A stretch of DNA of 64,000 bases from Secundilactobacillus odoratitofui DSM 19909 = JCM 15043 (GTDB lineage Bacteria; Bacillota; Bacilli; Lactobacillales; Lactobacillaceae): contig NZ_AZEE01000027.1 in NCBI RefSeq assembly GCF_001434895.1, forward strand, positions 510,661-574,660. The letters are read 5' to 3'. Position numbers and translations under genes: made by a program. Positions 1-64,000 of this stretch are shown here, piece after piece. Numbering within the stretch: the first letter of the stretch is position 1; each line of letters opens with the position of its first letter. The notes below the pieces were generated by a model. It worked only from the letters and a program-made list of their open reading frames with translations, did no database searches and had not been told where the DNA came from.

Positions 1-27
1 CAGTCTCTAAACGCTTGTTTTTGCACC

Positions 28-843
28 TTACTTGACCACACTCTGCCCCGTTGGTACTAAATAAATGCCGAATGAGCCGTAGCCGCTGACCCACTTCTTG
101 TAATCTGATGCGTAGCCATGCGGGGTCGCGTAAATACCGATTTGATAGCCCTTATACTTTGCCCGCTTGGCCGCGGTATATCCCTGCTTTTCCAACGCTG
201 ACGTAATCAACGTCGTGTAGTTGGTTTTACTGGTCGTATTGACCCAATTATATGGTGAGAATATCCCAATTGCTTTCGTGTTTTTATCCGTTTTAGAATA
301 ACCATTTGCTTTATTGATGCCAGCATTTAAGTCCGTTCGTGCATCCGCCGAATAAGCCGTATTTAAAATCGTGCCTGGAAACAATGCCAAAATATCGGCT
401 TGCAACGTCTGTGCTTCACGAGCCGACTTGATACTAGCCAGATTAGCCCCGTAAGATTTGACATCTTCGCTATTGGCATAGGCATCCTTGGGGTTGTTGC
501 CCTTCTTTAGATAACCACGAGCAACCAGCCCAGCAATTGAATTCGAATTATTCTTCACCAAATAGTAGATGCCAGTCTTCTTACCAAACTGAATCTTCAC
601 ACTTTCCGACAAATACCACGTTGTACGCGGATAATTCTTTAAGTTGTGAAGCTTTTTGGTATGCTTCAAGTTCCACATATACGCAGACTTAGTTGTATCT
701 TTAAGATGATAAGCTAGATCGCTATATTGCTTGGTTTTGACCCACTTGTACCCCGTTGCTGCATGACCCGTCATCGGAGCTGTCGTCACTCCGATACCCC
801 CGACTAACATGCCAATTAATAATCCCATTGTTTGCTTCTTCAT
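28..843 (-). CDS. Secreted protein of unknown function with SH3-like segment
   Basis: 271-residue exported protein. The N-terminus (MKKQTMGLLIGMLVGG...) is a typical Sec signal peptide with probable cleavage after GHA, near residue 29. There is no LPXTG motif or lipobox, so it is probably released or held non-covalently at the wall. Residues about 75-115 (WYLSESVKIQFGKK, then IYYLVKN and ARGYLKKG) resemble the SH3/GW-like segments that end many Lactobacillus wall proteins. The rest is Lys/Tyr/Thr rich and I do not recognise it. I start at the second Met: a strong GGGGGAG lies 6 bases upstream, whereas the Met 15 bases earlier has no ribosome site. It is a single gene on the minus strand; its 3' neighbour is outside the window. 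Confidence 0.75.
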   Translation of the reverse strand: MKKQTMGLLIGMLVGGIGVTTAPMTGHAATGYKWVKTKQYSDLAYHLKDTTKSAYMWNLKHTKKLHNLKNYPRTTWYLSESVKIQFGKKTGIYYLVKNNSNSIAGLVARGYLKKGNNPKDAYANSEDVKSYGANLASIKSAREAQTLQADILALFPGTILNTAYSADARTDLNAGINKANGYSKTDKNTKAIGIFSPYNWVNTTSKTNYTTLITSALEKQGYTAAKRAKYKGYQIGIYATPHGYASDYKKWVSGYGSFGIYLVPTGQSVVK

Positions 844-967
844 ATGACTCTCCCCCATCGTCCGTTAATGGTGTTGCCTTTAATGTAGCAGAGCGAACTA
901 ATTGTGGCAAGTTTTGGACACAATGTCTCACAATAAGTAACTAAAAACAAGATTATCAGCCTATCAT

Positions 968-1011
968 AAAAACAGCGCCGTGAATTCCACCGAAATTCAC
1001 GACGCTGTTTT
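968..1011 (-). terminator. Rho-independent terminator of metI-metC
   Basis: An 18-bp-class stem (AAAACAGCG.CGTGAATT paired with its complement) with a 6-base loop, followed on the minus strand by TTTTTATG. It lies about 40 bases after the metC stop. Confidence 0.8.
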
Positions 1012-1051
1012 ACGTACACCTATGTTTCAAAGTGCCTTATTCACTATTTCA

Positions 1052-2224
1052 TTACACACGTTGCTTCTCAGCAATTTTGGCAAAGGCTTGCGCGAAATCA
1101 GCTTCGAGGTCTTCAACATCTTCTACCCCAACTGAAAGCCGTAGTAAGCCATCTGAGATGCCACGAGCATGGCGTTCATCAGCTGAAAGTTCAGCGTGTG
1201 ACATCTTTGGTGGGTAAGAGAGAATCGTTTCCACTGCGCCAAGTGATACAGAGAAGACTGGAATCTTGAGTTCCTTCACTAGCTTACGGACGTTGTCTTC
1301 TGAGCCGATATCAAAGGATAGCACTGCACCACCAGAAATTGCCTGGTCGAATTGTACGTCATGACCCTTAAAGTCAGTTAGACCAGGATAGTTAACTCGT
1401 TGCACGATTGGTTGTTCTTGCAACCACTTCGAAATCGCTAAAGCGTTTGCCGCTTCCGCCTTCATCCGGATACCTAACGTCTTGATACCACGGAGCAGTA
1501 GCCAGCAGTCGCTCACACCCAGCGTCGCGCCCATGGCGTTTTGAATGAAGTAAACCGCATCACCAAGTTCTTTGGTCTTAGTGACAATCAAGCCGGCCAA
1601 AATATCAGAGTGCCCCGCTAAAAACTTAGTCCCTGAGTGCAACACCAAATCGACGCCTAAATCCAACGGTTTCTGGAAGATTGGTGTCATGAAGGTATTG
1701 TCAGCAAATACCAAAGCATCGTGTTCATGAGCAATTTTAACGACTTTCTTGATATCCGTTACTTTCAAGGTTGGGTTAGCTGGCGTTTCGACGTAAACGA
1801 CCTTGGTGTTGGGCTTGAAGGCCGCCTTCAGCGCCGCTTCATCGTCAAGGTCAACAAAAGAATACTCGATACCGTAGTTCGGTAATAATTCCGTCACGAG
1901 TCGGAAGGTGCCACCGTAGACGTCATTGGTCACGATAACGTGATCGCCTTGATGAAGCGTTAAAAAGGCGGTTGAAATAGCGGCCATGCCAGTCGCAAAG
2001 GCGAAGCCACGGGTCCCATGCTCCAGCTCGGCAATGCTTTCTTCTAGAACGTCCCGAGTAGGATTGCCACTTCGCGTATAGTCGTATTTGCCAAAGTGAT
2101 CTAAGTCCGGTTGTGCGAACGTTGATGAAAGTTGGATTGGTGGGTTAAGTGCCCCCGTTGCTGGATCTGGTCTAGTGGTCGTTTTAATTACTTTTGTATC
2201 ATCTGAATAATCTGAAATACTCAT
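1052..2224 (-). CDS. metC: Cystathionine beta/gamma-lyase (PLP, Cys/Met metabolism family)
   Basis: A 390-residue PLP enzyme of the trans-sulfuration family, expected to cleave cystathionine (beta-cleavage to homocysteine, or gamma-cleavage to cysteine). Full family length. The PLP lysine is K200 in HSGTKFLAGHSDILAG. Other landmarks are the cofactor loop FATGMAA (about 77-83), YVETPANPT (144-152) and ADNTF (174-178). It is the second gene of an operon: it starts 12 bases after the metI stop, with GGGGGA as ribosome site. It is read through from the T-box leader upstream of metI, so it should respond to uncharged tRNA, probably tRNA-Met. Sequence alone does not settle beta- versus gamma-lyase activity; the pairing with metI favours methionine synthesis. 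Confidence 0.85.
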   Translation of the reverse strand: MSISDYSDDTKVIKTTTRPDPATGALNPPIQLSSTFAQPDLDHFGKYDYTRSGNPTRDVLEESIAELEHGTRGFAFATGMAAISTAFLTLHQGDHVIVTNDVYGGTFRLVTELLPNYGIEYSFVDLDDEAALKAAFKPNTKVVYVETPANPTLKVTDIKKVVKIAHEHDALVFADNTFMTPIFQKPLDLGVDLVLHSGTKFLAGHSDILAGLIVTKTKELGDAVYFIQNAMGATLGVSDCWLLLRGIKTLGIRMKAEAANALAISKWLQEQPIVQRVNYPGLTDFKGHDVQFDQAISGGAVLSFDIGSEDNVRKLVKELKIPVFSVSLGAVETILSYPPKMSHAELSADERHARGISDGLLRLSVGVEDVEDLEADFAQAFAKIAEKQRV

Positions 2225-2236
2225 GTTACTATCCCC

Positions 2237-3370
2237 CTACTTTACGGTTTGTGTATTCGCTGCAATGTTAATTGCCTGCGTTAAATCATCTATTAAATCG
2301 TCACTATTTTCAAGGCCTACTGATAGTCTTAGCAAATTTGGCGTAATATGCTTAGCCTGTCGTTGTGCTTCAGACAGGTCCGCGTGGGTTTGAACAGCCG
2401 GCACAGTAATCAAACTCTCTACACCACCCAAACTTTCGGCAAATGAAATGACCTTGAGGTGCTGCAAAATACTATCGACCCACTGTTCATCATGGACGTA
2501 AAAACTAATCATACCACCGTGACCCGGATAAAGGATCTGATCCACGGCATCGTTTTGTTGAAGTGCGGCAACGATGGCTTGGGCGTTTTTTTCATGCTGT
2601 GCAAGGCGCAACGGTAAAGTCTTCAAACTTCTAAGTAGTAACCAACAATCAAACGGATCAAGCGTTGCGCCGGTCGTCGTCAGATTTCGTTCCAACCATT
2701 TTGCATCTGCCTCATGCTTACAAATGACTGCACCAGCTAGAATATCATTATGCCCACTGAGGTATTTAGTGGCACTGTGAACGACAATATCGGCGCCCTC
2801 GTTTAACGGCTGTTGCAATAATGGCGTGTAAAAAGTGTTATCGGCAATCAATTGTACATGGTGTTCATGGGCAATCGCCGCTGTTTTAGCAATATCGATG
2901 ATTTTCATCGTGGGATTAGAAGGTGTCTCGATCCAAATTGCTTTGACAGCATCTCTAGCGGTTAACGACGTCAATTTTTTCTCATCTTGACCATCCCACA
3001 AATGGAATTTTAGGCCATAGTTGTCAGTTAACAAATCAAAGAACCGAAATGAGCCACCATAAAGATCGTCCGAAACGATAATCTCATCGCCGGTTTTAAA
3101 CTGTGAAAAAACCAATTGAATCGCTGCCATCCCTGAGCTTAGTGCAAAAGCTGAAACGCCATCTTCAAGCGTCGCAAGCGTTTTTTGTAACACATCACGG
3201 GTGGGGTTGGTTTCGCGAGAATAATCGTACCCGGTTGACTGACCCAACCCGGCGTGACGATACGCAGTCGAGAAGTATAGCGGTGTTGAGACCGCCCCGG
3301 TTTTCGCATCATCTGTGCGATTACCTGCTTGCGCCAAAATTGTTTCGATATGTGCTTGATGTTCTGTCAT
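2237..3370 (-). CDS. metI: Cystathionine gamma-synthase / O-acetylhomoserine sulfhydrylase-like enzyme
   Basis: A 377-residue PLP enzyme, a paralogue of the following gene. It probably joins activated homoserine to cysteine (cystathionine gamma-synthase) or to sulfide. PLP lysine K202 lies in [24 protein letters not shown] (76-83), IETPSNPT (147-154) and [10 protein letters not shown] (176-185) are family signatures. Ribosome site TGGAGGG lies before the ATG. It is the first gene of the metI-metC operon, and its 5' leader is a T-box (3419-3708) with a good promoter. The operon layout is the metI-metC arrangement known from Bacillus and lactobacilli. Which homoserine ester is used cannot be told here. 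Confidence 0.85.
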
Positions 3371-3418
3371 GATAGTCCCTCCAAAAGTCTGGCTGTTTGT
3401 ATGGATAACTCAGCAGCA

Positions 3419-3708
3419 AATAAAAAAGCCTCCGCCCCAAAGTTACTCGGGACGAAGGATTCGCGTTACCACCTGAAATTTACCTGAACTTCACAATTCA
3501 AGTCTTGATAAGTACGACAGTTAACCTGTTATACTCCGCAAGATATCGATTGCTAACGGACTGGGTAGCATGGGTCGTGGTTGACCTACCCCCAGTCAGG
3601 CTCAGAGATCATCTTCAGTTAATTATCCTGGCTGCATCGCATCAACCGCAGCTCTCTTCACAGGACGTGATAACTTACTCTTCTCTTCGTTGCTTAATTA
3701 TTAGATTA
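3419..3708 (-). promoter_or_regulatory. T-box leader (probably tRNA-Met specific) of metI-metC
   Basis: The minus strand carries the T-box consensus AGGTGGTAACGCG (3464-3476 region). It is followed directly by a terminator stem (CCTTCGTCCC...GGGGCGGAGG, then TTTTTT), so antitermination would expose metI. Upstream, a stem I-like region holds GAAGATGATCTC; the ATG at 3612-3610, followed by a purine, is the best specifier codon and fits methionine. Another ATG nearby (TTGATGCGATG) makes the exact specifier uncertain. The identity of the element is clear; the amino acid is inferred from codon and operon content. Confidence 0.85.
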
Positions 3709-3714
3709 AATCTC

Positions 3715-3742
3715 ATTGTACTCTCATATTAATTGGTGTCAA
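3715..3742 (-). promoter_or_regulatory. Promoter of the T-box/metI-metC transcript
   Basis: Perfect -35 TTGACA (3742-3737), 16-base spacer, -10 TACAAT (3720-3715), on the minus strand just ahead of the T-box leader. Confidence 0.8.
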
Positions 3743-3786
3743 GTTCATTTCAGTTTCAATTAGTTTTAGGTGTCGAACTTTCGACC

Positions 3787-3820
3787 ACAAAAAAGCCCCT
3801 AGCACAAAGGCTAGGGGCTT
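3787..3820 (-). terminator. Terminator of the candidate small RNA
   Basis: AAGCCCCTAGC, 6-base loop, GCTAGGGGCTT, then TTTTTT on the minus strand: a GC-rich 11-bp stem. Confidence 0.85.
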
Positions 3821-3990
3821 AATACAGCCACTTAACAAAGTTAAATGGGTTCTCAGAAATCCACATTTCCTTTGAACCAAGGCAGCCACATATCCGGTGG
3901 TAAAACATTGCCTGCTGTGCAAAAAAATCACCAAGTTGCTTGCGCAAACTGCTATTGCTAACAGCGTGATATTCTCGACTCATCGCATAC
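3787..3990 (-). ncRNA. Candidate structured small RNA, about 200 nt, unidentified
   Basis: A free-standing transcription unit without an ORF. The promoter is TTCACA (4024-4019), 17 bases, TATGAT (4001-3996), giving a start near 3990. The end is a strong terminator at 3787-3820. In between, the minus strand can form a row of hairpins: CTGTTA-GCAA-TAGCAG, GTTTGC-GCAA-GCAAC (two neighbouring GCAA tetraloops), GCAG..CCAC/GTGG..CTGC, GGTTC..GGAAAT-GTGG-ATTTC..GAACC, and CATTTAAC-TTT-GTTAAGTG. The size suits 6S RNA, but I cannot fold it into the single long bulged hairpin of 6S, and it is not tmRNA, RNase P or SRP RNA. Function unknown. Confidence 0.55.
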
Positions 3991-3995
3991 CAAGT

Positions 3996-4024
3996 ATCAT
4001 AACACGTTTAGCGACTCTTGTGAA
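3996..4024 (-). promoter_or_regulatory. Promoter of the candidate small RNA
   Basis: -35 TTCACA and -10 TATGAT with exact 17-base spacing. The -35 box begins two bases after the stop codon of the upstream gene. Confidence 0.6.
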
Positions 4025-4025
4025 G

Positions 4026-4532
4026 TTACTTATCATTCACGTCTGAATCATCTGGTGCAGTCTCTTCATCTGCTTGTTTCTCTTGATTCGTCTTGATTTG
4101 TTCAAGCTGTGTATCAAGCCAAGTCGCAATTGCGCTCGCCATATCAGCTTGATGACTGACAAAATCGTCAGCAGAAGCCACTTTATCAATTCGCAATGAT
4201 GATGCATTGACGTCTGGTGATTCAACGATACTATAAACACTAACTGGCAAGGTCTCGTCATCTGCCAGCATCTTCTTCATCGCATTGACGTAACGAAGTG
4301 GTAGGTTAACCACGCTAGTTTCAAGACGAACCTGGATGTCAGCATCCGTTAATGACAACGTTGCTTGTGCTAACTGATCAGATTGCACGGCAGTACTAAT
4401 CATATCAACCAACGGTGCCAAAGCTTTCTTGGCGCCATTTTGATTTAAATCCGCTAAACTACCGCCAAAGTTCTCGGTTTCGAATTCTTCAGCATCAACC
4501 TTTTCGATAAAATCCTTTACTAAACTTTCCAT
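4026..4532 (-). CDS. Hypothetical acidic cytoplasmic protein
   Basis: 168 residues, strongly acidic (many Asp/Glu, with the tail ADEETAPDDSDVNDK). No signal peptide or membrane segment. I recognise no domain. The N-terminal half is helical with a Gly-rich FGGSLADLNQNG, and the middle alternates hydrophobic strands (LSLTDADIQVRLETSVVNLPL). It starts 12 bases after the stop of the small membrane protein gene, with ribosome site GAGGTT, so the two are probably co-transcribed. The disordered acidic C-terminus suggests a soluble accessory protein, but no function can be assigned. Confidence 0.7.
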   Translation of the reverse strand: MESLVKDFIEKVDAEEFETENFGGSLADLNQNGAKKALAPLVDMISTAVQSDQLAQATLSLTDADIQVRLETSVVNLPLRYVNAMKKMLADDETLPVSVYSIVESPDVNASSLRIDKVASADDFVSHQADMASAIATWLDTQLEQIKTNQEKQADEETAPDDSDVNDK

Positions 4533-4544
4533 AGTTAACCTCGA

Positions 4545-4988
4545 TTACTTCGTTTGATTGGCCTTTTGTTGATTTAATTTTTGATATAACTTCTCATCTC
4601 GTCTACGATCTAACCACTTCCGATAGCGAAGCGCTAGAACTAGCCAGTACCCGTTAAAGACGATGACGAGTAAATTGGCTAAACTCATAACCGCCTTAAC
4701 GCCCATATCCGCGTGACTTGCCGTCAGTACCGTCACCATCCCGGCAAACATCCCAAACGAATATATGACGATGACGATGGCTAGTACATAATAACCAGCA
4801 TTCTTACCAAGTGCACCAATAATCATCGGTACAGCGTAAAGAATCAGTGAGATGAGAATTGACTTCATCACATCACCAGTTTGGACATTTTGCCCCAAGG
4901 CAATGAATTTCGAGGACATCAGCAAATTAATGACTGAAAACAGCACCCACGAAACAATGCCAAACGTGATTAGTTTTTGTTTTAACAT
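4545..4988 (-). CDS. Hypothetical small integral membrane protein
   Basis: 147 residues with four probable transmembrane helices (about 7-27, 42-60, 66-90 and 100-125) and a basic cytoplasmic tail (RYRKWLDRRRDEKLYQKLNQQK). I chose the internal ATG at 4988 because AAGGAG sits 7 bases upstream; the longer reading frame begins within the terminator-like region of the preceding gene. It is first in a two-gene unit with the acidic protein. I do not recognise the family. Confidence 0.7.
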   Translation of the reverse strand: MLKQKLITFGIVSWVLFSVINLLMSSKFIALGQNVQTGDVMKSILISLILYAVPMIIGALGKNAGYYVLAIVIVIYSFGMFAGMVTVLTASHADMGVKAVMSLANLLVIVFNGYWLVLALRYRKWLDRRRDEKLYQKLNQQKANQTK

Positions 4989-5041
4989 AAAATACTCCTT
5001 AATCGTTGTCAATACTAGAATTGTAGCATAGTTCACGACAC

Positions 5042-5085
5042 AAAAAAATAGTCCCGTCTTCGACAAATTATCGATGACGAGACTA
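5042..5085 (-). terminator. Terminator of lplA copy 1
   Basis: AGTCTCGTCATCGA paired with TGTCGAAGACGGGACT, followed by ATTTTTTT on the minus strand. Confidence 0.8.
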
Positions 5086-5110
5086 AGTTGTTATGAGTCA
5101 TTCATTTCGA

Positions 5111-6121
5111 TTAAGCTAAAAGATCAACCAATTCGTCCTTTGAAATACCCATGAAATACTGACCGATTTCAACGTCGTTCAATGCTTCTTCGATATGGTC
5201 ACGATCGTAACGAATTCCGGTTAACTTATCCGCCAATTCGCTCGCATCCTTAGGACCAAAGAAATCACCAAAGAATTTGATTTGGGCAACTTTACCTTGA
5301 TCGACCAAGATTCGGGCATCAATGGTCCCTGAAGTAAAGTGTTGACGCTTCTTCACCGTAAATTCTGGTGAAGTCCCGTAAACCCAATCCCAGTTGTTGT
5401 AGTATTCTTCGTAAATTTTATCGATTTCAACCTGTTCTTCAGGTGTCACAACGTATTCTTTATCTTTGATTTCATCCAAACTATCAACGTGGAAGAGTTC
5501 CTTGAGTAAAATATCACGGAATTCTGGCACAGTGATGTTTTGGTATTCAGGTGCTAAGTATGGTTTCAGGTTAGCAACCCGTGAACGAACTGACTTGATA
5601 CCCTTTGAAGCAATCTTATCTTCTGGGACATTAAGCGCGTTCGCAATCACGTCTTGGTCGACGTCAAGCATCAGCGTACCGTGAGAGAACGTCTTGCCGT
5701 TCTTGGTGTACATTGCGTTGCCAGAGAACTTCTTGCCGTCCACTAAAATATCGTTACGACCTGAAACTTCAACGGATTTGGCACCCATATCGTGTAAGGC
5801 ATCCACGATTGGTTGTACAAATGACTTAAAGTCACCAAACTGTTCTGAATCACTATCTAACACGAAGCTAAAGCATAAATTACCGAGGTCTTGGTAAACT
5901 GCCCCACCACCAGAAAGACGACGGGTAACAGTGATGCCATTTTCCTCCACGTACTTTTGGTTGATCTCTTCCAAGGTATTCTGGTTGCGACCAACAATGA
6001 TGCAAGGTTTTTCATAATAGAATAATAGCAGTGGTTCACCAAAATCCTTGTTATTCATCAAATATTGTTCAGTAGCCAAATTACGACCGATATCATGGGC
6101 CGTCATTGAAACGTAGCGCAT
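5111..6121 (-). CDS. lplA: Lipoate-protein ligase A, copy 1
   Basis: 336-residue cytoplasmic ligase that activates lipoate with ATP and attaches it to lipoyl domains of 2-oxoacid dehydrogenases or GcvH. Signatures: LFYYEKPCIIVGRNQNTLEE (about 34-53), RRLSGGGAVYQDLGN (69-83), and the lysine of DGKKFSGNAMY (about 128-138). The C-terminal accessory domain is present (to 336), so it is the full bidomain form. I start at the ATG at 6121: GGAAGGGAAG is 7 bases upstream, while the TTG at 6127 is too close to it. With this start the protein aligns end to end with copy 2. No lipoylated enzyme genes are in the window. Confidence 0.9.
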   Translation of the reverse strand: MRYVSMTAHDIGRNLATEQYLMNNKDFGEPLLLFYYEKPCIIVGRNQNTLEEINQKYVEENGITVTRRLSGGGAVYQDLGNLCFSFVLDSDSEQFGDFKSFVQPIVDALHDMGAKSVEVSGRNDILVDGKKFSGNAMYTKNGKTFSHGTLMLDVDQDVIANALNVPEDKIASKGIKSVRSRVANLKPYLAPEYQNITVPEFRDILLKELFHVDSLDEIKDKEYVVTPEEQVEIDKIYEEYYNNWDWVYGTSPEFTVKKRQHFTSGTIDARILVDQGKVAQIKFFGDFFGPKDASELADKLTGIRYDRDHIEEALNDVEIGQYFMGISKDELVDLLA

Positions 6122-6221
6122 AGCCAAACTTCCCTTCCAATAAAATAACCAATCTTGTAACCAGTTTTCATTCTACCATAAATCATGTAATCGGTTACAG
6201 TTCATGGCTTAAAAACTGACA

Positions 6222-6401
6222 TCAGCCGTAGTGCCAGTGGTGGTGATAAGTTGTTGTTGGCGCTTTAGCGTCTACAACAACTGGACGGTTTTGAGACTTG
6301 ACCTTTAGGCTCAAAACCGAGGCGGAAGACACATGAGTGGCTGAAGCTGGTCCCACTTCTACTGATCACCAAAACCACCAGTGGCCGAAGGCGGCATCAC
6401 A
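6222..6401 (+). repeat. Structured intergenic repeat, copy R1 (decayed)
   Basis: One of seven related elements. Flanks are AGCCGTAGTGCCA on the left and TGGCCGAAGGCGGCATCA on the right. Inside are P2 GTTGTTG..GGCGCT-TT-AGCGTC..CAACAAC, the linker TGGACGG, P3 GGTTTTGAG/CTCAAAACC, GAGGCGGAAGAC, P4 GGCTGAAGCT and GGTCCCAC. The outer stem is only partly preserved (GGTGAT with ATCACC), so this copy looks eroded. It lies between the two lplA genes. Confidence 0.8.
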
Positions 6402-6418
6402 CATGCTGATTAAGAAAA

Positions 6419-7429
6419 TTATCCAAGCAGTTGAACAAACTGATCAATGCTGATACCAGCAAAGTAATCCGTAATATCAACGTCTGCCAATGCTTCACGT
6501 AACGAAGGCTGATCATAGCGGACACCCTCAAGCTGAGTGGCTAAGTCTCGAGCGTCCTTTTCGCCGAAGAAGTCACCGAAGAACGTCACTTGCTTAATTT
6601 TACCTTTTTCGACTAACACTCGAGCATCAATCGTCCCTGAAGCAAAATGTTCTCGCTTCTTAACCGTAAATTCAGGAGATGAGCCATAGACCCAATCCCA
6701 GTTATTGTAGTAATCATCATATAACTTTTGAATGGCTTGCTTATCATCAGCCGTTAATTGATAGGCTTTGTCAGCAACGGCTGCCAAATCGTCAACACCG
6801 TAGACCTTACGCAAGATCGTATCACGAAATTCGGCGATAGTAAGATTCTGATACTCCGGCTTCAAAAACGGCTTAAGATTAGTCACGCGCGAACGTACAG
6901 ACTTAATGCCCTTTGAAGCCATTTTATCCTTTGGCACGTTTAACGCATGGGCAATCACACTCTGATCAACATCGTACATCAGCGTCCCGTGTGAAAACAT
7001 TTTACCGTCCTTCACGTACATCGCGTTACCAGAAAACTTCTTACCATTTACCAAAATATCATTTCGACCGGATACCTCGATATCAGTTGCGCCCATTTCT
7101 TTCAAAGCGTCCACAATCGGTTTCGTAAAGGCCTTAAAATCGCCAAATCGTTCATCATCACGATCAACTACGAAACTAAATGAAACGTTGCCAAGGTCGT
7201 CGTACACCGCCCCACCGCCAGAAAGGCGTCGCGTCACTTGAATATTGTGTTCGGCCACATAATCTTGATTGATTTCTTCTAGCGTATTTTGGTTCCGACC
7301 AACAATGATGCAAGGTTTTTGATAGTAAAATAACAAAATCGGTTCATCGAAATCCTTATTATTCATCAGGTATTGTTCTGTGGCCAAGTTATAGCCAATA
7401 TCTTCTGATGCCATATTGTAATAGTACAT
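6419..7429 (-). CDS. lplA: Lipoate-protein ligase A, copy 2
   Basis: 336-residue paralogue of the neighbouring ligase; most positions match by eye, including IIVGRNQNTLEEIN, RRLSGGGAVYDDLGN, NGKKFSGNAMY and the C-terminal TVKKREHFASGTIDAR. Same strand as copy 1, but separated by a repeat and without a visible terminator between, so read-through into copy 1 is possible. Ribosome site AAAGGGTGG. A perfect 16-bp palindrome lies just upstream (7445-7460). Two ligases may differ in substrate (lipoate, octanoate or lipoamide) or acceptor. This is not visible in the residues I can compare. Confidence 0.9.
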   Translation of the reverse strand: MYYYNMASEDIGYNLATEQYLMNNKDFDEPILLFYYQKPCIIVGRNQNTLEEINQDYVAEHNIQVTRRLSGGGAVYDDLGNVSFSFVVDRDDERFGDFKAFTKPIVDALKEMGATDIEVSGRNDILVNGKKFSGNAMYVKDGKMFSHGTLMYDVDQSVIAHALNVPKDKMASKGIKSVRSRVTNLKPFLKPEYQNLTIAEFRDTILRKVYGVDDLAAVADKAYQLTADDKQAIQKLYDDYYNNWDWVYGSSPEFTVKKREHFASGTIDARVLVEKGKIKQVTFFGDFFGEKDARDLATQLEGVRYDQPSLREALADVDITDYFAGISIDQFVQLLG

Positions 7430-7444
7430 AAGCGTGCCACCCTT

Positions 7445-7460
7445 TTAAGTAATTACTTAA
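7445..7460. promoter_or_regulatory. Perfect palindrome upstream of lplA copy 2
   Basis: TTAAGTAATTACTTAA, 16 bp and perfect, ending about 16 bases before the ATG and touching the ribosome-binding region. It could be an operator or an mRNA stem occluding the ribosome site. No equivalent precedes copy 1. Confidence 0.4.
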
Positions 7461-7484
7461 AGTTTACCGCTTTTTCGACAAAAT

Positions 7485-7523
7485 GAAACCGCTACAATTC
7501 ACAAGCTGTGATTGTAGCGGTCT
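7485..7523. other. Stem-loop between lplA copy 2 and usp
   Basis: ACCGCTACAATTCACA and TGTGATTGTAGCGGT form a near-perfect 15-bp stem with a short loop. There is no T-run typical of a terminator in either direction, and no gene is known to end here. The remaining 100 bases up to the usp promoter show nothing further. Confidence 0.5.
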
Positions 7524-7631
7524 CTTAATAGTGGCCGTGGTCACTATTCCAATTTACAGCTTCATTATGAAGACTTTTCTGAAAAATGGCAACGATCCTG
7601 CCTCATTTTTCCGATTAAAATCTCCAAATTA

Positions 7632-7640
7632 TGGTAAAAT
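7632..7640 (+). promoter_or_regulatory. Extended -10 promoter of usp
   Basis: TGGTAAAAT (TGn plus TAAAAT), with no good -35. It lies about 105 bases before the usp start, leaving a sizeable leader. Confidence 0.45.
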
Positions 7641-7744
7641 GAGAAGTGAAGTACAAGTGGTTCTCTAATGTTGGGCAAAACCATGGCGTGCTTACAGAAA
7701 AAGCTTCATATTTGAATCTATTATTTTGTGAGGGAGTGGCGTAT

Positions 7745-8212
7745 ATGGACCAACAATATCAAAACATCTTAGCACCAGTTGATGGCTCAAAAGCAACTGA
7801 TCCGGTGTTAGATAAAGCAATTGAAGTCGCTAAGTTAAACGATACTCATTTAGATATCTTGAACGTTTTGGAAGTCAACCAATTTAGTGATACTTATGGT
7901 GGTGCCGTTAGTGGCGACGTTATCTATAAGTTATCAGAAGACGTTCAAAACCGATTGACGGAATTAAAGCAAAAGGCGCTTGATGCCGGTGTGTCATCCG
8001 TTGACATCCACGTGCGTTTTGGTAACCCCAAGCCCGTTATCGCCCGCGAATTCCCAGCTGACCACGATACCCAACTGATCGTGATTGGTTCAACTGGCCT
8101 TACCGCTGTTGAACGGTTAATGATTGGTTCCGTTACCAACTATGTCAGCCGTTCTGCAATTTGCGACGTTCTGATCGTTAAGCCAGCCGAATTGGCCAAG
8201 TTAGATAAGTAA
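7745..8212 (+). CDS. Universal stress protein (UspA family)
   Basis: 155-residue cytoplasmic Usp-domain protein. It begins YQNILAPVDGSKATDPVL, with the strand and nucleotide-binding Asp typical of the family. Near the end it has the ATP-binding signature G-x2-G-x9-G-S (GSTGLTAVERLMIGS), then VTNYVSRSAICDVLIVK, so it belongs to the ATP-binding class. Start: ATG at 7745 after GAGGGAG; the frame is open 33 codons further up but without a ribosome site. Single-gene unit with its own extended -10 promoter and a strong terminator. The exact role is not inferable. Confidence 0.9.
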   Translation: MDQQYQNILAPVDGSKATDPVLDKAIEVAKLNDTHLDILNVLEVNQFSDTYGGAVSGDVIYKLSEDVQNRLTELKQKALDAGVSSVDIHVRFGNPKPVIAREFPADHDTQLIVIGSTGLTAVERLMIGSVTNYVSRSAICDVLIVKPAELAKLDK

Positions 8213-8241
8213 CGGCGGATCTTACCCCCGTTAACTTCTAA

Positions 8242-8291
8242 AAATCGTCCCAAGACTTTAAGCATTTAGAAGTCTTGGGACGATTATTTTA
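8242..8291 (+). terminator. Terminator of usp
   Basis: AATCGTCCCAAGACTT, 11-base loop, AAGTCTTGGGACGATT, then ATTTTATC: 16-bp perfect stem. Confidence 0.85.
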
Positions 8292-8333
8292 TCTGTTCAT
8301 CACCCGACAATTCTTTCAAGAGGAGGTCTCATC

Positions 8334-9242
8334 ATGTCTGATAGCTGGCAATTTACCGCTACTCTCCCTGAATATTTTGAAGCAAAGCCACTCCGGCAAT
8401 TTTTAATTCAAGATTGGCTGTTGCCTAAACACCTCGTTTTCAGTCTGAAACGCGGTCAACGGATACTGGTTAATCAGCGTTACCTCCCCGTTAATTTTAG
8501 CGTTAGTGCGGGTGACAACATTCAGCTTACTTTTTTGCCTGATGACTTTGACCGTCCATACGCACTGGTTGATCCAGATAGTGCGGCGACCGTTAGCGTA
8601 CTCTATGAATCGCAAAGTTTGCTGGTGGTGAATAAAACCCAAGGTAGCAAGACCCACCCGAATCAACCGGGGGAACTTGGTACCACGCTCAATCACGTCG
8701 CGGCTTATTTAGCCCCCAAACACCAGCAACCTTACGTAATCAATCGACTTGATCAAGAAACCAGTGGCGCCTTGTTAATTGCTAAAAATCCCGCTGTGGT
8801 TCCAGTTTTGGTACGCCTCGTGAAAGAAAAATTAATCCAGCGAACCTACCTGACCTGGGTGCACGGTCAATTTCGCAGTAAGCATGGCACCATCGCCCTG
8901 CCAATCGGACGTGATATGACCGACCAACGCAAACGGGCATTAGATGGCGACCACGCCCAAATGGCCATTACTCACTACCGGGTCATTAAACAACGATCTG
9001 ATGCAACCCTCGTTGCAATTCAACTGCAAACCGGTCGCACTCACCAAATTCGGGTACACCTAGCCGGACTCGGTCATCCGATCGTGGGCGATCCGCTGTA
9101 CGCACATGATGTAAGGCAACAGCGATTGCTTCTTCACAGCTGGCAACTGCGCCTCCCACTGCCGTTCTCATTTGACCAAGTGACGATTACGGCGGATATT
9201 CCGAGCACGTTTAAAACATTTGAAAGCACAACTAAACCTTAG
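8334..9242 (+). CDS. RluA-family pseudouridine synthase
   Basis: 302-residue RNA-modifying enzyme converting uridine to pseudouridine in rRNA or tRNA. An N-terminal S4-like region (about 15-70, with LKRGQRILVN) precedes the catalytic domain. The catalytic Asp is D140 in INRLDQETSGALL. The second signature is LQTGRTHQIRVHLAGLGHPI followed by GDPLY. Start ATG with AGAGGAGG, 8 bases away. It stands alone, with a shared bidirectional terminator after it. The family (RluA/RluD type) is certain; the target uridine is not. Confidence 0.9.
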   Translation: MSDSWQFTATLPEYFEAKPLRQFLIQDWLLPKHLVFSLKRGQRILVNQRYLPVNFSVSAGDNIQLTFLPDDFDRPYALVDPDSAATVSVLYESQSLLVVNKTQGSKTHPNQPGELGTTLNHVAAYLAPKHQQPYVINRLDQETSGALLIAKNPAVVPVLVRLVKEKLIQRTYLTWVHGQFRSKHGTIALPIGRDMTDQRKRALDGDHAQMAITHYRVIKQRSDATLVAIQLQTGRTHQIRVHLAGLGHPIVGDPLYAHDVRQQRLLLHSWQLRLPLPFSFDQVTITADIPSTFKTFESTTKP

Positions 9243-9282
9243 TCGTTACCTTCCGGAAGTCATCATTGTTCAAAACAATATC

Positions 9283-9331
9283 AAAGGGTTACGTTCACCG
9301 TGTAAATTTCACGATGTCGTAACCCTTTTTT
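9283..9331. terminator. Bidirectional terminator between the pseudouridine synthase and ABC genes
   Basis: AAAGGGTTACG pairs with CGTAACCCTTT, with T-rich sequence on both strands, between convergent genes. Confidence 0.8.
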
Positions 9332-9339
9332 AAACGCCA

Positions 9340-10560
9340 TTACCGATACGACAATCCCCGTCTGAAACGGTGCCAGAGGTTGCCTTCATCTGCTTGCAAA
9401 ATCAAGCCCTTATAAATACCACTAATATACCAAACTAATAATAATATCGCGACAATTAATAATCCCAATGAAAAGCCAATTTCAACTGGCGAAGCAACAC
9501 CGTTGATGATGCGTAGCGGCATGAAGTATGATGAAAAGAATGGTACATATGACAAGATTTTCACCAATAAAGCGTCGGCATTATTTTGAAACGGGAACGT
9601 TGCAAAAAAGGCAGCCATACTGAGATAAACTGCTGGATAAGACGCTTTTGAGGCATCCTCAGCTTTAGCAACTAATGCACCGCTGAACGCTGCTAAAATC
9701 GTGTAAATGATGACACCCAGGAACAAGAATAACAGGTTGACGCTCACCAAATTACCAATCACCTGATTGACGAGTGAGCCATAATCCCGGAAGAAACTGT
9801 CTGCCATGCTCATATGGTGTGCAGCAATTAAGCTCGCCCAACCACCTAACAAATACACGACCAGTTGAGTCGCAATCACCATTAAAACGCCGAGAATTTT
9901 ACCACAAAAGTATTTGCCGGCCGTGGTGCTTGAGAAAATAATCTCCATGACCTTCGTGCCCTTTTCCGACGCAATTTCCTGTGCAGTGATTGAAGAGTAG
10001 GTGGTCAAAATCATGTAAACCATGAAGACGAGAATCCAAAACGACGCTAATTTAGCAATTTTAGCCAGTCCGTCCTTTTTTTGGACCACCTGTTTAAAAA
10101 TTGGCTGTTGTTGCAATTGACTAAGTTGCCGGTGTGATAGCTTTGCTCGCACGACGTTGGCCTGCGTCTGTAGTTTATTTAAGAAACTGGTTAACCGTGT
10201 TTTATCAAAACTCGCCATCGCTTCGGTACCATGGTAGGTTGCCTGATACCGTTGACCTGCCGAAAGCACCAGATAACCCTTAATAGCCTCTTTTTTGAGT
10301 GCTTTTTTAGCTGCCGTTTCCGTTTTCACACGTTGGTCGACCTGGTCGTGGCCGACGACCTTAATATAGGCTTGGCGAACCGCTGATTGATTTGATACAA
10401 CGGCAATCTGGTCACTATCTGCAGCAGAATTAGCAGACACAAAACCCACTCCAAATGAAACTGCCAGCATGATAAACGGTGACAAAACAAGAATCACAAA
10501 ACTCCATGACTTCACTTGGCGAAGATAGGTACTTAACGTCACGACCCATAGCTTTTTCAT
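9340..10560 (-). CDS. ABC-2 type exporter permease (NatB/YhaP-like)
   Basis: 406-residue membrane protein. One transmembrane helix near the N-terminus (about 15-42) is followed by a large extracytoplasmic domain (about 45-170, Lys/Gln rich) and then five or six helices (about 172-385) in the ABC-2 layout. The motif SEKGTKVMEIIFSSTTAGKYFCGKI before the third helix is typical of NatB/YhaP permeases. It overlaps the upstream ATPase gene by 4 bases (ATGA), so the two are translationally coupled. By family it exports Na+, a peptide or a drug; the substrate is unknown. Confidence 0.85.
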   Translation of the reverse strand: MKKLWVVTLSTYLRQVKSWSFVILVLSPFIMLAVSFGVGFVSANSAADSDQIAVVSNQSAVRQAYIKVVGHDQVDQRVKTETAAKKALKKEAIKGYLVLSAGQRYQATYHGTEAMASFDKTRLTSFLNKLQTQANVVRAKLSHRQLSQLQQQPIFKQVVQKKDGLAKIAKLASFWILVFMVYMILTTYSSITAQEIASEKGTKVMEIIFSSTTAGKYFCGKILGVLMVIATQLVVYLLGGWASLIAAHHMSMADSFFRDYGSLVNQVIGNLVSVNLLFLFLGVIIYTILAAFSGALVAKAEDASKASYPAVYLSMAAFFATFPFQNNADALLVKILSYVPFFSSYFMPLRIINGVASPVEIGFSLGLLIVAILLLVWYISGIYKGLILQADEGNLWHRFRRGLSYR

Positions 10561-11450
10561 TGATCATTCCCCGCTTTCATTCTGAAAATTTCGTCCAGAG
10601 TTGGCGGCTGTTGACTGAATTCCTCAATGTACTCGCCATGTGAAAGTCGTTGGAAAATTTCCCGTCCCGCCGTTGGATCATCAACTCGAAGCAAGTAGCG
10701 TTGATTAGACAGCGATGTCACTTTGATGACGTGGGGTAGTTGCTGCAACTCAACAGCTGACCAAGGTGTTGTGACAAAAATCTCACTTTTGCCAAACTGG
10801 TCTCGAATCGCTCGAATTTCGCCGTGTAACACCATATCACCCTTGCGTAGCATCACCAGTTGATCACATAATGCTTCCACGTTACCCATATCGTGGCTCG
10901 AAAAAATAATCGCAGCGCCCTCCCGTTTAGCGTTCGAAATTGCCTGTTCCAGTAAATCCACGTTCACTGGGTCCAGACCGCTAAACGGTTCATCTAAAAT
11001 GATCAGCGAAGGATGATGAATCAGTGTGCAGATTAGCTGAACCTTTTGCTGATTACCTTTAGACAGTGATTTGATTTTGTCGTTTTTTTTGCCTTTCACT
11101 TCAAAACGTGCCATCCAATCATCAATCTCTGAGCGAATTTTCCGTGCCGATTGCCCCTTCAACTGTGCTAAGTAGAGAATTTGTTGTTCAATTGTCATTT
11201 TCGGCATGAGGCTGCGTTCTTCCGGCAGATAACCAATTTGGTTAAAGACCGCTTCCGTAATCGGTTGTCCATCCCAATTGATCGTCCCATCATAGTGAAT
11301 AAAACTTAAAATGCTATGAAATGTGGTTGATTTACCAGCGCCATTTTGACCGATCAACCCCATAATTTCACCTTTTTCAACGTTGAAATTAACATCGTTG
11401 AGTGCCTGTAATTCACCAAAGTGCTTTGATAAGTGTTCGATTGCTAGCAT
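10557..11450 (-). CDS. ABC exporter ATP-binding subunit (NatA/YhaQ-like)
   Basis: 297-residue ATPase. Walker A GQNGAGKST (about 34-42), Q-loop near IGYLPEERSL, signature LSKGNQQKVQL (the KGNQQK variant common in NatA/YhaQ/EcsA types), Walker B LIILDEPFSGLDP, and H-loop SSHDM. A C-terminal 90-residue extension (about 205-297) is typical of the NatA/bacitracin-type subfamily. The start has GGGGGGGA upstream. It is the first gene of the two-gene exporter operon. The upstream intergenic region carries palindromic repeats; I could not place a clear promoter. Confidence 0.9.
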   Translation of the reverse strand: MLAIEHLSKHFGELQALNDVNFNVEKGEIMGLIGQNGAGKSTTFHSILSFIHYDGTINWDGQPITEAVFNQIGYLPEERSLMPKMTIEQQILYLAQLKGQSARKIRSEIDDWMARFEVKGKKNDKIKSLSKGNQQKVQLICTLIHHPSLIILDEPFSGLDPVNVDLLEQAISNAKREGAAIIFSSHDMGNVEALCDQLVMLRKGDMVLHGEIRAIRDQFGKSEIFVTTPWSAVELQQLPHVIKVTSLSNQRYLLRVDDPTAGREIFQRLSHGEYIEEFSQQPPTLDEIFRMKAGNDQ

Positions 11451-11624
11451 GATGTCCCCCCCTATACGAATCTCGTTGGTTTCATCATACCAAATGTTGG
11501 TAATCAGGGCGATGGTTATTGGGGAGAATTGGGATTGTGCAGGGATGGACGAAATTTTTTTGGGGGTAAGACGCGACTGTTACGAATTTAAATTTTGGAT
11601 TTAAATCGTTTTTTTCATTACATT

Positions 11625-11716
11625 ACATAGCTGAAACGCGCAAAATAAAACTGAGACCTATGTATAAGGCCCTCTCGTCATAAATCCAAGTTCGGGATTT
11701 ATGATGAGAGGACTTT
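11625..11716. repeat. Palindromic repeat H1 (tandem copy a)
   Basis: Begins TACATAGCTGAAACGCGC, then AAACTGAGACCTATGT, then a long hairpin with arms CTCTCGTCATAAATCC and GGGATTTATGATGAGAG around AAGTTC, ending in GGACTTTTTTC. It is a direct repeat of H2 with matching architecture and compensating arm differences. The T-run makes it a possible plus-strand terminator, although no plus-strand gene precedes it. Confidence 0.75.
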
Positions 11717-11723
11717 TTTCTTT

Positions 11724-11845
11724 TACGTAGCCGAAACGCGCGGAACAAAACTGAGACCTATGTGTAAAGCCCTCCTGTCAAAAATCCAGGTTCGGGATTT
11801 TTAACAGGAGGGCCTTACACGCCGGTCTCAAAACGTTTCGTTCCG
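11724..11845. repeat. Palindromic repeat H2 (tandem copy b)
   Basis: Begins TACGTAGCCGAAACGCGC, then AAACTGAGACC, then arms CTCCTGTCAAAAATCC and GGGATTTTTAACAGGAG around AGGTTC. It closes with CCTTACACG and GGTCTC.AAACG.TTTCG, so nearly the whole element folds back on itself. It ends about 8 bases from the stop codon of the downstream exporter gene (minus strand), forming that gene's 3' end. Confidence 0.75.
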
Positions 11846-11852
11846 CACTCTT

Positions 11853-13622
11853 TTATTTTGCACTCTGCAACTGATTCTCCACGTACTCCCGGTATAGTGG
11901 ATGGGTAGCTACCAACTCTTGGTGCGTGCCATGGCCGCTTACCTTACCGTGTTCAATGAAGTAAATCTGGTTGGCGTCCACGATGGTGCTTAAGCGGTGG
12001 GCGATTACTAGCGTTGTTCGATTATGCATGAGTTTTTCCAGTGCCTTTTGGACCATCATTTCCGATTCCGAGTCCAAGCTGGCCGTGGCCTCATCCAGCA
12101 TCAAAATTTTCGGATCACGTAGGAAAGCTCGCGCAATCGCAATTCGCTGTCGTTGGCCACCCGATAATTTGACCCCACGTTCACCGACTTGGGTATCGAG
12201 GCCCTTCGGCATTTCCGCCACAAAATCCTTTGCGTACGCCATTTCAAGCACGTGCCATAATTGGTCATCTGTGTACTCATCTTTGAGGCCATAGGTTAAA
12301 TTAAACCGAATCGACCCTGCCATAATGGTTGCATCCTGGCTCACCAATCCAATCTGTTGTCGCCACTGACCTAAATTAACGTCACTGATAACCTGATTAC
12401 CAATCTTGACCTCTCCATTCGTCGGATCGTAAAACCTTTCCAGTAACTTGAAGATGGTTGATTTACCACCACCGGAAGGCCCCGCAAAGGCCACCACACT
12501 GTTAGGGGTTGCCGTAAACGAAACATTCTGTAAAATTGGATCACTGTCTGAGTAGGCAAAATCAACGTGATTCATCGTCAGCGTCTTGCCCGTTGCATCG
12601 ACCGCTTCACCAGCAAGTTGATCCTCTTCAGGCGCCTGTAACAACTCTTGAATGCGGGCCGTTGAACCGCTGGCCTTAGCCATGTCAGAGAAGAATCGAC
12701 CCAATGTTGAAAATGGCCCAATCAACTGAACAAGGTACATTAAAAATGAAATCAACGTGCCAAAAGTCATCGAACCGGCAGCAACCCGGCTGGCCCCATA
12801 AATCAGCATACCAATTACAAGCGCCATCATAACCATCTGCATGATTGGTGATGCGATTGAATCGTAAATTGCTTCCTTAAGACCAATTCGATAAAGCTTG
12901 TTAATCTTGCCATGACCCGTTTCACGTTCAACGGCTTCAGCAGTGGAAGACTTTACGAGTTGAATGTCTCCCAGCATTTCACTAGCTTCCGCGTTAAAAT
13001 CGGCTAGCGCATCTTGACGAGCATGCGCAATTTTACGTGACTGTGTTGCTACTGGCATGATGACAACCACCACTAACGGTACCGCCACGAACATGATAAT
13101 CGTCATTTTCCAGTCCATAAACAGCATCAAAATCAGCGCGCCAACTAACTGCAATATCGAAGTGACCAAGTTAGGCACCGAGTTGGCCAATAGATCTTTT
13201 ACTTGTGACGTATCGTTTACTAACCGTGACGCCACCTCACCAGATCTCGTCTCAGTAAAGTAACCGACTGGTAAAACCAGTACTTTGTCCCAAAGGAATC
13301 GACGTAGTTTGTTCACAACGTCTTCGCCGAAGAACCCTAAAACACTGCCTGATACGGCGCTAACCAACGCACTTAAAATAAAAGCGGCAATCAGCGCAAT
13401 AATGAGACCGCTGTTCATCGCGTGACCAAGCTGATTCACCAAATTTTTGGCAAATTGCGGCACGATCAGTTGTCCCACGGTTGCAATCAGGCCTAATAAT
13501 AAGCCCAGACCTAACTGCCAAAAGTGTGGTTTAATCTGAATCACCAACTTCGTAAACTGCTTAAAGTTGAATTTGGTTGGCGCTTGTTTGGCCACTTGGG
13601 CTCGTCCCTGCATCTCTCTCAT
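11853..13622 (-). CDS. Multidrug ABC half-exporter (LmrA/BmrA type)
   Basis: 589 residues, the usual length for LmrA/BmrA homodimeric exporters. Six-helix membrane domain about residues 30-320 (intracellular loop motif GEVASRLVNDTSQVKDL), then a nucleotide-binding domain about 345-589. Walker A GPSGGGKST, signature VKLSGGQRQRIAIARAFL, Walker B ILMLDEATASLD and switch IAHRLS. Every catalytic residue I can check is present. It is preceded by a MarR gene 20 bases upstream on the same strand, so expression is probably controlled by that repressor through the TTAGTTAG operators. Likely drug or lipid export powered by ATP; the substrate cannot be inferred. Confidence 0.92.
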   Translation of the reverse strand: MREMQGRAQVAKQAPTKFNFKQFTKLVIQIKPHFWQLGLGLLLGLIATVGQLIVPQFAKNLVNQLGHAMNSGLIIALIAAFILSALVSAVSGSVLGFFGEDVVNKLRRFLWDKVLVLPVGYFTETRSGEVASRLVNDTSQVKDLLANSVPNLVTSILQLVGALILMLFMDWKMTIIMFVAVPLVVVVIMPVATQSRKIAHARQDALADFNAEASEMLGDIQLVKSSTAEAVERETGHGKINKLYRIGLKEAIYDSIASPIMQMVMMALVIGMLIYGASRVAAGSMTFGTLISFLMYLVQLIGPFSTLGRFFSDMAKASGSTARIQELLQAPEEDQLAGEAVDATGKTLTMNHVDFAYSDSDPILQNVSFTATPNSVVAFAGPSGGGKSTIFKLLERFYDPTNGEVKIGNQVISDVNLGQWRQQIGLVSQDATIMAGSIRFNLTYGLKDEYTDDQLWHVLEMAYAKDFVAEMPKGLDTQVGERGVKLSGGQRQRIAIARAFLRDPKILMLDEATASLDSESEMMVQKALEKLMHNRTTLVIAHRLSTIVDANQIYFIEHGKVSGHGTHQELVATHPLYREYVENQLQSAK

Positions 13623-13642
13623 CTATTCATGCCTCAATTCCA

Positions 13643-14200
13643 TTAGTCTCGGTTATTTGGTCGGCCACCGAAAAAGCCAAAGTTACGAAAATCGCGTCCA
13701 AAATCATGATGGTGCTTAAAATAGTGTCGCATCCGCTCCTCATCTGGCCAGTTAGGCATCTTTTCATCTAAATCACCAAGCAGTTTCCGTAAAATACCAG
13801 CAAGCTGTTGCTGCTCTTCAGTTGATAATGATGAAAATAAATCTTCGGAAAGTTCATTTTTAAAGTCATGGGCCGTATTAATAAAGTTTCGGCCCTTATC
13901 AGATAGTGAAATCAACATGACGCGCTTGTCCTCAGTCGATGCCACTCGCTCAATTAAACCGGCTTCTTCGAGCTTATTGACCAGCACGCTAACAGAACTT
14001 GGCCGAATATCCAGCGCTTCCACAATATCTGAATTCGTCAATTGGTCGTGTTTTAACAACAACTGTAAGACACGTAGTTGACCCCGATTAGGCTGATGAT
14101 GATTATCAAAACGACTGCTTTGCAACACCGCTGACATGAACGTCCGTTGTTGAAATAAGCGTCCAAATAGGTTGATTAAATTTTGTGTATCACTTGTCAT
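13643..14200 (-). CDS. MarR-family repressor of the downstream exporter
   Basis: 185 residues. Winged helix about residues 35-125 (QLTNSDIVEALDIRPSSVSV recognition region, wing with EDKRVMLISLSDKG). The C-terminus is unusual, rich in His/Phe/Arg (MRHYFKHHHDFGRDFRNFGFFGG), and could bind metal or aromatic ligands. First gene of an operon with the LmrA-type exporter. Its promoter is overlain by repeated TTAGTTAG palindrome halves, indicating autoregulation, with ligand release inducing the exporter. Start ATG with GAGG, 7 bases upstream. Confidence 0.88.
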   Translation of the reverse strand: MTSDTQNLINLFGRLFQQRTFMSAVLQSSRFDNHHQPNRGQLRVLQLLLKHDQLTNSDIVEALDIRPSSVSVLVNKLEEAGLIERVASTEDKRVMLISLSDKGRNFINTAHDFKNELSEDLFSSLSTEEQQQLAGILRKLLGDLDEKMPNWPDEERMRHYFKHHHDFGRDFRNFGFFGGRPNNRD

Positions 14201-14226
14201 ATGATTAACCTCTTTTTGATCGATTT

Positions 14227-14309
14227 TAGTTAGTTTTATTTTTGGATAACTAACTAACAGAAATAGAGTATAGTTATTTAGTTAGTTAAAGTCAACGAAA
14301 ACTAACTAA
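14227..14309 (-). promoter_or_regulatory. MarR promoter with four TTAGTTAG operator half-sites
   Basis: Minus-strand -35 TTGACT (14295-14290), 17 bases, -10 TATACT (14272-14267). TTAGTTAG or its complement occurs at about 14227-14234, 14249-14258, 14279-14288 and 14300-14309. This makes two inverted pairs, one within the promoter spacer and one in the leader, as expected for an autoregulating MarR dimer. Confidence 0.75.
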
Positions 14310-14324
14310 ATAATTGAGATTAAA

Positions 14325-14370
14325 TTTAAAAACCGTTAAAACACTGATTTAAACAGTCTTTTAACGGTTA
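14325..14370 (-). terminator. Terminator of queG
   Basis: AACCGTTAAAA and TTTTAACGGTT form an 11-bp stem with a 17-base loop, followed on the minus strand by TTTTTAAATTT. Confidence 0.65.
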
Positions 14371-14394
14371 TCGATAACGATTTATTTGTAAAAA

Positions 14395-15570
14395 TCAATC
14401 ACTAGTTAAGACTTCAATTCTGGCAAGTGCACGCGCATACTCGTTCAGCAAAGCTGCTTCGGTACCTGCTTGTTGCTCGGCCTCATAAGCCGTTTGCAGT
14501 GCCTGCAACATGACTGGCTCTGGCCGTTTAGTTAACCGTCCCACAGCATACGCTGCGGTAGCTCTGATAACCGGTCGAGGATCGTTTTGAATCACGGCCA
14601 TTAAATCTGGAATCGCACTGGTGTCATTTAAATTGGCCAATGCAATAATGGCGTTACGTTGCAGTGGCTTTTTACCTCGCCACGAACCGGCCATTTCGCC
14701 GAAAGTCTCCTTAAACTCACGGTTTGACTGGGTTAACATCGGCACTAATTCCGGTCGAACCCGCTCTGGATCAGGTTCCATTCGTTGATGTAGATGATTA
14801 TCCACGCCACGGTTAAACGGACAAACCACCTGACAAATATCGCAGCCATAGATGACATTGCGAATCATTGGTCGAAATTCATCCGGCATTTGTCCCTTCG
14901 TTTGAGTCTGGTATGACAGGCAGCGTTTGCCGTTAAGCTGACCATTTCCCATCAACGCTTGTGGTGGGCAGGCGTCCACGCAACGAGTGCACTCACCGCA
15001 CTGACAAGCCATCGGTTCATCTGGTTCGATTGCTAAGTTGGTAATGACCTCCCCAAGATAAACAAATGAGCCAAATTCCGGTGTAATCAATAATCCATTC
15101 TTACCAATAAAGCCCACCCCGGCGCGTTGCGCAACAACAACATCCATCAGTTCACCAGTATCCACCATTGGCTTAAACCGGGCTTGAACATCGGCAGGCA
15201 ATAAGTCACGAATTGCATCGATCAGTGCGTTCAGTTTATCTCTCAAAATAAAGTGATAGTCTTCGCCCCATGATGCGCGTGCAAACTGACCGCGCTTCGA
15301 GTCCGTTTTAGCTGGCTTTTCCTGCAATCGAGCCGGATACGCTAAGGCTATCGCAATAATCGACTTCGGTTCATCAAAAATCAGTGATGGATTTAGTCGT
15401 TCGTCTAAATTAGGGTGTTCAAACCCAGTTACATGGTCATCTGCCTTCTGCTTTTCAAGGCCCGCACGCATGTACTCAAAATCATCAGCCGTCGTAAACC
15501 CAATTTTATCAATTCCCAACTGCTGACTGGCCGTGATAATTTGTTGTTTTAGTGTTGCCGCCTGCACCAT
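14395..15570 (-). CDS. queG: Epoxyqueuosine reductase QueG
   Basis: 391-residue cobalamin-dependent iron-sulfur enzyme for the last step of queuosine synthesis in tRNA. Two [4Fe-4S] clusters: [15 protein letters not shown] (about 197-211) and [15 protein letters not shown] (about 239-253). Upstream, [20 protein letters not shown] is the QueG active-site region. The C-terminal third is a HEAT-like repeat ([27 protein letters not shown]) of the longer Firmicute form. I start at the ATG at 15570 because AAAGGGTG lies ahead of it; the GTG at 15579 overlaps that ribosome site. Single gene. Confidence 0.9.
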
Positions 15571-15664
15571 GCCGTTCACCCTTTCATTTTTTACTTTGAC
15601 TTTATTTTAACCGATATGAGGACAGGCTGCTTTAGTGCAATTCCCTAATTAGGTTACATGTTAG

Positions 15665-15699
15665 AAAAAGTGACCAAAAACTTAAAGTTTTTGGTCACT
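15665..15699. terminator. Terminator of xpkA
   Basis: GTGACCAAAAACTT and AAGTTTTTGGTCAC form a 14-bp perfect stem with almost no spare loop; CTTTTTC follows on the minus strand. Confidence 0.75.
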
Positions 15700-15740
15700 C
15701 ATTTATTTCATTTAAACTTTAATAAAACGGTGTCTTTCAC

Positions 15741-18119
15741 TTACTTCAGTGGTTGCCACTTCCAGTTCGTGACTTCTGGCATATCAGTACCATTTTCACG
15801 AATATACGCATTGTGCTTAGCAACCATATCGTCCATGCGTTGGGCAAAGTAAGCGCCCTTTACCGCATAGGTTGGCATGCTGAGCACAGCATCTTTGGCC
15901 AAGTGGAATCGATCCAACTCGTTCAATACCCGCATATCAAATGGTGTGGTAATATCACCATTTTCACGGTAACCGTGGACGTGAAGATTGTGGTTGTGGC
16001 GGTCAAAGAAGATGTCACGTACTAAGTCTTCAAAGCCATGGAAGGCGAAGATCACAGGCTTATCAACCGTGAAGTAACGGTCAAATTCTTCATCACTCAG
16101 CCCACGAGGATCACGTTCTGGTGAACGAAGCTTCAAGAGGTCGACCACGTTGATAACCCGGATCTTCATCTCTGGGAATTCGTCATGGAGCAAGGAAACT
16201 GCGGCAAAGACTTCCCAAGTTGGTTCACTACCAGCGGCAGCAAAGACAATGTCTGGTTCCTGTCCTTGATCAGTTGAAGCCCAGTCGATGTAGCCTAACC
16301 CATTGTGGACAAGGTTCGTCGCTTCATCAATTGAGAACCATTGTGGACGTGGGTGCTTAGATGTAACTAACAAGTTAATCTTCTCATATGAACGGAAAGC
16401 CACATCAGCAACAGCTAACAGTGTGTTAGCATCGCCTGGTAAATATTCACGGATAAATTCAGGCTTCTTCTCAGCTAAGTGAGTCAACATACCTGGATCT
16501 TGGTGAGTATAGCCGTTATGATCTTGCTGGAACACAGTCGAAGTATCCACAAAGTTCAATGATGGGTACTGCTTACGCCATTGCTGTTCTGCCGCTTTAC
16601 GTAACCACTTCATGTGTTGTGTCAACATGGAATCAACCACCCGACCGAATGATTCGTAAGTAGCAAAGAAGCCGTGACGGCCAGTCAAAACGTAGCCTTC
16701 TAGCCAACCTTCAGCTTGGTGTTCTGACAATTGTGAATCAATCACTCGACCTTCGTGAGCCATGTTTTCGTCGTTTGGCGTCTTGATGCTTTCCATCCAC
16801 TGACGCTTACCTTCATCAAGCGTTGAGTAAAGCCGGTTAGACTTAGTTTCATCTGGACCAAATGCCCGGAAGTTCTCCGGATTCAACTTCATCGTGTCCG
16901 CAACCCAGTCAGACCAAACAATCATGTCTTGAGCAGTTGTGGCACCAGGGGTCGTAACTTTAACGGCGTAATCTTTGTAATTAGGTAACTTCAATGGTTG
17001 TGGCTTGATTCCACCATTAGTGATTGGGTTAACTGACATCCGTTGATCACCCTCTGGTGCAAAGGCACGAACTTCATCCTTGATTGAACCATCGGCGTTA
17101 AAGAAGTCTTCTGGCTTATATGACTTCATCCAGCTTACCAGTTGGTCAGCGTGTTCCATTGAACCAGCTGCAATAGGTAGCGGCACTTGGTGAGCACGGA
17201 AGGAATTTTCAACTGGATTACCATCAAAGTCCTTCTTAGGACCAGTCCAACCCTTTGGTGAACGGAAGATAATCATTGGCCAATTTGGCAAACTATCATC
17301 GTTATTTTCACGAGCATTTTTTTGAATGGCGTGAATCTTCTCAATTGCTTGATCCATCGCCTTAGCCATGTCTTCATGGACAGGTTCATGAACATCTGGG
17401 TCAGCAACTTCGACAAATTCAGGATCCCAACCCATACCAGTGAAGTAACGCTTGAGGTCTTCATCAGACATCCGCGATAAAATTGTTGGGTTAGAAATCT
17501 TGAAGCCGTTCATGTTAATAATTGGTAAAACAGCACCATCTTTAATTGGGTTGATGAACTTATCTGAAAACCACGATGCTGCCAGTGGCCCCGTTTCAGC
17601 TTCACCATCACCAATTTCAACAGCAGCAATCACATCAGGATTATCTAAAATGGCACCAGTCCCGTGTGAGAGTGAGTAGCCAAGTTCGCCACCTTCGTGA
17701 ATCGAACCTGGTGTCTCTGGGGCAGCGTGAGAAGCCACGCCACCTGGGAATGAGAATTGCTTAAACAGTTTCTTCAGGCCGGCTTCGCCTTGAGAAATGT
17801 TTGGGTAAATCTCAGAGTAACTACCATCTAAGTATGAGTTAGACACCATGACTTGGCCACCGTGACCTGAACCTTCAATGTAAAACATGTTCAAGTTATA
17901 CTTCTTAATCACACGGTTTAAGTGCGCATAAATGAAGTTTTGAGAAACGATTGTTCCCCAGTGACCAATGGGCTTAACCTTAACATCTTCAGAGGTTAAG
18001 TCGCGGTTCAACAATGGGTTGTCCCGCAAAAATAACTGACCAACGGACAAATAGTTAGCTGCACGCCAATACGTGTCAACACCATCCAAATACTGCTTGG
18101 AATCGTAATCTACTGCCAT
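15741..18119 (-). CDS. xpkA: Xylulose-5-phosphate/fructose-6-phosphate phosphoketolase
   Basis: 792-residue thiamine-diphosphate enzyme that splits xylulose-5-phosphate into acetyl phosphate and glyceraldehyde-3-phosphate, the central step of heterolactic fermentation. Full family length. ThDP/Mg site in [16 protein letters not shown] (about 168-183). Other phosphoketolase landmarks are [21 protein letters not shown] (in part), [17 protein letters not shown]-type loop [28 protein letters not shown] and [11 protein letters not shown]. Ribosome site AAAGGAG. Single gene; two structured repeats (R2, R3) fill its upstream region and a GntR/UTRA regulator gene lies beyond them. No clear cre site was seen in its leader. 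Confidence 0.95.
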
Positions 18120-18301
18120 CGAGTAACACTCCTTTGATTAACTAAAAATCATACAGATGAATATGGCTCGTAACCTGCCGAATACATTTGTACTGGCATT
18201 TACAAGTCTATCTTAGTGCCATTTTTTCAAAAGTCAACCTTTTAGATAATTGATACGGTCCAATTAACAAATTGTTTATTTAGCTATTTTTACATTTGTT
18301 T

Positions 18302-18497
18302 ATTGGCCCACTACCACTCCGACTAGCAGCCTTGGACCGTTACTGTGGGACCGGTTCCAGCCACGAAAATGCCGTGTCTTTCACCTCGCCTTTAAGCCTC
18401 AAGCCCCGAGTCTTAAAGACGTCCAGACTTTGTAACCGCCAAGGGCGCTAACAAAGTCTTGTCACCGCAACGGCCCAAGCCTGCTAGTCTCCGTTAT
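18302..18497 (-). repeat. Structured intergenic repeat, copy R2
   Basis: Minus-strand copy. Outer stem arms 18321-18341 and 18469-18489 pair over 21 positions with only two changes. Inside, in minus-strand order: GACTTTGTTAGCGCC/GGCGGTTACAAAGTC, TGGACG, TCTTTAAG/CTTAAAGG, GAGGTGAAAGAC, GGCTGGAACC and GGTCCCACAGT. Right flank GTCGGAGTGGTAGTGG. Confidence 0.85.
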
Positions 18498-18651
18498 CGT
18501 TTAATCCGTAGTACCATTAATTCATTCAAAAAATTAATAACGAACACAGTACCTATTGTAAAATAGGCGCATCCTGACCCAAGATTCCATCTATCCTGTC
18601 AATATAACTTCAACATGCATCCGCTCCTCACAATAATCGGTCATTCTCCAT
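18498..18651. other. AT-rich spacer between divergent repeats R2 and R3
   Basis: About 155 bases without an ORF, terminator or recognisable promoter. It shows no similarity to the spacer between R4 and R5. Confidence 0.5.
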
Positions 18652-18846
18652 GCCAGCCGTAGCATCACCGGTGATTTTCAGTTGGTGGCAGTGACTAGTG
18701 GTTGTTGACGCTTCAGCGTTTACAGCCACTGGACGGTTATGAGACTCGTTCTTTGAGGCTCATTACCGAAGCGTAAGACGAGGTACTCAGCTGAAGCTGG
18801 TCCCACAGCTACGAACTGAAAATCACCGGTGGCCGAGGCGACATCA
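18652..18846 (+). repeat. Structured intergenic repeat, copy R3
   Basis: Best-preserved short form. Outer stem P1 18666-18683 with 18814-18831: 18 bp, perfect. P2 18697-18730 (AGTGGTTGT..GACGCT-TC-AGCG..ACAGCCACT), linker TGGACGG, P3 18735-18743 with 18759-18767, then GAAGCGTAAGACGAGGTACT, P4 CAGC-TGAA-GCTG (18788-18799) and GGTCCCACAGC. Flanks AGCCGTAG and GGTGGCCGAGGCGACATCA. Confidence 0.88.
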
Positions 18847-18849
18847 AAC

Positions 18850-18890
18850 GCAAAAAAAGCCTCACACGGCTAGAAAGCCGTATGAGGTCT
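18850..18890 (-). terminator. Terminator of the GntR/UTRA gene
   Basis: GACCTCATACGGCTT and AGCCGTGTGAGGC stem, then TTTTTTT on the minus strand. Confidence 0.85.
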
Positions 18891-18907
18891 AAAAATTATT
18901 ACCAAGC

Positions 18908-19636
18908 TTACTCTTCATCTAGAGTAACAAACGTATTGTAGTTGAAGTAATCATAGCGTAAACGCATGTTAGATACCTCAAACGGCGTCCCGTCATCCAA
19001 GAAGAAAATTCCTTCCATAATGGCAACCGGTTCAGTCGCTTTAAGGCCCAGTAATTCCTGATCTTCGGCAGTAGACGGTTCAGCCCGTACTGTCATGAAC
19101 GACTTAGTCACAACCTTATTTTGAACGTCTTCCAAATAGTTAAAAATTGAACCTGACACCACTTTTTGTGAGAGTTCTGGCGCAATCTTGATTGGAATAA
19201 AGCCTCGTTCAATCATAAAAGGATGTTCGTCAAACAGACGTAAGCGCTGAATCTCATAAACAAAATCGCCCTTTTCCAAGAACAGATCCTGTTGCATCTC
19301 TTCGTTGGCCGGTACAACTTTGAATGATAACAGCTTAATGCCCTGTGTCTGACCATCACTCTTAAAACTATCGGTAATCCCCAAGTTTGAGCCTTCATAA
19401 TGAAAAATCGTTTGGTTTTTCATGTACAATGGATTAATGAACGTTCCTGAGCCGCGTTTTTTAAAAATGATGCCTTGATTTGCTAAAACACTAAGTGCCC
19501 GCTTGATTGAACTGCGGCTGACGTTGTATGCTTCACTTAGGCTTCGCTCATCTGGTAGTCGTTTGTTAGGAAACTGGTTATCGTGGATACGCGATTTTAG
19601 ATCATGTAGCACTCTTCGATAGACTAAATCTTTCAT
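18908..19636 (-). CDS. GntR/HutC-family regulator with UTRA ligand domain
   Basis: 242 residues. N-terminal GntR winged helix (about 5-70: LPDERSLSEAYNVSRSSIKRAL, then KKRGSGTFI) and C-terminal UTRA domain (about 90-235) that in this family binds phosphorylated sugars or related metabolites. Start ATG with GAGGAG. It lies on the same strand as xpkA, upstream of it but separated by repeats R2 and R3 and its own terminator. A role in controlling xpkA is an attractive guess from position only. I found no matching operator pair in the xpkA leader. Confidence 0.88.
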   Translation of the reverse strand: MKDLVYRRVLHDLKSRIHDNQFPNKRLPDERSLSEAYNVSRSSIKRALSVLANQGIIFKKRGSGTFINPLYMKNQTIFHYEGSNLGITDSFKSDGQTQGIKLLSFKVVPANEEMQQDLFLEKGDFVYEIQRLRLFDEHPFMIERGFIPIKIAPELSQKVVSGSIFNYLEDVQNKVVTKSFMTVRAEPSTAEDQELLGLKATEPVAIMEGIFFLDDGTPFEVSNMRLRYDYFNYNTFVTLDEE

Positions 19637-19795
19637 GAAAATCTCCTCGCAACCAATTCTTCGATTCTTTATTTAGAACGAGTATAACAGATTTTTCACT
19701 ATTCGGGTAGATTGAAGCGAACTATTAAAAAAATTGGTGCTATTTAATTAGGCATCTGGACAGTACCAAAATCAAAAAAGTAAGGACTGAGTTAA

Positions 19796-20311
19796 ATGTC
19801 AAAAAAGAAAAAGGGTGGCAAGTTACATAAAACCCTTGTCGAACAAATTCTCGACAAAGCTAAAATCGAGTATGAACAAATCCCCTTCGCAACCCATGAA
19901 GCTGGCGATGTGCAAGAGATGGAAGTTGATGAAAGTAAACTTGATCAACATACCATTTACAAAACCCTGGTTGCTTCTGGCAAAACAACTGGTCCAGTTG
20001 TTGGGGTCATTCCACTCGACACACATTTGGACCTTAAAAAACTGGCTAAGGCCTCTGGCAATAAAAAAGTAAACATGGTGCCGTTAAAGGAACTGGTCAA
20101 AACCACTGGTTACGAACATGGTGCTAATACGCCAGTTGGCATCTGGGAAAAGCTCAAGTACCCGATTTATTTCGACAATACCGCTAAAGAACAGGGCGAA
20201 ATCATCGTTTCTTCCGGTCAAATTGGTCGATCAGTTAAAGTTAACGCTGAGGCCGTCTGTCAATTAGTGCAAGGCGACTTCGTTGATTTATTAGAGGTTG
20301 ACGGCGAGTAA
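19796..20311 (+). CDS. ybaK: Cys-tRNA(Pro) deacylase, YbaK/EbsC family
   Basis: 171 residues, whole-length YbaK/ProX-like editing domain that hydrolyses misacylated Cys-tRNA(Pro). Recognisable pieces: YKTLVASGKTTGPVVGVIPLD (in part), DLKKLAKASGNKKVNM and a glycine-rich late segment (about 111-145). The N-terminal MSKKKKGGK is basic and suits RNA binding. ATG start with AAGGA at 9 bases. Single gene, with a strong bidirectional terminator against the convergent HD-domain gene. Confidence 0.88.
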   Translation: MSKKKKGGKLHKTLVEQILDKAKIEYEQIPFATHEAGDVQEMEVDESKLDQHTIYKTLVASGKTTGPVVGVIPLDTHLDLKKLAKASGNKKVNMVPLKELVKTTGYEHGANTPVGIWEKLKYPIYFDNTAKEQGEIIVSSGQIGRSVKVNAEAVCQLVQGDFVDLLEVDGE

Positions 20312-20353
20312 CCAGTCGTAATCCACACTTACAAAAAGATCTCAAACAAACGC

Positions 20354-20398
20354 AAAACAACTACGAAAATCTTAACTCGATTTTCGTAGTTGTTTTTT
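20354..20398. terminator. Bidirectional terminator, ybaK / HD gene
   Basis: AAAACAACTACGAAAATC and GATTTTCGTAGTTGTTTT, 7-base loop, T-run on the plus strand; it sits between convergent genes. Confidence 0.85.
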
Positions 20399-20409
20399 AG
20401 TCGCCTCGA

Positions 20410-21078
20410 TTACTGCATCCCATTCCACTCTGCCTTGAAATTCTCAAGAAAAGTAGTCATGGTCTTCTGACGACCTCTCGCGATTCGTTTCGCAACGGGT
20501 GTATTCATTTGGTCTGCTAACTTTAACAGCTTTTCGTAGAAGTGGTTAATAATGGTTTCGTTTTCCAAGTTTCGGTACTCAGCCTTGGTCATGTTTTGAC
20601 GTGGTTTTACCTTTGGATCATAGATTTTTTCACTGTGATGACCACCGTAGTAAATTGCTCGTGTAATCCCAATCGCGCCAATCGCATCTAATCGATCGGC
20701 ATCTTGAACAATTTGGCCTTCCAACGGCAGTGGCTGTTGGTCTTCTGTTAACGACTTGCTAAAGGACATATTGTTAATGATTAGCATCACCGTGTTAATT
20801 TGTGCTGATGTGAACGCCAATGAAGTCAAAAACTGTTCGACCGCTTGCTGAGCGGCTGCAACGTCATCAACCAACTTGTCATCGATAACATCGTGCAAGT
20901 ATGCCGCGGTCAGCGTAATGAGATAATCAGCCGATGGTTCTTCAGCCAACAACATCTTTGCATTGGTTACGACACGACTAATATGATCTAATCCGTGACC
21001 CGTTTGATCACCTGCCAGTTTCTGCGCTGTATAGTTATTAATTGCAGCTAGCTGTTCAGTTGCTTCCAAATCGCTCAC
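20410..21078 (-). CDS. HD-domain phosphohydrolase
   Basis: 222 residues. HD-superfamily metal ligands: HGLDHISRV (His about 24-28), YLHDVIDD (HD about 57-58) and a late Asp in VQDADRLDAIGAIG (about 128). The YHEXK-like tail region IYYGGHHSEKIYDPK fits the YedJ/YpgQ type, whose members hydrolyse nucleotides; the substrate is unknown. The start is a GTG (21078) with AGG close by; a TTG three codons later is also possible. Single gene, convergent with ybaK. Confidence 0.82.
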   Translation of the reverse strand: MSDLEATEQLAAINNYTAQKLAGDQTGHGLDHISRVVTNAKMLLAEEPSADYLITLTAAYLHDVIDDKLVDDVAAAQQAVEQFLTSLAFTSAQINTVMLIINNMSFSKSLTEDQQPLPLEGQIVQDADRLDAIGAIGITRAIYYGGHHSEKIYDPKVKPRQNMTKAEYRNLENETIINHFYEKLLKLADQMNTPVAKRIARGRQKTMTTFLENFKAEWNGMQ

Positions 21079-21296
21079 CTAATCTTTCTGAATAATGTTA
21101 GCCAATATCATACGGGATTAAGATTAAAATTTGATTAAAACACATCCGCTGTTTACTCAATTCTCCTAGCCATCAGTATTTTACCCTACTCAACCAACCA
21201 TAATAAATTTCGAAATTGGTCAACTTGCACGAACCCCTACAAGCATGCTAAAGTTTTAAAATGATAAATAGATTAGACAACGGGAGGCATTATTTT

Positions 21297-22049
21297 ATGA
21301 CGCCAGTTTCTTTTAAAGGGTTATCGATTGGGAGTGGTGCACCCAAAATTTGTGTGCCAATCACGGGTGCTGATACGAACACCGTTATCGGTCAGGCCGG
21401 TGAGGCTGTTTCATCCGCCGCTGATTTAGTTGAATGGCGCTTAGATTATTTTAACGACTTAGAAAACACCGTTGAAATCATTGCGACCACCAATCGTTTA
21501 ACCGAAATTCTTGGAGAATTGCCACTGCTCGTCACATTACGCGACCGTGCTGAAGGTGGTAAACGCCAAATTGCAGACAGCGACTACCTCAACCTCTACA
21601 CTGAATTGATGCTCAATACTGATATCACAGCTATTGATGTTGAGTGGCAGCGCGATAAAACGGTCACCAACCAGCTGATTGACCTCGCAACCCGTCATCA
21701 AGTCCGCACCATCATTAGCCACCACGAGTTCGACCACACACCAACCGAATCCGAAATGCTACAGCAATTAAACGACATGGCCGCCCTAAACGGTGACATC
21801 GTTAAATTAGCCGTCATGCCGTTGAGCAATAACGATGTGTTAAACCTGATGAACGTCACGCACCGTGCCAGTCAAACTTTTGAACAACCCATCATCACCA
21901 TGGCAATGGGTGACCTCGGTACCGTTACGCGTGTCGCCGGTCAAACTTTTGATAGCGTCTTAACCTTTGCATCAGTTCATAGCCAATCTGCCCCTGGGCA
22001 GTTAACTGTTGATCAAACTCGGCGCATTTTGAACGTCCTCACCCAATAA
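21297..22049 (+). CDS. aroD: 3-dehydroquinate dehydratase, type I
   Basis: 250-residue shikimate-pathway enzyme (3-dehydroquinate to 3-dehydroshikimate) working through a Schiff base. Active-site residues fall where expected for the type I family: E46 and R48 in VEWRLD, H143 in IISHHEF, and K170 in GDIVKLAVMP. Start ATG with GGGAGG, 8 bases upstream; an ATG 36 bases earlier lacks a ribosome site. Single gene. Other aro genes are not nearby. Confidence 0.93.
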   Translation: MTPVSFKGLSIGSGAPKICVPITGADTNTVIGQAGEAVSSAADLVEWRLDYFNDLENTVEIIATTNRLTEILGELPLLVTLRDRAEGGKRQIADSDYLNLYTELMLNTDITAIDVEWQRDKTVTNQLIDLATRHQVRTIISHHEFDHTPTESEMLQQLNDMAALNGDIVKLAVMPLSNNDVLNLMNVTHRASQTFEQPIITMAMGDLGTVTRVAGQTFDSVLTFASVHSQSAPGQLTVDQTRRILNVLTQ

Positions 22050-22190
22050 TTTTAATGAACTCGGTCATTATTTAATTTTCGTTTGATTATAGAGAATGTG
22101 AGTTATTTCACATCAAGACTTAATCAAAGATTTTACCTAAAGCTGTTGAAACAGCTTACATTATCTGCTATATTATTAAGTGCAAAGTAC

Positions 22191-22204
22191 GTAAAACGTT
22201 TTAC
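22191..22204. promoter_or_regulatory. LacI-type operator upstream of rbsK
   Basis: Perfect palindrome GTAAAACGTTTTAC, about 50 bases before the rbsK start. Near-identical sites occur at 42537-42550 and 43036-43049 in the rbsD-transporter region, pointing to a shared RbsR-like repressor encoded elsewhere. Confidence 0.75.
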
Positions 22205-22252
22205 TTAAAACGGACAAGACTTAAGACAGACTGAAATGAGGTTAAATTAATC

Positions 22253-23185
22253 ATGACAAATCGTGTAACTGTAATTGGAAGTTTAAACGTCGACACTATT
22301 CTCGAAATTCCACGCTTACCAAAACCAGGTGAAACTTTGGCAATGGGCGATCAATCATTTGCTGGCGGTGGTAAGGGTGCCAACCAAGGTATCGCAGCTG
22401 GTCGTGCCGGTGCTGATACCTACTTCATTGGTAAAATTGGCGATGATGCCAACGGTAAGTTCATGGTTAAGTCAATGACTGACTCAAACATCAACGTTGA
22501 CGAGATTACTGTCACCAAGGATGCTAAGACCGGTCAAGCTTTCATCCTATTAGATGAAAATGGTCAAAACTCAATCTTAGTTTACGGTGGTGCTAACCAA
22601 GCTTTAACCACTGCTGATGTTGACCACGCTGAAGCAACGATTGCTAAGAGCGACTTTATCATTACTCAATTTGAAACACCACTTGACGTTGCTGAAGCTG
22701 CCTTTAAGACCGCTAAAGCAAACGATGTTGTAACCATTTTGAATCCTGCACCAGCCCGCCAAGCAATTCCTGCCAGCTTGATGGCTGTTAGTGACTTAGT
22801 TGTGCCGAACGAAACCGAGTGCCAAACCTTAACTGGTGTTGAGATCACTGACGAAGCTTCCATGATCAAGGGTGCCGAAAAGCTCCACGAAATGGGTGCT
22901 AAGGGTGTCATCATTACCGTTGGTGACAAGGGTGCCTTCTACCACACCGTTGACGGTAACTACGGCTTCGTTGACGCCTTCAAAGTTAAGGCCGTTGATA
23001 CGACTGCAGCCGGCGACACTTTCATCGGCGCACTTAGTTCACAACTTAAGAAGGACTTCAGTAACCTTCCTGACGCCATTCGATTTGCAAACCGTGCCTC
23101 ATCGATCACTGTTCAACGGATGGGCGCTCACCCTTCAATTCCAACTTTAGCTGAAATTGAAGCTGCCAATGCGGCTGCAAAATAA
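22253..23185 (+). CDS. rbsK: Ribokinase
   Basis: 310-residue PfkB-family kinase phosphorylating D-ribose at O5. N-terminal signature GSLNVDTIL and AGGGKGANQGIAAGRAGA (about 37-54); C-terminal anion hole and catalytic Asp D255 in DTTAAGDTFIGAL. Ribosome site GAGG, 9 bases upstream. Monocistronic, with a terminator straight after. It is separated by 19 kb from rbsD and the probable ribose transporter but shares their operator, so I read it as part of the same ribose regulon feeding the phosphoketolase pathway. Confidence 0.93.
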   Translation: MTNRVTVIGSLNVDTILEIPRLPKPGETLAMGDQSFAGGGKGANQGIAAGRAGADTYFIGKIGDDANGKFMVKSMTDSNINVDEITVTKDAKTGQAFILLDENGQNSILVYGGANQALTTADVDHAEATIAKSDFIITQFETPLDVAEAAFKTAKANDVVTILNPAPARQAIPASLMAVSDLVVPNETECQTLTGVEITDEASMIKGAEKLHEMGAKGVIITVGDKGAFYHTVDGNYGFVDAFKVKAVDTTAAGDTFIGALSSQLKKDFSNLPDAIRFANRASSITVQRMGAHPSIPTLAEIEAANAAAK

Positions 23186-23208
23186 GCTACAGTAAACGAC
23201 GAAACCTT

Positions 23209-23243
23209 TAAAAGACACCTTCAGCAATGAGGGCGTCTTTTTT
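23209..23243 (+). terminator. Terminator of rbsK
   Basis: AAAAGACACC and GGGCGTCTTTTTT pair around an 11-base loop. Confidence 0.75.
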
Positions 23244-23285
23244 CTTTGTTATCTTCATATACTCACTTACTCACTGGCGATTACT

Positions 23286-23502
23286 GTCGCCTTCGGCCAC
23301 TGGTCGTCAGGGTTGGTTGCTGCGGGACCGGGTTCAGCCGAAGAACGCGTCTTCACCCTCGGTTTTGAACCACGAAGTTCACGTGTTTCAAAGCCGTCCA
23401 ATGTTGTAAGGCCGAAGTCAGGGACAAAGGTCGCGTCCCCAACTTCAACCTAACAACATTTTTCGCTGCTACCAACCCTGACGACCAGTGGCACTACGGC
23501 TA
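23286..23502 (-). repeat. Structured intergenic repeat, copy R4 (long P2 form)
   Basis: Minus-strand copy. Outer stem 23296-23317 with 23471-23492: 22 bp, perfect. P2 is the extended form, AATGTTGTTAGGTTGAAGT pairing with ACTTCGGCCTTACAACATT. It is followed by TGGACGG, P3 CTTTGAA/TTCAAA, GAGGGTGAAGACG, P4 CGGCTGAACCCG and GGTCCCGCAGC. Flanks AGCCGTAGTGCCA and TGGCCGAAGGCGACA. Confidence 0.88.
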
Positions 23503-23648
23503 ATATACAGTATTCGAGTTAGCTTGAGCTAAAGTTATCACGTCCCTAAAGGGGGACAAACTTACGAAACAATTTCGAAATACTCCTCCGAAAATTGTTC
23601 AATTTACAGACAAACGCTCTGAATTTTCGGCTAGTATTTAACCAGAAC
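23503..23648. other. Spacer between divergent repeats R4 and R5
   Basis: About 146 bases. AGCTTGAGCT and GAAACAATTTCGAAA are small palindromes. No ORF or terminator is seen. Confidence 0.45.
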
Positions 23649-23833
23649 GGAGGACTATCCGGTTTGCCGACAGCAGTGACAAGTGCCAGTTGACGCTTCA
23701 GCGTTTACTGGCACTGGACGTTGCTGAGACTTGCGTTTTTTCAAAGCTCAGCAACGAGGCGTAAGACGAGGTACTCGGCTGAAGCCGGTCCCACAGCAGT
23801 TGGCAAGCCGGATAGTCCGGAGTGGTAATGGCC
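23649..23833 (+). repeat. Structured intergenic repeat, copy R5
   Basis: Outer stem 23652-23668 with 23802-23818: 17 pairs, one of them G-T. P2 AGTGCCAG..TGACGCT-TC-AGCG..CTGGCACT, TGGACG, P3 TTGCTGAG/CTCAGCAA, GAGGCGTAAGACGAGGTACT, P4 GGC-TGAA-GCC, GGTCCCACAGC. Right flank GGAGTGGTAATGGCC, like R2. Confidence 0.88.
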
Positions 23834-23837
23834 AAAA

Positions 23838-23890
23838 TTAAAAAAGTTCAACCACATCATTCGCCTTGAGAAAACGATGTGGTTGAACTT
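23838..23890 (-). terminator. Terminator of the 617-residue membrane protein gene
   Basis: AAGTTCAACCACATCGTTTT and its complement form a stem of about 16 bp with TTTTTTAATT after it on the minus strand. Confidence 0.85.
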
Positions 23891-23905
23891 ACAGTGCACT
23901 AAAAA

Positions 23906-25759
23906 TTATTTACTAGCAGTTGATTTTAAAGACTGGTTCTCAAACGTCGATAACCCAACGTTAGCTGTGGCCAGTTGATTTTTGTTAGTTGCAGTTGCCT
24001 TAAAACTGACTTTGTCACCGGTTTGAATAAACTGATAAATCGGCTCAAAGGACTTAGAGGCGGTGTCCATTCGGTAAACATGACTGTCACCCTTCAAAAT
24101 AAACAAAATCTGCTTATCATCCGGTTTCACAACTCGCTCAACCGTACCAGAAATTGTCTTACCGGTTACCTTCGGCTCAACAGTCGTACCAGTTTTGGCA
24201 CCGACACGTTGATTGAATAGCTCAAGCGTACTCTGCGCGTCGTCTCCAACAGCGTAAGTACCGCTCTGGTTATTACCATCCGCCAGTAAGTAGACGAACT
24301 TCATAAACGAATTGTTATCTCGATCAAGCATTGATACCACCCAAGTTGGATGACCATTGATCCGGTAGAGTAACGGCAGCGTCCCTTTGTAATTTTGCGG
24401 GTTAATGTCTTGTTGTGCGTATGATATAGCCCGCTCCGGTGTCATCACGTTACCGTGTTCACGATAATAGTGCAGCGTGTTCGTCCGAGCATCCACAAAG
24501 GCATAACCCAAGATGGAACTTTGATGGCTGTTCACACTGGTCATACCCGTAAAGTAATAAATGCGACCCTTGTAGGCGTATGGTGTCAGCGTATCGCCAC
24601 CCTCGGTCCCGGCGTTAGTTGGCTTCATCACATCATTGTGGCCACCAAAGCTCGTCGCGTTCCAGAACCCATGACGGTATTTACCAAACATCGTCACTTC
24701 TTTTTCAACCAATTCGGGTGTTGCAGCTACGTCGACAAACTTCGGCACTTTGTTTGGTGAGTAAACTTTCACCTTACCGTTGATTGTGTTCAACACAGCC
24801 ACCTTGTAGTGTTTGAAATCCAAGTTGCGGTTAAAATACGAAATTGGCTTAGCTAAAGTTCGCACGTAATACGGTGTGCCGTTGTTATCTACTTCAAGTT
24901 GAGAGGTTGAGCCCACCATGGTGTAACCCATGCTATAAGCGTTGATTCGACGATCAGCGTCCCGGTTGAAATAGGCACTTGGCGTATAACGCATTGGTTT
25001 AGCGACAAACTTTGGATCAGCGTTCTTATCCGTAGCATTAGTCATAAAGTAACCAGGCACCTTTTGGTAGTGAATATACCGCCAGAAACCGCCAGAGAAC
25101 TCGACGGGCGCAACGTAAACCATCTTGCCCTTGTACATCTGAACGCGCATGTGATTTAAATCATACACGTTAGAGTTCTTAAAGCTATTCAACGAGTTAT
25201 TCATATCCGTTGAAACCGTCTGTGGTGCGTTTACGACCGGCGTTTCCGTACTGTTTTTAATCACGGGCATCGGTGCGCCATCTGTTGAATTGTTCATTTC
25301 AGTTTTAATGGAGCTCACAGCTGGTTTAGGGTTCATCGTCGTGATGACTGAGGCAATGCTCCCAAGCGCAATAATCAACACCACGGCCCCGATTGCAGCA
25401 CCAATGACGCGGCCGAGCCAGCCAATCGTCACACCAAAACTGCGCATTAAGCGACTAAACGCGTTATCTTCATTTACTGCCCGTTCCGTCACTGCATCCG
25501 GATTAAACACGAAACGACGCAGAACCGCTACAACGACTAAGCCACCAATCAGCCACATTAGCCAGCCATCAATTAACGCTGGGTAGGCCAGATCTGGCAG
25601 ATTAAAATAGGTGTTCACGTAACTCACGATAAACAGTGCAACTATTGCAACTGTTCCCCACAGTCGCCAGCGCCGCGTACTGATCCACAAAAACCAGATA
25701 AACGGTATCAGCAAGCCCGATAGTTTAACTAGCGTGATCAGGGCAAAATAACTTAACAT
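23906..25759 (-). CDS. Membrane-anchored protein with large extracellular domain, unknown function
   Basis: 617 residues. Four transmembrane helices in the first 140 residues (about 5-27, 33-53, 63-84, 113-137) and then a roughly 475-residue extracytoplasmic region rich in Asn, Tyr and Thr. Within it, LLYRINGHPTWVVSMLDRDNN and PERAISYAQQDINPQNY recall PepSY-like modules (helix, then strands with a W-x-V core). The last 90 residues (VTGKTISGTVERVVK..., KGDSHVYRMD) look like a small OB-like beta domain. Ribosome site AGAGGAG. Single gene with its own terminator. I do not recognise the family; a regulatory or scaffolding role at the cell surface is possible. Confidence 0.8.
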   Translation of the reverse strand: MLSYFALITLVKLSGLLIPFIWFLWISTRRWRLWGTVAIVALFIVSYVNTYFNLPDLAYPALIDGWLMWLIGGLVVVAVLRRFVFNPDAVTERAVNEDNAFSRLMRSFGVTIGWLGRVIGAAIGAVVLIIALGSIASVITTMNPKPAVSSIKTEMNNSTDGAPMPVIKNSTETPVVNAPQTVSTDMNNSLNSFKNSNVYDLNHMRVQMYKGKMVYVAPVEFSGGFWRYIHYQKVPGYFMTNATDKNADPKFVAKPMRYTPSAYFNRDADRRINAYSMGYTMVGSTSQLEVDNNGTPYYVRTLAKPISYFNRNLDFKHYKVAVLNTINGKVKVYSPNKVPKFVDVAATPELVEKEVTMFGKYRHGFWNATSFGGHNDVMKPTNAGTEGGDTLTPYAYKGRIYYFTGMTSVNSHQSSILGYAFVDARTNTLHYYREHGNVMTPERAISYAQQDINPQNYKGTLPLLYRINGHPTWVVSMLDRDNNSFMKFVYLLADGNNQSGTYAVGDDAQSTLELFNQRVGAKTGTTVEPKVTGKTISGTVERVVKPDDKQILFILKGDSHVYRMDTASKSFEPIYQFIQTGDKVSFKATATNKNQLATANVGLSTFENQSLKSTASK

Positions 25760-25861
25760 CTCTACTCCTCTTTCCTATTCGATTCTTCCCAAATTTCTCG
25801 TTTCTAACTCCCAGTATACCAAATCAAGACGGGCTAAAAGTACGTTGATTGTTAGAATAAC

Positions 25862-25896
25862 AAAAAGAGCCCTGTGCCAATAACACACGGGACTCG
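25862..25896 (-). terminator. Terminator of the 105-residue protein gene
   Basis: GAGTCCCGTGTG and CACAGGGCTC stem, then TTTTTG on the minus strand. Confidence 0.8.
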
Positions 25897-25915
25897 TTTA
25901 TAATGAACCGTTCAA

Positions 25916-26233
25916 CTAAGAAACACTAGCCGCATACGTATCTAACAATTGGACAACTTCGTTCACCACAGCTACGATATTAATTTCCTTAGCTGCCAAG
26001 GTACCACTGGCTAAGAGTTGTACCGCGATGTGTTTATCCGTCAATTCTAAATGGTACTTATCTAAAAGTGTCGTTAGCATGTAGTCTGCGCTACTCTCAC
26101 GCGCCTCTTGTAACTTAAAGTCGGCTGCATGTCCAGAATCGTTTACCCAAAGGATAAAGGTCTGCAGGTTACGGCACACGTGTGAGATAAAGTTTTTGTC
26201 TTCAGGGGTTAAAAGGTAAATGCTGTCGTTCAT
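25916..26233 (-). CDS. Hypothetical small cytoplasmic protein
   Basis: 105 residues if started at the ATG 26233; a TTG 18 bases upstream gives 111. Mixed alpha/beta composition, with no signal peptide or membrane segment. Contains LTPEDKNFISHVCRNLQTFILWVNDSG and a hydrophobic C-terminal helix (EINIVAVVNEVVQLLDTYAA). A purine-rich stretch (GGTGG) may serve as ribosome site. Single gene with a clear terminator, which supports expression. No family recognised. Confidence 0.65.
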   Translation of the reverse strand: MNDSIYLLTPEDKNFISHVCRNLQTFILWVNDSGHAADFKLQEARESSADYMLTTLLDKYHLELTDKHIAVQLLASGTLAAKEINIVAVVNEVVQLLDTYAASVS

Positions 26234-26650
26234 CCCGACCACCGCTCTCAAAATAATTTCATCGTTCTCTCATTCGTTACTTATTTTAACACAGTTTAAC
26301 CCCGACCTACAGGGATTGGCAGTGGTTTTACGAATTCATAAAATAATTGAAAATGGGTATTTTTTAGTACTAAAAAAAGGGTTTTCGGAAATCGTCAGTT
26401 ATTTATTAACATTATCATGTTAGGTTACACGATGATCAGTAAAACACGGACTAACTCATTGAAACATCATAAAACATTCGGTAGTATATTAACGATTGTG
26501 AATAAACAAACAATGAGTTTGCATGAATATTTTTAATCGATAACTCGATAAATTGTAACCGTTTTCTATATCAACCAATCCATGGTATCCTAGTAGTTGA
26601 CAAGTGAAGGACCTTATCCATCAATTAATGTCAAGAAAGGAGTGCCAATC
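26234..26650. other. Intergenic region before the orphan response regulator
   Basis: About 417 bases, AT-rich and without ORFs. GGTATTTTTTAGTACTAAAAAAAGG is a partial hairpin near 26356-26380. The only other note is a GACAAGTGAAG string near 26600, also present at 28720 upstream of preT. Confidence 0.45.
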
Positions 26651-27304
26651 ATGTACAACGTCTTACTGAGTGATGACCACCCGATTTATCGGACCGGCTT
26701 AATCACCGTTATTAACCAGCAACCCCACTTCAAGGTGGTGGCCGAAACCAGTAATGGGACCGACGCAGTTGTCCGGGTTGCTGAAGGCGATATCGACGTC
26801 GTCATCATGGATCTGACGATGCCGCCTGGCGAAAGTGGTGTCAGTGCGACCCGTCGCATTCACGACACCTTTCCGAACGTGAAGGTTCTCGTCAACACAG
26901 CTCACGAAGATCACGAATCGATTGATATGGCACTCCATAATGGTGCAGCTGGCTACGTACTAAAAAACTCACCGCAAAGTGAGTTCGTTGCTGCTTTAAC
27001 GACCGTGGTATGCGATCGGATCTTTGTTGATCAAAATATCGTGTTAACACCAGCCGACTTTAAAGCCATTGATTCTACGAAGTGTGATGAACAGCTCTAC
27101 TATTACAACGCCCTCTCCAACCGGGAACGAGAGGTTTTACCGTTAATCGTACTCAGCTGCTCGAACAAAGAGATCGCAAGTCGGCTCTACATCACAACTA
27201 AAACGGTCGAAGCACATAAGGCTAACATCATGCGAAAGCTTGATTATCCTTCCCACGCTGAGCTTGTAAGTTACGCTGTGAAACACCACCTAGTGGATTT
27301 TTAA
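26651..27304 (+). CDS. Orphan NarL/FixJ-type response regulator
   Basis: 217 residues. Receiver domain 1-120 with acidic pocket DD (8-9), phosphoacceptor D54 in VIMDLTMPPGESG, switch Thr in LVNTAHED and Lys in GYVLKNS. LuxR-type helix-turn-helix about 150-210 (LSNREREVLPLIVLSCSNKE, then TKTVEAHKANIMRKL). ATG at 26651 with AAAGGAG. No histidine kinase gene is nearby, so its partner is elsewhere or it is phosphorylated otherwise. It converges with, and overlaps by 15 bases, the Rgg-like regulator gene. It may control the neighbouring preTA operon, but this is position only. Confidence 0.9.
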   Translation: MYNVLLSDDHPIYRTGLITVINQQPHFKVVAETSNGTDAVVRVAEGDIDVVIMDLTMPPGESGVSATRRIHDTFPNVKVLVNTAHEDHESIDMALHNGAAGYVLKNSPQSEFVAALTTVVCDRIFVDQNIVLTPADFKAIDSTKCDEQLYYYNALSNREREVLPLIVLSCSNKEIASRLYITTKTVEAHKANIMRKLDYPSHAELVSYAVKHHLVDF

Positions 27305-28222
27305 TGACGGATAGATAATTTTAGTGGTCTGTTGTGGATGTGGCTGTTCAAGTCTGCGTTTCAAAGCGGCCAACTTAACTTCAATAACTTGATTACGGTT
27401 AATTTTTGCGAACGCCAGCGTCTCGCTCATCAACGATTGAATTTCATTCGTTGGTCGGTGTAAGACGATGGCGTTTTGCGTTGCCAAGAATTTCAGACAA
27501 GGCAAATAATACGTCACGTGTTGCTCGGAGCAGAGTTGAACCCCAGCGTCGATCAGTCGGTTACTGGTCCTATAATCACCCTGATTGGCGTAAAATTCCG
27601 CCGTAAAGTTGATCATCATCAAAATTCGCAGATCATACTGATTACCACACGATTCATCGTGGTGAATCCGATCGTCACTTAGATAATGCCGAACTTTCTG
27701 GAAATAAAACCCGGCACGTTTTGTTTCGTGACGTCGATCATACATAATCCCAGATCCCAGAAAAGCAAGGTAGGTAAAAATCGTTTTTTGACTAGCGTCT
27801 AATTCGTTAAAAATCATCGCAAAATCAAAGCTAATATCATCTGCGGAAGCGTTAATCAACGTATTAACTAACCCTCGGAGTGCAAAAAATTGGCTTTTAG
27901 CCGGTAATGATTCAATTTGAGTCTCATCGATCTGAGCTAAATCAGCCACAGCTTGACGGTAATTTTGCGTCATCAGTTTCTTTTCAATGTGGTTTAACGT
28001 TAATTCAACATCCGTAGTAGCTGATGTCTGTTCGCCATACAAATCATCAACTTTGATCCCCATCCGGGCGCATAATTGATTCAAAATTGTCAGTGACGGT
28101 ACGTGACCGTTACTTTCAAATTTGCTCAGCGTCGCCTGCGTACAAATCCCATCACATAATCGACATTGTGATAATTTGAGCGCTTTTCGACGGCGCACAA
28201 AATGATTAATATCCATCTCCAT
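27290..28222 (-). CDS. Rgg/MutR-like transcriptional regulator
   Basis: 310 residues. N-terminal XRE-type helix-turn-helix (about 5-62: RRRKALKLSQCRLCDGICTQ, LSKFESNGHVPSLTILNQLC) followed by about 240 residues of helical repeats of the Rgg/PlcR/PrgX type that bind peptides. The variant QATLSKFESN in the recognition helix is typical of Rgg. Ribosome site AAGGGAG. No short peptide gene of the SHP kind was seen within a few hundred bases, so the ligand is unknown. Its 3' end overlaps the convergent response regulator gene by 15 bases. Confidence 0.8.
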   Translation of the reverse strand: MEMDINHFVRRRKALKLSQCRLCDGICTQATLSKFESNGHVPSLTILNQLCARMGIKVDDLYGEQTSATTDVELTLNHIEKKLMTQNYRQAVADLAQIDETQIESLPAKSQFFALRGLVNTLINASADDISFDFAMIFNELDASQKTIFTYLAFLGSGIMYDRRHETKRAGFYFQKVRHYLSDDRIHHDESCGNQYDLRILMMINFTAEFYANQGDYRTSNRLIDAGVQLCSEQHVTYYLPCLKFLATQNAIVLHRPTNEIQSLMSETLAFAKINRNQVIEVKLAALKRRLEQPHPQQTTKIIYPSLKIH

Positions 28223-28682
28223 CGCGCTCCCTTGCTCGTTGCCAATTTAATCACGTAAAATCTAATTTAGAATAGAAATACGCCATGAATCTCCTATTAA
28301 TACACCATTTAATGACCTTAATCAGTTCGATTTATAACCCAACTGATTACTTGCTTCTATTATAGCGAGAACCACCCTCACGGACTATCAGGAATGACCC
28401 TAACACTTTTCACACTGCTTACATACTAAATGATTGACACTGAAACACCCCACTGATTTCTCAATTAAACGCAATAATCTATTCTAAAATCGTATATAAA
28501 AATCGCTTGTGGCTTCGACAATTCCACGATCACGGCAAAAAACCAACGACAGAGCATTGATTTAAAGGGAATCTGGACAATTAAGTGTGATTTAACACGG
28601 TTTTATATGTCGGATTTCTATATAATATTTTATATAATCACTGAATTTTATACGAATTTCACAGGTATTTTCTAACACTTTT
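28223..28682. other. Long intergenic region between the Rgg-like gene and preT
   Basis: About 460 bases with no gene. It is AT-rich with several TATAAT-like strings (28619-28637), giving room for upstream regulation in both directions. I see no terminator or repeat. Confidence 0.5.
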
Positions 28683-28711
28683 TTGAGTGCTACTAGGCAC
28701 CATGCTATATT
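28683..28711 (+). promoter_or_regulatory. Promoter of the preT-preA operon
   Basis: -35 TTGAGT (28683-28688), 17 bases, -10 TATATT (28706-28711), about 107 bases before the preT start. Confidence 0.65.
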
Positions 28712-28817
28712 GTAACCGTAGCAAGTGAAGAAACACACAATTACAATGACGAATTCTCAACTACCTACTGTGCGCTTCTTCTATTACACTCATCTCAAAT
28801 AAGTGAGGACGATTAGC

Positions 28818-30050
28818 ATGACAAAAAAATACCAAACTGAAGCACCGGGTTACACGATGACCACCGTGATGGAAGAAGCCGCACGTTGTCTGCTCTGTCA
28901 CGATGCCCCTTGTTCACAAGCTTGCCCGGCTCATACAGATCCAGCTAAGTTTATCCGCAGCGTTCGTTTCCGTAACATTAAAGGTGCAGCCGAAACGATT
29001 CGTGAAAACAACGCTTTGGGTGCCATTTGTGCCCGCGTTTGCCCAACTGAAAAATACTGTGAATTAGCCTGCTCACGTAGCGGCATCGATGTTCCGATCG
29101 ATATTGGTGGTATTCAACGTTACGTCACAGACTTCGAACAAGCCGCTGACATGCACATCCTTAAAAAGGGTAACAGCAACGGTATGAACGTCGCCATCAT
29201 CGGTAGTGGTCCTTCAGGGCTACAAGCTGCAGTGACCCTGCTTGAAAAAGGGTACGGCGTTGATTTATATGAACGTCAAGCCAAGGCTGGTGGTTACCTG
29301 ACCTACGGCATCCCAGAATACCGTCTGCCAAGCAACATCGTTGATTACGAAATCAAACGAATCACCGACATGGGTGCTAACATTCACCTCAACACCACAA
29401 TTGGTGAAGACATCACGATGGATCAATTAAAGGCTGATAATGATGCCGTTATCGTCGCTATCGGTGCCAGTGAATCAAAAGTACTCCCAATGTTTGAAAA
29501 CAACGATGCGGTTGAAACCGCCGTTTCATTCTTAGCACGTACTAAGGATGCACAAGGCAACATTGATTTACCAAAAGATGCCATCGTTATTGGTGGTGGG
29601 GACGTTGCAATGGACGTTGTAACTACCTTGAAGAAGTTAGGTGTTAAGCACGTTACCGATGCCGCCTACGAAGAATTCGATGAGTTCCGTGCTTCTAAGA
29701 AGGAACTTGCCGGTGCCGAAGCAGAAGGCGTCACCATCTTAGACGGTTACATTCCTGATAGTATTGACGGTCACACTGTTACCTTTAAGCACCGTCACAT
29801 GAACAGTAAATTAACCATCGAAGCCGATAAGATCATCTTAGCCATCGGCCAAACCGTCAATGCTAACAACCTTGGGATTCGTCTCGAACATGGTGAATCA
29901 CCATCGGCCGGTTACAAGACCCGCGACGAAAAAGTCTTCATTACTGGTGATATTGCCCAGGGTGATAAGACCGTTGTCTACGCCGTTCAAAAAGGGAAAG
30001 AAGTCGCCGACGAAATTGACAGTATTTTAGGAGGCAACCACAATGATTAA
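28818..30050 (+). CDS. preT: NAD-dependent dihydropyrimidine dehydrogenase subunit PreT
   Basis: 410 residues of the glutamate-synthase beta-subunit type. N-terminal iron-sulfur Cys clusters ([14 protein letters not shown] about 23-36, and [17 protein letters not shown]) and two nucleotide folds: FAD in [14 protein letters not shown] (about 125-138), NAD(P)H in [13 protein letters not shown]. The final FAD-contact motif is [17 protein letters not shown]. With PreA it reduces uracil/thymine, or acts in the reverse sense, using NADH. ATG at 28818 after GAGGACG; a GTG 15 bases earlier is less likely. It overlaps preA by 8 bases, so the two are translationally coupled. Confidence 0.92.
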
Positions 30051-31308
30051 TAAGGACTTATCAATTGATTTTATGGGCGTCCACTTTGAAAACCCATTCT
30101 GTTTATCATCATCACCCGTTGGCAACTGTTACGATATGTGTGCCAAAGCCTTTGATGAAGGCTGGGGCGGTATCGTCTTCAAAACCATCGGACCAGAACA
30201 CTTCAAAGTTGATGAAGTGTCACCACGTTTTGATGAATTAACCAAGGAAGGCACCCCATTCGTTGGTTTCAAGAACATGGAACAAATCGCTGAACACCCA
30301 CTGGATGAAAACTTGGCTGACTTAAAGAAGCTCAAGCAAAACTATCCCGATAAGGTCGTTATTGCCTCCATCATGGGGACTAACGAAGAAGACTGGGTTG
30401 AATTAGCCCGCCTGGTTGAAGAAGCCGGCGCCGACATGATTGAAATGAACCTCTCATGTCCTCAAATGACTTCTCACGAAATGGGTTCTGATGTTGGGAC
30501 TAACCCTAAGTTAGTTCAAAAATACTGTGAAGCCGTTAAGCGTGGCTCAAGCCTACCAATGATGGCTAAAATGACCCCTAACATTACCGACATGGTACCT
30601 GCTGCCAAAGCAGCCTTAGCCGGTGGTGCCGACGGGATTGCTACCATTAACACCGTGAAATCAATTTCAAACGTTGACCTCGAAAAGAAGACCGCTTTAC
30701 CAATCGTTAATGGTAAATCATCCGTTTCTGGGTTCTCAGGTAAAGCCGTTAAGCCAATCGCCCTTCGCTTTATTCAACAATTACGGGTAGCTGCCGGACT
30801 AGAACAATTACCAATCTCTGGGATTGGTGGTATCGAAACTTGGGAAGACGCCGTTGAATTCATCTTAATGGGCTCAACCACTTTACAAGTTACCACTTCA
30901 GTCATGCAATACGGTTACCGGATCGTTGAAGACATGAAGAATGGTCTGATGCACTACATGGAAGAACAAGGTGTCGATCACTTAGCTGACTTAGTTGGTC
31001 TTGCCAACAAGAACATCGTGCCTGCTGAAGACCTCGATCGTAACTACAAAGTTTATCCTGAAATTGATTGGGACAAATGTATCGGTTGTGGTCGTTGCTT
31101 CATCAGTTGTTACGATGGTGCTCACCAAGCCATTTCATGGGACGACAAGATTCGCCGCCCAACAATTGATACTAGCAAGTGTGTGGGCTGTCACCTGTGC
31201 GCACTGGTTTGCCCAGTTGGCGCTATTCACCCAGGCAAGATTGTGATGAAACCTGGCCGTGAAGGCGACCCTGAAAAAGTAGATGTTGTTTCACAACGAC
31301 TCCATTAA
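30043..31308 (+). CDS. preA: NAD-dependent dihydropyrimidine dehydrogenase subunit PreA
   Basis: 421 residues. Dihydroorotate-dehydrogenase-like FMN barrel (1-320: [30 protein letters not shown]-like [14 protein letters not shown]) fused to a two-cluster ferredoxin domain (about 345-400: [14 protein letters not shown] and [15 protein letters not shown]). This is the layout of PreA and the C-terminal half of eukaryotic DPD. It carries the pyrimidine site; electrons come from NADH through PreT. Ribosome site GGAGG within preT. In fermenting lactobacilli the reaction could re-oxidise NADH, which is inference. Confidence 0.92.
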
Positions 31309-31321
31309 TCAACGTCTTAAC

Positions 31322-31364
31322 AAAACGCGCCGCAATGCTGGTAAACTGCTTTGCGGCGCGTTTT
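31322..31364 (+). terminator. Intercistronic hairpin after preA
   Basis: AAAACGCGCCGCAAtGC pairs with GCttTGCGGCGCGTTTT. The T-run is short (TTTTCT), so it may partially terminate before the DUF1097 gene and lower its expression. Confidence 0.6.
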
Positions 31365-31386
31365 CTAAAAAAGGAGCATGATTCTC

Positions 31387-31947
31387 ATGAAAATTAGTAA
31401 AGATGTCTGGTTCTCCTCAATTGGTGTTGGTCTCTTCACAGTCATTTATAGTTTAATTTCTGGTTCCTTTAGTCTTTGGATGGGGGCTGCCGCCTTCATC
31501 GCTGCTTCTTATTTCTTTGGTGCTGGTTGCCCGACCGATAAGGTGCTCAACATCTCCGTGAGTTTCATCTTCGGTGTTGCCTGGGGGGCCTTATGCTTAT
31601 GGTTATTCACCTTCCCACACTTAGGCGATGTCATCCCTAGTGCTTTGATTTTTGGCTTTTTAACCTTCTTAGCCCTGTTCCTGCAAGGCACGATTATGAA
31701 ATTCGCAGTGGTGCCCGCATGGCTACTCGCTTGGGGGACAACCATGCTGATCATTTCAAACATTGCCATCAAGAGCTGGCCAGCCTTCGTCATTGAACTT
31801 CTGATTTCGATGTACCTTGGCATCTACCTAATTATTATTGGCTCAAATTACTTCTCAAAGGTCATGTTCAAGCTGTTCCCTGATAAACAGCCTGAAGAAA
31901 AACATGATGACAAATCCTCTGCTTCACATGAGGAACGGTTATCTTAA
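31387..31947 (+). CDS. DUF1097-type integral membrane protein
   Basis: 186 residues with five predicted membrane helices (about 9-27, 33-50, 54-75, 84-103, 110-160 as one or two) and a charged C-terminal tail (PDKQPEEKHDDKSSASHEE). The Gly/Ala/Trp-rich helices and FGAGCPTDKVLNISVSFIFG match what I know of DUF1097 proteins. ATG at 31387 is 10 bases from AAAGGAG; an ATG at 31378 lies too close. It follows preA on the same strand, so a role in pyrimidine uptake or in the same process is possible but unproven. Confidence 0.75.
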   Translation: MKISKDVWFSSIGVGLFTVIYSLISGSFSLWMGAAAFIAASYFFGAGCPTDKVLNISVSFIFGVAWGALCLWLFTFPHLGDVIPSALIFGFLTFLALFLQGTIMKFAVVPAWLLAWGTTMLIISNIAIKSWPAFVIELLISMYLGIYLIIIGSNYFSKVMFKLFPDKQPEEKHDDKSSASHEERLS

Positions 31948-31958
31948 TCAGTGCCATT

Positions 31959-31992
31959 AAACTGAGTCGCAACTTGCGGCTCAGTTTTTTTA
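31959..31992 (+). terminator. Terminator of the pre operon
   Basis: AAACTGAGtCGCAA and TTGCGgCTCAGTTT, then TTTTTATT. Confidence 0.85.
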
Positions 31993-32143
31993 TTCCGCCT
32001 CCGGTAGACAGCGCTACAAATACGGCGTCTGTATCATTAAATCAAACCCGTCAATTTGACATCTAACCAAAAAAGAGTTCATTGTAAACAAAGTTATCAA
32101 AGTGTATGATAATCACCAAAATAATATTGAGGAAGCGATTATC

Positions 32144-33124
32144 ATGTGCACAAGTGTAACTTTTTTATCGACTACCGGTGACCATTTTCTAGCTCGGACC
32201 ATGGACTTCGCCTTTGAATTAGACGGTCGTCCGGTCGTGATTCCACGTCACCAAACTTTTACGAATGACCCCGAAGACAGCTATACCACGACCTACAGTT
32301 TTGTCGGTGCTGGTCGCAACTTTGGCCATTACATACTGGTAGACGGCGTGAACGAACACGGTTTAAGCGCGGCAGCACTGTATTTTTCAGGTGAAGCCAG
32401 TTACGCTCCGGCCCCTGTTGACGGCAAAGTCAATTTAGCACCGCATGAAGTCCTCAATTGGTTGTTAGGTAACAACACTGACTGTGCGGACTTAGGAAGT
32501 AAAATTGATACGCTAAATATTTTCAATAAGTCAAATCGTCTTCTAAAGTTGGTTGTCCCACTACACTGGATCATCGCTGACAAAACGGGTCACACCTACG
32601 TGCTAGAAATGCAAGCAGACGGGCTCCACTACTTAGAAAATCCAGTGGGCGTGATGACCAATACGCCTGACTTTAACTGGCACTTGAAGAACTTACACAA
32701 TTACACGAACTTACAACCTGGTCCCCACCCAGACCGTCAGTTTGATCAAATGCCCGTTTCAGCGTACGGTCCTGGCAGTGGCATGTTAGGAACACCTGGT
32801 GACTATACCTCCGTCTCCCGCTTCGTTAGAACTGCCTTCATTCGTCAGTACACACAGGCTGAGTCAACCGAAAATACCGTTAACGTTTTATCACATATTT
32901 TGAATAGCGTCGAGATTCCAAAGGGCGTTAAATTAAAAGACGACGGCAGTTCGGACTACACCCAATACCGTGGCTACATGAGCATGGCGGACAGTACCTA
33001 CTACATGCAGCCCTATCAGGATCAAACTATCTCGCGAGTTCGTTTAACCGCAGACTTAATGAATCTCAAGGAACCTAAGGAGTTTCCGTTACATGATCAG
33101 CAGCAAGTTGTTGATTTGGTCTAA
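32144..33124 (+). CDS. Choloylglycine hydrolase family amidase (bile salt hydrolase/penicillin V acylase-like)
   Basis: 326-residue Ntn-hydrolase. After loss of Met1 the nucleophile is C2 (MCTSVTFLS). R18 and D21 follow in LARTMDFAFE, and further active-site residues fit in VDGVNEHGLSAA, VMTNTPDFNWHL (Asn) and TSVSRFVR-type TSVSRF (Arg), so the site is complete. It has no signal peptide, hence is cytoplasmic. The ATG at 32144 is the only start giving the essential Cys2; GAGGAAG lies upstream. Bile-salt versus penicillin-V or acyl-homoserine-lactone preference cannot be decided from sequence. Single gene. Confidence 0.88.
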   Translation: MCTSVTFLSTTGDHFLARTMDFAFELDGRPVVIPRHQTFTNDPEDSYTTTYSFVGAGRNFGHYILVDGVNEHGLSAAALYFSGEASYAPAPVDGKVNLAPHEVLNWLLGNNTDCADLGSKIDTLNIFNKSNRLLKLVVPLHWIIADKTGHTYVLEMQADGLHYLENPVGVMTNTPDFNWHLKNLHNYTNLQPGPHPDRQFDQMPVSAYGPGSGMLGTPGDYTSVSRFVRTAFIRQYTQAESTENTVNVLSHILNSVEIPKGVKLKDDGSSDYTQYRGYMSMADSTYYMQPYQDQTISRVRLTADLMNLKEPKEFPLHDQQQVVDLV

Positions 33125-33163
33125 CTGATTAACAATAACCTTCTAAATAAAATGTAACGACAC

Positions 33164-33204
33164 AAAAGCCCCCACAGGATGAACACTCATCTGTGGGGGC
33201 TCTT
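33164..33204. terminator. Bidirectional terminator, amidase / adhE
   Basis: AAAGCCCCCACAG and CTGTGGGGGCTCTT stem between convergent genes; TTTTGTG follows on the minus strand. Confidence 0.85.
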
Positions 33205-33229
33205 AAATTAATTCGAATGGTTCAGCAGG

Positions 33230-35851
33230 TTATTTTTCAACACCTTTGCCGTCATATTCATCAATCATAATTTGACGAAGTTCGCCAATCAGTGGTTCCT
33301 TAGGGTTCGCGGTCGTGCATTGGTCTTCATACGCCAATTCGGCTAATTCATCAACCGTTTCGTCAAAGTGCTTCTTATCAACACCATTGGCCTTCAAGCT
33401 CAACGTAACGTCAACGGAGTGGGCTAATTCAATTACTTTTTGAACAAGCGCTTCTTTTAACTCTTCGTTATTCTTGCCAGTCAAACCGATGTAACGGGCG
33501 ATTTCGGCGTAATCTTCATCGGCACGGAAGTACTCGTACTTAGGCCAAGTGGTTAACTTCCGTGGTTCTTTGAAGTTGTAACGAATAACGTGTGGCAGTG
33601 TAATGGCGATGGCTAAACCATGAGGAAGACCGAACTCACCACCCAGTTTGTGGGCAATGGAGTGGTTAACACCTAAAAAGGCGTTGGCAAAGGCCATCCC
33701 AGCAATGGTTGCGGCGTTGTGCATCCGTTCGCGGGCAGCCAAATCACCGTTGTAAGAAGCCGTCAAGTTTTCAAAGACTAACTTGATTGCTTGCAGTGAC
33801 CATGGCCGAGTGTAATCTGAAGCCATGTTTGAAACAAATGATTCGATCGCGTGAGTCAAGACATCGAGACCTGCGTATGAAATCGTACGCTTTGGTAAGC
33901 TTTCGATGAATTGCGAATCCACGATGGCAACGTCTGGCGTCAGTGCATAATCAGCCAATGGGTACTTAACGTGAGTCTTAGAGTCAGTAATCACAGCGAA
34001 TGGTGTTACTTCCGAACCAGTTCCTGAAGTCGTTGGAATCGCGATAAATTGTGCCTTCTTAGGCTTTTCGAACTTGTAGGTCCGTTTACGAATATCCAAG
34101 AACTTTTGCTTAGCACCGAAGAAGCTAGTGTCTGGGTGCTCGTAGAACATCCACATGCCCTTGGCTGCGTCCATTGGTGACCCACCGCCTAAAGCAACGA
34201 TTGTATCAGGTTGGAAATTATTCATTTGGGCCGTTCCCTTTTCAACCGTATCCGTAGTAGGATCAGATTCGGTTACAGAGAACAATTGATATTCGATACC
34301 ATCTGGTTGACGCTTCAATTCACCAAGCACTTTATCAACGTAACCCAGTTCAATCATCACTGGATCAGCAACGATGAAGACCCGCTTCACGCCAGGCATG
34401 GTACCAAGGTAACGAACAGACGTCTTTTCAAAGTATACTCGAGGTAATTTAATCCATTGCATATTATTCCGCCGCTTTGCGATTGTTTTAATGTTCAAGA
34501 GGTCAAAGGCTGAAACGTTGTGGGAAACGGAGTTCTTACCCCATGACCCAGTACCAAGTGTTAATGATGGTACCATTTCGTTATAAAGATTCCCGATACC
34601 ACCCAATGCTGATGGTGTGTTAACCAATACACGACTTGCCTTCATCTTGATCCCAAATTCGGTCGCGAGATCTTCATCTAAGGTGTGAATGGCTGCCGTG
34701 TGACCAAGACCGCCGAAGTGAAGTAAATCGTCGCATGTCTGGAAGGCTTCTTCATGACCAGCAACTTTATAAACTGAAATCACTGGACACAATTTTTCGG
34801 CTGACAACCAGTTTTCTGGGCCGACAACGTTTAATTCAGCAGCCAAAACTTTAGTGTCTTCTGGTACTTCAATCCCCGCTAATTTAGCGATGGCAACGGC
34901 TGACATACCGGCGATTGGCCCCTTAACGCCGCCACGCTTTGGATCATACATGGCATCCGCTAAGGCCTTTTGATCACTCTTTTTAATGAAGAAGACTTTA
35001 CGAGCTTTCATTTCCTTCTTAACGGCGTCGTAAATGTCCGCGTCGATCACAATGCTGTTTTCAGTGGCACAAACCATCCCGTTATCAAACGTCTTAGATA
35101 AGACGATGTCGTTAACTGAGCGCTTGATGTTAGCTGTTTTTTCAACGTAGGCTGGTCCGTTACCTGGGCCAACACCCAAGGCGGGCTTACCAGTTGAGTA
35201 TGCCGCCTTCACCATGCCAGGACCACCAGTTGCTAAAACTGAGGCAACTCGTGGGTGGTTCATTAAAGCAGTCGTAGCTTCCAAGCTTGGTTCTTCGATC
35301 CATTGAATCACGCCTTCTGGTGCACCGGCAGCAATAGCGGCGTCACGAACCACGCGAGCTGCTTCACGGGAAGACTTTTGAGCTTGTGGGTGGAACGCAA
35401 AGATAATTGGGTTCCGCGTCTTAACAGCAATCAGTGATTTGAATAACGTTGTTGAAGTCGGGTTAGTCACTGGTGTCACACCAGCCAAGATTCCCAGTGG
35501 TTCAGCAACAGTGATCAGTTGCCGTTCGTGATCGTCGTTAATGATGCCCACCGTCTTATCATTTTTAATACTGTGCCAAATTTCTTCAGTGGCAAACATG
35601 TTTTTGATAGCTTTGTCTTCAGCGACGCCACGACCAGTTTCTTCAAAGGCCATCTTGGCGAGACGCATATGGTTGTCTAAACCAGCCATTGCCATTTGGT
35701 GCACAATGTGGTCAACTTTGGCTTGGTCAAATTCATCCATGGCACACAGTGCGTCATGGGCTTTTTCAACTAATGCATCGATGGCTTCCTCAACAGTAGC
35801 AGTCTTTTTAGGCTTTTCGTTATTTGATTTTGAATTCATTTCTTTTAACAT
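33230..35851 (-). CDS. adhE: Bifunctional acetaldehyde-CoA / alcohol dehydrogenase
   Basis: 873 residues. N-terminal CoA-acylating aldehyde dehydrogenase (about 15-450; catalytic C261 in FDNGMVCATENS) fused to a C-terminal iron alcohol dehydrogenase (about 470-865). The metal-site motif GLDVLTHAIESFVS has both the Asp and the His, and NHSIAHKLGG and PHGLAIA supply the remaining ligands. It turns acetyl-CoA into ethanol and regenerates two NAD+, the redox sink of phosphoketolase fermentation. Ribosome site CGGAGGA. The leader has a Rex-like site just after the -10 box and a cre-like sequence further up. Confidence 0.96.
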   Translation of the reverse strand: MLKEMNSKSNNEKPKKTATVEEAIDALVEKAHDALCAMDEFDQAKVDHIVHQMAMAGLDNHMRLAKMAFEETGRGVAEDKAIKNMFATEEIWHSIKNDKTVGIINDDHERQLITVAEPLGILAGVTPVTNPTSTTLFKSLIAVKTRNPIIFAFHPQAQKSSREAARVVRDAAIAAGAPEGVIQWIEEPSLEATTALMNHPRVASVLATGGPGMVKAAYSTGKPALGVGPGNGPAYVEKTANIKRSVNDIVLSKTFDNGMVCATENSIVIDADIYDAVKKEMKARKVFFIKKSDQKALADAMYDPKRGGVKGPIAGMSAVAIAKLAGIEVPEDTKVLAAELNVVGPENWLSAEKLCPVISVYKVAGHEEAFQTCDDLLHFGGLGHTAAIHTLDEDLATEFGIKMKASRVLVNTPSALGGIGNLYNEMVPSLTLGTGSWGKNSVSHNVSAFDLLNIKTIAKRRNNMQWIKLPRVYFEKTSVRYLGTMPGVKRVFIVADPVMIELGYVDKVLGELKRQPDGIEYQLFSVTESDPTTDTVEKGTAQMNNFQPDTIVALGGGSPMDAAKGMWMFYEHPDTSFFGAKQKFLDIRKRTYKFEKPKKAQFIAIPTTSGTGSEVTPFAVITDSKTHVKYPLADYALTPDVAIVDSQFIESLPKRTISYAGLDVLTHAIESFVSNMASDYTRPWSLQAIKLVFENLTASYNGDLAARERMHNAATIAGMAFANAFLGVNHSIAHKLGGEFGLPHGLAIAITLPHVIRYNFKEPRKLTTWPKYEYFRADEDYAEIARYIGLTGKNNEELKEALVQKVIELAHSVDVTLSLKANGVDKKHFDETVDELAELAYEDQCTTANPKEPLIGELRQIMIDEYDGKGVEK

Positions 35852-35879
35852 TTCGAGTCCTCCGTTATGAAAACTTCTT

Positions 35880-35895
35880 TGTTATCTCTTTCACA
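35880..35895 (-). promoter_or_regulatory. Rex-like operator in the adhE leader
   Basis: Minus strand TGTGAAAGAGATAACA, six bases downstream of the -10 box. It matches the site in front of the iron alcohol dehydrogenase (49186-49201) at 14 of 16 positions. Confidence 0.6.
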
Positions 35896-35901
35896 TGAAC
35901 T

Positions 35902-35929
35902 ATCATATCACACATTTTTTAAATGTAAA
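35902..35929 (-). promoter_or_regulatory. adhE promoter
   Basis: -35 TTTACA (35929-35924), 16 bases, -10 TATGAT (35907-35902). Confidence 0.65.
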
Positions 35930-36022
35930 TAGTCCTGTTTCAGTTAATATACGATCGATTTGAACCTCGAAAAAAGATTGATATCACAGTTAATCTAGCT
36001 GTTTTCATGATAAAATCGGTAA

Positions 36023-36036
36023 TGAAAGCGCTTAAT
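36023..36036. promoter_or_regulatory. cre-like site upstream of adhE
   Basis: TGAAAGCGCTTAAT matches the CcpA consensus core (TGNAANCGNT) but departs at the 3' end. It lies about 95 bases upstream of the -35 box. Confidence 0.45.
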
Positions 36037-36146
36037 ATTTACTCTTGTGAATTAAATCTTTAAGTCGCATTTAGTTTTCATAAATCATGGATTTTCGTTT
36101 TCATTTAGCTTAAGAATCCCGTAATAACGGTCTTTAAGGTCAAAAT

Positions 36147-36180
36147 AAAAAAGTTCCACACAATTTGTGGAACTTTTTTG
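36147..36180. terminator. Terminator of the DUF1836 gene
   Basis: AAAAAAGTTCCACA, short loop, TGTGGAACTTTTTT; symmetrical, so active in both directions. Confidence 0.85.
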
Positions 36181-36184
36181 CTAG

Positions 36185-36703
36185 TTACTTCAATTTTTTA
36201 ATGGGTTTTTCGATCAGCTTCAATAATTGTTCCGACTGAATTCGATTGATAATCGTGTTAACGGCTACCTGCATCAACTTTTCGTTTAAGTTTTTGGCGG
36301 GCGTCGCTGCCGTTCCTTTGCCAAGTTGACGAAGTGCTTCATTTAAGACATCGATAAAATTATCATACGCTTGTTTTGGAAAGTCCCCCGCAGTTACTTG
36401 GTCGATTCCATGGCGAATCGTCTCGGTTGAAAAGAGTGGTTTTAACAGTCCAATCAGCAGTAAGTCAGCTAGTTGCATCGTTTGGTACTTCTTTTTGATT
36501 GGGGCAATGATGACCTGGTGCTTAACGTAATTGTTGATCATCGCCGGCGTCATCGCCTCGACGCCCAACGACCCAATCGCATCGTTTACGAACGCAATGA
36601 CTTGGTCCATATACAGGTCAAACTTTGGTAACTCACTCCAATGTGGCAATTGCACCTGTCTAATCTGAGCTTCCCAGCGGTTATATTGATCAAATTCAGC
36701 CAT
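36185..36703 (-). CDS. DUF1836 domain protein
   Basis: 172 residues. The family pattern is visible: LPHWSELPKFDLYMDQVI (about 19-36), then MTPAMINNYVKHQVI and IKKKYQTMQLADLLLIGLLK. This looks like a MerR-like helical DNA-binding fold in related proteins, followed by a C-terminal helical region. No membrane segment. ATG with GAGGAAG. Transcribed toward adhE as a single gene with a strong terminator. Its regulatory target, if any, is unknown. Confidence 0.82.
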   Translation of the reverse strand: MAEFDQYNRWEAQIRQVQLPHWSELPKFDLYMDQVIAFVNDAIGSLGVEAMTPAMINNYVKHQVIIAPIKKKYQTMQLADLLLIGLLKPLFSTETIRHGIDQVTAGDFPKQAYDNFIDVLNEALRQLGKGTAATPAKNLNEKLMQVAVNTIINRIQSEQLLKLIEKPIKKLK

Positions 36704-36856
36704 ATCGACACTTCCTCATCTTTTTATTGATTATCTTAGTATCATTATAACAGGTCATCTAGTCTTTATCACTAGATAATCCATGATTTTAAATTTATCA
36801 TCTAAACACTTAAATTATCAACAATGATGCGTCACCATATAGTAAGAACATCAATA

Positions 36857-39184
36857 CTATTGCCACTTAATTTTGCCAAAAATCCGTTTACCCAATATTT
36901 CTTGAACAACGTAGAAAAACGGGTACACCGTTACTAATAACGGAATATAGAATATGCACATCTGCCAGTTGAAGATACTTGTGAGCGAAAAGAGTCGGCC
37001 GAAGAACACAAACACCATGACGAAACAAACCGCCATTAAGACGACCAGTCCGAGTTTCAACCGGTTGAGGGGTCTCGCTGCCATCAATAATGCAATCAAG
37101 CACACCGCACCGGTCAATAACACGCACAGCGTTGAAGTTTCTGCATAATTGAGGTTAAACTGCACGCCGCCCACTAGTTCGATCACCATAATATAAGTGA
37201 CCACGCAAACCGCCGCGGGCAGTGCAATCACCATCACCTGTTTCATGAACTGACCCGTAATTCGCTGGTGGTTAGGCTCCAGCGCTAAAATAAACGAGGG
37301 GATTCCGACCGTCAGCGTTGAGATTGGTGTCAACTGAATTGGTTGAAACGGATAGTTACTGATCATGAAAATAAAAATGAGGCTTAAGGCCACTGAATAC
37401 ATGGTTTTGACTAGGTACAGTGACGCAACTCGCTCAATGTTATTGATCACGCGCCGACCTTCGTTTAAAACGTGCAACATCGCGTCAAAGTTGGAGTTGA
37501 TGAGGACAAAGTCAGCGATACTCTTCGTCGCCTCACTACCACTTGCCATCGCAATGCCGCAGTTGGCCTGTCGCAACGCTAAGATGTCGTTAACACCATC
37601 ACCCGTCATTGCAACCGTGTGGCCTGCTCGCTGCCAAGCCATGACAAGTTGTTTTTTCTGAGTCGGCGTCACACGGCCAAACACCGTATAGTTGGCGACC
37701 AACGCGTCGTAATCAATATCATCTCCCAGTGAACTCATGTCAATTAGTTGATCACTGTGAGCAATCCCAGCCCGTGACGCAATATTGGCAACGGTAGTGG
37801 GGTTATCGCCAGAAATAACCTTCAAGGCAACATCTTGATTTTGAAAATAACGGAAGGTCTCAACCGCATTTTCTCGAATCTCATCTTCGATTAAAATCAG
37901 GCCTAGCAACTTAACCTCACCAAGGTCATCTGGTGTTAACTGACTGGTCTGAGCAATGCACAGCACCCGATACCCTTTAGCAGCGTACTGGTGAATCTGA
38001 GTGGCCAGATCATCAGGCACTCGTTTTAAAATAAACTCTGGCGCGCCAATCACAAAATTCCCCTGCTCGACAGCTGCACCACTCCACTTTCGGGCTGAGG
38101 AGAACGGTACCGTTGTTTTAGCTTGCCAATTCGGATCAGGTAATGCACTGGTCAACGCCCTAGCCGTCTCGTTATCGTCGCCAATCGCCCGGGCTATGCC
38201 ACCAACTATGGTTTCAAGCTGAGTGACCGACTGACTACCAAGCGGTACGATTTGGCTGAACTGCAAATTACCACTGGTGATCGTACCGGTTTTATCTAAC
38301 CCCAACACGTCAACCCGCGCTAAACCTTCAATCGCCGGTAGTTCCCGTACAAGCACTCGCCGCCGAGCTAGATTCATCGCCGAAACCGCCAACGAAACTG
38401 ACGTCAGCAAGACTAAACCTTCCGGAATCATTCCAATCATCGCTGCTGTCGTGCCCAAAATTGCTTGATTGATACTGCTATGTCCTAGCAGACGAGAAAT
38501 AAATAAACCACCACCAAGTGGCACGATGACGATCGTCAAAATTTTAATAATGCGATTGATTGTCGTTAACAGTTGGCTGTCAGACCGCTCACTGGTTTGA
38601 ACTTCACTGGATAAACTACTCATGAAGCTCTTAGCACCTACGTGAGTTGCGCGCACCGTTGCCTGACCACTCACTAAAAAACTACCGGATACGAGTTCAT
38701 CACCAACCGTTTTAGCGATTGGTGTCGACTCACCGGTAATCTGAGACTCATCCACCTCGATACCAGTGGTTGCAACAATCTGAGCATCAACTGGCAACTG
38801 ATCGCCCCGTTTTAGGATCAACACATCATCTTGGACCAGTGCGTCTTGATGCAACGTCACCACGCGCTGATCTCGCTGTACCTGATACGTCGCTTCAGAT
38901 AATAAACTCATTTTATCAATTTGGCGTTTCGACCGAATTTCTTGAAAAATCCCAATCGCCGTATTCACAACAGCGACGCCTAAAAACAACTCGTTTTTAT
39001 AACTCCCAGTGAACAGCACGAGGATACCTAAGATCAGATTAATTAAGTTAAACCACGTTAAAATGTTGTCCCGGAAAATCACCTTCACTGACCGCGTTAA
39101 GGACGGTGCGGGTTCATTTTGTTGTCCGGCATCAATACGCTGCTGAACTTCTTTTTCAGTAAGGCCCTGTATCGACGTTGCCAT
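36857..39184 (-). CDS. P-type cation-transporting ATPase (CtpE-like)
   Basis: 775 residues. Actuator motif TGES (150-153), phosphorylated D297 in LDKTGTITSG, hinge TGDGVNDILALR, and membrane helix 4 motif MIPEGLVLL (about 252-260). The PEGL form is typical of the CtpE group, for which calcium uptake has been reported. It is not a heavy-metal pump (no CPC and no N-terminal metal-binding domain). About ten helices, with the last six after residue 590. ATG with AAGGGTGG. Single gene. I infer calcium or another divalent cation as substrate. Confidence 0.88.
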   Translation of the reverse strand: MATSIQGLTEKEVQQRIDAGQQNEPAPSLTRSVKVIFRDNILTWFNLINLILGILVLFTGSYKNELFLGVAVVNTAIGIFQEIRSKRQIDKMSLLSEATYQVQRDQRVVTLHQDALVQDDVLILKRGDQLPVDAQIVATTGIEVDESQITGESTPIAKTVGDELVSGSFLVSGQATVRATHVGAKSFMSSLSSEVQTSERSDSQLLTTINRIIKILTIVIVPLGGGLFISRLLGHSSINQAILGTTAAMIGMIPEGLVLLTSVSLAVSAMNLARRRVLVRELPAIEGLARVDVLGLDKTGTITSGNLQFSQIVPLGSQSVTQLETIVGGIARAIGDDNETARALTSALPDPNWQAKTTVPFSSARKWSGAAVEQGNFVIGAPEFILKRVPDDLATQIHQYAAKGYRVLCIAQTSQLTPDDLGEVKLLGLILIEDEIRENAVETFRYFQNQDVALKVISGDNPTTVANIASRAGIAHSDQLIDMSSLGDDIDYDALVANYTVFGRVTPTQKKQLVMAWQRAGHTVAMTGDGVNDILALRQANCGIAMASGSEATKSIADFVLINSNFDAMLHVLNEGRRVINNIERVASLYLVKTMYSVALSLIFIFMISNYPFQPIQLTPISTLTVGIPSFILALEPNHQRITGQFMKQVMVIALPAAVCVVTYIMVIELVGGVQFNLNYAETSTLCVLLTGAVCLIALLMAARPLNRLKLGLVVLMAVCFVMVFVFFGRLFSLTSIFNWQMCIFYIPLLVTVYPFFYVVQEILGKRIFGKIKWQ

Positions 39185-39317
39185 GATGAACCACCCTTCT
39201 TCACGATATTAAATCAATCCATTTTACATTGGCGCTCTGATATCTACTACCATCATTGTACAAAAAGATTGTCCTTTTAGGCCAATCGCATAAGTTCTTT
39301 AAGCAAAAGGCAACAAT

Positions 39318-39338
39318 TGAAAGCGCTTTTGATATAAT
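39318..39338 (+). promoter_or_regulatory. cre site abutting the -10 box of the aldo/keto reductase gene
   Basis: TGAAAGCGCTTTTG (39318-39331) ends one base before TATAAT (39333-39338), so CcpA bound here would block the promoter. Confidence 0.65.
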
Positions 39339-39377
39339 AGTATAGAAGTTAATGATGTACGACAAGGAGCGACTAAC

Positions 39378-40226
39378 ATGACAGAACAAACCATTCAACT
39401 CGCAGACGGCAATACGATGCCGTTAGTGGGCTTTGGCACCTATTTAATTAATACTCAAGAACTAATGGATCAAAGCATCAAAACCGCCTTTGATGCGGGC
39501 TATCGCCTATTTGATACCGCTCAGTTTTACCGTAACGAAGACTTTCTGGGCCAGACGTTGATCAACCTTCAGATTCCCCGCGACCAAGTCTTCATCACCT
39601 CTAAGGTGGCCGAACTCAGTCAGGGCTATGACCATACCATTGAAAGTGTCGACGATTCACTGCAACGACTTAAAACCAATTACTTAGACCTCTTACTCAT
39701 CCACTGGCCAATGCACGAGTACTTTTTCGATACATGGCGAGCCCTTGAACAACTCAAAGCGGACGGTAAAGTTAAATCAATTGGGGTGTCTAACTTTAGC
39801 GTGGCCCACCTTGAACTACTCAGGACGCACGCTAAGGAAATGCCAGTGGTCAACCAAGTTGAATGTCATCCATACTTGAACCAACGCCCACTTGTCACTT
39901 TTGACAAGGAAAATAAGATTGTCACTCAAGCCTGGAGTCCACTTGGCCGCGGTGTGACGCTTGATAACGAAATGCTCAAGAAGATGGCCGATCACCATGA
40001 CGTCTCGGTAGCCCAACTCATCTTGAAGTGGCACCTGCAAAACGGCGTGGCTGTGATTCCAAAGTCAAAAACGCCAAGTCGAATTGCCGAGAATTACCAA
40101 CTTGATTTCGAACTATCAGAAGACGAATGTGGCATGATCGACCTGTTGAACCGTAACCAACGGACTGGCGACGATCCTGAGTTGGTTTATGAGCTTGGGA
40201 AACAGTATGAAGTGCATCATGAATAG
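39378..40226 (+). CDS. Aldo/keto reductase
   Basis: 282-residue TIM-barrel NADPH oxidoreductase of the 2,5-diketo-gluconate reductase/YvgN group. Catalytic tetrad: Asp and Tyr in FDTAQFYRNE (about 46-55), Lys in ITSKV, His in LLIHWPMHEY. Cofactor-binding SIGVSNFS, NQVECHPYLNQ and VIPKSKTPSRIAEN are complete. It reduces aldehydes or ketones; the substrate is not fixed by sequence. Ribosome site AAGGAG. A cre site overlaps its promoter, so glucose should repress it. Single gene with a terminator. Confidence 0.92.
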   Translation: MTEQTIQLADGNTMPLVGFGTYLINTQELMDQSIKTAFDAGYRLFDTAQFYRNEDFLGQTLINLQIPRDQVFITSKVAELSQGYDHTIESVDDSLQRLKTNYLDLLLIHWPMHEYFFDTWRALEQLKADGKVKSIGVSNFSVAHLELLRTHAKEMPVVNQVECHPYLNQRPLVTFDKENKIVTQAWSPLGRGVTLDNEMLKKMADHHDVSVAQLILKWHLQNGVAVIPKSKTPSRIAENYQLDFELSEDECGMIDLLNRNQRTGDDPELVYELGKQYEVHHE

Positions 40227-40238
40227 ATAATTTAAAGA

Positions 40239-40279
40239 CAAAAAAGGCGAATCCGATTTCACGGATTCGCCTTTTTTAA
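40239..40279 (+). terminator. Terminator of the aldo/keto reductase gene
   Basis: AAAAAAGGCGAATCCG, loop, CGGATTCGCCTTTTTT. Confidence 0.88.
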
Positions 40280-40310
40280 GGGGAATGCAATCAAAGATGA
40301 TTTGAGTAGA

Positions 40311-40730
40311 CTAGTCGATGCTGATGTGATGACTGTCCTTTTGATCTTCAGTCATCTTAGGCAAGCTCAACTTCAGTAAGCCACCATCATAGGTTGCCTT
40401 GATATTATCTTGGTCAACACCTGGTAAATAGAAGCTACGAGTGATATTGCTTGAGCTACGTTCCTGACGAAGAACGCGGCCATCTTCGTCCTTATCTTCT
40501 TTTTCGAGGTTATGAACGGCGTTGATCCGTAGGGTGTTATCACGATAATCCAAGTGAATGCCATCCTTCTTGAAACCAGGTAATTCAGCGTTAACTTGGT
40601 AATCCGCATCAGTTTCTTTGATATCAGTCTTCATCGATGAATCATCAGTGAAAAACTTGCGACCAAAGTCGTTGAAGAAGTTCATTGGGTCCAAATCATT
40701 AAAGTTTCTGTTTGCTAAATAGTTGGTCAT
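40311..40730 (-). CDS. Small heat-shock protein (Hsp20)
   Basis: 139 residues. Alpha-crystallin domain about 40-135: TDADYQVNAELPGFKKDGIH, LEKEDKDEDGRVLRQERSS, the conserved GVDQDNIKATYDGGLLKLSLPK, and a short C-terminal tail. The N-terminal arm is short (NDLDPMNFFNDFGRKFF). An ATP-independent holdase chaperone. I use the ATG at 40730, preceded by GAAAGGGG; the in-frame extension upstream lacks a ribosome site. A perfect CIRCE operator and good promoter sit upstream, so HrcA should control it. Confidence 0.92.
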   Translation of the reverse strand: MTNYLANRNFNDLDPMNFFNDFGRKFFTDDSSMKTDIKETDADYQVNAELPGFKKDGIHLDYRDNTLRINAVHNLEKEDKDEDGRVLRQERSSSNITRSFYLPGVDQDNIKATYDGGLLKLSLPKMTEDQKDSHHISID

Positions 40731-40815
40731 AGGAAAAACCCCTTTCAAATTTTAAATTCAATATTAAAGTTGATGGAATCGTGTTCGTTAAGTCCTTATC
40801 AACCTTACAAATCAT

Positions 40816-40844
40816 AGTATAGTCAGTATTGGTCAAACATTCAA
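40816..40844 (-). promoter_or_regulatory. hsp20 promoter
   Basis: -35 TTGAAT (40844-40839), 17 bases, -10 TATACT (40821-40816), directly downstream of CIRCE. Confidence 0.7.
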
Positions 40845-40848
40845 GCAT

Positions 40849-40875
40849 TTAGCACTCTAAATTATTGAGTGCTAA
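40849..40875. promoter_or_regulatory. CIRCE element (HrcA operator)
   Basis: TTAGCACTC, nine bases, GAGTGCTAA: an exact match to the CIRCE consensus, just upstream of the -35 box of hsp20. Confidence 0.93.
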
Positions 40876-41049
40876 AAATATTTTTATCCATTTGATCACT
40901 ATTCCCGTTACCACGAGGATAGCAAGCAGTCATTGACTTAATCAAGTTTGGTGCTCAGCATACTCTTAAACTGGTAGTTGGCAACGTTACTACCTTAGAA
41001 TAGACTTAAAATATTGTCATATTCAGAATCTTTCTTTCAAAATAATCAA

Positions 41050-41066
41050 CGGCCGAAGGTGGCAGC
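41050..41066 (+). repeat. Possible remnant of the structured repeat right flank
   Basis: CGGCCGAAGGTGGCAGC resembles the right flank of R1 and R4 (TGGCCGAAGGCGGCA). No other part of the element is recognisable in the preceding 150 bases, so this is weak. Confidence 0.3.
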
Positions 41067-41072
41067 GTACAC

Positions 41073-41118
41073 AAAAAAACAGGCACAGACCCAATTGCTT
41101 GAGTCTGTACCTGTTCGA
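41073..41118 (-). terminator. Terminator of the rbsD-transporter operon
   Basis: AACAGGTACAGACTCAAG and its partner (GTCTGTGCCTGTT), then TTTTTTG on the minus strand. Confidence 0.85.
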
Positions 41119-41132
41119 ATTAAGTGTTAAGT

Positions 41133-42497
41133 TTAGTGTTCTTGCATCAATTCAGGGTGCTTCTTTTCAAAGCGGTATTCCATGTAGAAGTATACCGTGA
41201 TGTAAAGGAAGAGTAATGCTGGCACGATGAATGAGAACTGCATTGAACCAGTCATGTCGGAAACTAACCCTTGAACAGCAGGGAACACCGCCCCACCGAT
41301 TAAAGCCATAACAATGATGGCACCGGCAGTCTCAGTGTATTTCTTTTCGTGAACTTGGTCCAACGTGTGGGTGTAAATTGTTGGCCATTCTGGACCAAAG
41401 AAGAAGCTAGTCATAATGGCAGCGTACACAGCAGTCATGTTTGGTACCGTAAATGCGATAACCAAGCTGACAACACCAAGCAATGAGTAAACAGACAATG
41501 TACCAGTGATTGAGAAACGACTCATGAAGACGTTGGCAACCAGCTTACCGACGAACCATGCGATGTAGCTGTAAATCATGAACGTTGAAGCAGCTGAATC
41601 AGTGATACTGTGGTTCAAGTTCAAAGCCAAACGGATGGTAAATGACCATACAGTCGTTTGTAAACCGGCGTAGATAAATTGAGTGAAGACACCCTTTTTG
41701 AAGCCGGTGTTGTGCCAGAGGTACTTGATGGTTTCACCTAAGCTAGGACGTTCTTCTTCAGCAATTGCACCTTCTTCTTCAGCAGCGGCTGCAGTTGCTT
41801 TGGCCCGTGGCATTGGAACCAAGGCGAAGATAATGAGCATCACTAACAATACGATCAAGATGTACTTGTATGGACGCAAGGTCAATTGCAGCATCTTTTC
41901 ACCATAAGCGATCCGAGCGGCACCGTGCATGTTAGCCATCTTATCAGCCAAGTTACCAACTGAACCGAAGATCAAATACTTACCAAGTAAGATACCAGTG
42001 ATATCACCAAGTGGCACAAGGGTTTGTGAGAAGTTCAAACGCAACGTTGCGAATTGCTTTGGTCCAAGCATTGAACTGTAAGTATCACATGAAGTTTCAA
42101 GGAAGCTCAAGCCAATCGCAATGGCGAAGATGGCAACCAAGAACATGCTGTAAGTCGCAACTCGTGAAGCTGGGAAGAACATTGCACAACCAAGAATATA
42201 GAAAATCAAACCAGTCATGATTGCGAACTTGTATGACATCTTCTTAATGATCAATGAAGCTGGGATCGCGATTAAGAAGTAGCCACCGTAGAAGGCACTT
42301 TGAACGAAAGCAGTTGAAGCATCGTTCAATTGGAAAACCGTCTTGAACTGAGTGATTAAAATATCGTTTAAACTAGCGGCAGCGCCCCAAAGTGGGAAAA
42401 TCAATGACACTAAGATAAACTGAAAAATCGGTGTTTTGCTTAAATAACCGTCGGACAGTTGAGTCCAACCATGGTGCTTTTGAGCAGTCTGTTGCAT
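41133..42497 (-). CDS. FucP-family MFS sugar:H+ symporter, probable ribose transporter
   Basis: 454 residues, twelve predicted helices, MFS of the FucP/GlcP group: FFVFGAASSLNDILI-type start (PLWGAAASLNDILITQFK), LGLSFLETSCDTYSSMLGP in the fourth helix region, and TSFFFGPEWPTIYTHTL in the second half. An acidic central loop (AAAAEEEGAIAEEERPS) separates the halves. It lies 67 bases after rbsD on the same strand, with a LacI-type palindrome in the gap, so I infer D-ribose as substrate although the family is named for fucose. Ribosome site AAGGAG. Confidence 0.85.
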   Translation of the reverse strand: MQQTAQKHHGWTQLSDGYLSKTPIFQFILVSLIFPLWGAAASLNDILITQFKTVFQLNDASTAFVQSAFYGGYFLIAIPASLIIKKMSYKFAIMTGLIFYILGCAMFFPASRVATYSMFLVAIFAIAIGLSFLETSCDTYSSMLGPKQFATLRLNFSQTLVPLGDITGILLGKYLIFGSVGNLADKMANMHGAARIAYGEKMLQLTLRPYKYILIVLLVMLIIFALVPMPRAKATAAAAEEEGAIAEEERPSLGETIKYLWHNTGFKKGVFTQFIYAGLQTTVWSFTIRLALNLNHSITDSAASTFMIYSYIAWFVGKLVANVFMSRFSITGTLSVYSLLGVVSLVIAFTVPNMTAVYAAIMTSFFFGPEWPTIYTHTLDQVHEKKYTETAGAIIVMALIGGAVFPAVQGLVSDMTGSMQFSFIVPALLFLYITVYFYMEYRFEKKHPELMQEH

Positions 42498-42536
42498 CTT
42501 GTTTACACTCCTTAGATAATGGCAAATTCAATTACA

Positions 42537-42550
42537 TAAAACGTTTTACG
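42537..42550. promoter_or_regulatory. LacI-type operator between rbsD and the transporter gene
   Basis: ATAAAACGTTTTAC, one base off the perfect rbsK palindrome. It overlaps a possible internal -35 TTGACG on the minus strand. Confidence 0.65.
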
Positions 42551-42564
42551 TCAACTAAAATAAC

Positions 42565-42960
42565 TTAGAAAGTAACGCCTGATTCGAGAATAATGTTTGA
42601 GAATGGTGTCATTTCACCAGTTCGAACAAAGGCGTGGGTGTTGGCCAAGTTCTTCTTCAAGTCTGAATGTGGCATGAAGGCGATTTCAACATCTGGCAAC
42701 AATTCCTTGATAGCCGTTAATTGCTTTGGGTTTTGCGTCTTGATTTCATCCGCTAAGTAGATCTTTTGAACTTCGAGTTCACTCAAGATGTTCTTCAAAA
42801 CGTCGATGAAGCTAGGTAGTTGCTTCGTTAAAGCCAAATCAATTTTCTTTGTGCCCATTGGTACTGGCATACCAGCGTCGCCAATACTTAACCAATCCAT
42901 GTGACCCATTCCGGCAATCACAGTTGAAAGCTCTGAGTTAATGACAGTTGTCTTTTTCAC
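42565..42960 (-). CDS. rbsD: D-ribose pyranase RbsD
   Basis: 131 residues, the standard RbsD length. It interconverts beta-pyranose and furanose forms of ribose for the kinase. H20 (in [18 protein letters not shown]) is the expected catalytic His and D28 follows; the C-terminal [19 protein letters not shown] closes the active site in the family. I use the GTG at 42960, since AAAGGA is 9 bases upstream and the product then starts [12 protein letters not shown] as in other RbsD proteins; a GTG at 42978 is in frame. First gene of the operon with the FucP-type transporter. cre and LacI-type sites precede it. Confidence 0.92.
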
Positions 42961-43001
42961 AATAAAGCATCCTTTCACAAATCCGACTATATACTACAAC
43001 T

Positions 43002-43077
43002 TCTTAAGAAATGCGCGAAAATAATAGCAAAATATCGTAAACCGTTTTACTTCACGTAAAATATCGCATTTCTTAAC
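43002..43077. promoter_or_regulatory. Operator region in the rbsD leader (LacI-type palindrome within a wider inverted repeat)
   Basis: GTAAACCGTTTTAC at 43036-43049, bracketed by the inverted repeat TTAAGAAATGCG / CGCATTTCTTAA and a direct repeat AAAATATCG. It lies downstream of the promoter, so it would act as a roadblock. Confidence 0.65.
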
Positions 43078-43090
43078 TAACGTTTGATAC

Positions 43091-43119
43091 TTTAGCATAG
43101 TCTGAAAACGATTGCAACA
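43091..43119 (-). promoter_or_regulatory. rbsD promoter with overlapping cre site
   Basis: -35 TTGCAA and -10 TAAAGT, 17 bases apart on the minus strand. TGAAAACGATTGCA (43103-43116, plus strand) fits the CcpA consensus and covers the -35 box. Confidence 0.7.
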
Positions 43120-43163
43120 ACTTTCAAACAGAAAATTGTTTAAGTTTAACGTTTCACTAAATC

Positions 43164-43200
43164 AAAAAATAACCGCATACGCTGTTATTATGCGGTTATT
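43164..43200 (-). terminator. Terminator of the LytTR/DUF3021 operon
   Basis: AATAACCGCATAA and TATGCGGTTATT stem, then TTTTTG on the minus strand. Confidence 0.8.
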
Positions 43201-43218
43201 GTCTCTATCATTTTCGAT

Positions 43219-43689
43219 TTAATTATAAAAAGATTCACGATCTTTTTTAATCGCTTCATTCAATTTTCTAACTCGCGCTTTTGCTATCGTCATAAAAATA
43301 ATCCACATAATCAGGTAAATTACGAGGAACTCAATTGAGAAGCTAACTAACCATTCATGATCTAATGGGAACCAACCAGCCAGAAGCGCAAGTGGTGTGA
43401 ACAGTGCGTACGTCACCACAAGATGAACTGCCGTTTGTTTCGTAATGCTCCAGTAAGCCGTCTCAAATATGAAGCTACCAACACTAAACGTTACGCCCAT
43501 CAACGCCCAAAGCCCCGCCGAGATCAAGGTCGCCTGAGTGTTCGTACTGAACCGACCAACAAACGCCGGACTAGAGGGCATAAACGTATCACTTTGATAG
43601 GCTAATGAAGTCCCTAACGCGATGAGAAAGCCTACCGTAACACCAATCGCACCGCCAAAGACTAATCGATTAATCACTTTACTGATCAT
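43219..43689 (-). CDS. DUF3021 four-helix membrane protein
   Basis: 156 residues, four membrane helices (about 10-30, 52-72, 82-104, 114-136) and a basic tail (KARVRKLNEAIKKDRES). The GGAIGVTVGF start and WIIFMTIAKARVRKLNE end fit DUF3021. Its gene overlaps the upstream LytTR gene by 4 bases (ATGA). In LytTR regulatory systems of lactic acid bacteria, a membrane protein encoded next to the regulator restrains it; I infer that role here. Terminated by a hairpin at 43164-43200. Confidence 0.85.
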   Translation of the reverse strand: MISKVINRLVFGGAIGVTVGFLIALGTSLAYQSDTFMPSSPAFVGRFSTNTQATLISAGLWALMGVTFSVGSFIFETAYWSITKQTAVHLVVTYALFTPLALLAGWFPLDHEWLVSFSIEFLVIYLIMWIIFMTIAKARVRKLNEAIKKDRESFYN

Positions 43690-44129
43690 TTCAAAATCGC
43701 CTCCTTGATCTGCTTGAGATACCGTCGTGACGGATAAGCTACTGCACCGGTCGTTAAATTAATGTGATACTGACCCGTTTTGGATAACGAGAAGGACGCA
43801 ATAGCGGTCTGATTCACAATTTCCGAATTGGAGATTGCAATGAAATCAAAATCACTAAGCTGTTTTCTAAGTTCGTACAATCGTTCATTGATTCGAAATA
43901 CGCGTTCATCCGTCTCGCAAACAACACTTTTATCACGGGTATAAAACCGGATCACCTGATACAGCGGAATCACCGTTTGCTCGTTACCATCATTGCCAAT
44001 AATCGTCATCCGATTAACAAGTCGATCAATCGCAATTGACAACGCTAATAAATCTTCGTTCTGTCGTTGAGCGTTAATGCTGATAAATGGTTGCGCAAAT
44101 TTTTCAGCCAAGTTAAAGATTACTTTCAT
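43686..44129 (-). CDS. LytTR-type DNA-binding regulator
   Basis: 147 residues. C-terminal LytTR domain about 45-145 (IPLYQVIRFYTRDKSVVCETDERVFRINERLYELRKQL, FIAISNSEIVN, YPSRRYLKQIKEAI). The N-terminal 40 residues are not a receiver domain, so this is the stand-alone regulator type paired with a membrane inhibitor. Ribosome site AAAAGGGGGG. The promoter region up to 44270 shows no clear LytTR direct repeats. Targets unknown; in related systems they include competence and bacteriocin genes. Confidence 0.88.
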   Translation of the reverse strand: MKVIFNLAEKFAQPFISINAQRQNEDLLALSIAIDRLVNRMTIIGNDGNEQTVIPLYQVIRFYTRDKSVVCETDERVFRINERLYELRKQLSDFDFIAISNSEIVNQTAIASFSLSKTGQYHINLTTGAVAYPSRRYLKQIKEAILK

Positions 44130-44341
44130 CCGTCAGCCCCCCTTTTGAACTTAGCTTACCGAACTTCACCTCAATTAACCAGCTCGATTGACTAATCGGT
44201 CCTCCAACTGTGATAAGTGGTCGCCCGTCAAAGTTTACAGCGCAAAATCAGCAGTGCAACCAGTAAGTGCGCGTCGGTCCAATCACATTTAAGCACTTGT
44301 CAGGTATACTGTTGATATCAATTAACTGGAGGAGCAATAAT

Positions 44342-44857
44342 ATGAAAATTGGGGTGCAAATTAAACAACAACGTGAGGGACATCAATGGTCACAACAAGA
44401 ATTGGCGGATAAACTACATATCTCACGTCAATCGATTTCAAAATGGGAGCAGGACACCGCACTACCAAGTTTTGCCAACGTGGTAGCGCTTAGCGATTTA
44501 TTTGAATTATCAATCGACGACTTGGTTCGCGCAGATGATGACCTGATGAACCACCTCACGTCGCCCTCTCGTTTTAGCTCATCGGAAAAGGTGTTATGGG
44601 GCAGCATCTTGCTGGCTGCTGTTAGTTTTGTTTCACTCCTGATATTGCGAGTAAACTTCTCAGTCATCACACCATGGCTTCAAAGCGCTTCTGAAATCTG
44701 CTTAATCTGGCTACTTTTTACCGTTGATTGGCGAAAAATTAATCAAGCCATCACGAGGCGGAGTGTCATTCTTGCCATCATCGTACTAACGCTATACTTA
44801 ATTCCTAGTTTCAATGATTTATTACAAGGCTTTTTGGCTGGTGTAGGCCAAAAGTGA
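44342..44857 (+). CDS. XRE-family regulator with membrane helices
   Basis: 171 residues. Helix-turn-helix at about 7-60 (IKQQREGHQWSQQELADKLH, SRQSISKWEQDTALPSF). A linker follows, then three hydrophobic segments (about 86-104, 112-126, 138-160), so this is a DNA-binding protein tethered to the membrane. Ribosome site GGAGGAG at ATG 44342. It is transcribed away from the LytTR operon. A second gene of the same design lies at 55662-56177. Its signal and targets are unknown. Confidence 0.85.
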   Translation: MKIGVQIKQQREGHQWSQQELADKLHISRQSISKWEQDTALPSFANVVALSDLFELSIDDLVRADDDLMNHLTSPSRFSSSEKVLWGSILLAAVSFVSLLILRVNFSVITPWLQSASEICLIWLLFTVDWRKINQAITRRSVILAIIVLTLYLIPSFNDLLQGFLAGVGQK

Positions 44858-44861
44858 GTGG

Positions 44862-44960
44862 GACAGAACTCGCTTAGGCCCAGAATAGAACAAATAAGAA
44901 GCGTAGATTCCTGATTTTGTAGGAATCCACGCTTCTTCTCACTTCTACGGACGGAACTTG
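44862..44960. repeat. Palindromic intergenic repeat H3
   Basis: GTGAGTGGGACAGAACTCGC, then a 16-bp stem (44897-44912 with 44921-44937, arms AGAAGCGTAGATTCCT and AGGAATCCACGCTTCT), then TCTCACTTCTACGGACGGAAC, which partly pairs with the start. GTGGGACAGAA-type intergenic repeats are familiar in lactobacilli. Confidence 0.65.
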
Positions 44961-45059
44961 ATTTTTGCAAATATAGACTTATTTCCCAGTTTCTTCTCTA
45001 ATGTTTTTTCGTTTTCCAGTAAATATATAATCAAACGATTGGCCCAAACCCAATGACAA

Positions 45060-45761
45060 TCATCCAGCCCAATTGGCTAATGAGCCAGTTAGCAAAACGG
45101 CATCTTCATCAATTTTTTTATTCCAAGTAGTCGAATACGGATCGTTGTACCGAGCTTTACCAACAACGCTGAGTTGTCGAATCTGGGTTGTCGTTCGCCA
45201 GAAATGACGTGTTTTGCGCACGACCACTTTAACGTTGTAGGCTTTATGCCTGACGAACAGCGTGCCAGTATACTGTGCTTCACGGTCAGTCTGGTACGTA
45301 ACAGCGACTAAATTAACCAATTGGCCGTCTGCTAATAAGCGATAAGTCGGTGTCGAACCATCTGACCCGTTCCGTAGTTGTTGGGGCTTCGATGACTTCA
45401 AAGCGTGGTTGATTGTTGTCTCAACGGCTTGCATTGGTTGCGTTTTATTCACTCGATCGTTGTGAACCCCAATAATTAAGAATAGTCCCCACGCGAGTAA
45501 CCCGACAATCAGCAATCGGCGACTAGGTTTAATCAGCGTTGTCGTCATCGTTCGTAATCGATGCAAGGCATTTACCACGAACCATACTAGGATTGTGGCG
45601 GGATAACTCATTAATCCAATCCACAACACTTGTGCTGCACTAATATTTAGGAGTGACCATTGCGTCATTGCCATCCTAGGATGCATGGCGTAAATCATAC
45701 CGATTAAAAGCAGCCCCAGATATGGCCATGTCAACCACTGCTGAACTCTTTGTTTCACCAT
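45060..45761 (-). CDS. Hypothetical membrane protein with extracytoplasmic domain
   Basis: 233 residues. Three membrane helices (about 10-28, 42-64, 83-100), then about 130 residues probably outside the membrane, with strands such as YRLLADGQLVNLVAVTYQTDREAQYTGTLFVRHKAYNVKVVVRK. Its start shares one base with the stop of the preceding gene (TAATG), so the two are translationally coupled. No known domain recognised. Probably part of an envelope module with the next two genes. Confidence 0.72.
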   Translation of the reverse strand: MVKQRVQQWLTWPYLGLLLIGMIYAMHPRMAMTQWSLLNISAAQVLWIGLMSYPATILVWFVVNALHRLRTMTTTLIKPSRRLLIVGLLAWGLFLIIGVHNDRVNKTQPMQAVETTINHALKSSKPQQLRNGSDGSTPTYRLLADGQLVNLVAVTYQTDREAQYTGTLFVRHKAYNVKVVVRKTRHFWRTTTQIRQLSVVGKARYNDPYSTTWNKKIDEDAVLLTGSLANWAG

Positions 45762-46783
45762 TATGCAATCCAGCTTAGGACAGGTTCTTGAATCTCAAAC
45801 GGACTACCGGTACCAACCTTAACCTTCACATCCCCGTCAAAACTTTCACCCTCATAATGTTCCAAGCTTGCTAATGTGATTGAGAGCCGAATCACCTGTA
45901 GTTTGGCCAAGTAACGCACTTTAGTCACATTACCGTAGTGATACTTTGCTGTTAGTGTTTTTTCGGCCGTTAGCTTCCGATTAAGGGGTAATTGCGAATA
46001 GGTTAGTTTTCCGTCGTTGAGATGGAGCACCGTCGCAGTGCCATTAGTGTTTTGAATCATCAGTGTCTTTAACGTTCCCTGTTCACTGAGACTGGCAATT
46101 TTAAAATCACCATAGTCGTTGTTCGTCCAATAATACTGATCAAGCTGATTGCCCTTTAGCAATAGTGTCATGGGTTTGACGTAGCTCCCCTTTTGCAGGG
46201 CTGCCTGGTAGATCCAACCCAGCGATTTTCCAGCAGCCGTCTGTACTTTAGCATAGTGTCCGTGTCGAGTAGTCATAGTCTCAGTGACGTATAGCGTTTG
46301 AGTAACATGGTCTCGGGCAAAACGAACCTCATTATTTGCAGCCCTTGTATCAATTGGCGATTGCCAGAAATTATGCTTTGTGTTCTGCAATGTGTAAGCA
46401 GTCTTTTTAACTCGTCGTTGACTCAATACCGTTTTGACCTTCTTAACGGACGACTGACGAACATAGATTAATGGTATGGGATTTTTCGGTACAGGAAGTG
46501 GTACCACGTTACCAATATTCTTGAGCTTCGATTGATTAACGATCCGCTTCAGGCCCAGATAAGTCTGATTGCGATACCGAACCCGTTTCACTTTCACATA
46601 CAGTGCCTTCGTGCTTTTTAAGCGACCCGTATAGGTCATCGTTTTCTTAAAGTGATACGCCTTTGTGCGCGCCGTTTTAACAACGTAAGCTGTGTTCGAC
46701 TGACTCGCCTCGGCGGCTCTTTGCCCCATCATGCCACCTGCTAGCAGTCCTAATGCTAACAGCATTACCCCTGATATTTTCAT
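45761..46783 (-). CDS. Secreted protein with SH3-like segment, unknown function
   Basis: 340 residues. Signal peptide MKISGVMLLALGLLAGGMMG, then basic, Tyr-rich sequence; a GW/SH3-like stretch near 200-225 (HYAKVQTAAGKSLGWIYQAAL) suggests wall binding. I use the ATG at 46783, which has GGGGGA; the longer frame adds 25 residues without a ribosome site or signal logic. Translationally coupled to the following membrane protein gene. The composition recalls the exported protein at 28-843, but I see no clear homology. Confidence 0.72.
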   Translation of the reverse strand: MKISGVMLLALGLLAGGMMGQRAAEASQSNTAYVVKTARTKAYHFKKTMTYTGRLKSTKALYVKVKRVRYRNQTYLGLKRIVNQSKLKNIGNVVPLPVPKNPIPLIYVRQSSVKKVKTVLSQRRVKKTAYTLQNTKHNFWQSPIDTRAANNEVRFARDHVTQTLYVTETMTTRHGHYAKVQTAAGKSLGWIYQAALQKGSYVKPMTLLLKGNQLDQYYWTNNDYGDFKIASLSEQGTLKTLMIQNTNGTATVLHLNDGKLTYSQLPLNRKLTAEKTLTAKYHYGNVTKVRYLAKLQVIRLSITLASLEHYEGESFDGDVKVKVGTGSPFEIQEPVLSWIA

Positions 46784-46960
46784 TTTATTCCCCCAAATTA
46801 GTACTTTAGTGACATTATTATCTACTGTCATCCTGCGCTTATTAACCTTGATAGTCAAAGTTTTATATAGGATTAATTTTAAGTAATGGATATGGTTAGA
46901 AATGCATTTTACCGGAAAGTGACGCTAAGGTCCAGCAAAAGCTCACCCCAACGGCTTGCA

Positions 46961-47617
46961 CTACATTACCCACCATTGATCTTCATAGGGGAGATAGATA
47001 AACCCAATTTGGCGCACATTGACTTGCAACGTGGCATTTTCGGAAGTATTCCCCATGGACGCCATTCCAGGTTCAATAATATCCGGTTTACTAAAGCCAT
47101 AACCATCCGCTACAGAACCAACGAGCGTTGTACGCACCGCGTTAGTTGGAAAGTCATAGCCTGCAACGTATAAACGCACTGCTAATTGTGGTGTGAGTAA
47201 ACACACCAGCGTGCCAGCAGAAGCAACCAGAACAGACCATTTGAATAGTCGCCGATTGACAGAACCATATAAACTCATGGTAAATATCACGGCAGTCATA
47301 AAAATCAACGCGGGTAAAACGATTCCTACATAGGCAGCAATACTCAAAACAAATGTATCAGAACACACCGTTAGTAAGATGACGAGGCCTGCAAAAAGTA
47401 ACCAACTGCTTTGACCATCCTTTTGCCAACGATACACACTAAAAGCCAAGTAACCTAGTGGTAAGCCGACATACAGCACCCAGCCAATTACCACCAAGTT
47501 ATCTGAACCATTACCAATAACTGAAACGTTAAACAGATATCGTCGAGCGTACCATACCATTATCCAGATAATTGTGGTGATGCAAAATGTTAAATATTTG
47601 GGCCAACGTCGCTTCAT
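46961..47617 (-). CDS. Hypothetical membrane protein
   Basis: 218 residues with about five helices (about 8-26, 42-62, 72-90, 93-115, 125-150) and a C-terminal segment of about 65 residues likely outside (DIIEPGMASMGNTSENATLQVNV). Ribosome site GAGGT. It lies upstream of the secreted/membrane pair on the same strand with a gap of about 180 bases and no terminator, so all three may form one unit. Family not recognised. Confidence 0.7.
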   Translation of the reverse strand: MKRRWPKYLTFCITTIIWIMVWYARRYLFNVSVIGNGSDNLVVIGWVLYVGLPLGYLAFSVYRWQKDGQSSWLLFAGLVILLTVCSDTFVLSIAAYVGIVLPALIFMTAVIFTMSLYGSVNRRLFKWSVLVASAGTLVCLLTPQLAVRLYVAGYDFPTNAVRTTLVGSVADGYGFSKPDIIEPGMASMGNTSENATLQVNVRQIGFIYLPYEDQWWVM

Positions 47618-47806
47618 CGTTTTACCTCATTCCAAGATAATATTCTTAATTTTAAGCATATCTCAACTACGAATCACTTTTTCAGAATTGTATCTAATTC
47701 TTAAAAGAACTTTTCTAAAATATTCTTAAATCGTGGTGCTAAAATCATCTGACTTCCGAAATCCATGCAAAAAATTCGCTTAGACTCCGGCCGCATAAAA
47801 CGACAG

Positions 47807-47844
47807 AAAAGGGAAGTGCCCAAAAACCGGCATTTCCCTTTTTA
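47807..47844. terminator. Hairpin terminator downstream of the iron alcohol dehydrogenase
   Basis: AAAAGGGAAGTGCC and GGCATTTCCCTTTTT pair around an 8-base loop; T-rich on both sides. It follows the large hairpin H4. Confidence 0.65.
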
Positions 47845-47870
47845 TTAATCTTGTTACATTGACTAAAGCC

Positions 47871-47986
47871 GAGCCATCAGTCAGATGCCGGCCATGTAAG
47901 ACAAATAAGCCGGGTGTGCACAAAGTTCATGCACACCCGGCTTATTTGTCTTACATTCTGGCATCTAAACGACTGATGTCTCGGTC
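47871..47986. repeat. Very long palindrome H4 at the 3' end of the iron alcohol dehydrogenase gene
   Basis: Core stem 47894-47920 with 47930-47956: 27 bp, perfect, 9-base loop. It extends outward through GATGCC/GGCATC, CATCAGTC/GACTGATG and CCGAG/CTCGG with small bulges, to about 45 paired positions. It ends two bases before the stop codon. Built like H2. Confidence 0.85.
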
Positions 47987-47987
47987 T

Positions 47988-49157
47988 CTATTCTGCATCA
48001 TAAGCTTCCTGGAACAAAGCAACGATTTCTTCCTTAGTCCCCTTACGAGGGTTAGAGAAGGCGTTACCGTCCTTCAAAGCATTTTCAGCCATCAATTCGA
48101 AGTCTTCTGGCTTTGCACCGATTGACTTGATTGAACGTGGGATGTTGACATCGTCACACATCTGACGCATTGCCTTGATAGCTAAGTCAGCGGCATCACG
48201 TGTTGAAAGGCCATCCGTGTTTTCACCCATAATTTCAGCTAATTCAGCGAAACGTTCTGGACAAGCTTGGATGTTGTACTTTTCAACGATTGGTAACAAC
48301 ATTGCGCAGCAAACACCGTGAGGGGCATCATATTGACCGCCCAATTGGTGCGCCATGGCGTGAACGTAGCCAAGGTCGGCGTTGTTGAAGGCCATTCCAC
48401 CAAGCATTTCAGCTTCAACCATCTTGGTACGAGCTTCAACGTTGTGGCCGTTAGCAACGACTTCACGTAAGCTATCTTCAACCAAACGAATTGCTTGGAT
48501 ACATTGACCGTCAGTTAATTCGTTACGGTTAGTTGAAACGTATGGTTCGATGGCTTGAACGAATGTATCCATCCCAGTAGCGGCAGTTAAGCCCTTAGGA
48601 ACGTCTAATTCAAGCATTGGATCGTTAAATGAAACAAGTGGAACGTTACGCCATGACACAACGACGAACTTCAGCTTTGTTTCTTCGTTAGTGATCACAC
48701 AGTGACGGGTTAATTCTGAAGCAGTCCCGGCAGTGGTGTTAACCGCCATCAGTGGTGGCAATGGGTTTTCCAAGGTTTCGATACCAGCCAAAGCGGTAAT
48801 ATCGTCACCGTTAGTCAACAGGATACCAGTACCCTTACCAGCATCATGAGAAGAACCGCCACCAATGGTGATGATACTGTCACAGCCGTTGTCTAAATAA
48901 ACTTGCTTAGCTTCTTTAATGTTACGAATTTTAGGGTTTGGTTCAACACCATCGTAAATGGCGTAGCTAACACCTGCTTCGTCCAATGAAGCTAACGTTT
49001 GTGCAACCGGACCATTGTCCATGCCACGCAAGAATTTATCAGTTACAATCAAAGGCTTACTCATGTTCAACATCTTGGCACGGTCACCAATCTTCTTGAT
49101 GACACCTTTACCGAAAAAGTTAACGCTAGGCATTAAGAAATCAAAGTTTTCCTTCAT
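47988..49157 (-). CDS. Iron-containing alcohol dehydrogenase (1,3-propanediol dehydrogenase-like), one metal ligand replaced
   Basis: 389-residue group III alcohol dehydrogenase, NAD(H)-dependent by the GGGSSHDAGKG fold (99-109). Overall closest in style to DhaT/PduQ (FFGKGVIKKIG, YVHAMAHQLGGQYDAPHGVCCAMLLP). Expected metal ligands D197, H266 and H280 are present, but the third, normally His in GMDxxxHAIE, is Q201 (GMDTFVQAIEPYVS). The AdhE in this window keeps that His. Ribosome site TAGGAG. Its promoter carries a Rex-like site matching adhE. A single gene ending in a giant hairpin. Substrate could be an aldehyde such as 3-hydroxypropanal or lactaldehyde. Confidence 0.9.
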   Translation of the reverse strand: MKENFDFLMPSVNFFGKGVIKKIGDRAKMLNMSKPLIVTDKFLRGMDNGPVAQTLASLDEAGVSYAIYDGVEPNPKIRNIKEAKQVYLDNGCDSIITIGGGSSHDAGKGTGILLTNGDDITALAGIETLENPLPPLMAVNTTAGTASELTRHCVITNEETKLKFVVVSWRNVPLVSFNDPMLELDVPKGLTAATGMDTFVQAIEPYVSTNRNELTDGQCIQAIRLVEDSLREVVANGHNVEARTKMVEAEMLGGMAFNNADLGYVHAMAHQLGGQYDAPHGVCCAMLLPIVEKYNIQACPERFAELAEIMGENTDGLSTRDAADLAIKAMRQMCDDVNIPRSIKSIGAKPEDFELMAENALKDGNAFSNPRKGTKEEIVALFQEAYDAE

Positions 49158-49185
49158 GATTTACACTCCTAAAATATAGTTTGTA

Positions 49186-49201
49186 TGTTATCATTTTCAC
49201 A
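49186..49201 (-). promoter_or_regulatory. Rex-like operator before the iron alcohol dehydrogenase
   Basis: Minus strand TGTGAAAATGATAACA, four bases after the -10 box; near-palindromic (ATGTxA...TxACAT). Confidence 0.6.
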
Positions 49202-49205
49202 TCGA

Positions 49206-49234
49206 ATGATAGCACTATATTCAAAAAATGTAAA
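49206..49234 (-). promoter_or_regulatory. Promoter of the iron alcohol dehydrogenase
   Basis: -35 TTTACA (49234-49229), 17 bases, -10 TATCAT (49211-49206). Same -35 box as adhE. Confidence 0.6.
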
Positions 49235-49460
49235 CGGTTAAAGTGTAATTTGTTCAAATTTAAAAAGCTTAATAAAACCTTATATATCGGCATATTCTTC
49301 ATTTTATTATACAATTTTCACATACAAGTTTAACAAAATTTGCACATTATTCATGCCCTCAACTAATTTTTAATTTCACAAAGTTTATCACCTAAACTAT
49401 GCCGTTAAAGTCTGAAAAATCAATGATACTGTTAACTATTTTGAGTTTCAAACAAATTAA

Positions 49461-49492
49461 AAACCTCGTCCGATAAATCTGGCGAGGTTAAC
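49461..49492 (-). terminator. Terminator of the amino acid permease gene
   Basis: AACCTCGCC and GGACGAGGTT, 10-base loop, then TTTAATTTG on the minus strand. The 270 bases between here and the iron ADH promoter are AT-rich and hold nothing I can identify. Confidence 0.75.
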
Positions 49493-49548
49493 AAATAATT
49501 TGTAATATTTATTAATTAGTTACTGTACGATATCATCCAAAAACGCCT

Positions 49549-50940
49549 TTAATTTGATCGCAAATCACCGCGGTGTCGAACGAGGTAGAATATTGTTGCC
49601 AATATTAGGACCGCTGCCCCAACAATCACCGAAACCCGGGTATCCGGGTTGATGAACATAAAGATGACGATCACTAATAGCATGATGATGGCAAAGTAAT
49701 TCGAGTACGGATAAAGCGGTAATTTAAATGGATGGCCCGTCATCACCATCTCATTATTTTTACGGAAACGTAATTCGGCTAACAAAATGACAAACCAGGG
49801 AATCATTCCGGGCAGAACCGATGAACTGAACACCACCACAAACAAGTTAGCGGTTGACTGGCTATACATCGACGCCACCATATCAAGGATAAAGCCAAGG
49901 AGAATACCACCAGAAATACCTAAAATCGCGGCATCTGGCACGATTCGTTTGGACAAGCGCCCCATAATTTTCGGCGCATCACCTTCGTGGGCCAGCTTAT
50001 ACAGCATCCGACTAGACGAATAAATACCAGAATTAGCACCTGATAACGCCGCCGTTAGAACCACAAAGTTAATCACCGTTGCAGCAGCCGTGATACCAAC
50101 TTTAGCGAAGGTTGAAACGAACGGTGACCCAATCGAGCCTAACTGGTTCCATGGATAGATCGTAACAATCACAAAAATCGCGCCAACGTAGAAAATCAAA
50201 ATTCTAAACAGGACCGATTTAACTGATTTGATAATCGCCTTTTGCGGATTCGCCACTTCCCCTGCTGAGATACCAAGCAGTTCAATGCCTTGATATGACC
50301 CAACAATAATCGACATCGAGAAGAAAAAGCCACGGGCACCACCAGTAAAGAAACCGCCATGCGCCCATAGGTTACTAAACCCGACTGGATGACCGCCGTT
50401 ACCAAGGCCGAAAAAAATCACCATAAACCCAAGTAAAATCATCATGATAATCGTGATGACTTTGATCATTGCAAACCAGAACTCAAGTGAACCATACGCT
50501 TTAGCACTGGCAAGGTTGGCTGAAACCAAGAATAAAATGATAATTAAACCACTCGTAAACGTATTAATGTTAGGCCACCAATACTTTAAATACTCCGTAG
50601 CGGCCACCACCTCTGACATGCCAACCACAATGTACTCGAAAACGTTGGCCCATTTTGCCAAGTAACCTGCGAGTGGGTGAACGTATTCGGTCGCATAATC
50701 GGCAAACGAACCAGTTCCAGGGTTGATGTAAATCATCTCACCCAACGCTCGCATCACAATGTATAAAATCAAACCGACAAACATATAGGCAAGTAACACT
50801 GATGGCCCAGTCCACTTAATGGTTGCTGTAGACCCCATGAACAGGCCGACACCGATTGCCCCACCAAGGGAAATCATTTCCATCTGACCAGCTGTCATCG
50901 AACGCTGTAAGGCTGGCGCTTGTTGCACTTTTCGTTTCAT
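49549..50940 (-). CDS. APC-family amino acid permease
   Basis: 463 residues, twelve helices, of the AAT subfamily (amino acid:H+ symport). N-terminal RSMTAGQMEMISLGGAIGVGLF, then GPSVLLAYMFVGLILYIVMRALGEM and GSFADYATEYVHPLAGYLAKW, which are typical family positions. Specificity (Ala/Ser/Gly, aromatic or GABA types) is not decidable. I start at the ATG 50940 with GGAGAGAG upstream; the longer frame lacks a ribosome site. Single gene; its upstream region contains repeats R6 and R7. Confidence 0.9.
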   Translation of the reverse strand: MKRKVQQAPALQRSMTAGQMEMISLGGAIGVGLFMGSTATIKWTGPSVLLAYMFVGLILYIVMRALGEMIYINPGTGSFADYATEYVHPLAGYLAKWANVFEYIVVGMSEVVAATEYLKYWWPNINTFTSGLIIILFLVSANLASAKAYGSLEFWFAMIKVITIIMMILLGFMVIFFGLGNGGHPVGFSNLWAHGGFFTGGARGFFFSMSIIVGSYQGIELLGISAGEVANPQKAIIKSVKSVLFRILIFYVGAIFVIVTIYPWNQLGSIGSPFVSTFAKVGITAAATVINFVVLTAALSGANSGIYSSSRMLYKLAHEGDAPKIMGRLSKRIVPDAAILGISGGILLGFILDMVASMYSQSTANLFVVVFSSSVLPGMIPWFVILLAELRFRKNNEMVMTGHPFKLPLYPYSNYFAIIMLLVIVIFMFINPDTRVSVIVGAAVLILATIFYLVRHRGDLRSN

Positions 50941-51034
50941 TTTCTCTCTCCAAGTTAGTTCAAGTATACGGTTTAGCATAGCACAATTACGTATTTACCA
51001 GTAACCATTTCATTCAAGTAGAACAGTAAGTTTT

Positions 51035-51154
51035 GTCTGCCACTGTCACTCCGACAAGCAACTTTGACCAGTTGCTGTGGGACCAGCTTCAGCCGAGTAT
51101 AGTCCGCGTAATTCTGAAATGGCTGGACACACTCGGTTGTCAGAATGCATGATA
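51035..51154 (-). repeat. Structured intergenic repeat, truncated copy R7
   Basis: Minus-strand copy lacking the left outer arm and P2. It keeps a degenerate P3 (ATTCTGA/TCAGAAT), GACTATACT, P4 CGGCTGAAGCTG, GGTCCCACAGC, the right outer arm, and the flank GTCGGAGTGACAGTGG seen in R2. It abuts R6. Confidence 0.75.
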
Positions 51155-51377
51155 TGAGCCGGAGCGTCGCCAGCGCTTTTGGGTACTGGTGGCAGTGATA
51201 AATGTTGTTAGGTTGAAGTGAGACACAGAACCATCGTGTCTTGCTTCAAGCTTACAACATTGGACGGGGCAGAGACTCGGTTTCTGAGGCTCTGACTCGA
51301 GGCGGAAAACGCGAAGCGGTTGTAGCCGGTCCCACAGCCACGAGTACCCAAAAGCGCTGGCGACCGGAGGTGGCCGT
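51155..51377 (+). repeat. Structured intergenic repeat, copy R6 (long P2 form)
   Basis: Outer stem 51166-51187 with 51343-51364: 22 bp, perfect. P2 starts AATGTTGTTAGGTTGAAGT and ends CTTCAAGCTTACAACATT, nearly the same arms as R4. Then TGGACGG, P3 GGCAGAG/CTCTGAC, GAGGCGGAAAACG, P4 GCGGTTGTAGCCG and GGTCCCACAGC. Confidence 0.88.
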
Positions 51378-51489
51378 TAAAGCTAACCAAGTTGACTATC
51401 TAAATAAATCCCAATCACAAAAAATGCGCTGTCTACCATCACAGGCAAACACCGCATTAATTTAAAGTCGCCAAATAGCGAAACAATTT

Positions 51490-51864
51490 TTAGTTGGTAA
51501 TATCTTTTTCAATTTCGTCCAGGTTACCATTGATGATTTTATCGCCTAATACTTCACCTAACTTGTGGAGCGCATCATCACGGGTCTTAACTTGATCCAT
51601 ATCGAAAATAATCGCAGCGATGTCACCACCGGCGTAATCAAAATCTTCGTGATAAATATAGCGACCAGCCGTTTCATCAACGAAATGTTGGTCCACCTTT
51701 TCACCTAAACCGTAAGCCCAGTCGAGGTCCTTCATCTCTGGAATGTCCTTGCGGGTGACGTAACCTTGCTTGGCAATCAGGTCGGCAGCCTTTTGAATCA
51801 TTTCGTCCGTGTATTCAAAAGCCGGCTTGGTTGTTGCGCCCTTATCTGCACTTTTTGTTGCCAT
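51490..51864 (-). CDS. Hypothetical soluble protein
   Basis: 124 residues, acidic. Contains a helix-turn-like segment (EMIQKAADLIAKQGYVTRKDIPEM, about 20-44) and a C-terminal helical part (DDALHKLGEVLGDKIINGNLDEIEKDI). No membrane segment or signal peptide. Strong ribosome site AAAGGAG. Single gene. The early segment could be a small winged-helix-like fold, but I do not recognise a family. Confidence 0.7.
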   Translation of the reverse strand: MATKSADKGATTKPAFEYTDEMIQKAADLIAKQGYVTRKDIPEMKDLDWAYGLGEKVDQHFVDETAGRYIYHEDFDYAGGDIAAIIFDMDQVKTRDDALHKLGEVLGDKIINGNLDEIEKDITN

Positions 51865-51955
51865 AACTAAGATCTCCTTTGATTTGTGTTACAAGTCTAG
51901 TTTAGCACTGATTGGCAAGAATGGTCAGAATCTGCTGTGTGATTTCGCAAATTAT

Positions 51956-51969
51956 TAAAGCGCTTACGT
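51956..51969. promoter_or_regulatory. Possible cre site upstream of the fumarate reductase-like gene
   Basis: TAAAGCGCTTACGT shares the AAGCGCTT core of CcpA sites but misses the leading TG; it lies about 105 bases before the start codon. Confidence 0.35.
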
Positions 51970-52072
51970 TTCTTTTCTAATGCAAACAATGACACCCGAC
52001 TTTTCACCATTTCGTGATAAACTATACCATGTATACGCTAACATTTAACTCTAAAATAAAGGACGTAATCAA

Positions 52073-53974
52073 ATGGCAAACGATAAGCAAATTTTTAAGC
52101 CCGGCAAATACACCGTTACGGCAACTGGTCACAACGGGTCTTTCCCAATGGACGTGACTTTCTCCGAAGACCGGATCGAATCAATTGATATTGACGCTAA
52201 AAGTGAGACCCGTGGTATCAGCGACGTCGTTTACGATCGAATTCCTACCGCAATTGTCGACGGACAGACACTAAACGTTGATGCGGTGACTGGTGCTTCC
52301 GAAACCAGCCGTGGCATCTTAGACGGTGTCGCCGATGCAGTTAACCAAGCCGGTGGCGATGCTAGTGAGTGGCAAGCCCGTGATAAATACACGCCGGCAG
52401 TTGCTGAAAACACCGATTTGCAAACCGACGTTGTTATTATTGGTGGCGGTGGTGCTGGGCTGGCTGCGGCAGCAACGGCCCTCGACCAAGGACAAAAGGT
52501 TGTTTTACTCGAAAAAGCCCCTGCTCTTGGTGGCAACACCATCCGTACCGGTGGTCCAATGAACGCCGCTGATCCGACCTGGCAAAACACTTTTGATGCA
52601 CTACCAGGTGAGGACCAGACACTACAAAACCTATTAGACATGTCAGTCGATGACATTGACGAAGACTACCAAGCTGATTTCAAGACGTTACAAACTCAAA
52701 TCAAAGCTTATTTTGAGGACATCAAGGGTAAGACCCCTTACTTGTTTGATTCAGTTGAACTACATCGCATCCAGACCTATCTCGGTGGTACTCGAACTGA
52801 CTTACAAGGCAACCGCATTTATGGTAAATACAACTTAGTTAAAACCTTGACCGATAACGTACTTAAATCGCAAAAGTGGTTAGCGAAAATCGGCGTTAAA
52901 TTTGACGAAAACGAAGTGACCATGCCAGTCGGTGCGCTTTGGCGGCGTGGTCATAAGCCAGTTGAAGATGCTGGCTTTGCCTACATTTCAGCATTAAGTG
53001 ATTACGTGAAGCATAATGGCGGTGTGATCCTTACCGATAGTCCTGTCACTAAATTGCTCTACGCCAAGGGTGTTCTCAGTGGTGTCCTTGTTGAGAAGCC
53101 TGGTGACCATGCCTTTACCGTTCACGCTAGGGCCGTCATTCTTGCCTCTGGTGGCTTCGGGGCTAACACCAAATTAGTCCAAAAGTACAACACTTACTGG
53201 AACAACATTGACGATGATATTGCCACCACCAACGCCCCAACCATCACGGGTGATGGGATTGCCTTGGCTGAACACGTCAACGCCGACTTAACGGGCATGG
53301 GCTTTATTCAAATGATGCCCGTATCTGACCCAAAGACTGGCGAGCTCTTCTCTGGCATTCAGTGCCCACCGGCTAACTTCTTAATGGTTAACCAACAAGG
53401 TAAGCGTTTTGTAAACGAGTTTGCCGAACGTGACGTTCTTGCTCAAGCTGCGTTTGATAATGGTGGTCTCTTCTACCTCATCGCAGATAACGAAATCAAG
53501 AAGACGGCTTACAATACGAGTGAAGAACAACTTGAACAACAAGTTAAAGATGGCCGCTTATTCAAGGCTGATACACTGGCTGATTTAGCAAACCAAATTG
53601 GTGTGGATCCCGAGACACTTGAACAAACCGTTACTACCTACAACAGCTACGTTGACCAAGGTAGCGATCCAGACTTTGGTAAAAACGTCTTTGATTTAAA
53701 AGTGACGCAAGCACCATTTTACGCAACGCCTCGTAAACCGGCCATTCACCACACCATGGGTGGCTTAACGATTGATGAACACGCCCACGTCCTCGATAAG
53801 GCTGGCCAACCAATCAAGGGCCTCTACGCAGCCGGCGAAGTCGCTGGTGGTATTCATGCTGGTAACCGTTTGGGTGGTAATTCCTTAGCTGACATCTTTA
53901 CCTTTGGACCGATTGCTGCCAAAACTGCTGGCGATGAACTCATTGACACCGTGACATCGGCATCCGTTCACTAA
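52073..53974 (+). CDS. FMN/FAD flavoprotein, fumarate (or related enoate) reductase
   Basis: 633 residues. N-terminal FMN-binding domain (10-92) with the flavinylation motif VTGASETS (72-79; T78 probably carries covalent FMN added by ApbE, not encoded here). Then an FAD-binding_2 domain (116-625): [17 protein letters not shown], and the C-terminal [39 protein letters not shown] with the substrate-site His/Arg region. This is the soluble fumarate/urocanate/methacrylate reductase type, with no haem domain and no export signal. It would accept electrons from a reduced flavin or NADH and act as an extra redox sink. The substrate could be fumarate or another enoate. Confidence 0.88.
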
Positions 53975-54023
53975 ACTTGATCCTACAGCTAACCTATTCG
54001 ACTGAATTTAACAATTACCATCA

Positions 54024-54061
54024 AAATATCTCGCGCGACTCAGCGGTCGTACGAGATATTT
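54024..54061 (+). terminator. Terminator of the fumarate reductase-like gene
   Basis: AAATATCTCG and CGAGATATTT with GCGAC/GTCG continuing the stem; the T-run is weak. Confidence 0.6.
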
Positions 54062-54196
54062 AACTGTTCCGGGACAAACCCGTATTATACGAACAGATTT
54101 CATAACATTTTCCGTATTTAAGCGATATCACCGGTTTTACTGCGATGAAACCAGAACAATTTCACGTCAACGCTTAAAAAAACACTAGTGAAGCTG

Positions 54197-54202
54197 TATA
54201 AT
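54197..54202 (+). promoter_or_regulatory. -10 box of the CNNM/CorC gene
   Basis: TATAAT. It overlaps the most upstream in-frame ATG (54201), which therefore cannot be in the message. Confidence 0.5.
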
Positions 54203-54254
54203 GATTGGTAGACTCTTACTACTGATTACAAATGACGAAATGAGGAATGAATTC

Positions 54255-55610
54255 TTGGATAGTGGTCAGATAATTATCAATTTGATTGTCATATTAATCA
54301 CTTTCTTCTTCGCGGCCTTCTTTGTGGCCTGCGAATTTGCCTTGGTCCAATCACGACCAAGTGCGATTGAGGAGGCCTTGGAAAAAGGTGAAGGCTCCAA
54401 AAATCGACTAAAGCGCTCTTTAAAAATGGTAACAAACCTAAACGAGTACCTTTCAACCACCCAAGTTGGTGTTTCGGTTGCCGGAATCATTTTAGGTTGG
54501 CTGGGTGAATCAACCCTGTCTGCCATTTTAATTGATTTACTCAACGTGACACATACTAATCCGGGTGGTGCGACCACCCATATCATTGGTGCCGTTTTTG
54601 GTGTGCTCTTTCTGACATACTTGGAAGTGGTTTTCACCGAAATCGTGCCTAAGAATATCTCAATTGATATGCCAATGCAGGTCATGCGCTACATTACAAC
54701 GCCGCTACACTACTTCCACATCATGTTCTACCCGTTCGTGTGGTTGTTAAACATCTCTGCTAACGGTGTTGTCCGGTTGATGGGCTTACCTGTCGCCAAT
54801 GAGAGCGATGAAGTTTTCTCTCAAGCTGAAATTTTAAACCTATCTCGTAATGCCGTTGAAGGCGGCGAGCTGGAAAAGAACGACTACGTTTACATGCAAC
54901 GTGCCTTTGAATTAAACGACAAGGTTGCCAAAGATATCATGATCGACCGAACTGCGTTGATTGTGATCGATATTACAGCTAACGTTAAGGAAGCCATTAA
55001 CATGTACCTGCAGGAGAAGTTCTCCCGCTTACCAGTTGTGGCCGATGGCGATAAGGATAAGATTTTGGGTTACGTCTATAACTACGACTTAATCCGACAG
55101 CAACAAGTCGATCCCACCATTCATATCGACAAGTTATTACGTAATATCTCGACCACGCCTGAATCGACGCCAATCACAGAAGTACTCCAACAGATGATTC
55201 GTAAACGGACGCCTATCGTGGTAGTGGTTGATGAATACGGTGGGACTTCTGGTATCATCACCGATAAAGATATTTACGAAGAACTCTTCGGTACCGTTCG
55301 CGACGAAATTGACGATGCCTCTAACGAAGATATCTTTAAGCAGCCAAATGGCACTTACCAAGTGAGTGGTAAGATGACCACCTATGATTTCGAACGTTAC
55401 TTTGATACGGACATCAAGGAATTCGACACCAATGACGTGGTGACGTTGGCTGGCTCACTGTTGGACAACTATCCAAACCTGAAGCAAGGTAGTGTCATTA
55501 AGATTGAAAACTTTGACTTTAAAGTCGTCGATTACGAAAATTCATTTGTGAACTGGTTTGAAGTTACCGTTCATGAACCTGAACCAAAAACCGATGAAGA
55601 CGATGATTAA
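54255..55610 (+). CDS. CNNM/CorC (HlyC) family membrane protein with CBS pair
   Basis: 451 residues with the chosen start. DUF21 membrane domain about 5-185 (four helices: INLIVILITFFFAAFFVACEFALVQSR, STTQVGVSVAGIILGWLGE, TEIVPKNISID), two CBS domains about 205-330 (MIDRTALIVIDI, RKRTPIVVVVDEYGGTSGIITDKD), then a CorC_HlyC domain to the end. The family handles Mg2+ or Co2+ transport or homeostasis. Start: TTG at 54255 follows TGAGGA at 8 bases; ATGs at 54201 and 54240 lack ribosome sites, and the first lies inside the -10 box. Single gene. Confidence 0.85.
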   Translation: MDSGQIIINLIVILITFFFAAFFVACEFALVQSRPSAIEEALEKGEGSKNRLKRSLKMVTNLNEYLSTTQVGVSVAGIILGWLGESTLSAILIDLLNVTHTNPGGATTHIIGAVFGVLFLTYLEVVFTEIVPKNISIDMPMQVMRYITTPLHYFHIMFYPFVWLLNISANGVVRLMGLPVANESDEVFSQAEILNLSRNAVEGGELEKNDYVYMQRAFELNDKVAKDIMIDRTALIVIDITANVKEAINMYLQEKFSRLPVVADGDKDKILGYVYNYDLIRQQQVDPTIHIDKLLRNISTTPESTPITEVLQQMIRKRTPIVVVVDEYGGTSGIITDKDIYEELFGTVRDEIDDASNEDIFKQPNGTYQVSGKMTTYDFERYFDTDIKEFDTNDVVTLAGSLLDNYPNLKQGSVIKIENFDFKVVDYENSFVNWFEVTVHEPEPKTDEDDD

Positions 55611-55612
55611 AC

Positions 55613-55645
55613 AAAAGCACTGGCGATAAACGCCAGTGCTTTTTC
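55613..55645. terminator. Terminator of the CNNM/CorC gene
   Basis: AAAAGCACTGGCG, 5-base loop, CGCCAGTGCTTTTT. Confidence 0.88.
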
Positions 55646-55661
55646 TATTCTAAGAATCTTG

Positions 55662-56177
55662 CTACTTTACACGATATACCGTGGTCTGCGTTGGTGATAA
55701 CCAATTATCAGATACGTAGACACTTGTCCCAATTACACTCACAATAATCATAATCACAGACACCAAATATATCACCTTGTACAAACTATTATACTTATTG
55801 TTGCGCCACATAATATAGATGGGTAACACGATACCCACTGGTGGCACTATCCCTGACACAAACGCTAACACCAACAGGAAAAGGCCCTCATCACGATTTT
55901 GATATAATTTAGGCGATAATTTCACGCTGGTTGTCTTTCGTTGAGTCTTATTCGCCTGGGTCGTCGTGTCTTCAACTGACCCTTTTAAAAGACTATCCAC
56001 CGTCACGCCGTAAAGATCACTAATATATACTAGATTATCGAGATCCGGATAACCATGATCATTCTCCCACTTTGAAAACGACTGTCTGGACACATGAATA
56101 ATCGTTGCCGCCTCATTTTGCGAAAGACCGGCCTTTTCGCGAGCTGCTTTCAACCGTTTCCCTAAGGACCCTTGCAT
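55662..56177 (-). CDS. XRE-family regulator with membrane helices
   Basis: 171 residues. Helix-turn-helix about 4-60 (LGKRLKAAREKAGLSQNEAA, SRQSFSKWENDHGYPDLDNL), a linker, then two or three membrane segments (about 100-122, 135-158). Same architecture and length as the gene at 44342, though the sequence is quite different after the HTH. The ATG at 56177 is preceded by GGAGGAG; the two earlier Met codons lack that. Convergent with the CNNM gene. Targets unknown. Confidence 0.85.
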   Translation of the reverse strand: MQGSLGKRLKAAREKAGLSQNEAATIIHVSRQSFSKWENDHGYPDLDNLVYISDLYGVTVDSLLKGSVEDTTTQANKTQRKTTSVKLSPKLYQNRDEGLFLLVLAFVSGIVPPVGIVLPIYIMWRNNKYNSLYKVIYLVSVIMIIVSVIGTSVYVSDNWLSPTQTTVYRVK

Positions 56178-56236
56178 CAAACTCTCCTCCATCAAACAAA
56201 TCTGAATTATCGTCGTCTAAAACAGGATACCATATC

Positions 56237-56278
56237 AAAAACCGCAAACATGAGAAATTCTCATATTTGCGGTTTTTG
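56237..56278 (-). terminator. Terminator of the MocR-like gene
   Basis: AAAAACCGCAAA.ATGAGAA and TTCTCATATTTGCGGTTTTT form a long stem, symmetrical, between two minus-strand genes. Confidence 0.8.
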
Positions 56279-56338
56279 GTTGGGTGACTCATTTTCATTT
56301 GGCTGGTCTTCAATCAAACAAAAGTCGGTACAATCGAC

Positions 56339-57787
56339 CTATTGCTTTGAAAGTTGTGCCTGAATCAGCTTGGCTAATTGTTTGATGCCAAATGAGAAGC
56401 TTGCTTCATCCGCATAGGCATACGACAACCGAATCTGATGGCTTGCACCGTGACCATAAACCGACCCTGGATTAAGTAAGATTCCCTGTTCAGCAGCGCT
56501 ATCAAATAATCGCTGTACAGAGACGGTGTCCGGCAACGTCAGCCAAATGTAAAAGCCACCTGCTGGCGTAGTCCAGCTGGCTAGTGTGCCCAGTTCCTGG
56601 GTGAGCACCATCAACGCATGATCACGACGCCGTTTTAACTGCGTACGAAAGTGCATCAAATATTGATCATACGCTGGGTCGTTCAGTACCGAGGTCAACA
56701 CAAGCTGTGATAACGAGCTGGCCCCATAGTCCGTTTGCATTTTAACATCTGCCAGCCGTTTGATAATTGGCTGCGGACCAACGATCCAGCCGATACGCAT
56801 GCCCGGGGCCAGCGACTTAGAGATGGTCCCTAGGTATAAGACGTTACCCGCTTGATCCAAGGCCTTCAGCGGCTGTGGTGGTCGTTGTTCTAGCCATAAA
56901 TCTTGATAGGCACTGTCTTCAATAATTGGTAGCTGGCGTTCCTGTGCGTACTTCATCAAATCGATGCGTCGTTGCTGGCTCATCACTTGTCCGGTCGGAT
57001 TATCAAAAGTCGGGATGACGTAAAGTAGTCGTTGGTGTGTCGAAGGCGCGATATGCCAGTACTGCAAGCCTTCACCATCCGTTGGCAGGGACTTAAACTG
57101 AGCTTGCACCGACTGTAAGACCCGCAACGATTTCAAATAACTGACGGGTGTGGTGTACACCGTTGCCGCTTGTGCAAGTAGTGACACCGCAACTAACTGT
57201 AATGATTGCAGCGAGCCGGAGGTAATCAGGACGTTCTCAGCGGTTGTTTCGATTCCCCAGCTGGCTAATCGCTTGGCAAGCACCTGTCGTAATGGTAGGT
57301 AACCTTGAGGTGCCAAGTAATTCAGATTCGTCAGGTTGTCTGTGGCAGCCCGCATCGCGCGTTGCATCAGGGCCTTAGGAAAGAGGTCAGGGCCAATTTC
57401 ACCCGTACTCAATCGGATTTTAGCCTGAGTTTCGATCTCATTAATGGTTTGAATGGTCCGCTGATTAGCCACGAATTCACCAGCATCAATGTAGTGTTGC
57501 CAGTCAACCGGGGTCTGATGCACCATCGTTGACCAACTATTACTGGCAACGCGAGTGCCACCGCCAAATGCCGTGGTTAAAACACCGTCGTCCAGTAAAA
57601 CCGTCATTGCTTTACTGATCGTGCTCCGATTGAGACTGAGTTGGGTTGCTAATTGTCGTTGCGAAGGTAACTGGGCACCAATTGGCCAATCCCCTGCTTG
57701 AATATGCTGCACACAAATGTTGACGAGCTGCTGATACACTGGTGTTTTACTCGTTAAATCTGGTTGCCAATTTAGTTCAATCACCAT
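56339..57787 (-). CDS. MocR/PdxR-type regulator (GntR HTH fused to aminotransferase fold)
   Basis: 482 residues. GntR winged helix about 12-75 (GAQLPSQRQLATQLSLNRST). The fold-type I aminotransferase domain (about 105-480) keeps the PLP lysine in LGTISKSLAPGMRIGW and YVIPTFDNPTGQVMS. Such proteins sense PLP or an amino acid rather than catalyse. The ATG at 57787 has GAAGGTAGG upstream. It is divergent from the LysE exporter gene with only 36 bases between starts, so it most likely controls that exporter. I could not define paired operators in so short a gap. Confidence 0.88.
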   Translation of the reverse strand: MVIELNWQPDLTSKTPVYQQLVNICVQHIQAGDWPIGAQLPSQRQLATQLSLNRSTISKAMTVLLDDGVLTTAFGGGTRVASNSWSTMVHQTPVDWQHYIDAGEFVANQRTIQTINEIETQAKIRLSTGEIGPDLFPKALMQRAMRAATDNLTNLNYLAPQGYLPLRQVLAKRLASWGIETTAENVLITSGSLQSLQLVAVSLLAQAATVYTTPVSYLKSLRVLQSVQAQFKSLPTDGEGLQYWHIAPSTHQRLLYVIPTFDNPTGQVMSQQRRIDLMKYAQERQLPIIEDSAYQDLWLEQRPPQPLKALDQAGNVLYLGTISKSLAPGMRIGWIVGPQPIIKRLADVKMQTDYGASSLSQLVLTSVLNDPAYDQYLMHFRTQLKRRRDHALMVLTQELGTLASWTTPAGGFYIWLTLPDTVSVQRLFDSAAEQGILLNPGSVYGHGASHQIRLSYAYADEASFSFGIKQLAKLIQAQLSKQ

Positions 57788-57823
57788 ATCGCCTACCTTC
57801 ACTTTTATTAAAGGAGTTTTATC

Positions 57824-58441
57824 ATGTTAAATTTATTCAAAGGGTTACTGTTCGGAATTGCGTACGTTGCGCCCATTGGGATGCAAAACCTCTACGTAAT
57901 TAACACGGCGCTTGGTCAACCCAAGCGCCGCGCCTATTTGATCACCATGATCGTCATTTTGTTTGATATTTCGCTCTCACTGGCCTGCTTCTTTGGCGTC
58001 GGTCAGCTCTTAGCATCCGTCCCATTGTTAAAAATGCTACTGTGGCTTTGTGGTGGTAGCTTTGTAGCCGTTCTTGGGGTTCAACTCATGCGTTCATCCG
58101 CAACGCCACTTGACGTTGATGCGACACCAACCACGTTCCACTACCGTAAAGCAATCGCAGCCGCCTTCGCGATTGCCTGGCTAAATCCACAAGCTATTCT
58201 AGACGGCACGCTGCTGCTTGGCGCGTTTCGAGCTTCACTGCCAGGTGTCAAGGGCGACCTGTTCGTCAGCGGTGTCGCATTGTCATCATTCATTTGGTTC
58301 ACTGGCCTCACCACGATTGTCAGCCTGTTAAAATCTCAGCTGAACGCAAAAGTCTTAACCTGGATCAATCGCATCTGTGGTGTCGTCATGTTAGGTTACG
58401 CCATCAAACTACTCAGTCAGTTTGCGCTAGCACTCTTCTAA
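57824..58441 (+). CDS. LysE/ArgO-family amino acid exporter
   Basis: 205 residues, six helices. Family motif near the N-terminus (AYVAPIGMQNLYVINTAL, about 13-30) and in helix 4-5 (FAIAWLNPQAILDGTLLLG). It exports basic or other amino acids when intracellular levels rise. Ribosome site AAAGGAG. Divergent partner of the MocR-like regulator. Its stop codon directly abuts the stop of the convergent TetR gene with no terminator between. Confidence 0.9.
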   Translation: MLNLFKGLLFGIAYVAPIGMQNLYVINTALGQPKRRAYLITMIVILFDISLSLACFFGVGQLLASVPLLKMLLWLCGGSFVAVLGVQLMRSSATPLDVDATPTTFHYRKAIAAAFAIAWLNPQAILDGTLLLGAFRASLPGVKGDLFVSGVALSSFIWFTGLTTIVSLLKSQLNAKVLTWINRICGVVMLGYAIKLLSQFALALF

Positions 58442-59029
58442 CTACAGACTACCATCTAGCCCATTGGCTGGGTTCAACACGAATTCCTGCAGCCGGTCAC
58501 CAAACTGAATTACCGAATCATTCTTACCATTTCGTAACTGCCATAACAAGAACAGCATAACGTTGCTGGCGTACAGGTCACTCAAGTAATCAAGCGGCAA
58601 CTGAATTTTATCTGGCAATTCAACTCGCTGGAAATAATCATACGCCGTTTCCCGTAAAATTTGTTTGAAATTACGTTCCAAATCGGCTGTTTCTGTATGA
58701 ATATCAAACAGCTGTAACAAAATCTCACGATACTGGGTTAGGGCTAAAATTAAAACTTTAACGGTGTTCGAGCCAATCTCTGGTGTATGTATGCTAAACC
58801 GCTGATCAACAATGACTCGAAAGACATCGGTATACTCAGCCACTAATTTTTCCAGTAAGTCATATTTATCGTAATAGTGACTATAAAATGTCGACCGACC
58901 AATTCGTGCATGTTTACTAATGTCTTGTACTGTCATGGCCTTGAAGCCCTTTTCTTTCAGTAAGACAAAAAAGGCCTTCGTAATTTGCTCATTTGTCCTT
59001 CTGACGCGCAAATCTTGTTTCTCAGTCAT
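58442..59029 (-). CDS. TetR/AcrR-family regulator
   Basis: 195 residues. N-terminal HTH about 10-58 (TNEQITKAFFVLLKEKGFKA, TVQDISKHARIGRSTFYSHYYDKYDLL), then a mostly helical ligand domain. The layout (short HTH, then LVAEYTDVFRVIVDQRF and C-terminal LFLLWQLRNGKND) resembles DhaS/TetR_C-type regulators of lactic acid bacteria. Convergent with the LysE gene and divergent from nrdI/nitroreductase (gap about 318 bases), so either side could be its target. Confidence 0.87.
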   Translation of the reverse strand: MTEKQDLRVRRTNEQITKAFFVLLKEKGFKAMTVQDISKHARIGRSTFYSHYYDKYDLLEKLVAEYTDVFRVIVDQRFSIHTPEIGSNTVKVLILALTQYREILLQLFDIHTETADLERNFKQILRETAYDYFQRVELPDKIQLPLDYLSDLYASNVMLFLLWQLRNGKNDSVIQFGDRLQEFVLNPANGLDGSL

Positions 59030-59347
59030 GCTCTCTCACCTCTGCTATGTCTTTGTTGCTGAGCTTGATTATATCACTAATGCTATGATGTGTACTCACG
59101 CTGATGCCAACATTTTGATGAAATCTCGTCCATTAATTGACCTGCTAACGGTCAAAATCAAACGATATATATATCTATTCCATGACATCCAGTTTTCTAA
59201 AATCCTCAGATACTACAAAACGTTCATTTCGTTCGTTCCCCTAGATTGCGTTTAACGTGCTACAATAAATTGTAACACTATCCGTGCTTATATCGAACGT
59301 CTAGAATACAACATCTACCAATTTATCGTTTATCTGGAGGAGACATC
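59030..59347. other. Divergent intergenic region, tetR / nrdI
   Basis: About 318 bases, AT-rich. A TACAAT-like -10 lies near 59262 and TACAATAAATTGTAA is a small palindrome there, a possible operator. No ORF or repeat is seen. Confidence 0.4.
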
Positions 59348-59815
59348 ATGGACTCAATTCGTATTTTATTTATTTCAATCGAAGGCAACACTCGTAGCTT
59401 TGTGGAGCATCTAACCCGATATGCTATGGCGCAACACATTAAAAACAAGGCACTGCCTGAAATCAAAGCCACCGAGATCTCAGAACAGACTGACTTTGCT
59501 GATGAAACCAGCCCCTATTTTTGCTTCGTCCCAACTTACCTCGATGGTGGTAATGGCATCGATACAGGTGTAAAAGAGCTGATGACTAATGTGATGGGTG
59601 AATACATTGACTACCACGATAACGCCAAGCAATTAATTGGCGTCGTCGGCAGTGGCAATAAGAACTTTAATGAACAATATTGTCTCACTGCTCGTCGTTA
59701 TTGTGCCCAATTTGATGCACCCTTTATCGACGACTACGAGTTGCGTGGCGTACCTGCCGACGAGGCTCGCGTTTACAAAAAACTCGTCGAACGGGTCCAG
59801 TTTTTAGATTTATAG
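59348..59815 (+). CDS. nrdI: NrdI-like flavodoxin
   Basis: 155 residues. FMN phosphate loop in FISIEGNTRSFVEHL (about 9-23). The NrdI-type late motif GVVGSGNKNFNEQYCLTARRY (about 94-114) is followed by DYELRGVPADEA. Classical NrdI activates the Mn cofactor of class Ib ribonucleotide reductase, but no nrdE, nrdF or nrdH is present here. Instead a nitroreductase gene follows after 11 bases. So this may be an orphan or repurposed flavoprotein whose partner is the nitroreductase. Ribosome site GGAGGAG. Confidence 0.85.
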   Translation: MDSIRILFISIEGNTRSFVEHLTRYAMAQHIKNKALPEIKATEISEQTDFADETSPYFCFVPTYLDGGNGIDTGVKELMTNVMGEYIDYHDNAKQLIGVVGSGNKNFNEQYCLTARRYCAQFDAPFIDDYELRGVPADEARVYKKLVERVQFLDL

Positions 59816-59826
59816 GAGGCACTTTT

Positions 59827-60588
59827 TTGACAAATGATATTTTAACGTTACTTGGACAACACCGTAGCGTCCGTCAATTTGATGGACAGCCACTCTCATC
59901 TTCTGAGGTTAATACCTTAGTTGACGCGGCTCAACATGCCGCAACCAGTACGTTTGCACAACAATATAGCATTATTAGCATCACAGACCCAGTAATCAAA
60001 CATGAACTTGGCAACATCAGTGGTCATCATTGGCTAGAAAAGAGCGGTCACTACTTTATGATGGTCGCCGATCAACATCGAAACTTACAGATTGCAACGG
60101 CGGCCCACGCGAATACCGATATTCTGCACTCATTTGACAAGTTTTTGGCTGGTACTTTTGACGCCGCGATTGCCACTGAAGCCATTGTCACGGCTGGCGA
60201 AAGTTTAGGACTAGGGAGCACCATCATGGGTAGCATCCTAAACCACGCGCAATCAGTAATCGACTTACTCCACTTGCCGTCGCTGACTTTTCCATTATTG
60301 GGCATTGCTATTGGTCACCCGGCTGAAAACCCCGATTTAAAACCACGACTGCCACAACCCTTAATGCATTTTGATAATCAGTATGCGTTACCAACCGATT
60401 TTAACCAACAGCTTTCGGGCTATGATGCACGGGTTGCCGAATACTACCAACACCGTAACAGTCATCTCAAGCAGATTGACTTTAGTCAACATATGGTCCA
60501 AGAGCTTTCGCGTGATCCAAAGCTTCGGTCCGAGTTGATTCAGGTTATCTCACAGCAGGGATTTGATGTTTCAGCGCATGAAGTTTAG
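59827..60588 (+). CDS. NADPH-dependent FMN oxidoreductase (NfsA/NfrA nitroreductase family)
   Basis: 253 residues. FMN-binding QHRSVRQFDGQPLS (about 11-24), HAATSTFAQQYSII, EAIVTAGESLGLGSTIMGSIL, then a C-terminal excursion typical of NfsA/NfrA (YDARVAEYYQHRN..., about 195-215). It reduces quinones, nitro compounds or flavins with NAD(P)H. TTG start after AGGAGG, 7 bases. Translated directly behind the NrdI-like flavodoxin, so reduced flavin or electrons may pass between the two products. Confidence 0.87.
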   Translation: MTNDILTLLGQHRSVRQFDGQPLSSSEVNTLVDAAQHAATSTFAQQYSIISITDPVIKHELGNISGHHWLEKSGHYFMMVADQHRNLQIATAAHANTDILHSFDKFLAGTFDAAIATEAIVTAGESLGLGSTIMGSILNHAQSVIDLLHLPSLTFPLLGIAIGHPAENPDLKPRLPQPLMHFDNQYALPTDFNQQLSGYDARVAEYYQHRNSHLKQIDFSQHMVQELSRDPKLRSELIQVISQQGFDVSAHEV

Positions 60589-60865
60589 TTGAAGTTTGCT
60601 TGCTGTAAATCTTTTTTTATTATATGTACTCTTTTTATTTCAGTGCGGCCGGTTATAGTGTCCTTACGTTAAACCGCCGCTTTTTGTTGTGCAATAATTT
60701 TGGGGAGTTCATTGAAACTCTAGTTCATCCTGATCTGTTTTATGTGTTGTATATGCAAAGTGCTAAATATTGTAGAAATCGTGATTCACAAGTAGTACTA
60801 TAAATTTGTATAGAGGGATAAGTTATTAGTTAATGGGATTAACTATTTTGGAGGAGGACTATCTC
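60589..60865. other. Intergenic region before the surface adhesin gene
   Basis: About 277 bases. T-rich after the nitroreductase stop with no convincing stem. TATAAA near 60800 is a possible -10 for the adhesin. Codon use and base composition give no sharp border. Confidence 0.4.
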
Positions 60866-63800
60866 ATGGGGAATAATACAGATAAGACAAAACGGGCCAT
60901 CAATAAATTACAGCACGACGAGCAAAAAATCACGGTTCGCAAGAAGCTATATAAGGCCGGCAAGCTATGGGTGGTTGCCGGTATCGCCACCACTGCTTTT
61001 GGCGTTGCATCAATTAGTAATACGCTGAATGCCAGTGCGGATACAGCAGATACTGCGCTACCAACAACCACAGTTACAACACCAACGACTACCAGTACAT
61101 CATCGACAACTGTAAAAATGGCCGATAAGACCTCAATCGCTGGTACTCAAAGCGCCAAATCGACTGACACGACTGAACCAACAGCTCAAAACACCACAGT
61201 TGCTACTGCGACCACAAGCAGTGTGAGTGCCGCAACTGATACTGCAAGTACCGATGCCAGCTCAACTCAACCAAGTTCGACGGTTAAGCAAACCGCTAAA
61301 GCTACTCAACCAACCATGAACGTTGAGACTACACCAGATACTACTCAGTCCGTTACTGCTGAACCATCAACCAAGGTTGCATCAGTTACCCAGACTGCTA
61401 AGGCAACTCAAAATTTAGGCACAGCTGATGAAACAACCATCGCTGCGGTTAAAAAAGCTGCAGCACAAACCTACCTTTCAACTGGTCAGGCGCAAAAGGT
61501 AACGCAGGTTGCTGCAACTGTGACTGGTACACTGGGCAGTACCACCTATGATTTGGATGATAACGGCTTATTGACTATCCATGCTGGGGTGTTAGATACA
61601 CCCGTTCAACGACTAGCGGCCAAGGCTGCAATTAAGTCTATTTATGTCGAAGAAGGCGTTAAGGTTGATGTTACTGGTAACGACTATGCAGGCATGTTCG
61701 GCCAATTAGCGAATGTGGTCTCCATTGATGCGCATAATCTTGATGTAAGCAGTGTTAATGGGTTCGGGGGCTGGTTTACTAACGATGTGGACCTTACTAG
61801 TTTAAACATTAGTGGTTGGAATACGAGTTCAGCCAAAATTTTTAGCAATATGTTTTATAACACTCAGTCTCTAAAAACACTTGATGTGAGTGGACTAGAT
61901 ACATCGAACGCAACCGCTATGAGTAACATGTTTGCTAAATCTGGCTTAGCCACGCTGGATATTTCAAACTTCAACATGCAAAATGTGGCAGCAGATACGG
62001 ATCGAGCCAACATGCTTGGCAATATGACGAGCTTGTCTGAACTGACATTGGGCCCCGGTGTCAATATGAGTGGTACGAATCTACCAGATGCACCGGCTGC
62101 TGGGACAGCGGTCGCCAATGATGGCATTACGAACGTCACAGTTGCTGCACTTTGGCAGGCTGTTGGTGCAGGAACTGCGAGCGCACCGGAGGGTACACGA
62201 CTTACTGCAGCCGATTTAATTGCACTGTACAACGGTACTACCGCTGCCGGCGTTGCTACTTACGTATGGGCTCAGGACCTTTCGAATAGCGTGAACCTAG
62301 TCGATGCTTCAACAGGCGTAAAAGTAACCGAAAGCACTGTTAGCGGAGAACTTGGCGACACCATTGACTTTACCACTGAATTGCCAACTGGTTACCACTA
62401 CGCAACGGGCGATGAACTTGGCAGCTATACACAACCAGTGGCACCGGTTATTGGTGCATCCGGAACAACCTTCACGGTATACGTGGTTGCTGACCCCGTG
62501 ATTAACATTAGCTACGTCGATGCCACTGACGGGACGGTGCTTACCGCTAAGACAAGTGGTGCACTGAACTCAACCAGCGACTATACCACTACCGCCGACT
62601 TGGCAACTCTTGCAGCCAAGGGGTATACCTACGTTAGCGATAACTTACCAAAGTCACTGACTTTCGATGCTGAAACGGCAAACTATACCGTCAATGTGAA
62701 GCATACACTGACAACGGTTAGTGGTAAAGATGCGACGACACAAACGCAAAAACGAGTAGCGACAATTATTATTAATGCAAGTACAATTGGTACGACACTG
62801 ACGAGTGACCAAATTCGGCCAACCGGTCCGATTACGCAAGATTTAACGTTCTATCGAGATGCTGTCATTGATGAAGCGTTGAAAGCACAAGGTGCGCCAG
62901 CATCTGAGTATACCAGTTATGGTGACTGGAAAACTGATGACGTAATGGTACCTGTAGTAACTGCTCAAGTAACGGGGTATTACGCCGCAGCCAAAGTGAT
63001 TAATCTTGATACCCTTTGGGACGATAGCCATACAATTCTCCAATTAGTCACTTCGGTATTAAACCAAGCTGGTGGTGATTTTAGTTACACCATCAGCTAT
63101 ACGTACACCATTTTATCTTACCCAGTTGCCGTACAATATGTTGACCAAACCACGGGGGAAGTGGTCGGGCAAACTGAAAAGTTAACCGGTGAGTATCAAG
63201 CACAGCTTGCTTACCCTGTAATTGCGCCAACGGGATACGTTGTTGTACCCGGACAAGATGGCATTGTGAACAATAAGATGATCTTAACGTATGGGCCAGA
63301 TCTCAAGACAATTAGCATCTACGTCACACCAGCAATTACCAATCAGTACGCAACGGTCAGCTACAAAGATGTCACTGGAAAAACAATTGCAATCGAGTTA
63401 TTAAATGGTGACTCTAACACGGCCATTCAGTTTGATACAGCCGATTACGTCGCTAAGTCCTTACCCAACTACACTGTTGTGACTGACGAAACTACTTCAG
63501 GCGCCATTTACGATGATCTAACAGATACCGTTCAGAACTTTAATGTGACGGTAGCAGCTCCAGAAATCTCAACCTTGGTGACACCGACAGATACCACTGG
63601 TCAGCCAATTCCAGGAAATAGTGCCACTAAAGTGACAGGGCAACCGGGAGATGACATTACCAACCTTCCCCAAATTACTGGCTATGTACTGGTTCCAGGA
63701 CAGACGCCACGAATTTCACAGGTCGATGGCGCTGTGACAACAGTGTATTATATTAAAGATGCGCCGCGTGTAACCACTAAAACCATTACTAAAACCGTCC

Positions 63801-64000
63801 ATTATTATGATATGGATATGAATGAACTGGCCCCTGATTTTACAGATACAGCAGTGATCACTCAGTCAATTGATGCTGCGACTGGTGAGGCGACCTATAC
63901 AACAACCGATGATATTTTGGCTGGCAATCCTAACCCAGCAATAAAGGGCTACACCGTCTACATTGAATGGGAAGATGCTACGACAGATCAAAAAGTCACA
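60866..64000 (+). CDS. Large surface adhesin, BspA-like repeats plus MucBP-type domains (3' end outside window)
   Basis: 1045 codons open to the window edge. The N-terminus has the KxYKxGKxW-type signal (KLYKAGKLW at 27-35, then VVAGIATTAFGVASI), which directs accessory-Sec or Sec export. A Thr/Ser-rich stalk spans about 60-190. BspA/DUF285-like repeats lie about 280-400 (LDVSGLDTSNATAMSNMF, LATLDISNFNM). Beta-rich MucBP-like domains follow: INISYVDATDGTVL near 535, VAVQYVDQTTGEVVGQ near 751, ATVSYKDVTGKTI near 828, VHYYDMDMNEL near 977. Probably wall-anchored further on, and likely to bind mucin or carbohydrate. Ribosome site GGAGGAGG. Confidence 0.88.
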   Translation, partial: MGNNTDKTKRAINKLQHDEQKITVRKKLYKAGKLWVVAGIATTAFGVASISNTLNASADTADTALPTTTVTTPTTTSTSSTTVKMADKTSIAGTQSAKSTDTTEPTAQNTTVATATTSSVSAATDTASTDASSTQPSSTVKQTAKATQPTMNVETTPDTTQSVTAEPSTKVASVTQTAKATQNLGTADETTIAAVKKAAAQTYLSTGQAQKVTQVAATVTGTLGSTTYDLDDNGLLTIHAGVLDTPVQRLAAKAAIKSIYVEEGVKVDVTGNDYAGMFGQLANVVSIDAHNLDVSSVNGFGGWFTNDVDLTSLNISGWNTSSAKIFSNMFYNTQSLKTLDVSGLDTSNATAMSNMFAKSGLATLDISNFNMQNVAADTDRANMLGNMTSLSELTLGPGVNMSGTNLPDAPAAGTAVANDGITNVTVAALWQAVGAGTASAPEGTRLTAADLIALYNGTTAAGVATYVWAQDLSNSVNLVDASTGVKVTESTVSGELGDTIDFTTELPTGYHYATGDELGSYTQPVAPVIGASGTTFTVYVVADPVINISYVDATDGTVLTAKTSGALNSTSDYTTTADLATLAAKGYTYVSDNLPKSLTFDAETANYTVNVKHTLTTVSGKDATTQTQKRVATIIINASTIGTTLTSDQIRPTGPITQDLTFYRDAVIDEALKAQGAPASEYTSYGDWKTDDVMVPVVTAQVTGYYAAAKVINLDTLWDDSHTILQLVTSVLNQAGGDFSYTISYTYTILSYPVAVQYVDQTTGEVVGQTEKLTGEYQAQLAYPVIAPTGYVVVPGQDGIVNNKMILTYGPDLKTISIYVTPAITNQYATVSYKDVTGKTIAIELLNGDSNTAIQFDTADYVAKSLPNYTVVTDETTSGAIYDDLTDTVQNFNVTVAAPEISTLVTPTDTTGQPIPGNSATKVTGQPGDDITNLPQITGYVLVPGQTPRISQVDGAVTTVYYIKDAPRVTTKTITKTVHYYDMDMNELAPDFTDTAVITQSIDAATGEATYTTTDDILAGNPNPAIKGYTVYIEWEDATTDQKVT

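Follow-up and report, generated by a model that had tools for sequence, protein, structure and literature searches.

A family of structured, often divergently paired intergenic modules in Secundilactobacillus odoratitofui and other Lactobacillales

BIME/REP repeats, which go together with the RAYT transposase, are intergenic; in them, heterologous structured repeats are paired in inverted orientation on the two sides of a spacer, with REPs of about 35 to 40 nt. The BOX elements of Streptococcus pneumoniae are built according to a modular box plan. ERIC has been reported as a single long stem-loop of about 127 bp, the size of PU-BIME is listed as 40, and Efa-1 of Enterococcus faecalis is given as an intergenic repeat of 163 nt with 65 copies and two adjacent hairpins (PMC2267715). 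The open literature considered, including parts of PMC2267715 and PMC2864571, does not describe the module family reported here.

The window, which is the whole stretch of 64,000 nucleotides from S. odoratitofui that was analyzed, contained a structured module of about 170 to 200 nt in six full copies and one remnant, all located between predicted ORFs (Table 1). Seven copies had been claimed in the original prediction. Model R2 detected all six full copies with E values of 2.8e-17 or lower, one of the six being part of its training set, while the seventh was the 3' half of a module, which was reported by neither model R1 nor model R2 and the 5' part of which had been supplanted by the last copy. 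The claimed arrangement of P1, P2, P3, and P4 was present in the full copies. Both conserved motifs were also found, albeit as exact GAGGCGTAAGACGAGG in one copy only and as exact GGTCCCACAGC in four, and the “linkers” were partly paired themselves, forming GTG/CAC and GGAC/GTCC helices. The P1 sequences were unrelated within the window, as predicted, but genome-wide there were subfamilies with common parts of P1. Relative to 60 dinucleotide shuffles per copy, the folds of the full copies, in order of position, had z-scores of −5.8, −5.9, −12.0, −9.1, −11.1, and −11.5, and that of the remnant had −1.8. In all seven copies, folding was better on the described strand than on its complement, with a reversal for the remnant when wider limits were used. 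Six of the seven window copies were arranged as three divergent pairs, a pairing absent from the original prediction.

Table 1. Modules and spacers in the window, with positions, strand, and supporting evidence
Feature	Position	Strand	Evidence
Copy R1, full, single, type II-like ends	6224..6393	+	Model R2, 62.5 bits; model R1, 136.8 bits (in model R1 training)
First divergent pair, left module, full, with type I-like ends	18314..18496	-	Model R2, 75.9 bits; end motifs
AT-rich spacer of first divergent pair	18497..18654	no strand	Sequence
First divergent pair, right module, full, with type II-like ends	18655..18840	+	Model R2, 74.8 bits; copy in model R2 training
Second divergent pair, left module, full, with long P2 and type II ends	23295..23493	-	Model R2, 97.6 bits
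Spacer of second divergent pair	23494..23645	no strand	Sequence
Second divergent pair, right module, full, with type I ends	23646..23824	+	Model R2, 95.3 bits
Remnant keeping the 3' half of a module with GGTCCCACAGC and the return arm; other half replaced	about 51036..51157	-	Motif, sequence; fold z −1.8
Full module, long P2, pointing away from remnant	51168..51362	+	Model R2, 82.6 bits

Two covariance models were used, model R1 trained on four window copies and model R2 on 34 elements, 29 of which came from records outside Secundilactobacillus. RNAalifold on a plain MAFFT alignment of the 34 elements yielded 52 predicted pairs, and 46 of these displayed double-sided compensatory changes, in agreement with the selected structure that had been claimed. 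When nine hand-set pairs were added, 91.7% of the cells paired, and the covariation score, with these nine pairs included, was 0.496 compared to at most 0.103 with the partners slid. This very strong signal did not vanish with more copies, the outcome named beforehand as speaking against a selected structure, but stayed strong. The alignment supports compensatory changes beyond the controls, as would be seen in a structured noncoding RNA. A sequence that is free to change while the fold is kept indicates that the fold itself must matter. The base of P1 was CCGNAGG/CCGNAGG, with two G.A pairs flanking a Watson-Crick pair; GTG/CAC and GGGAC/GTCCC formed the inner helices of the module, and the hairpins P2, P3, and P4 contained recurring non-standard pairs. 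Junctions and non-standard pairs were common to modules across genera.

The original prediction had left open if an RNA or a DNA hairpin was concerned. In P1, G-T outnumbered A-C by 97 to 19 in the S. odoratitofui genome and by 101 to 32 elsewhere, which means that one strand folds, and related S. odoratitofui copies exhibited G-T differences in P1. Judged from this wobble, the folded strand is probably RNA, with single-stranded DNA being the other possibility. A promoter signal was not present upstream of the modules, where the score was similar to that of the reverse strand and of shuffles.

The S. odoratitofui genome contained at least 124 modules, and two near-complete Lactobacillaceae genomes contained at least 150 and 141; among the matches listed for the latter two, there was no strand bias along the chromosome (98 of 150 and 52 of 141). 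Model R2 found the family in 58 of 251 Lactobacillaceae genomes and overturned an initial restriction to one genus, which had come from model R1 (11 of 41 genomes). Two further Lactobacillales families possessed weaker but covarying relatives of about 165 to 175 nt. Within the genus, copy numbers were at least 76 in S. odoratitofui, at least 75 in S. similis, and 0 to 6 in 13 others, demonstrating species-specific amplification. Sites occupied by modules in L. tongjiangensis and L. yonginensis had none in L. fuyuanensis and L. parabrevis. An Rfam match, which had likewise been named as an argument against the original prediction, did not appear at gathering score: Rfam 15 gave no match at the modules in a scan of the whole window, with only Ref68 elsewhere in it, and nothing at the loci of six relatives. 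Permissive scans were empty except for a sole microRNA match, far below the cut-off and ascribed to chance. A blastn search of plasmids revealed no modules, the one record returned, with 57 matching bases, being an Aerococcus tenax “plasmid” of 592 kb; only weak additional matches judged to be chance appeared at an E value of up to 10. Phages yielded no modules, and a pattern search pointed to two viral contigs, one with a clear module (L282) and one without a model match (L281).

Close pairs of modules were divergent in 37 of 37 cases in S. odoratitofui and in 37 of 38 at loci from mostly other genera. The latter count left out low-copy congeners, which add two tandem pairs, in two of these congeners (L034 and L056), plus one divergent pair. 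The partner pattern for the distant families missed nearly all known modules and is uninformative on pairing there. A single detected module was present at 50 of the 87 S. odoratitofui sites. Three related S. odoratitofui units had both modules and the spacer in common, the pair and its spacer having been duplicated together. They ended at or near the outward 3' ends of the modules. On the right, all three stopped where module II has its 3' end, and on the left side two of the three were alike for about 50 bp beyond the module. Most S. odoratitofui spacers could not be aligned between units. In S. similis, the modules resided within repeated units of about 890 bp with inverted ends and a small TTACGC/GCGTAA hairpin at the unit ends; the right end was located in 17 of 20 stretches, and in one unit (L313) the left half gave a model match of 26 bits, on the strand opposite. 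Terminal inverted repeats were present in S. similis, while S. odoratitofui ends were similar within a type and P1 was not. No conserved motif adjoined the module ends. No target duplication was accepted among 214 anchored modules and 50 pairs with 384 settings per test, and none was seen by eye in the S. similis units; the best candidate, a 3-base window with a z of 4.4 over the 384 settings, was rejected because a control reached 4.2.

A search of the S. odoratitofui genome for a mobilizer gave no match to Y1_Tnp PF01797 (E ≤ 1e-10, E. coli control positive), to the reverse transcriptase RVT_1, or to TnpB PF07282 (E ≤ 0.001), and no related autonomous element was present among the module loci inspected. 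In one genome, an ISL3 element carried a distant relative.

The explanation preferred with moderate confidence is a MITE/BIME-like family of non-autonomous mobile units in Lactobacillales with an RNA-like fold that is selected during spread. A typical full unit would be composed of an AT-rich spacer with a module of about 170 to 200 nt on either side, the modules facing apart, and would end at or near their outward 3' ends. Each module would fold as one strand, most likely RNA, and a factor acting in trans may recognize the fold, together with conserved positions of non-standard type, instead of the stem sequence. The fold would be kept because only lineages still folding get copied on, so that selection would act during spread, and a copy in place would be only weakly constrained. 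In favor of this explanation are the covariation, the excess of G-T over A-C in P1, the divergent pairing, the joint duplication of modules and spacer, the S. similis units, the sites empty in some species and occupied in others, the copy-number differences among congeners, and the weak constraint in place among orthologs. Counting against mobile units are the lack of a mobilizer and of target duplications in these searches and the mostly unalignable spacers. The same applies to the single-module sites, the tandem pairs, the extension on the left side, and the missing promoter signal.

Alternatively, the modules may be RNA elements kept beside genes to serve the host as 3'-UTR stabilizers, processing sites, or antisense to a converging gene. 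By a simple ORF heuristic, the neighboring genes converged at 33 of 84 sites and diverged at only 4, and Yersinia ERIC copies were reported as RNA-hairpin regulators of their neighbors (PMC2267715). Orthologous modules were also slightly less diverged than their flanks (0.087 versus 0.100; 23 of 36), with 73 double Watson-Crick changes when both directions were counted. Single changes that break a pair were nevertheless common in these orthologs, with 93 producing A-C and 107 another mismatch, or 200 together, versus 129 producing G-T; RNAalifold was not used for this tally since it drops broken pairs. Such frequent mismatches beside compensations indicate a weak constraint in place. With the copy number varying from 0 to 6 up to at least 75 among congeners and no promoter signal, a role for the host is unlikely.

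Folded single-stranded DNA transposon ends, with a nuclease reading the hairpins as in BIME/REP with RAYT or in IS200/IS605, would agree with the inverted pairs of structured repeats, the conserved bases at the hairpin foot, the absence of target duplications, and the small hairpin at the S. similis unit ends. Paired modules fold on opposite strands, however, are 170 to 200 nt long with multiway junctions, and occur in a genome without a Y1 transposase match at E ≤ 1e-10, which leaves this reading rather improbable. In another reading, the structured RNA would end together with the element, leaving the DNA next to it to serve as guide in a TnpB-like system, with the module as the guide-RNA scaffold. 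The outward 3' ends at the unit end and the lack of target duplications fit, but PF07282 found no match in S. odoratitofui, no conserved motif lies beside the ends, and a unit contains two modules, so that a scaffold is very improbable. Also very improbable is that template switching between the arms during replication keeps the long stems perfect, with no selection on the fold, although the very long P1 stems, some free of mismatches, are unrelated in sequence. Template switching predicts equal numbers of G-T and A-C, and the strand-asymmetric counts in P1 weaken it, as do the G-T differences between related copies and the junctions and non-standard pairs common across genera.

Beyond the preferred mobile units, a bolder possibility, regarded as doubtful, is a novel kind of selfish RNA in bacteria, present in at least three Lactobacillales families, namely, a mobile unit ended by two outward structured RNAs, in which nearly all of the stem sequence would be free and a dedicated mobilizing machine would read the fold plus a few non-standard pairs. 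The modules are among the more abundant structured elements of a lactic acid bacterium, and no Rfam family covers them. Their divergent pairing, which is nearly fixed, and a fold that is conserved more than the sequence provide a direct handle on the movement of short structured bacterial repeats, including those of the ERIC and BOX kind, and a module-rich genome is a natural library of more than 100 folded variants for structure probing and strain typing.

Compared to known systems, the modules resemble MITEs in being non-autonomous, dispersed, short, and duplicated unit-wise, and the three S. odoratitofui units and the S. similis unit are blocks with defined ends as in MITEs. They differ from MITEs by the absence of target duplications and of a known transposase, and by terminal repeats that seem not to be conserved between most copies. 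The inverted pairs of structured repeats, in all 37 close pairs of S. odoratitofui, are as in BIME/REP; the length of 170 to 200 nt and a genome without a Y1_Tnp match at E ≤ 1e-10 are not. BOX is set apart by its modular plan. It is nevertheless intergenic and structured, from the same order, and present in about a hundred copies (PMC2267715). For Efa-1, the parts of PMC2267715 consulted mention neither divergent pairing nor P1 covariation; the size of Efa-1 is close to that of the distant relatives. A single long stem-loop distinguishes ERIC from a module with junctions, usually divergent pairing, and a mostly free stem sequence. Dispersed, intergenic, and conserved in fold, the modules can be placed by description beside ERIC/BOX-type repeats, and they share with ERIC and YPAL the short length, the many noncoding copies, and a conserved fold that RNA is able to adopt (PMC2267715).

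The structured intergenic repeat family that the original prediction had described in the window was recovered as six full copies and one remnant, all located between predicted open reading frames (ORFs). The full copies had fold z-scores between −5.8 and −12.0, and the remnant had one of −1.8. The structure of the family, which had been proposed to be under selection, was supported by compensatory changes in 46 of the 52 pairs predicted by RNAalifold in an alignment of 34 elements. This alignment, A5, was made with plain MAFFT; 29 of its elements came from records without an assignment to the genus and 5 from within it, including one window copy. With nine hand-set pairs added to A5, 91.7% of the cells were paired, double-sided changes were present in 51 of 61 pairs, and the covariation score was 0.496 compared to at most 0.103 with the partners slid. 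The corresponding values for 148 distinct rows aligned with R1, a covariance model from four window copies, were 43 of 46 pairs and 0.666 compared to at most 0.100, the alignment itself being biased towards the structure. Conservation rose sharply at both module ends, at AGCCGNAGG and CCGNAGGCG. Inspection of A5 by eye indicated a CCGNAGG/CCGNAGG pairing at the module ends, with G.A pairs flanking a Watson-Crick pair of variable sequence, an A.G mismatch (AGAC..GGCT) common to hairpins P3 and P4, and a frequent U.U mismatch (GTTA..TTAC) in P2.

Evaluation of the strand that folds used the outer stem P1, the arms of which were aligned with a wobble-blind score. The 90 modules counted in the S. 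odoratitofui genome contained 2,019 Watson-Crick, 97 G-T, and 19 A-C pairs, and 102 modules from elsewhere 2,139, 101, and 32, respectively. These counts leave out unanchorable modules (9 of 124 in this genome, 11 of 135 elsewhere) and those with too low a score (25 of 115 and 22 of 124). Since a G-T pair on one strand is an A-C pair on the other, one strand of the module is folded. Other isolated P1 mismatches were for the most part purine-purine. A folded RNA fits these data best, with single-stranded DNA as a less probable alternative.

A search of the genome with R1 yielded 128 matches at an E value of ≤0.01. Four were opposite better matches, leaving at least 124 modules at 87 sites, which is a lower bound because 150 of the 459 candidates were scored. 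The exact motif GGTCCCACAGC occurred 76 times compared to 2 times for the reversed control. A region of about 594 kb on contig C5 (85,932 to 680,181) contained no module, while an even spread of the 76 exact motifs would place about 16 there; dnaA was located on contig C24, 2.3 kb from a module. At 84 sites with both neighbors assigned by a simple ORF heuristic, the genes were convergent in 33, tandem in 47, and divergent in 4 cases. No promoter enrichment was found upstream of the module 5' ends (234 of 260 modules anchored).

Features with coordinates in the window and in single loci
Sequence	Coordinates	Strand	Feature
Window	3856-3987	-	Rfam RF02840 (Ref68, Enterococcus sRNA 68, Lacto-3 RNA), 80.9 bits, exceeding the cut-off
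Window	5111-7429	-	Two neighboring lipoate-protein ligase paralogs flanking the single module
Window	6224-6393		Single module
Window	18314-18840		Module pair, unit C4:528985
L194	596-1417	-	273-aa ORF between modules, without Pfam match; divergence of the stretch 0.026, below neighboring genes
L282 (IMG/VR contig listed as viral, 4,936 bp)	221-402	-	Clear module, 154.8 bits

All 37 module pairs less than 1.5 kb apart in the genome were divergent, that is, facing away from each other. A hand count by end motifs, which define types I and II, assigned 28 as type I plus II and 4 as II/II, with 5 unclear. At one locus (L122, contig C7 near 94.8 kb), a type I module had its outer end partly duplicated in tandem. 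The 136 matches in loci taken for the most part from other genera included 38 pairs less than 1 kb apart, of which 37 were divergent; the remaining pair, 781 bp apart, lay between two units. Modules in the 22 loci of low-copy congeners were mostly single, but L044 carried a divergent pair, and L034 and L056 each carried a tandem pair. In genomes rich in the family, divergent pairing is therefore the rule but not a law.

Three units of the S. odoratitofui genome, each of two modules around a spacer, had module and spacer sequence in common. On the right, the homology ended just past GGAGGCGRCA in each of them. The left boundary coincided with the module end in one comparison and was about 50 bp farther out between the other two units. 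Several spacers of the units C4:284042, C4:343871, C4:528985, C7:8755, C11:10109, and C11:65660 carried a short repeat of up to about 26 bp in both orientations. In Secundilactobacillus similis, modules resided at many sites within repeated units of about 890 bp with inverted ends of about 57 bp and a TTACGC/GCGTAA hairpin at the termini; among 20 stretches, some clipped at contig ends, 17 contained the right end and 13 the left. A target duplication was looked for at modules, pairs, and S. similis units and not found. One locus comprised 252 bp in L. fuyuanensis and 321 bp in L. parabrevis compared to three modules in L. tongjiangensis, which were also present in L. yonginensis. A second locus carried modules of differing subtypes in several species, and on its right side one module seems nested within P1 of another (L307/L306), both as judged by eye.

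Regarding a mobilizing enzyme, the S. odoratitofui genome gave no match to the Y1 transposase profile Y1_Tnp at an E value of ≤1e-10 and none to the profiles RVT_1 (reverse transcriptase) or PF07282 (TnpB) at ≤0.001. In one genome of a more distant bacterial family, a related module was positioned past the stop codon and before the right end of an ISL3-family insertion sequence (IS; L331 to L333), the transposase of which matched PF01610 (E value, 8.6e-53); three of four fetched copies had about 1.78 kb in common, and the fourth 834 bp. The module may hitchhike on the ISL3-family element, or ISL3 may be the mobilizer. Another distant relative (L340) was outside any IS.

Divergence of 36 orthologous modules was 0.087 compared to 0.100 in the flanks, coding DNA included, and lower in 23 of the 36. 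When orthologs were folded one by one, single changes of Watson-Crick pairs led to G-T in 129, A-C in 93, and others in 107 cases, with 73 double changes to another Watson-Crick pair, counted in both directions. At one locus, five modules had diverged by 0.028 to 0.105 compared to 0.138 and 0.177 for two spacers. In the orthologs, compensation exists but breaks are common, so that the constraint on the module is weak in place and strong across the history of the family.

R1 with strict filters counted at least 76 matches in S. odoratitofui and at least 75 in S. similis (scoring cap 76). The 13 other congeners had 0 to 6 each, and 26 genomes from other genera had none. Scanning genome contigs by pattern yielded at least 115 stretches, with Levilactobacillus, Companilactobacillus, Furfurilactobacillus, Secundilactobacillus, Lactiplantibacillus, and unassigned Lactobacillus among the 80 matches listed. 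R2, the covariance model from the 34 elements, matched in 58 of 251 Lactobacillaceae genomes and 11 of 40 genera, scoring up to 10 candidates in each. In two near-complete genomes, 150 of 150 and 141 of 150 scored candidates matched, thus at least 150 and at least 141 modules. At the order level, 16 of 198 genomes had matches; 13 of these genomes belonged to two other families, with weak scores (25.6 to 41 bits). Of the 20 loci fetched at this level, 12 could be aligned, and 21 of the 37 pairs in their consensus showed compensatory changes. A 57-base match between convergent genes of Aerococcus tenax suggests Aerococcaceae as one of these families.

The prediction that no named motif has this plan agrees with the absence of the family from Rfam, and no description of it was found in the literature searched, which comprised papers accessible without subscription. 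The family works like a MITE or a BIME, but it lacks, for each of these repeat types, a defining feature that was tested, so that the modules were filed among the dispersed structured repeats. By the literature and Rfam searched, they are a previously undescribed form of such a repeat.
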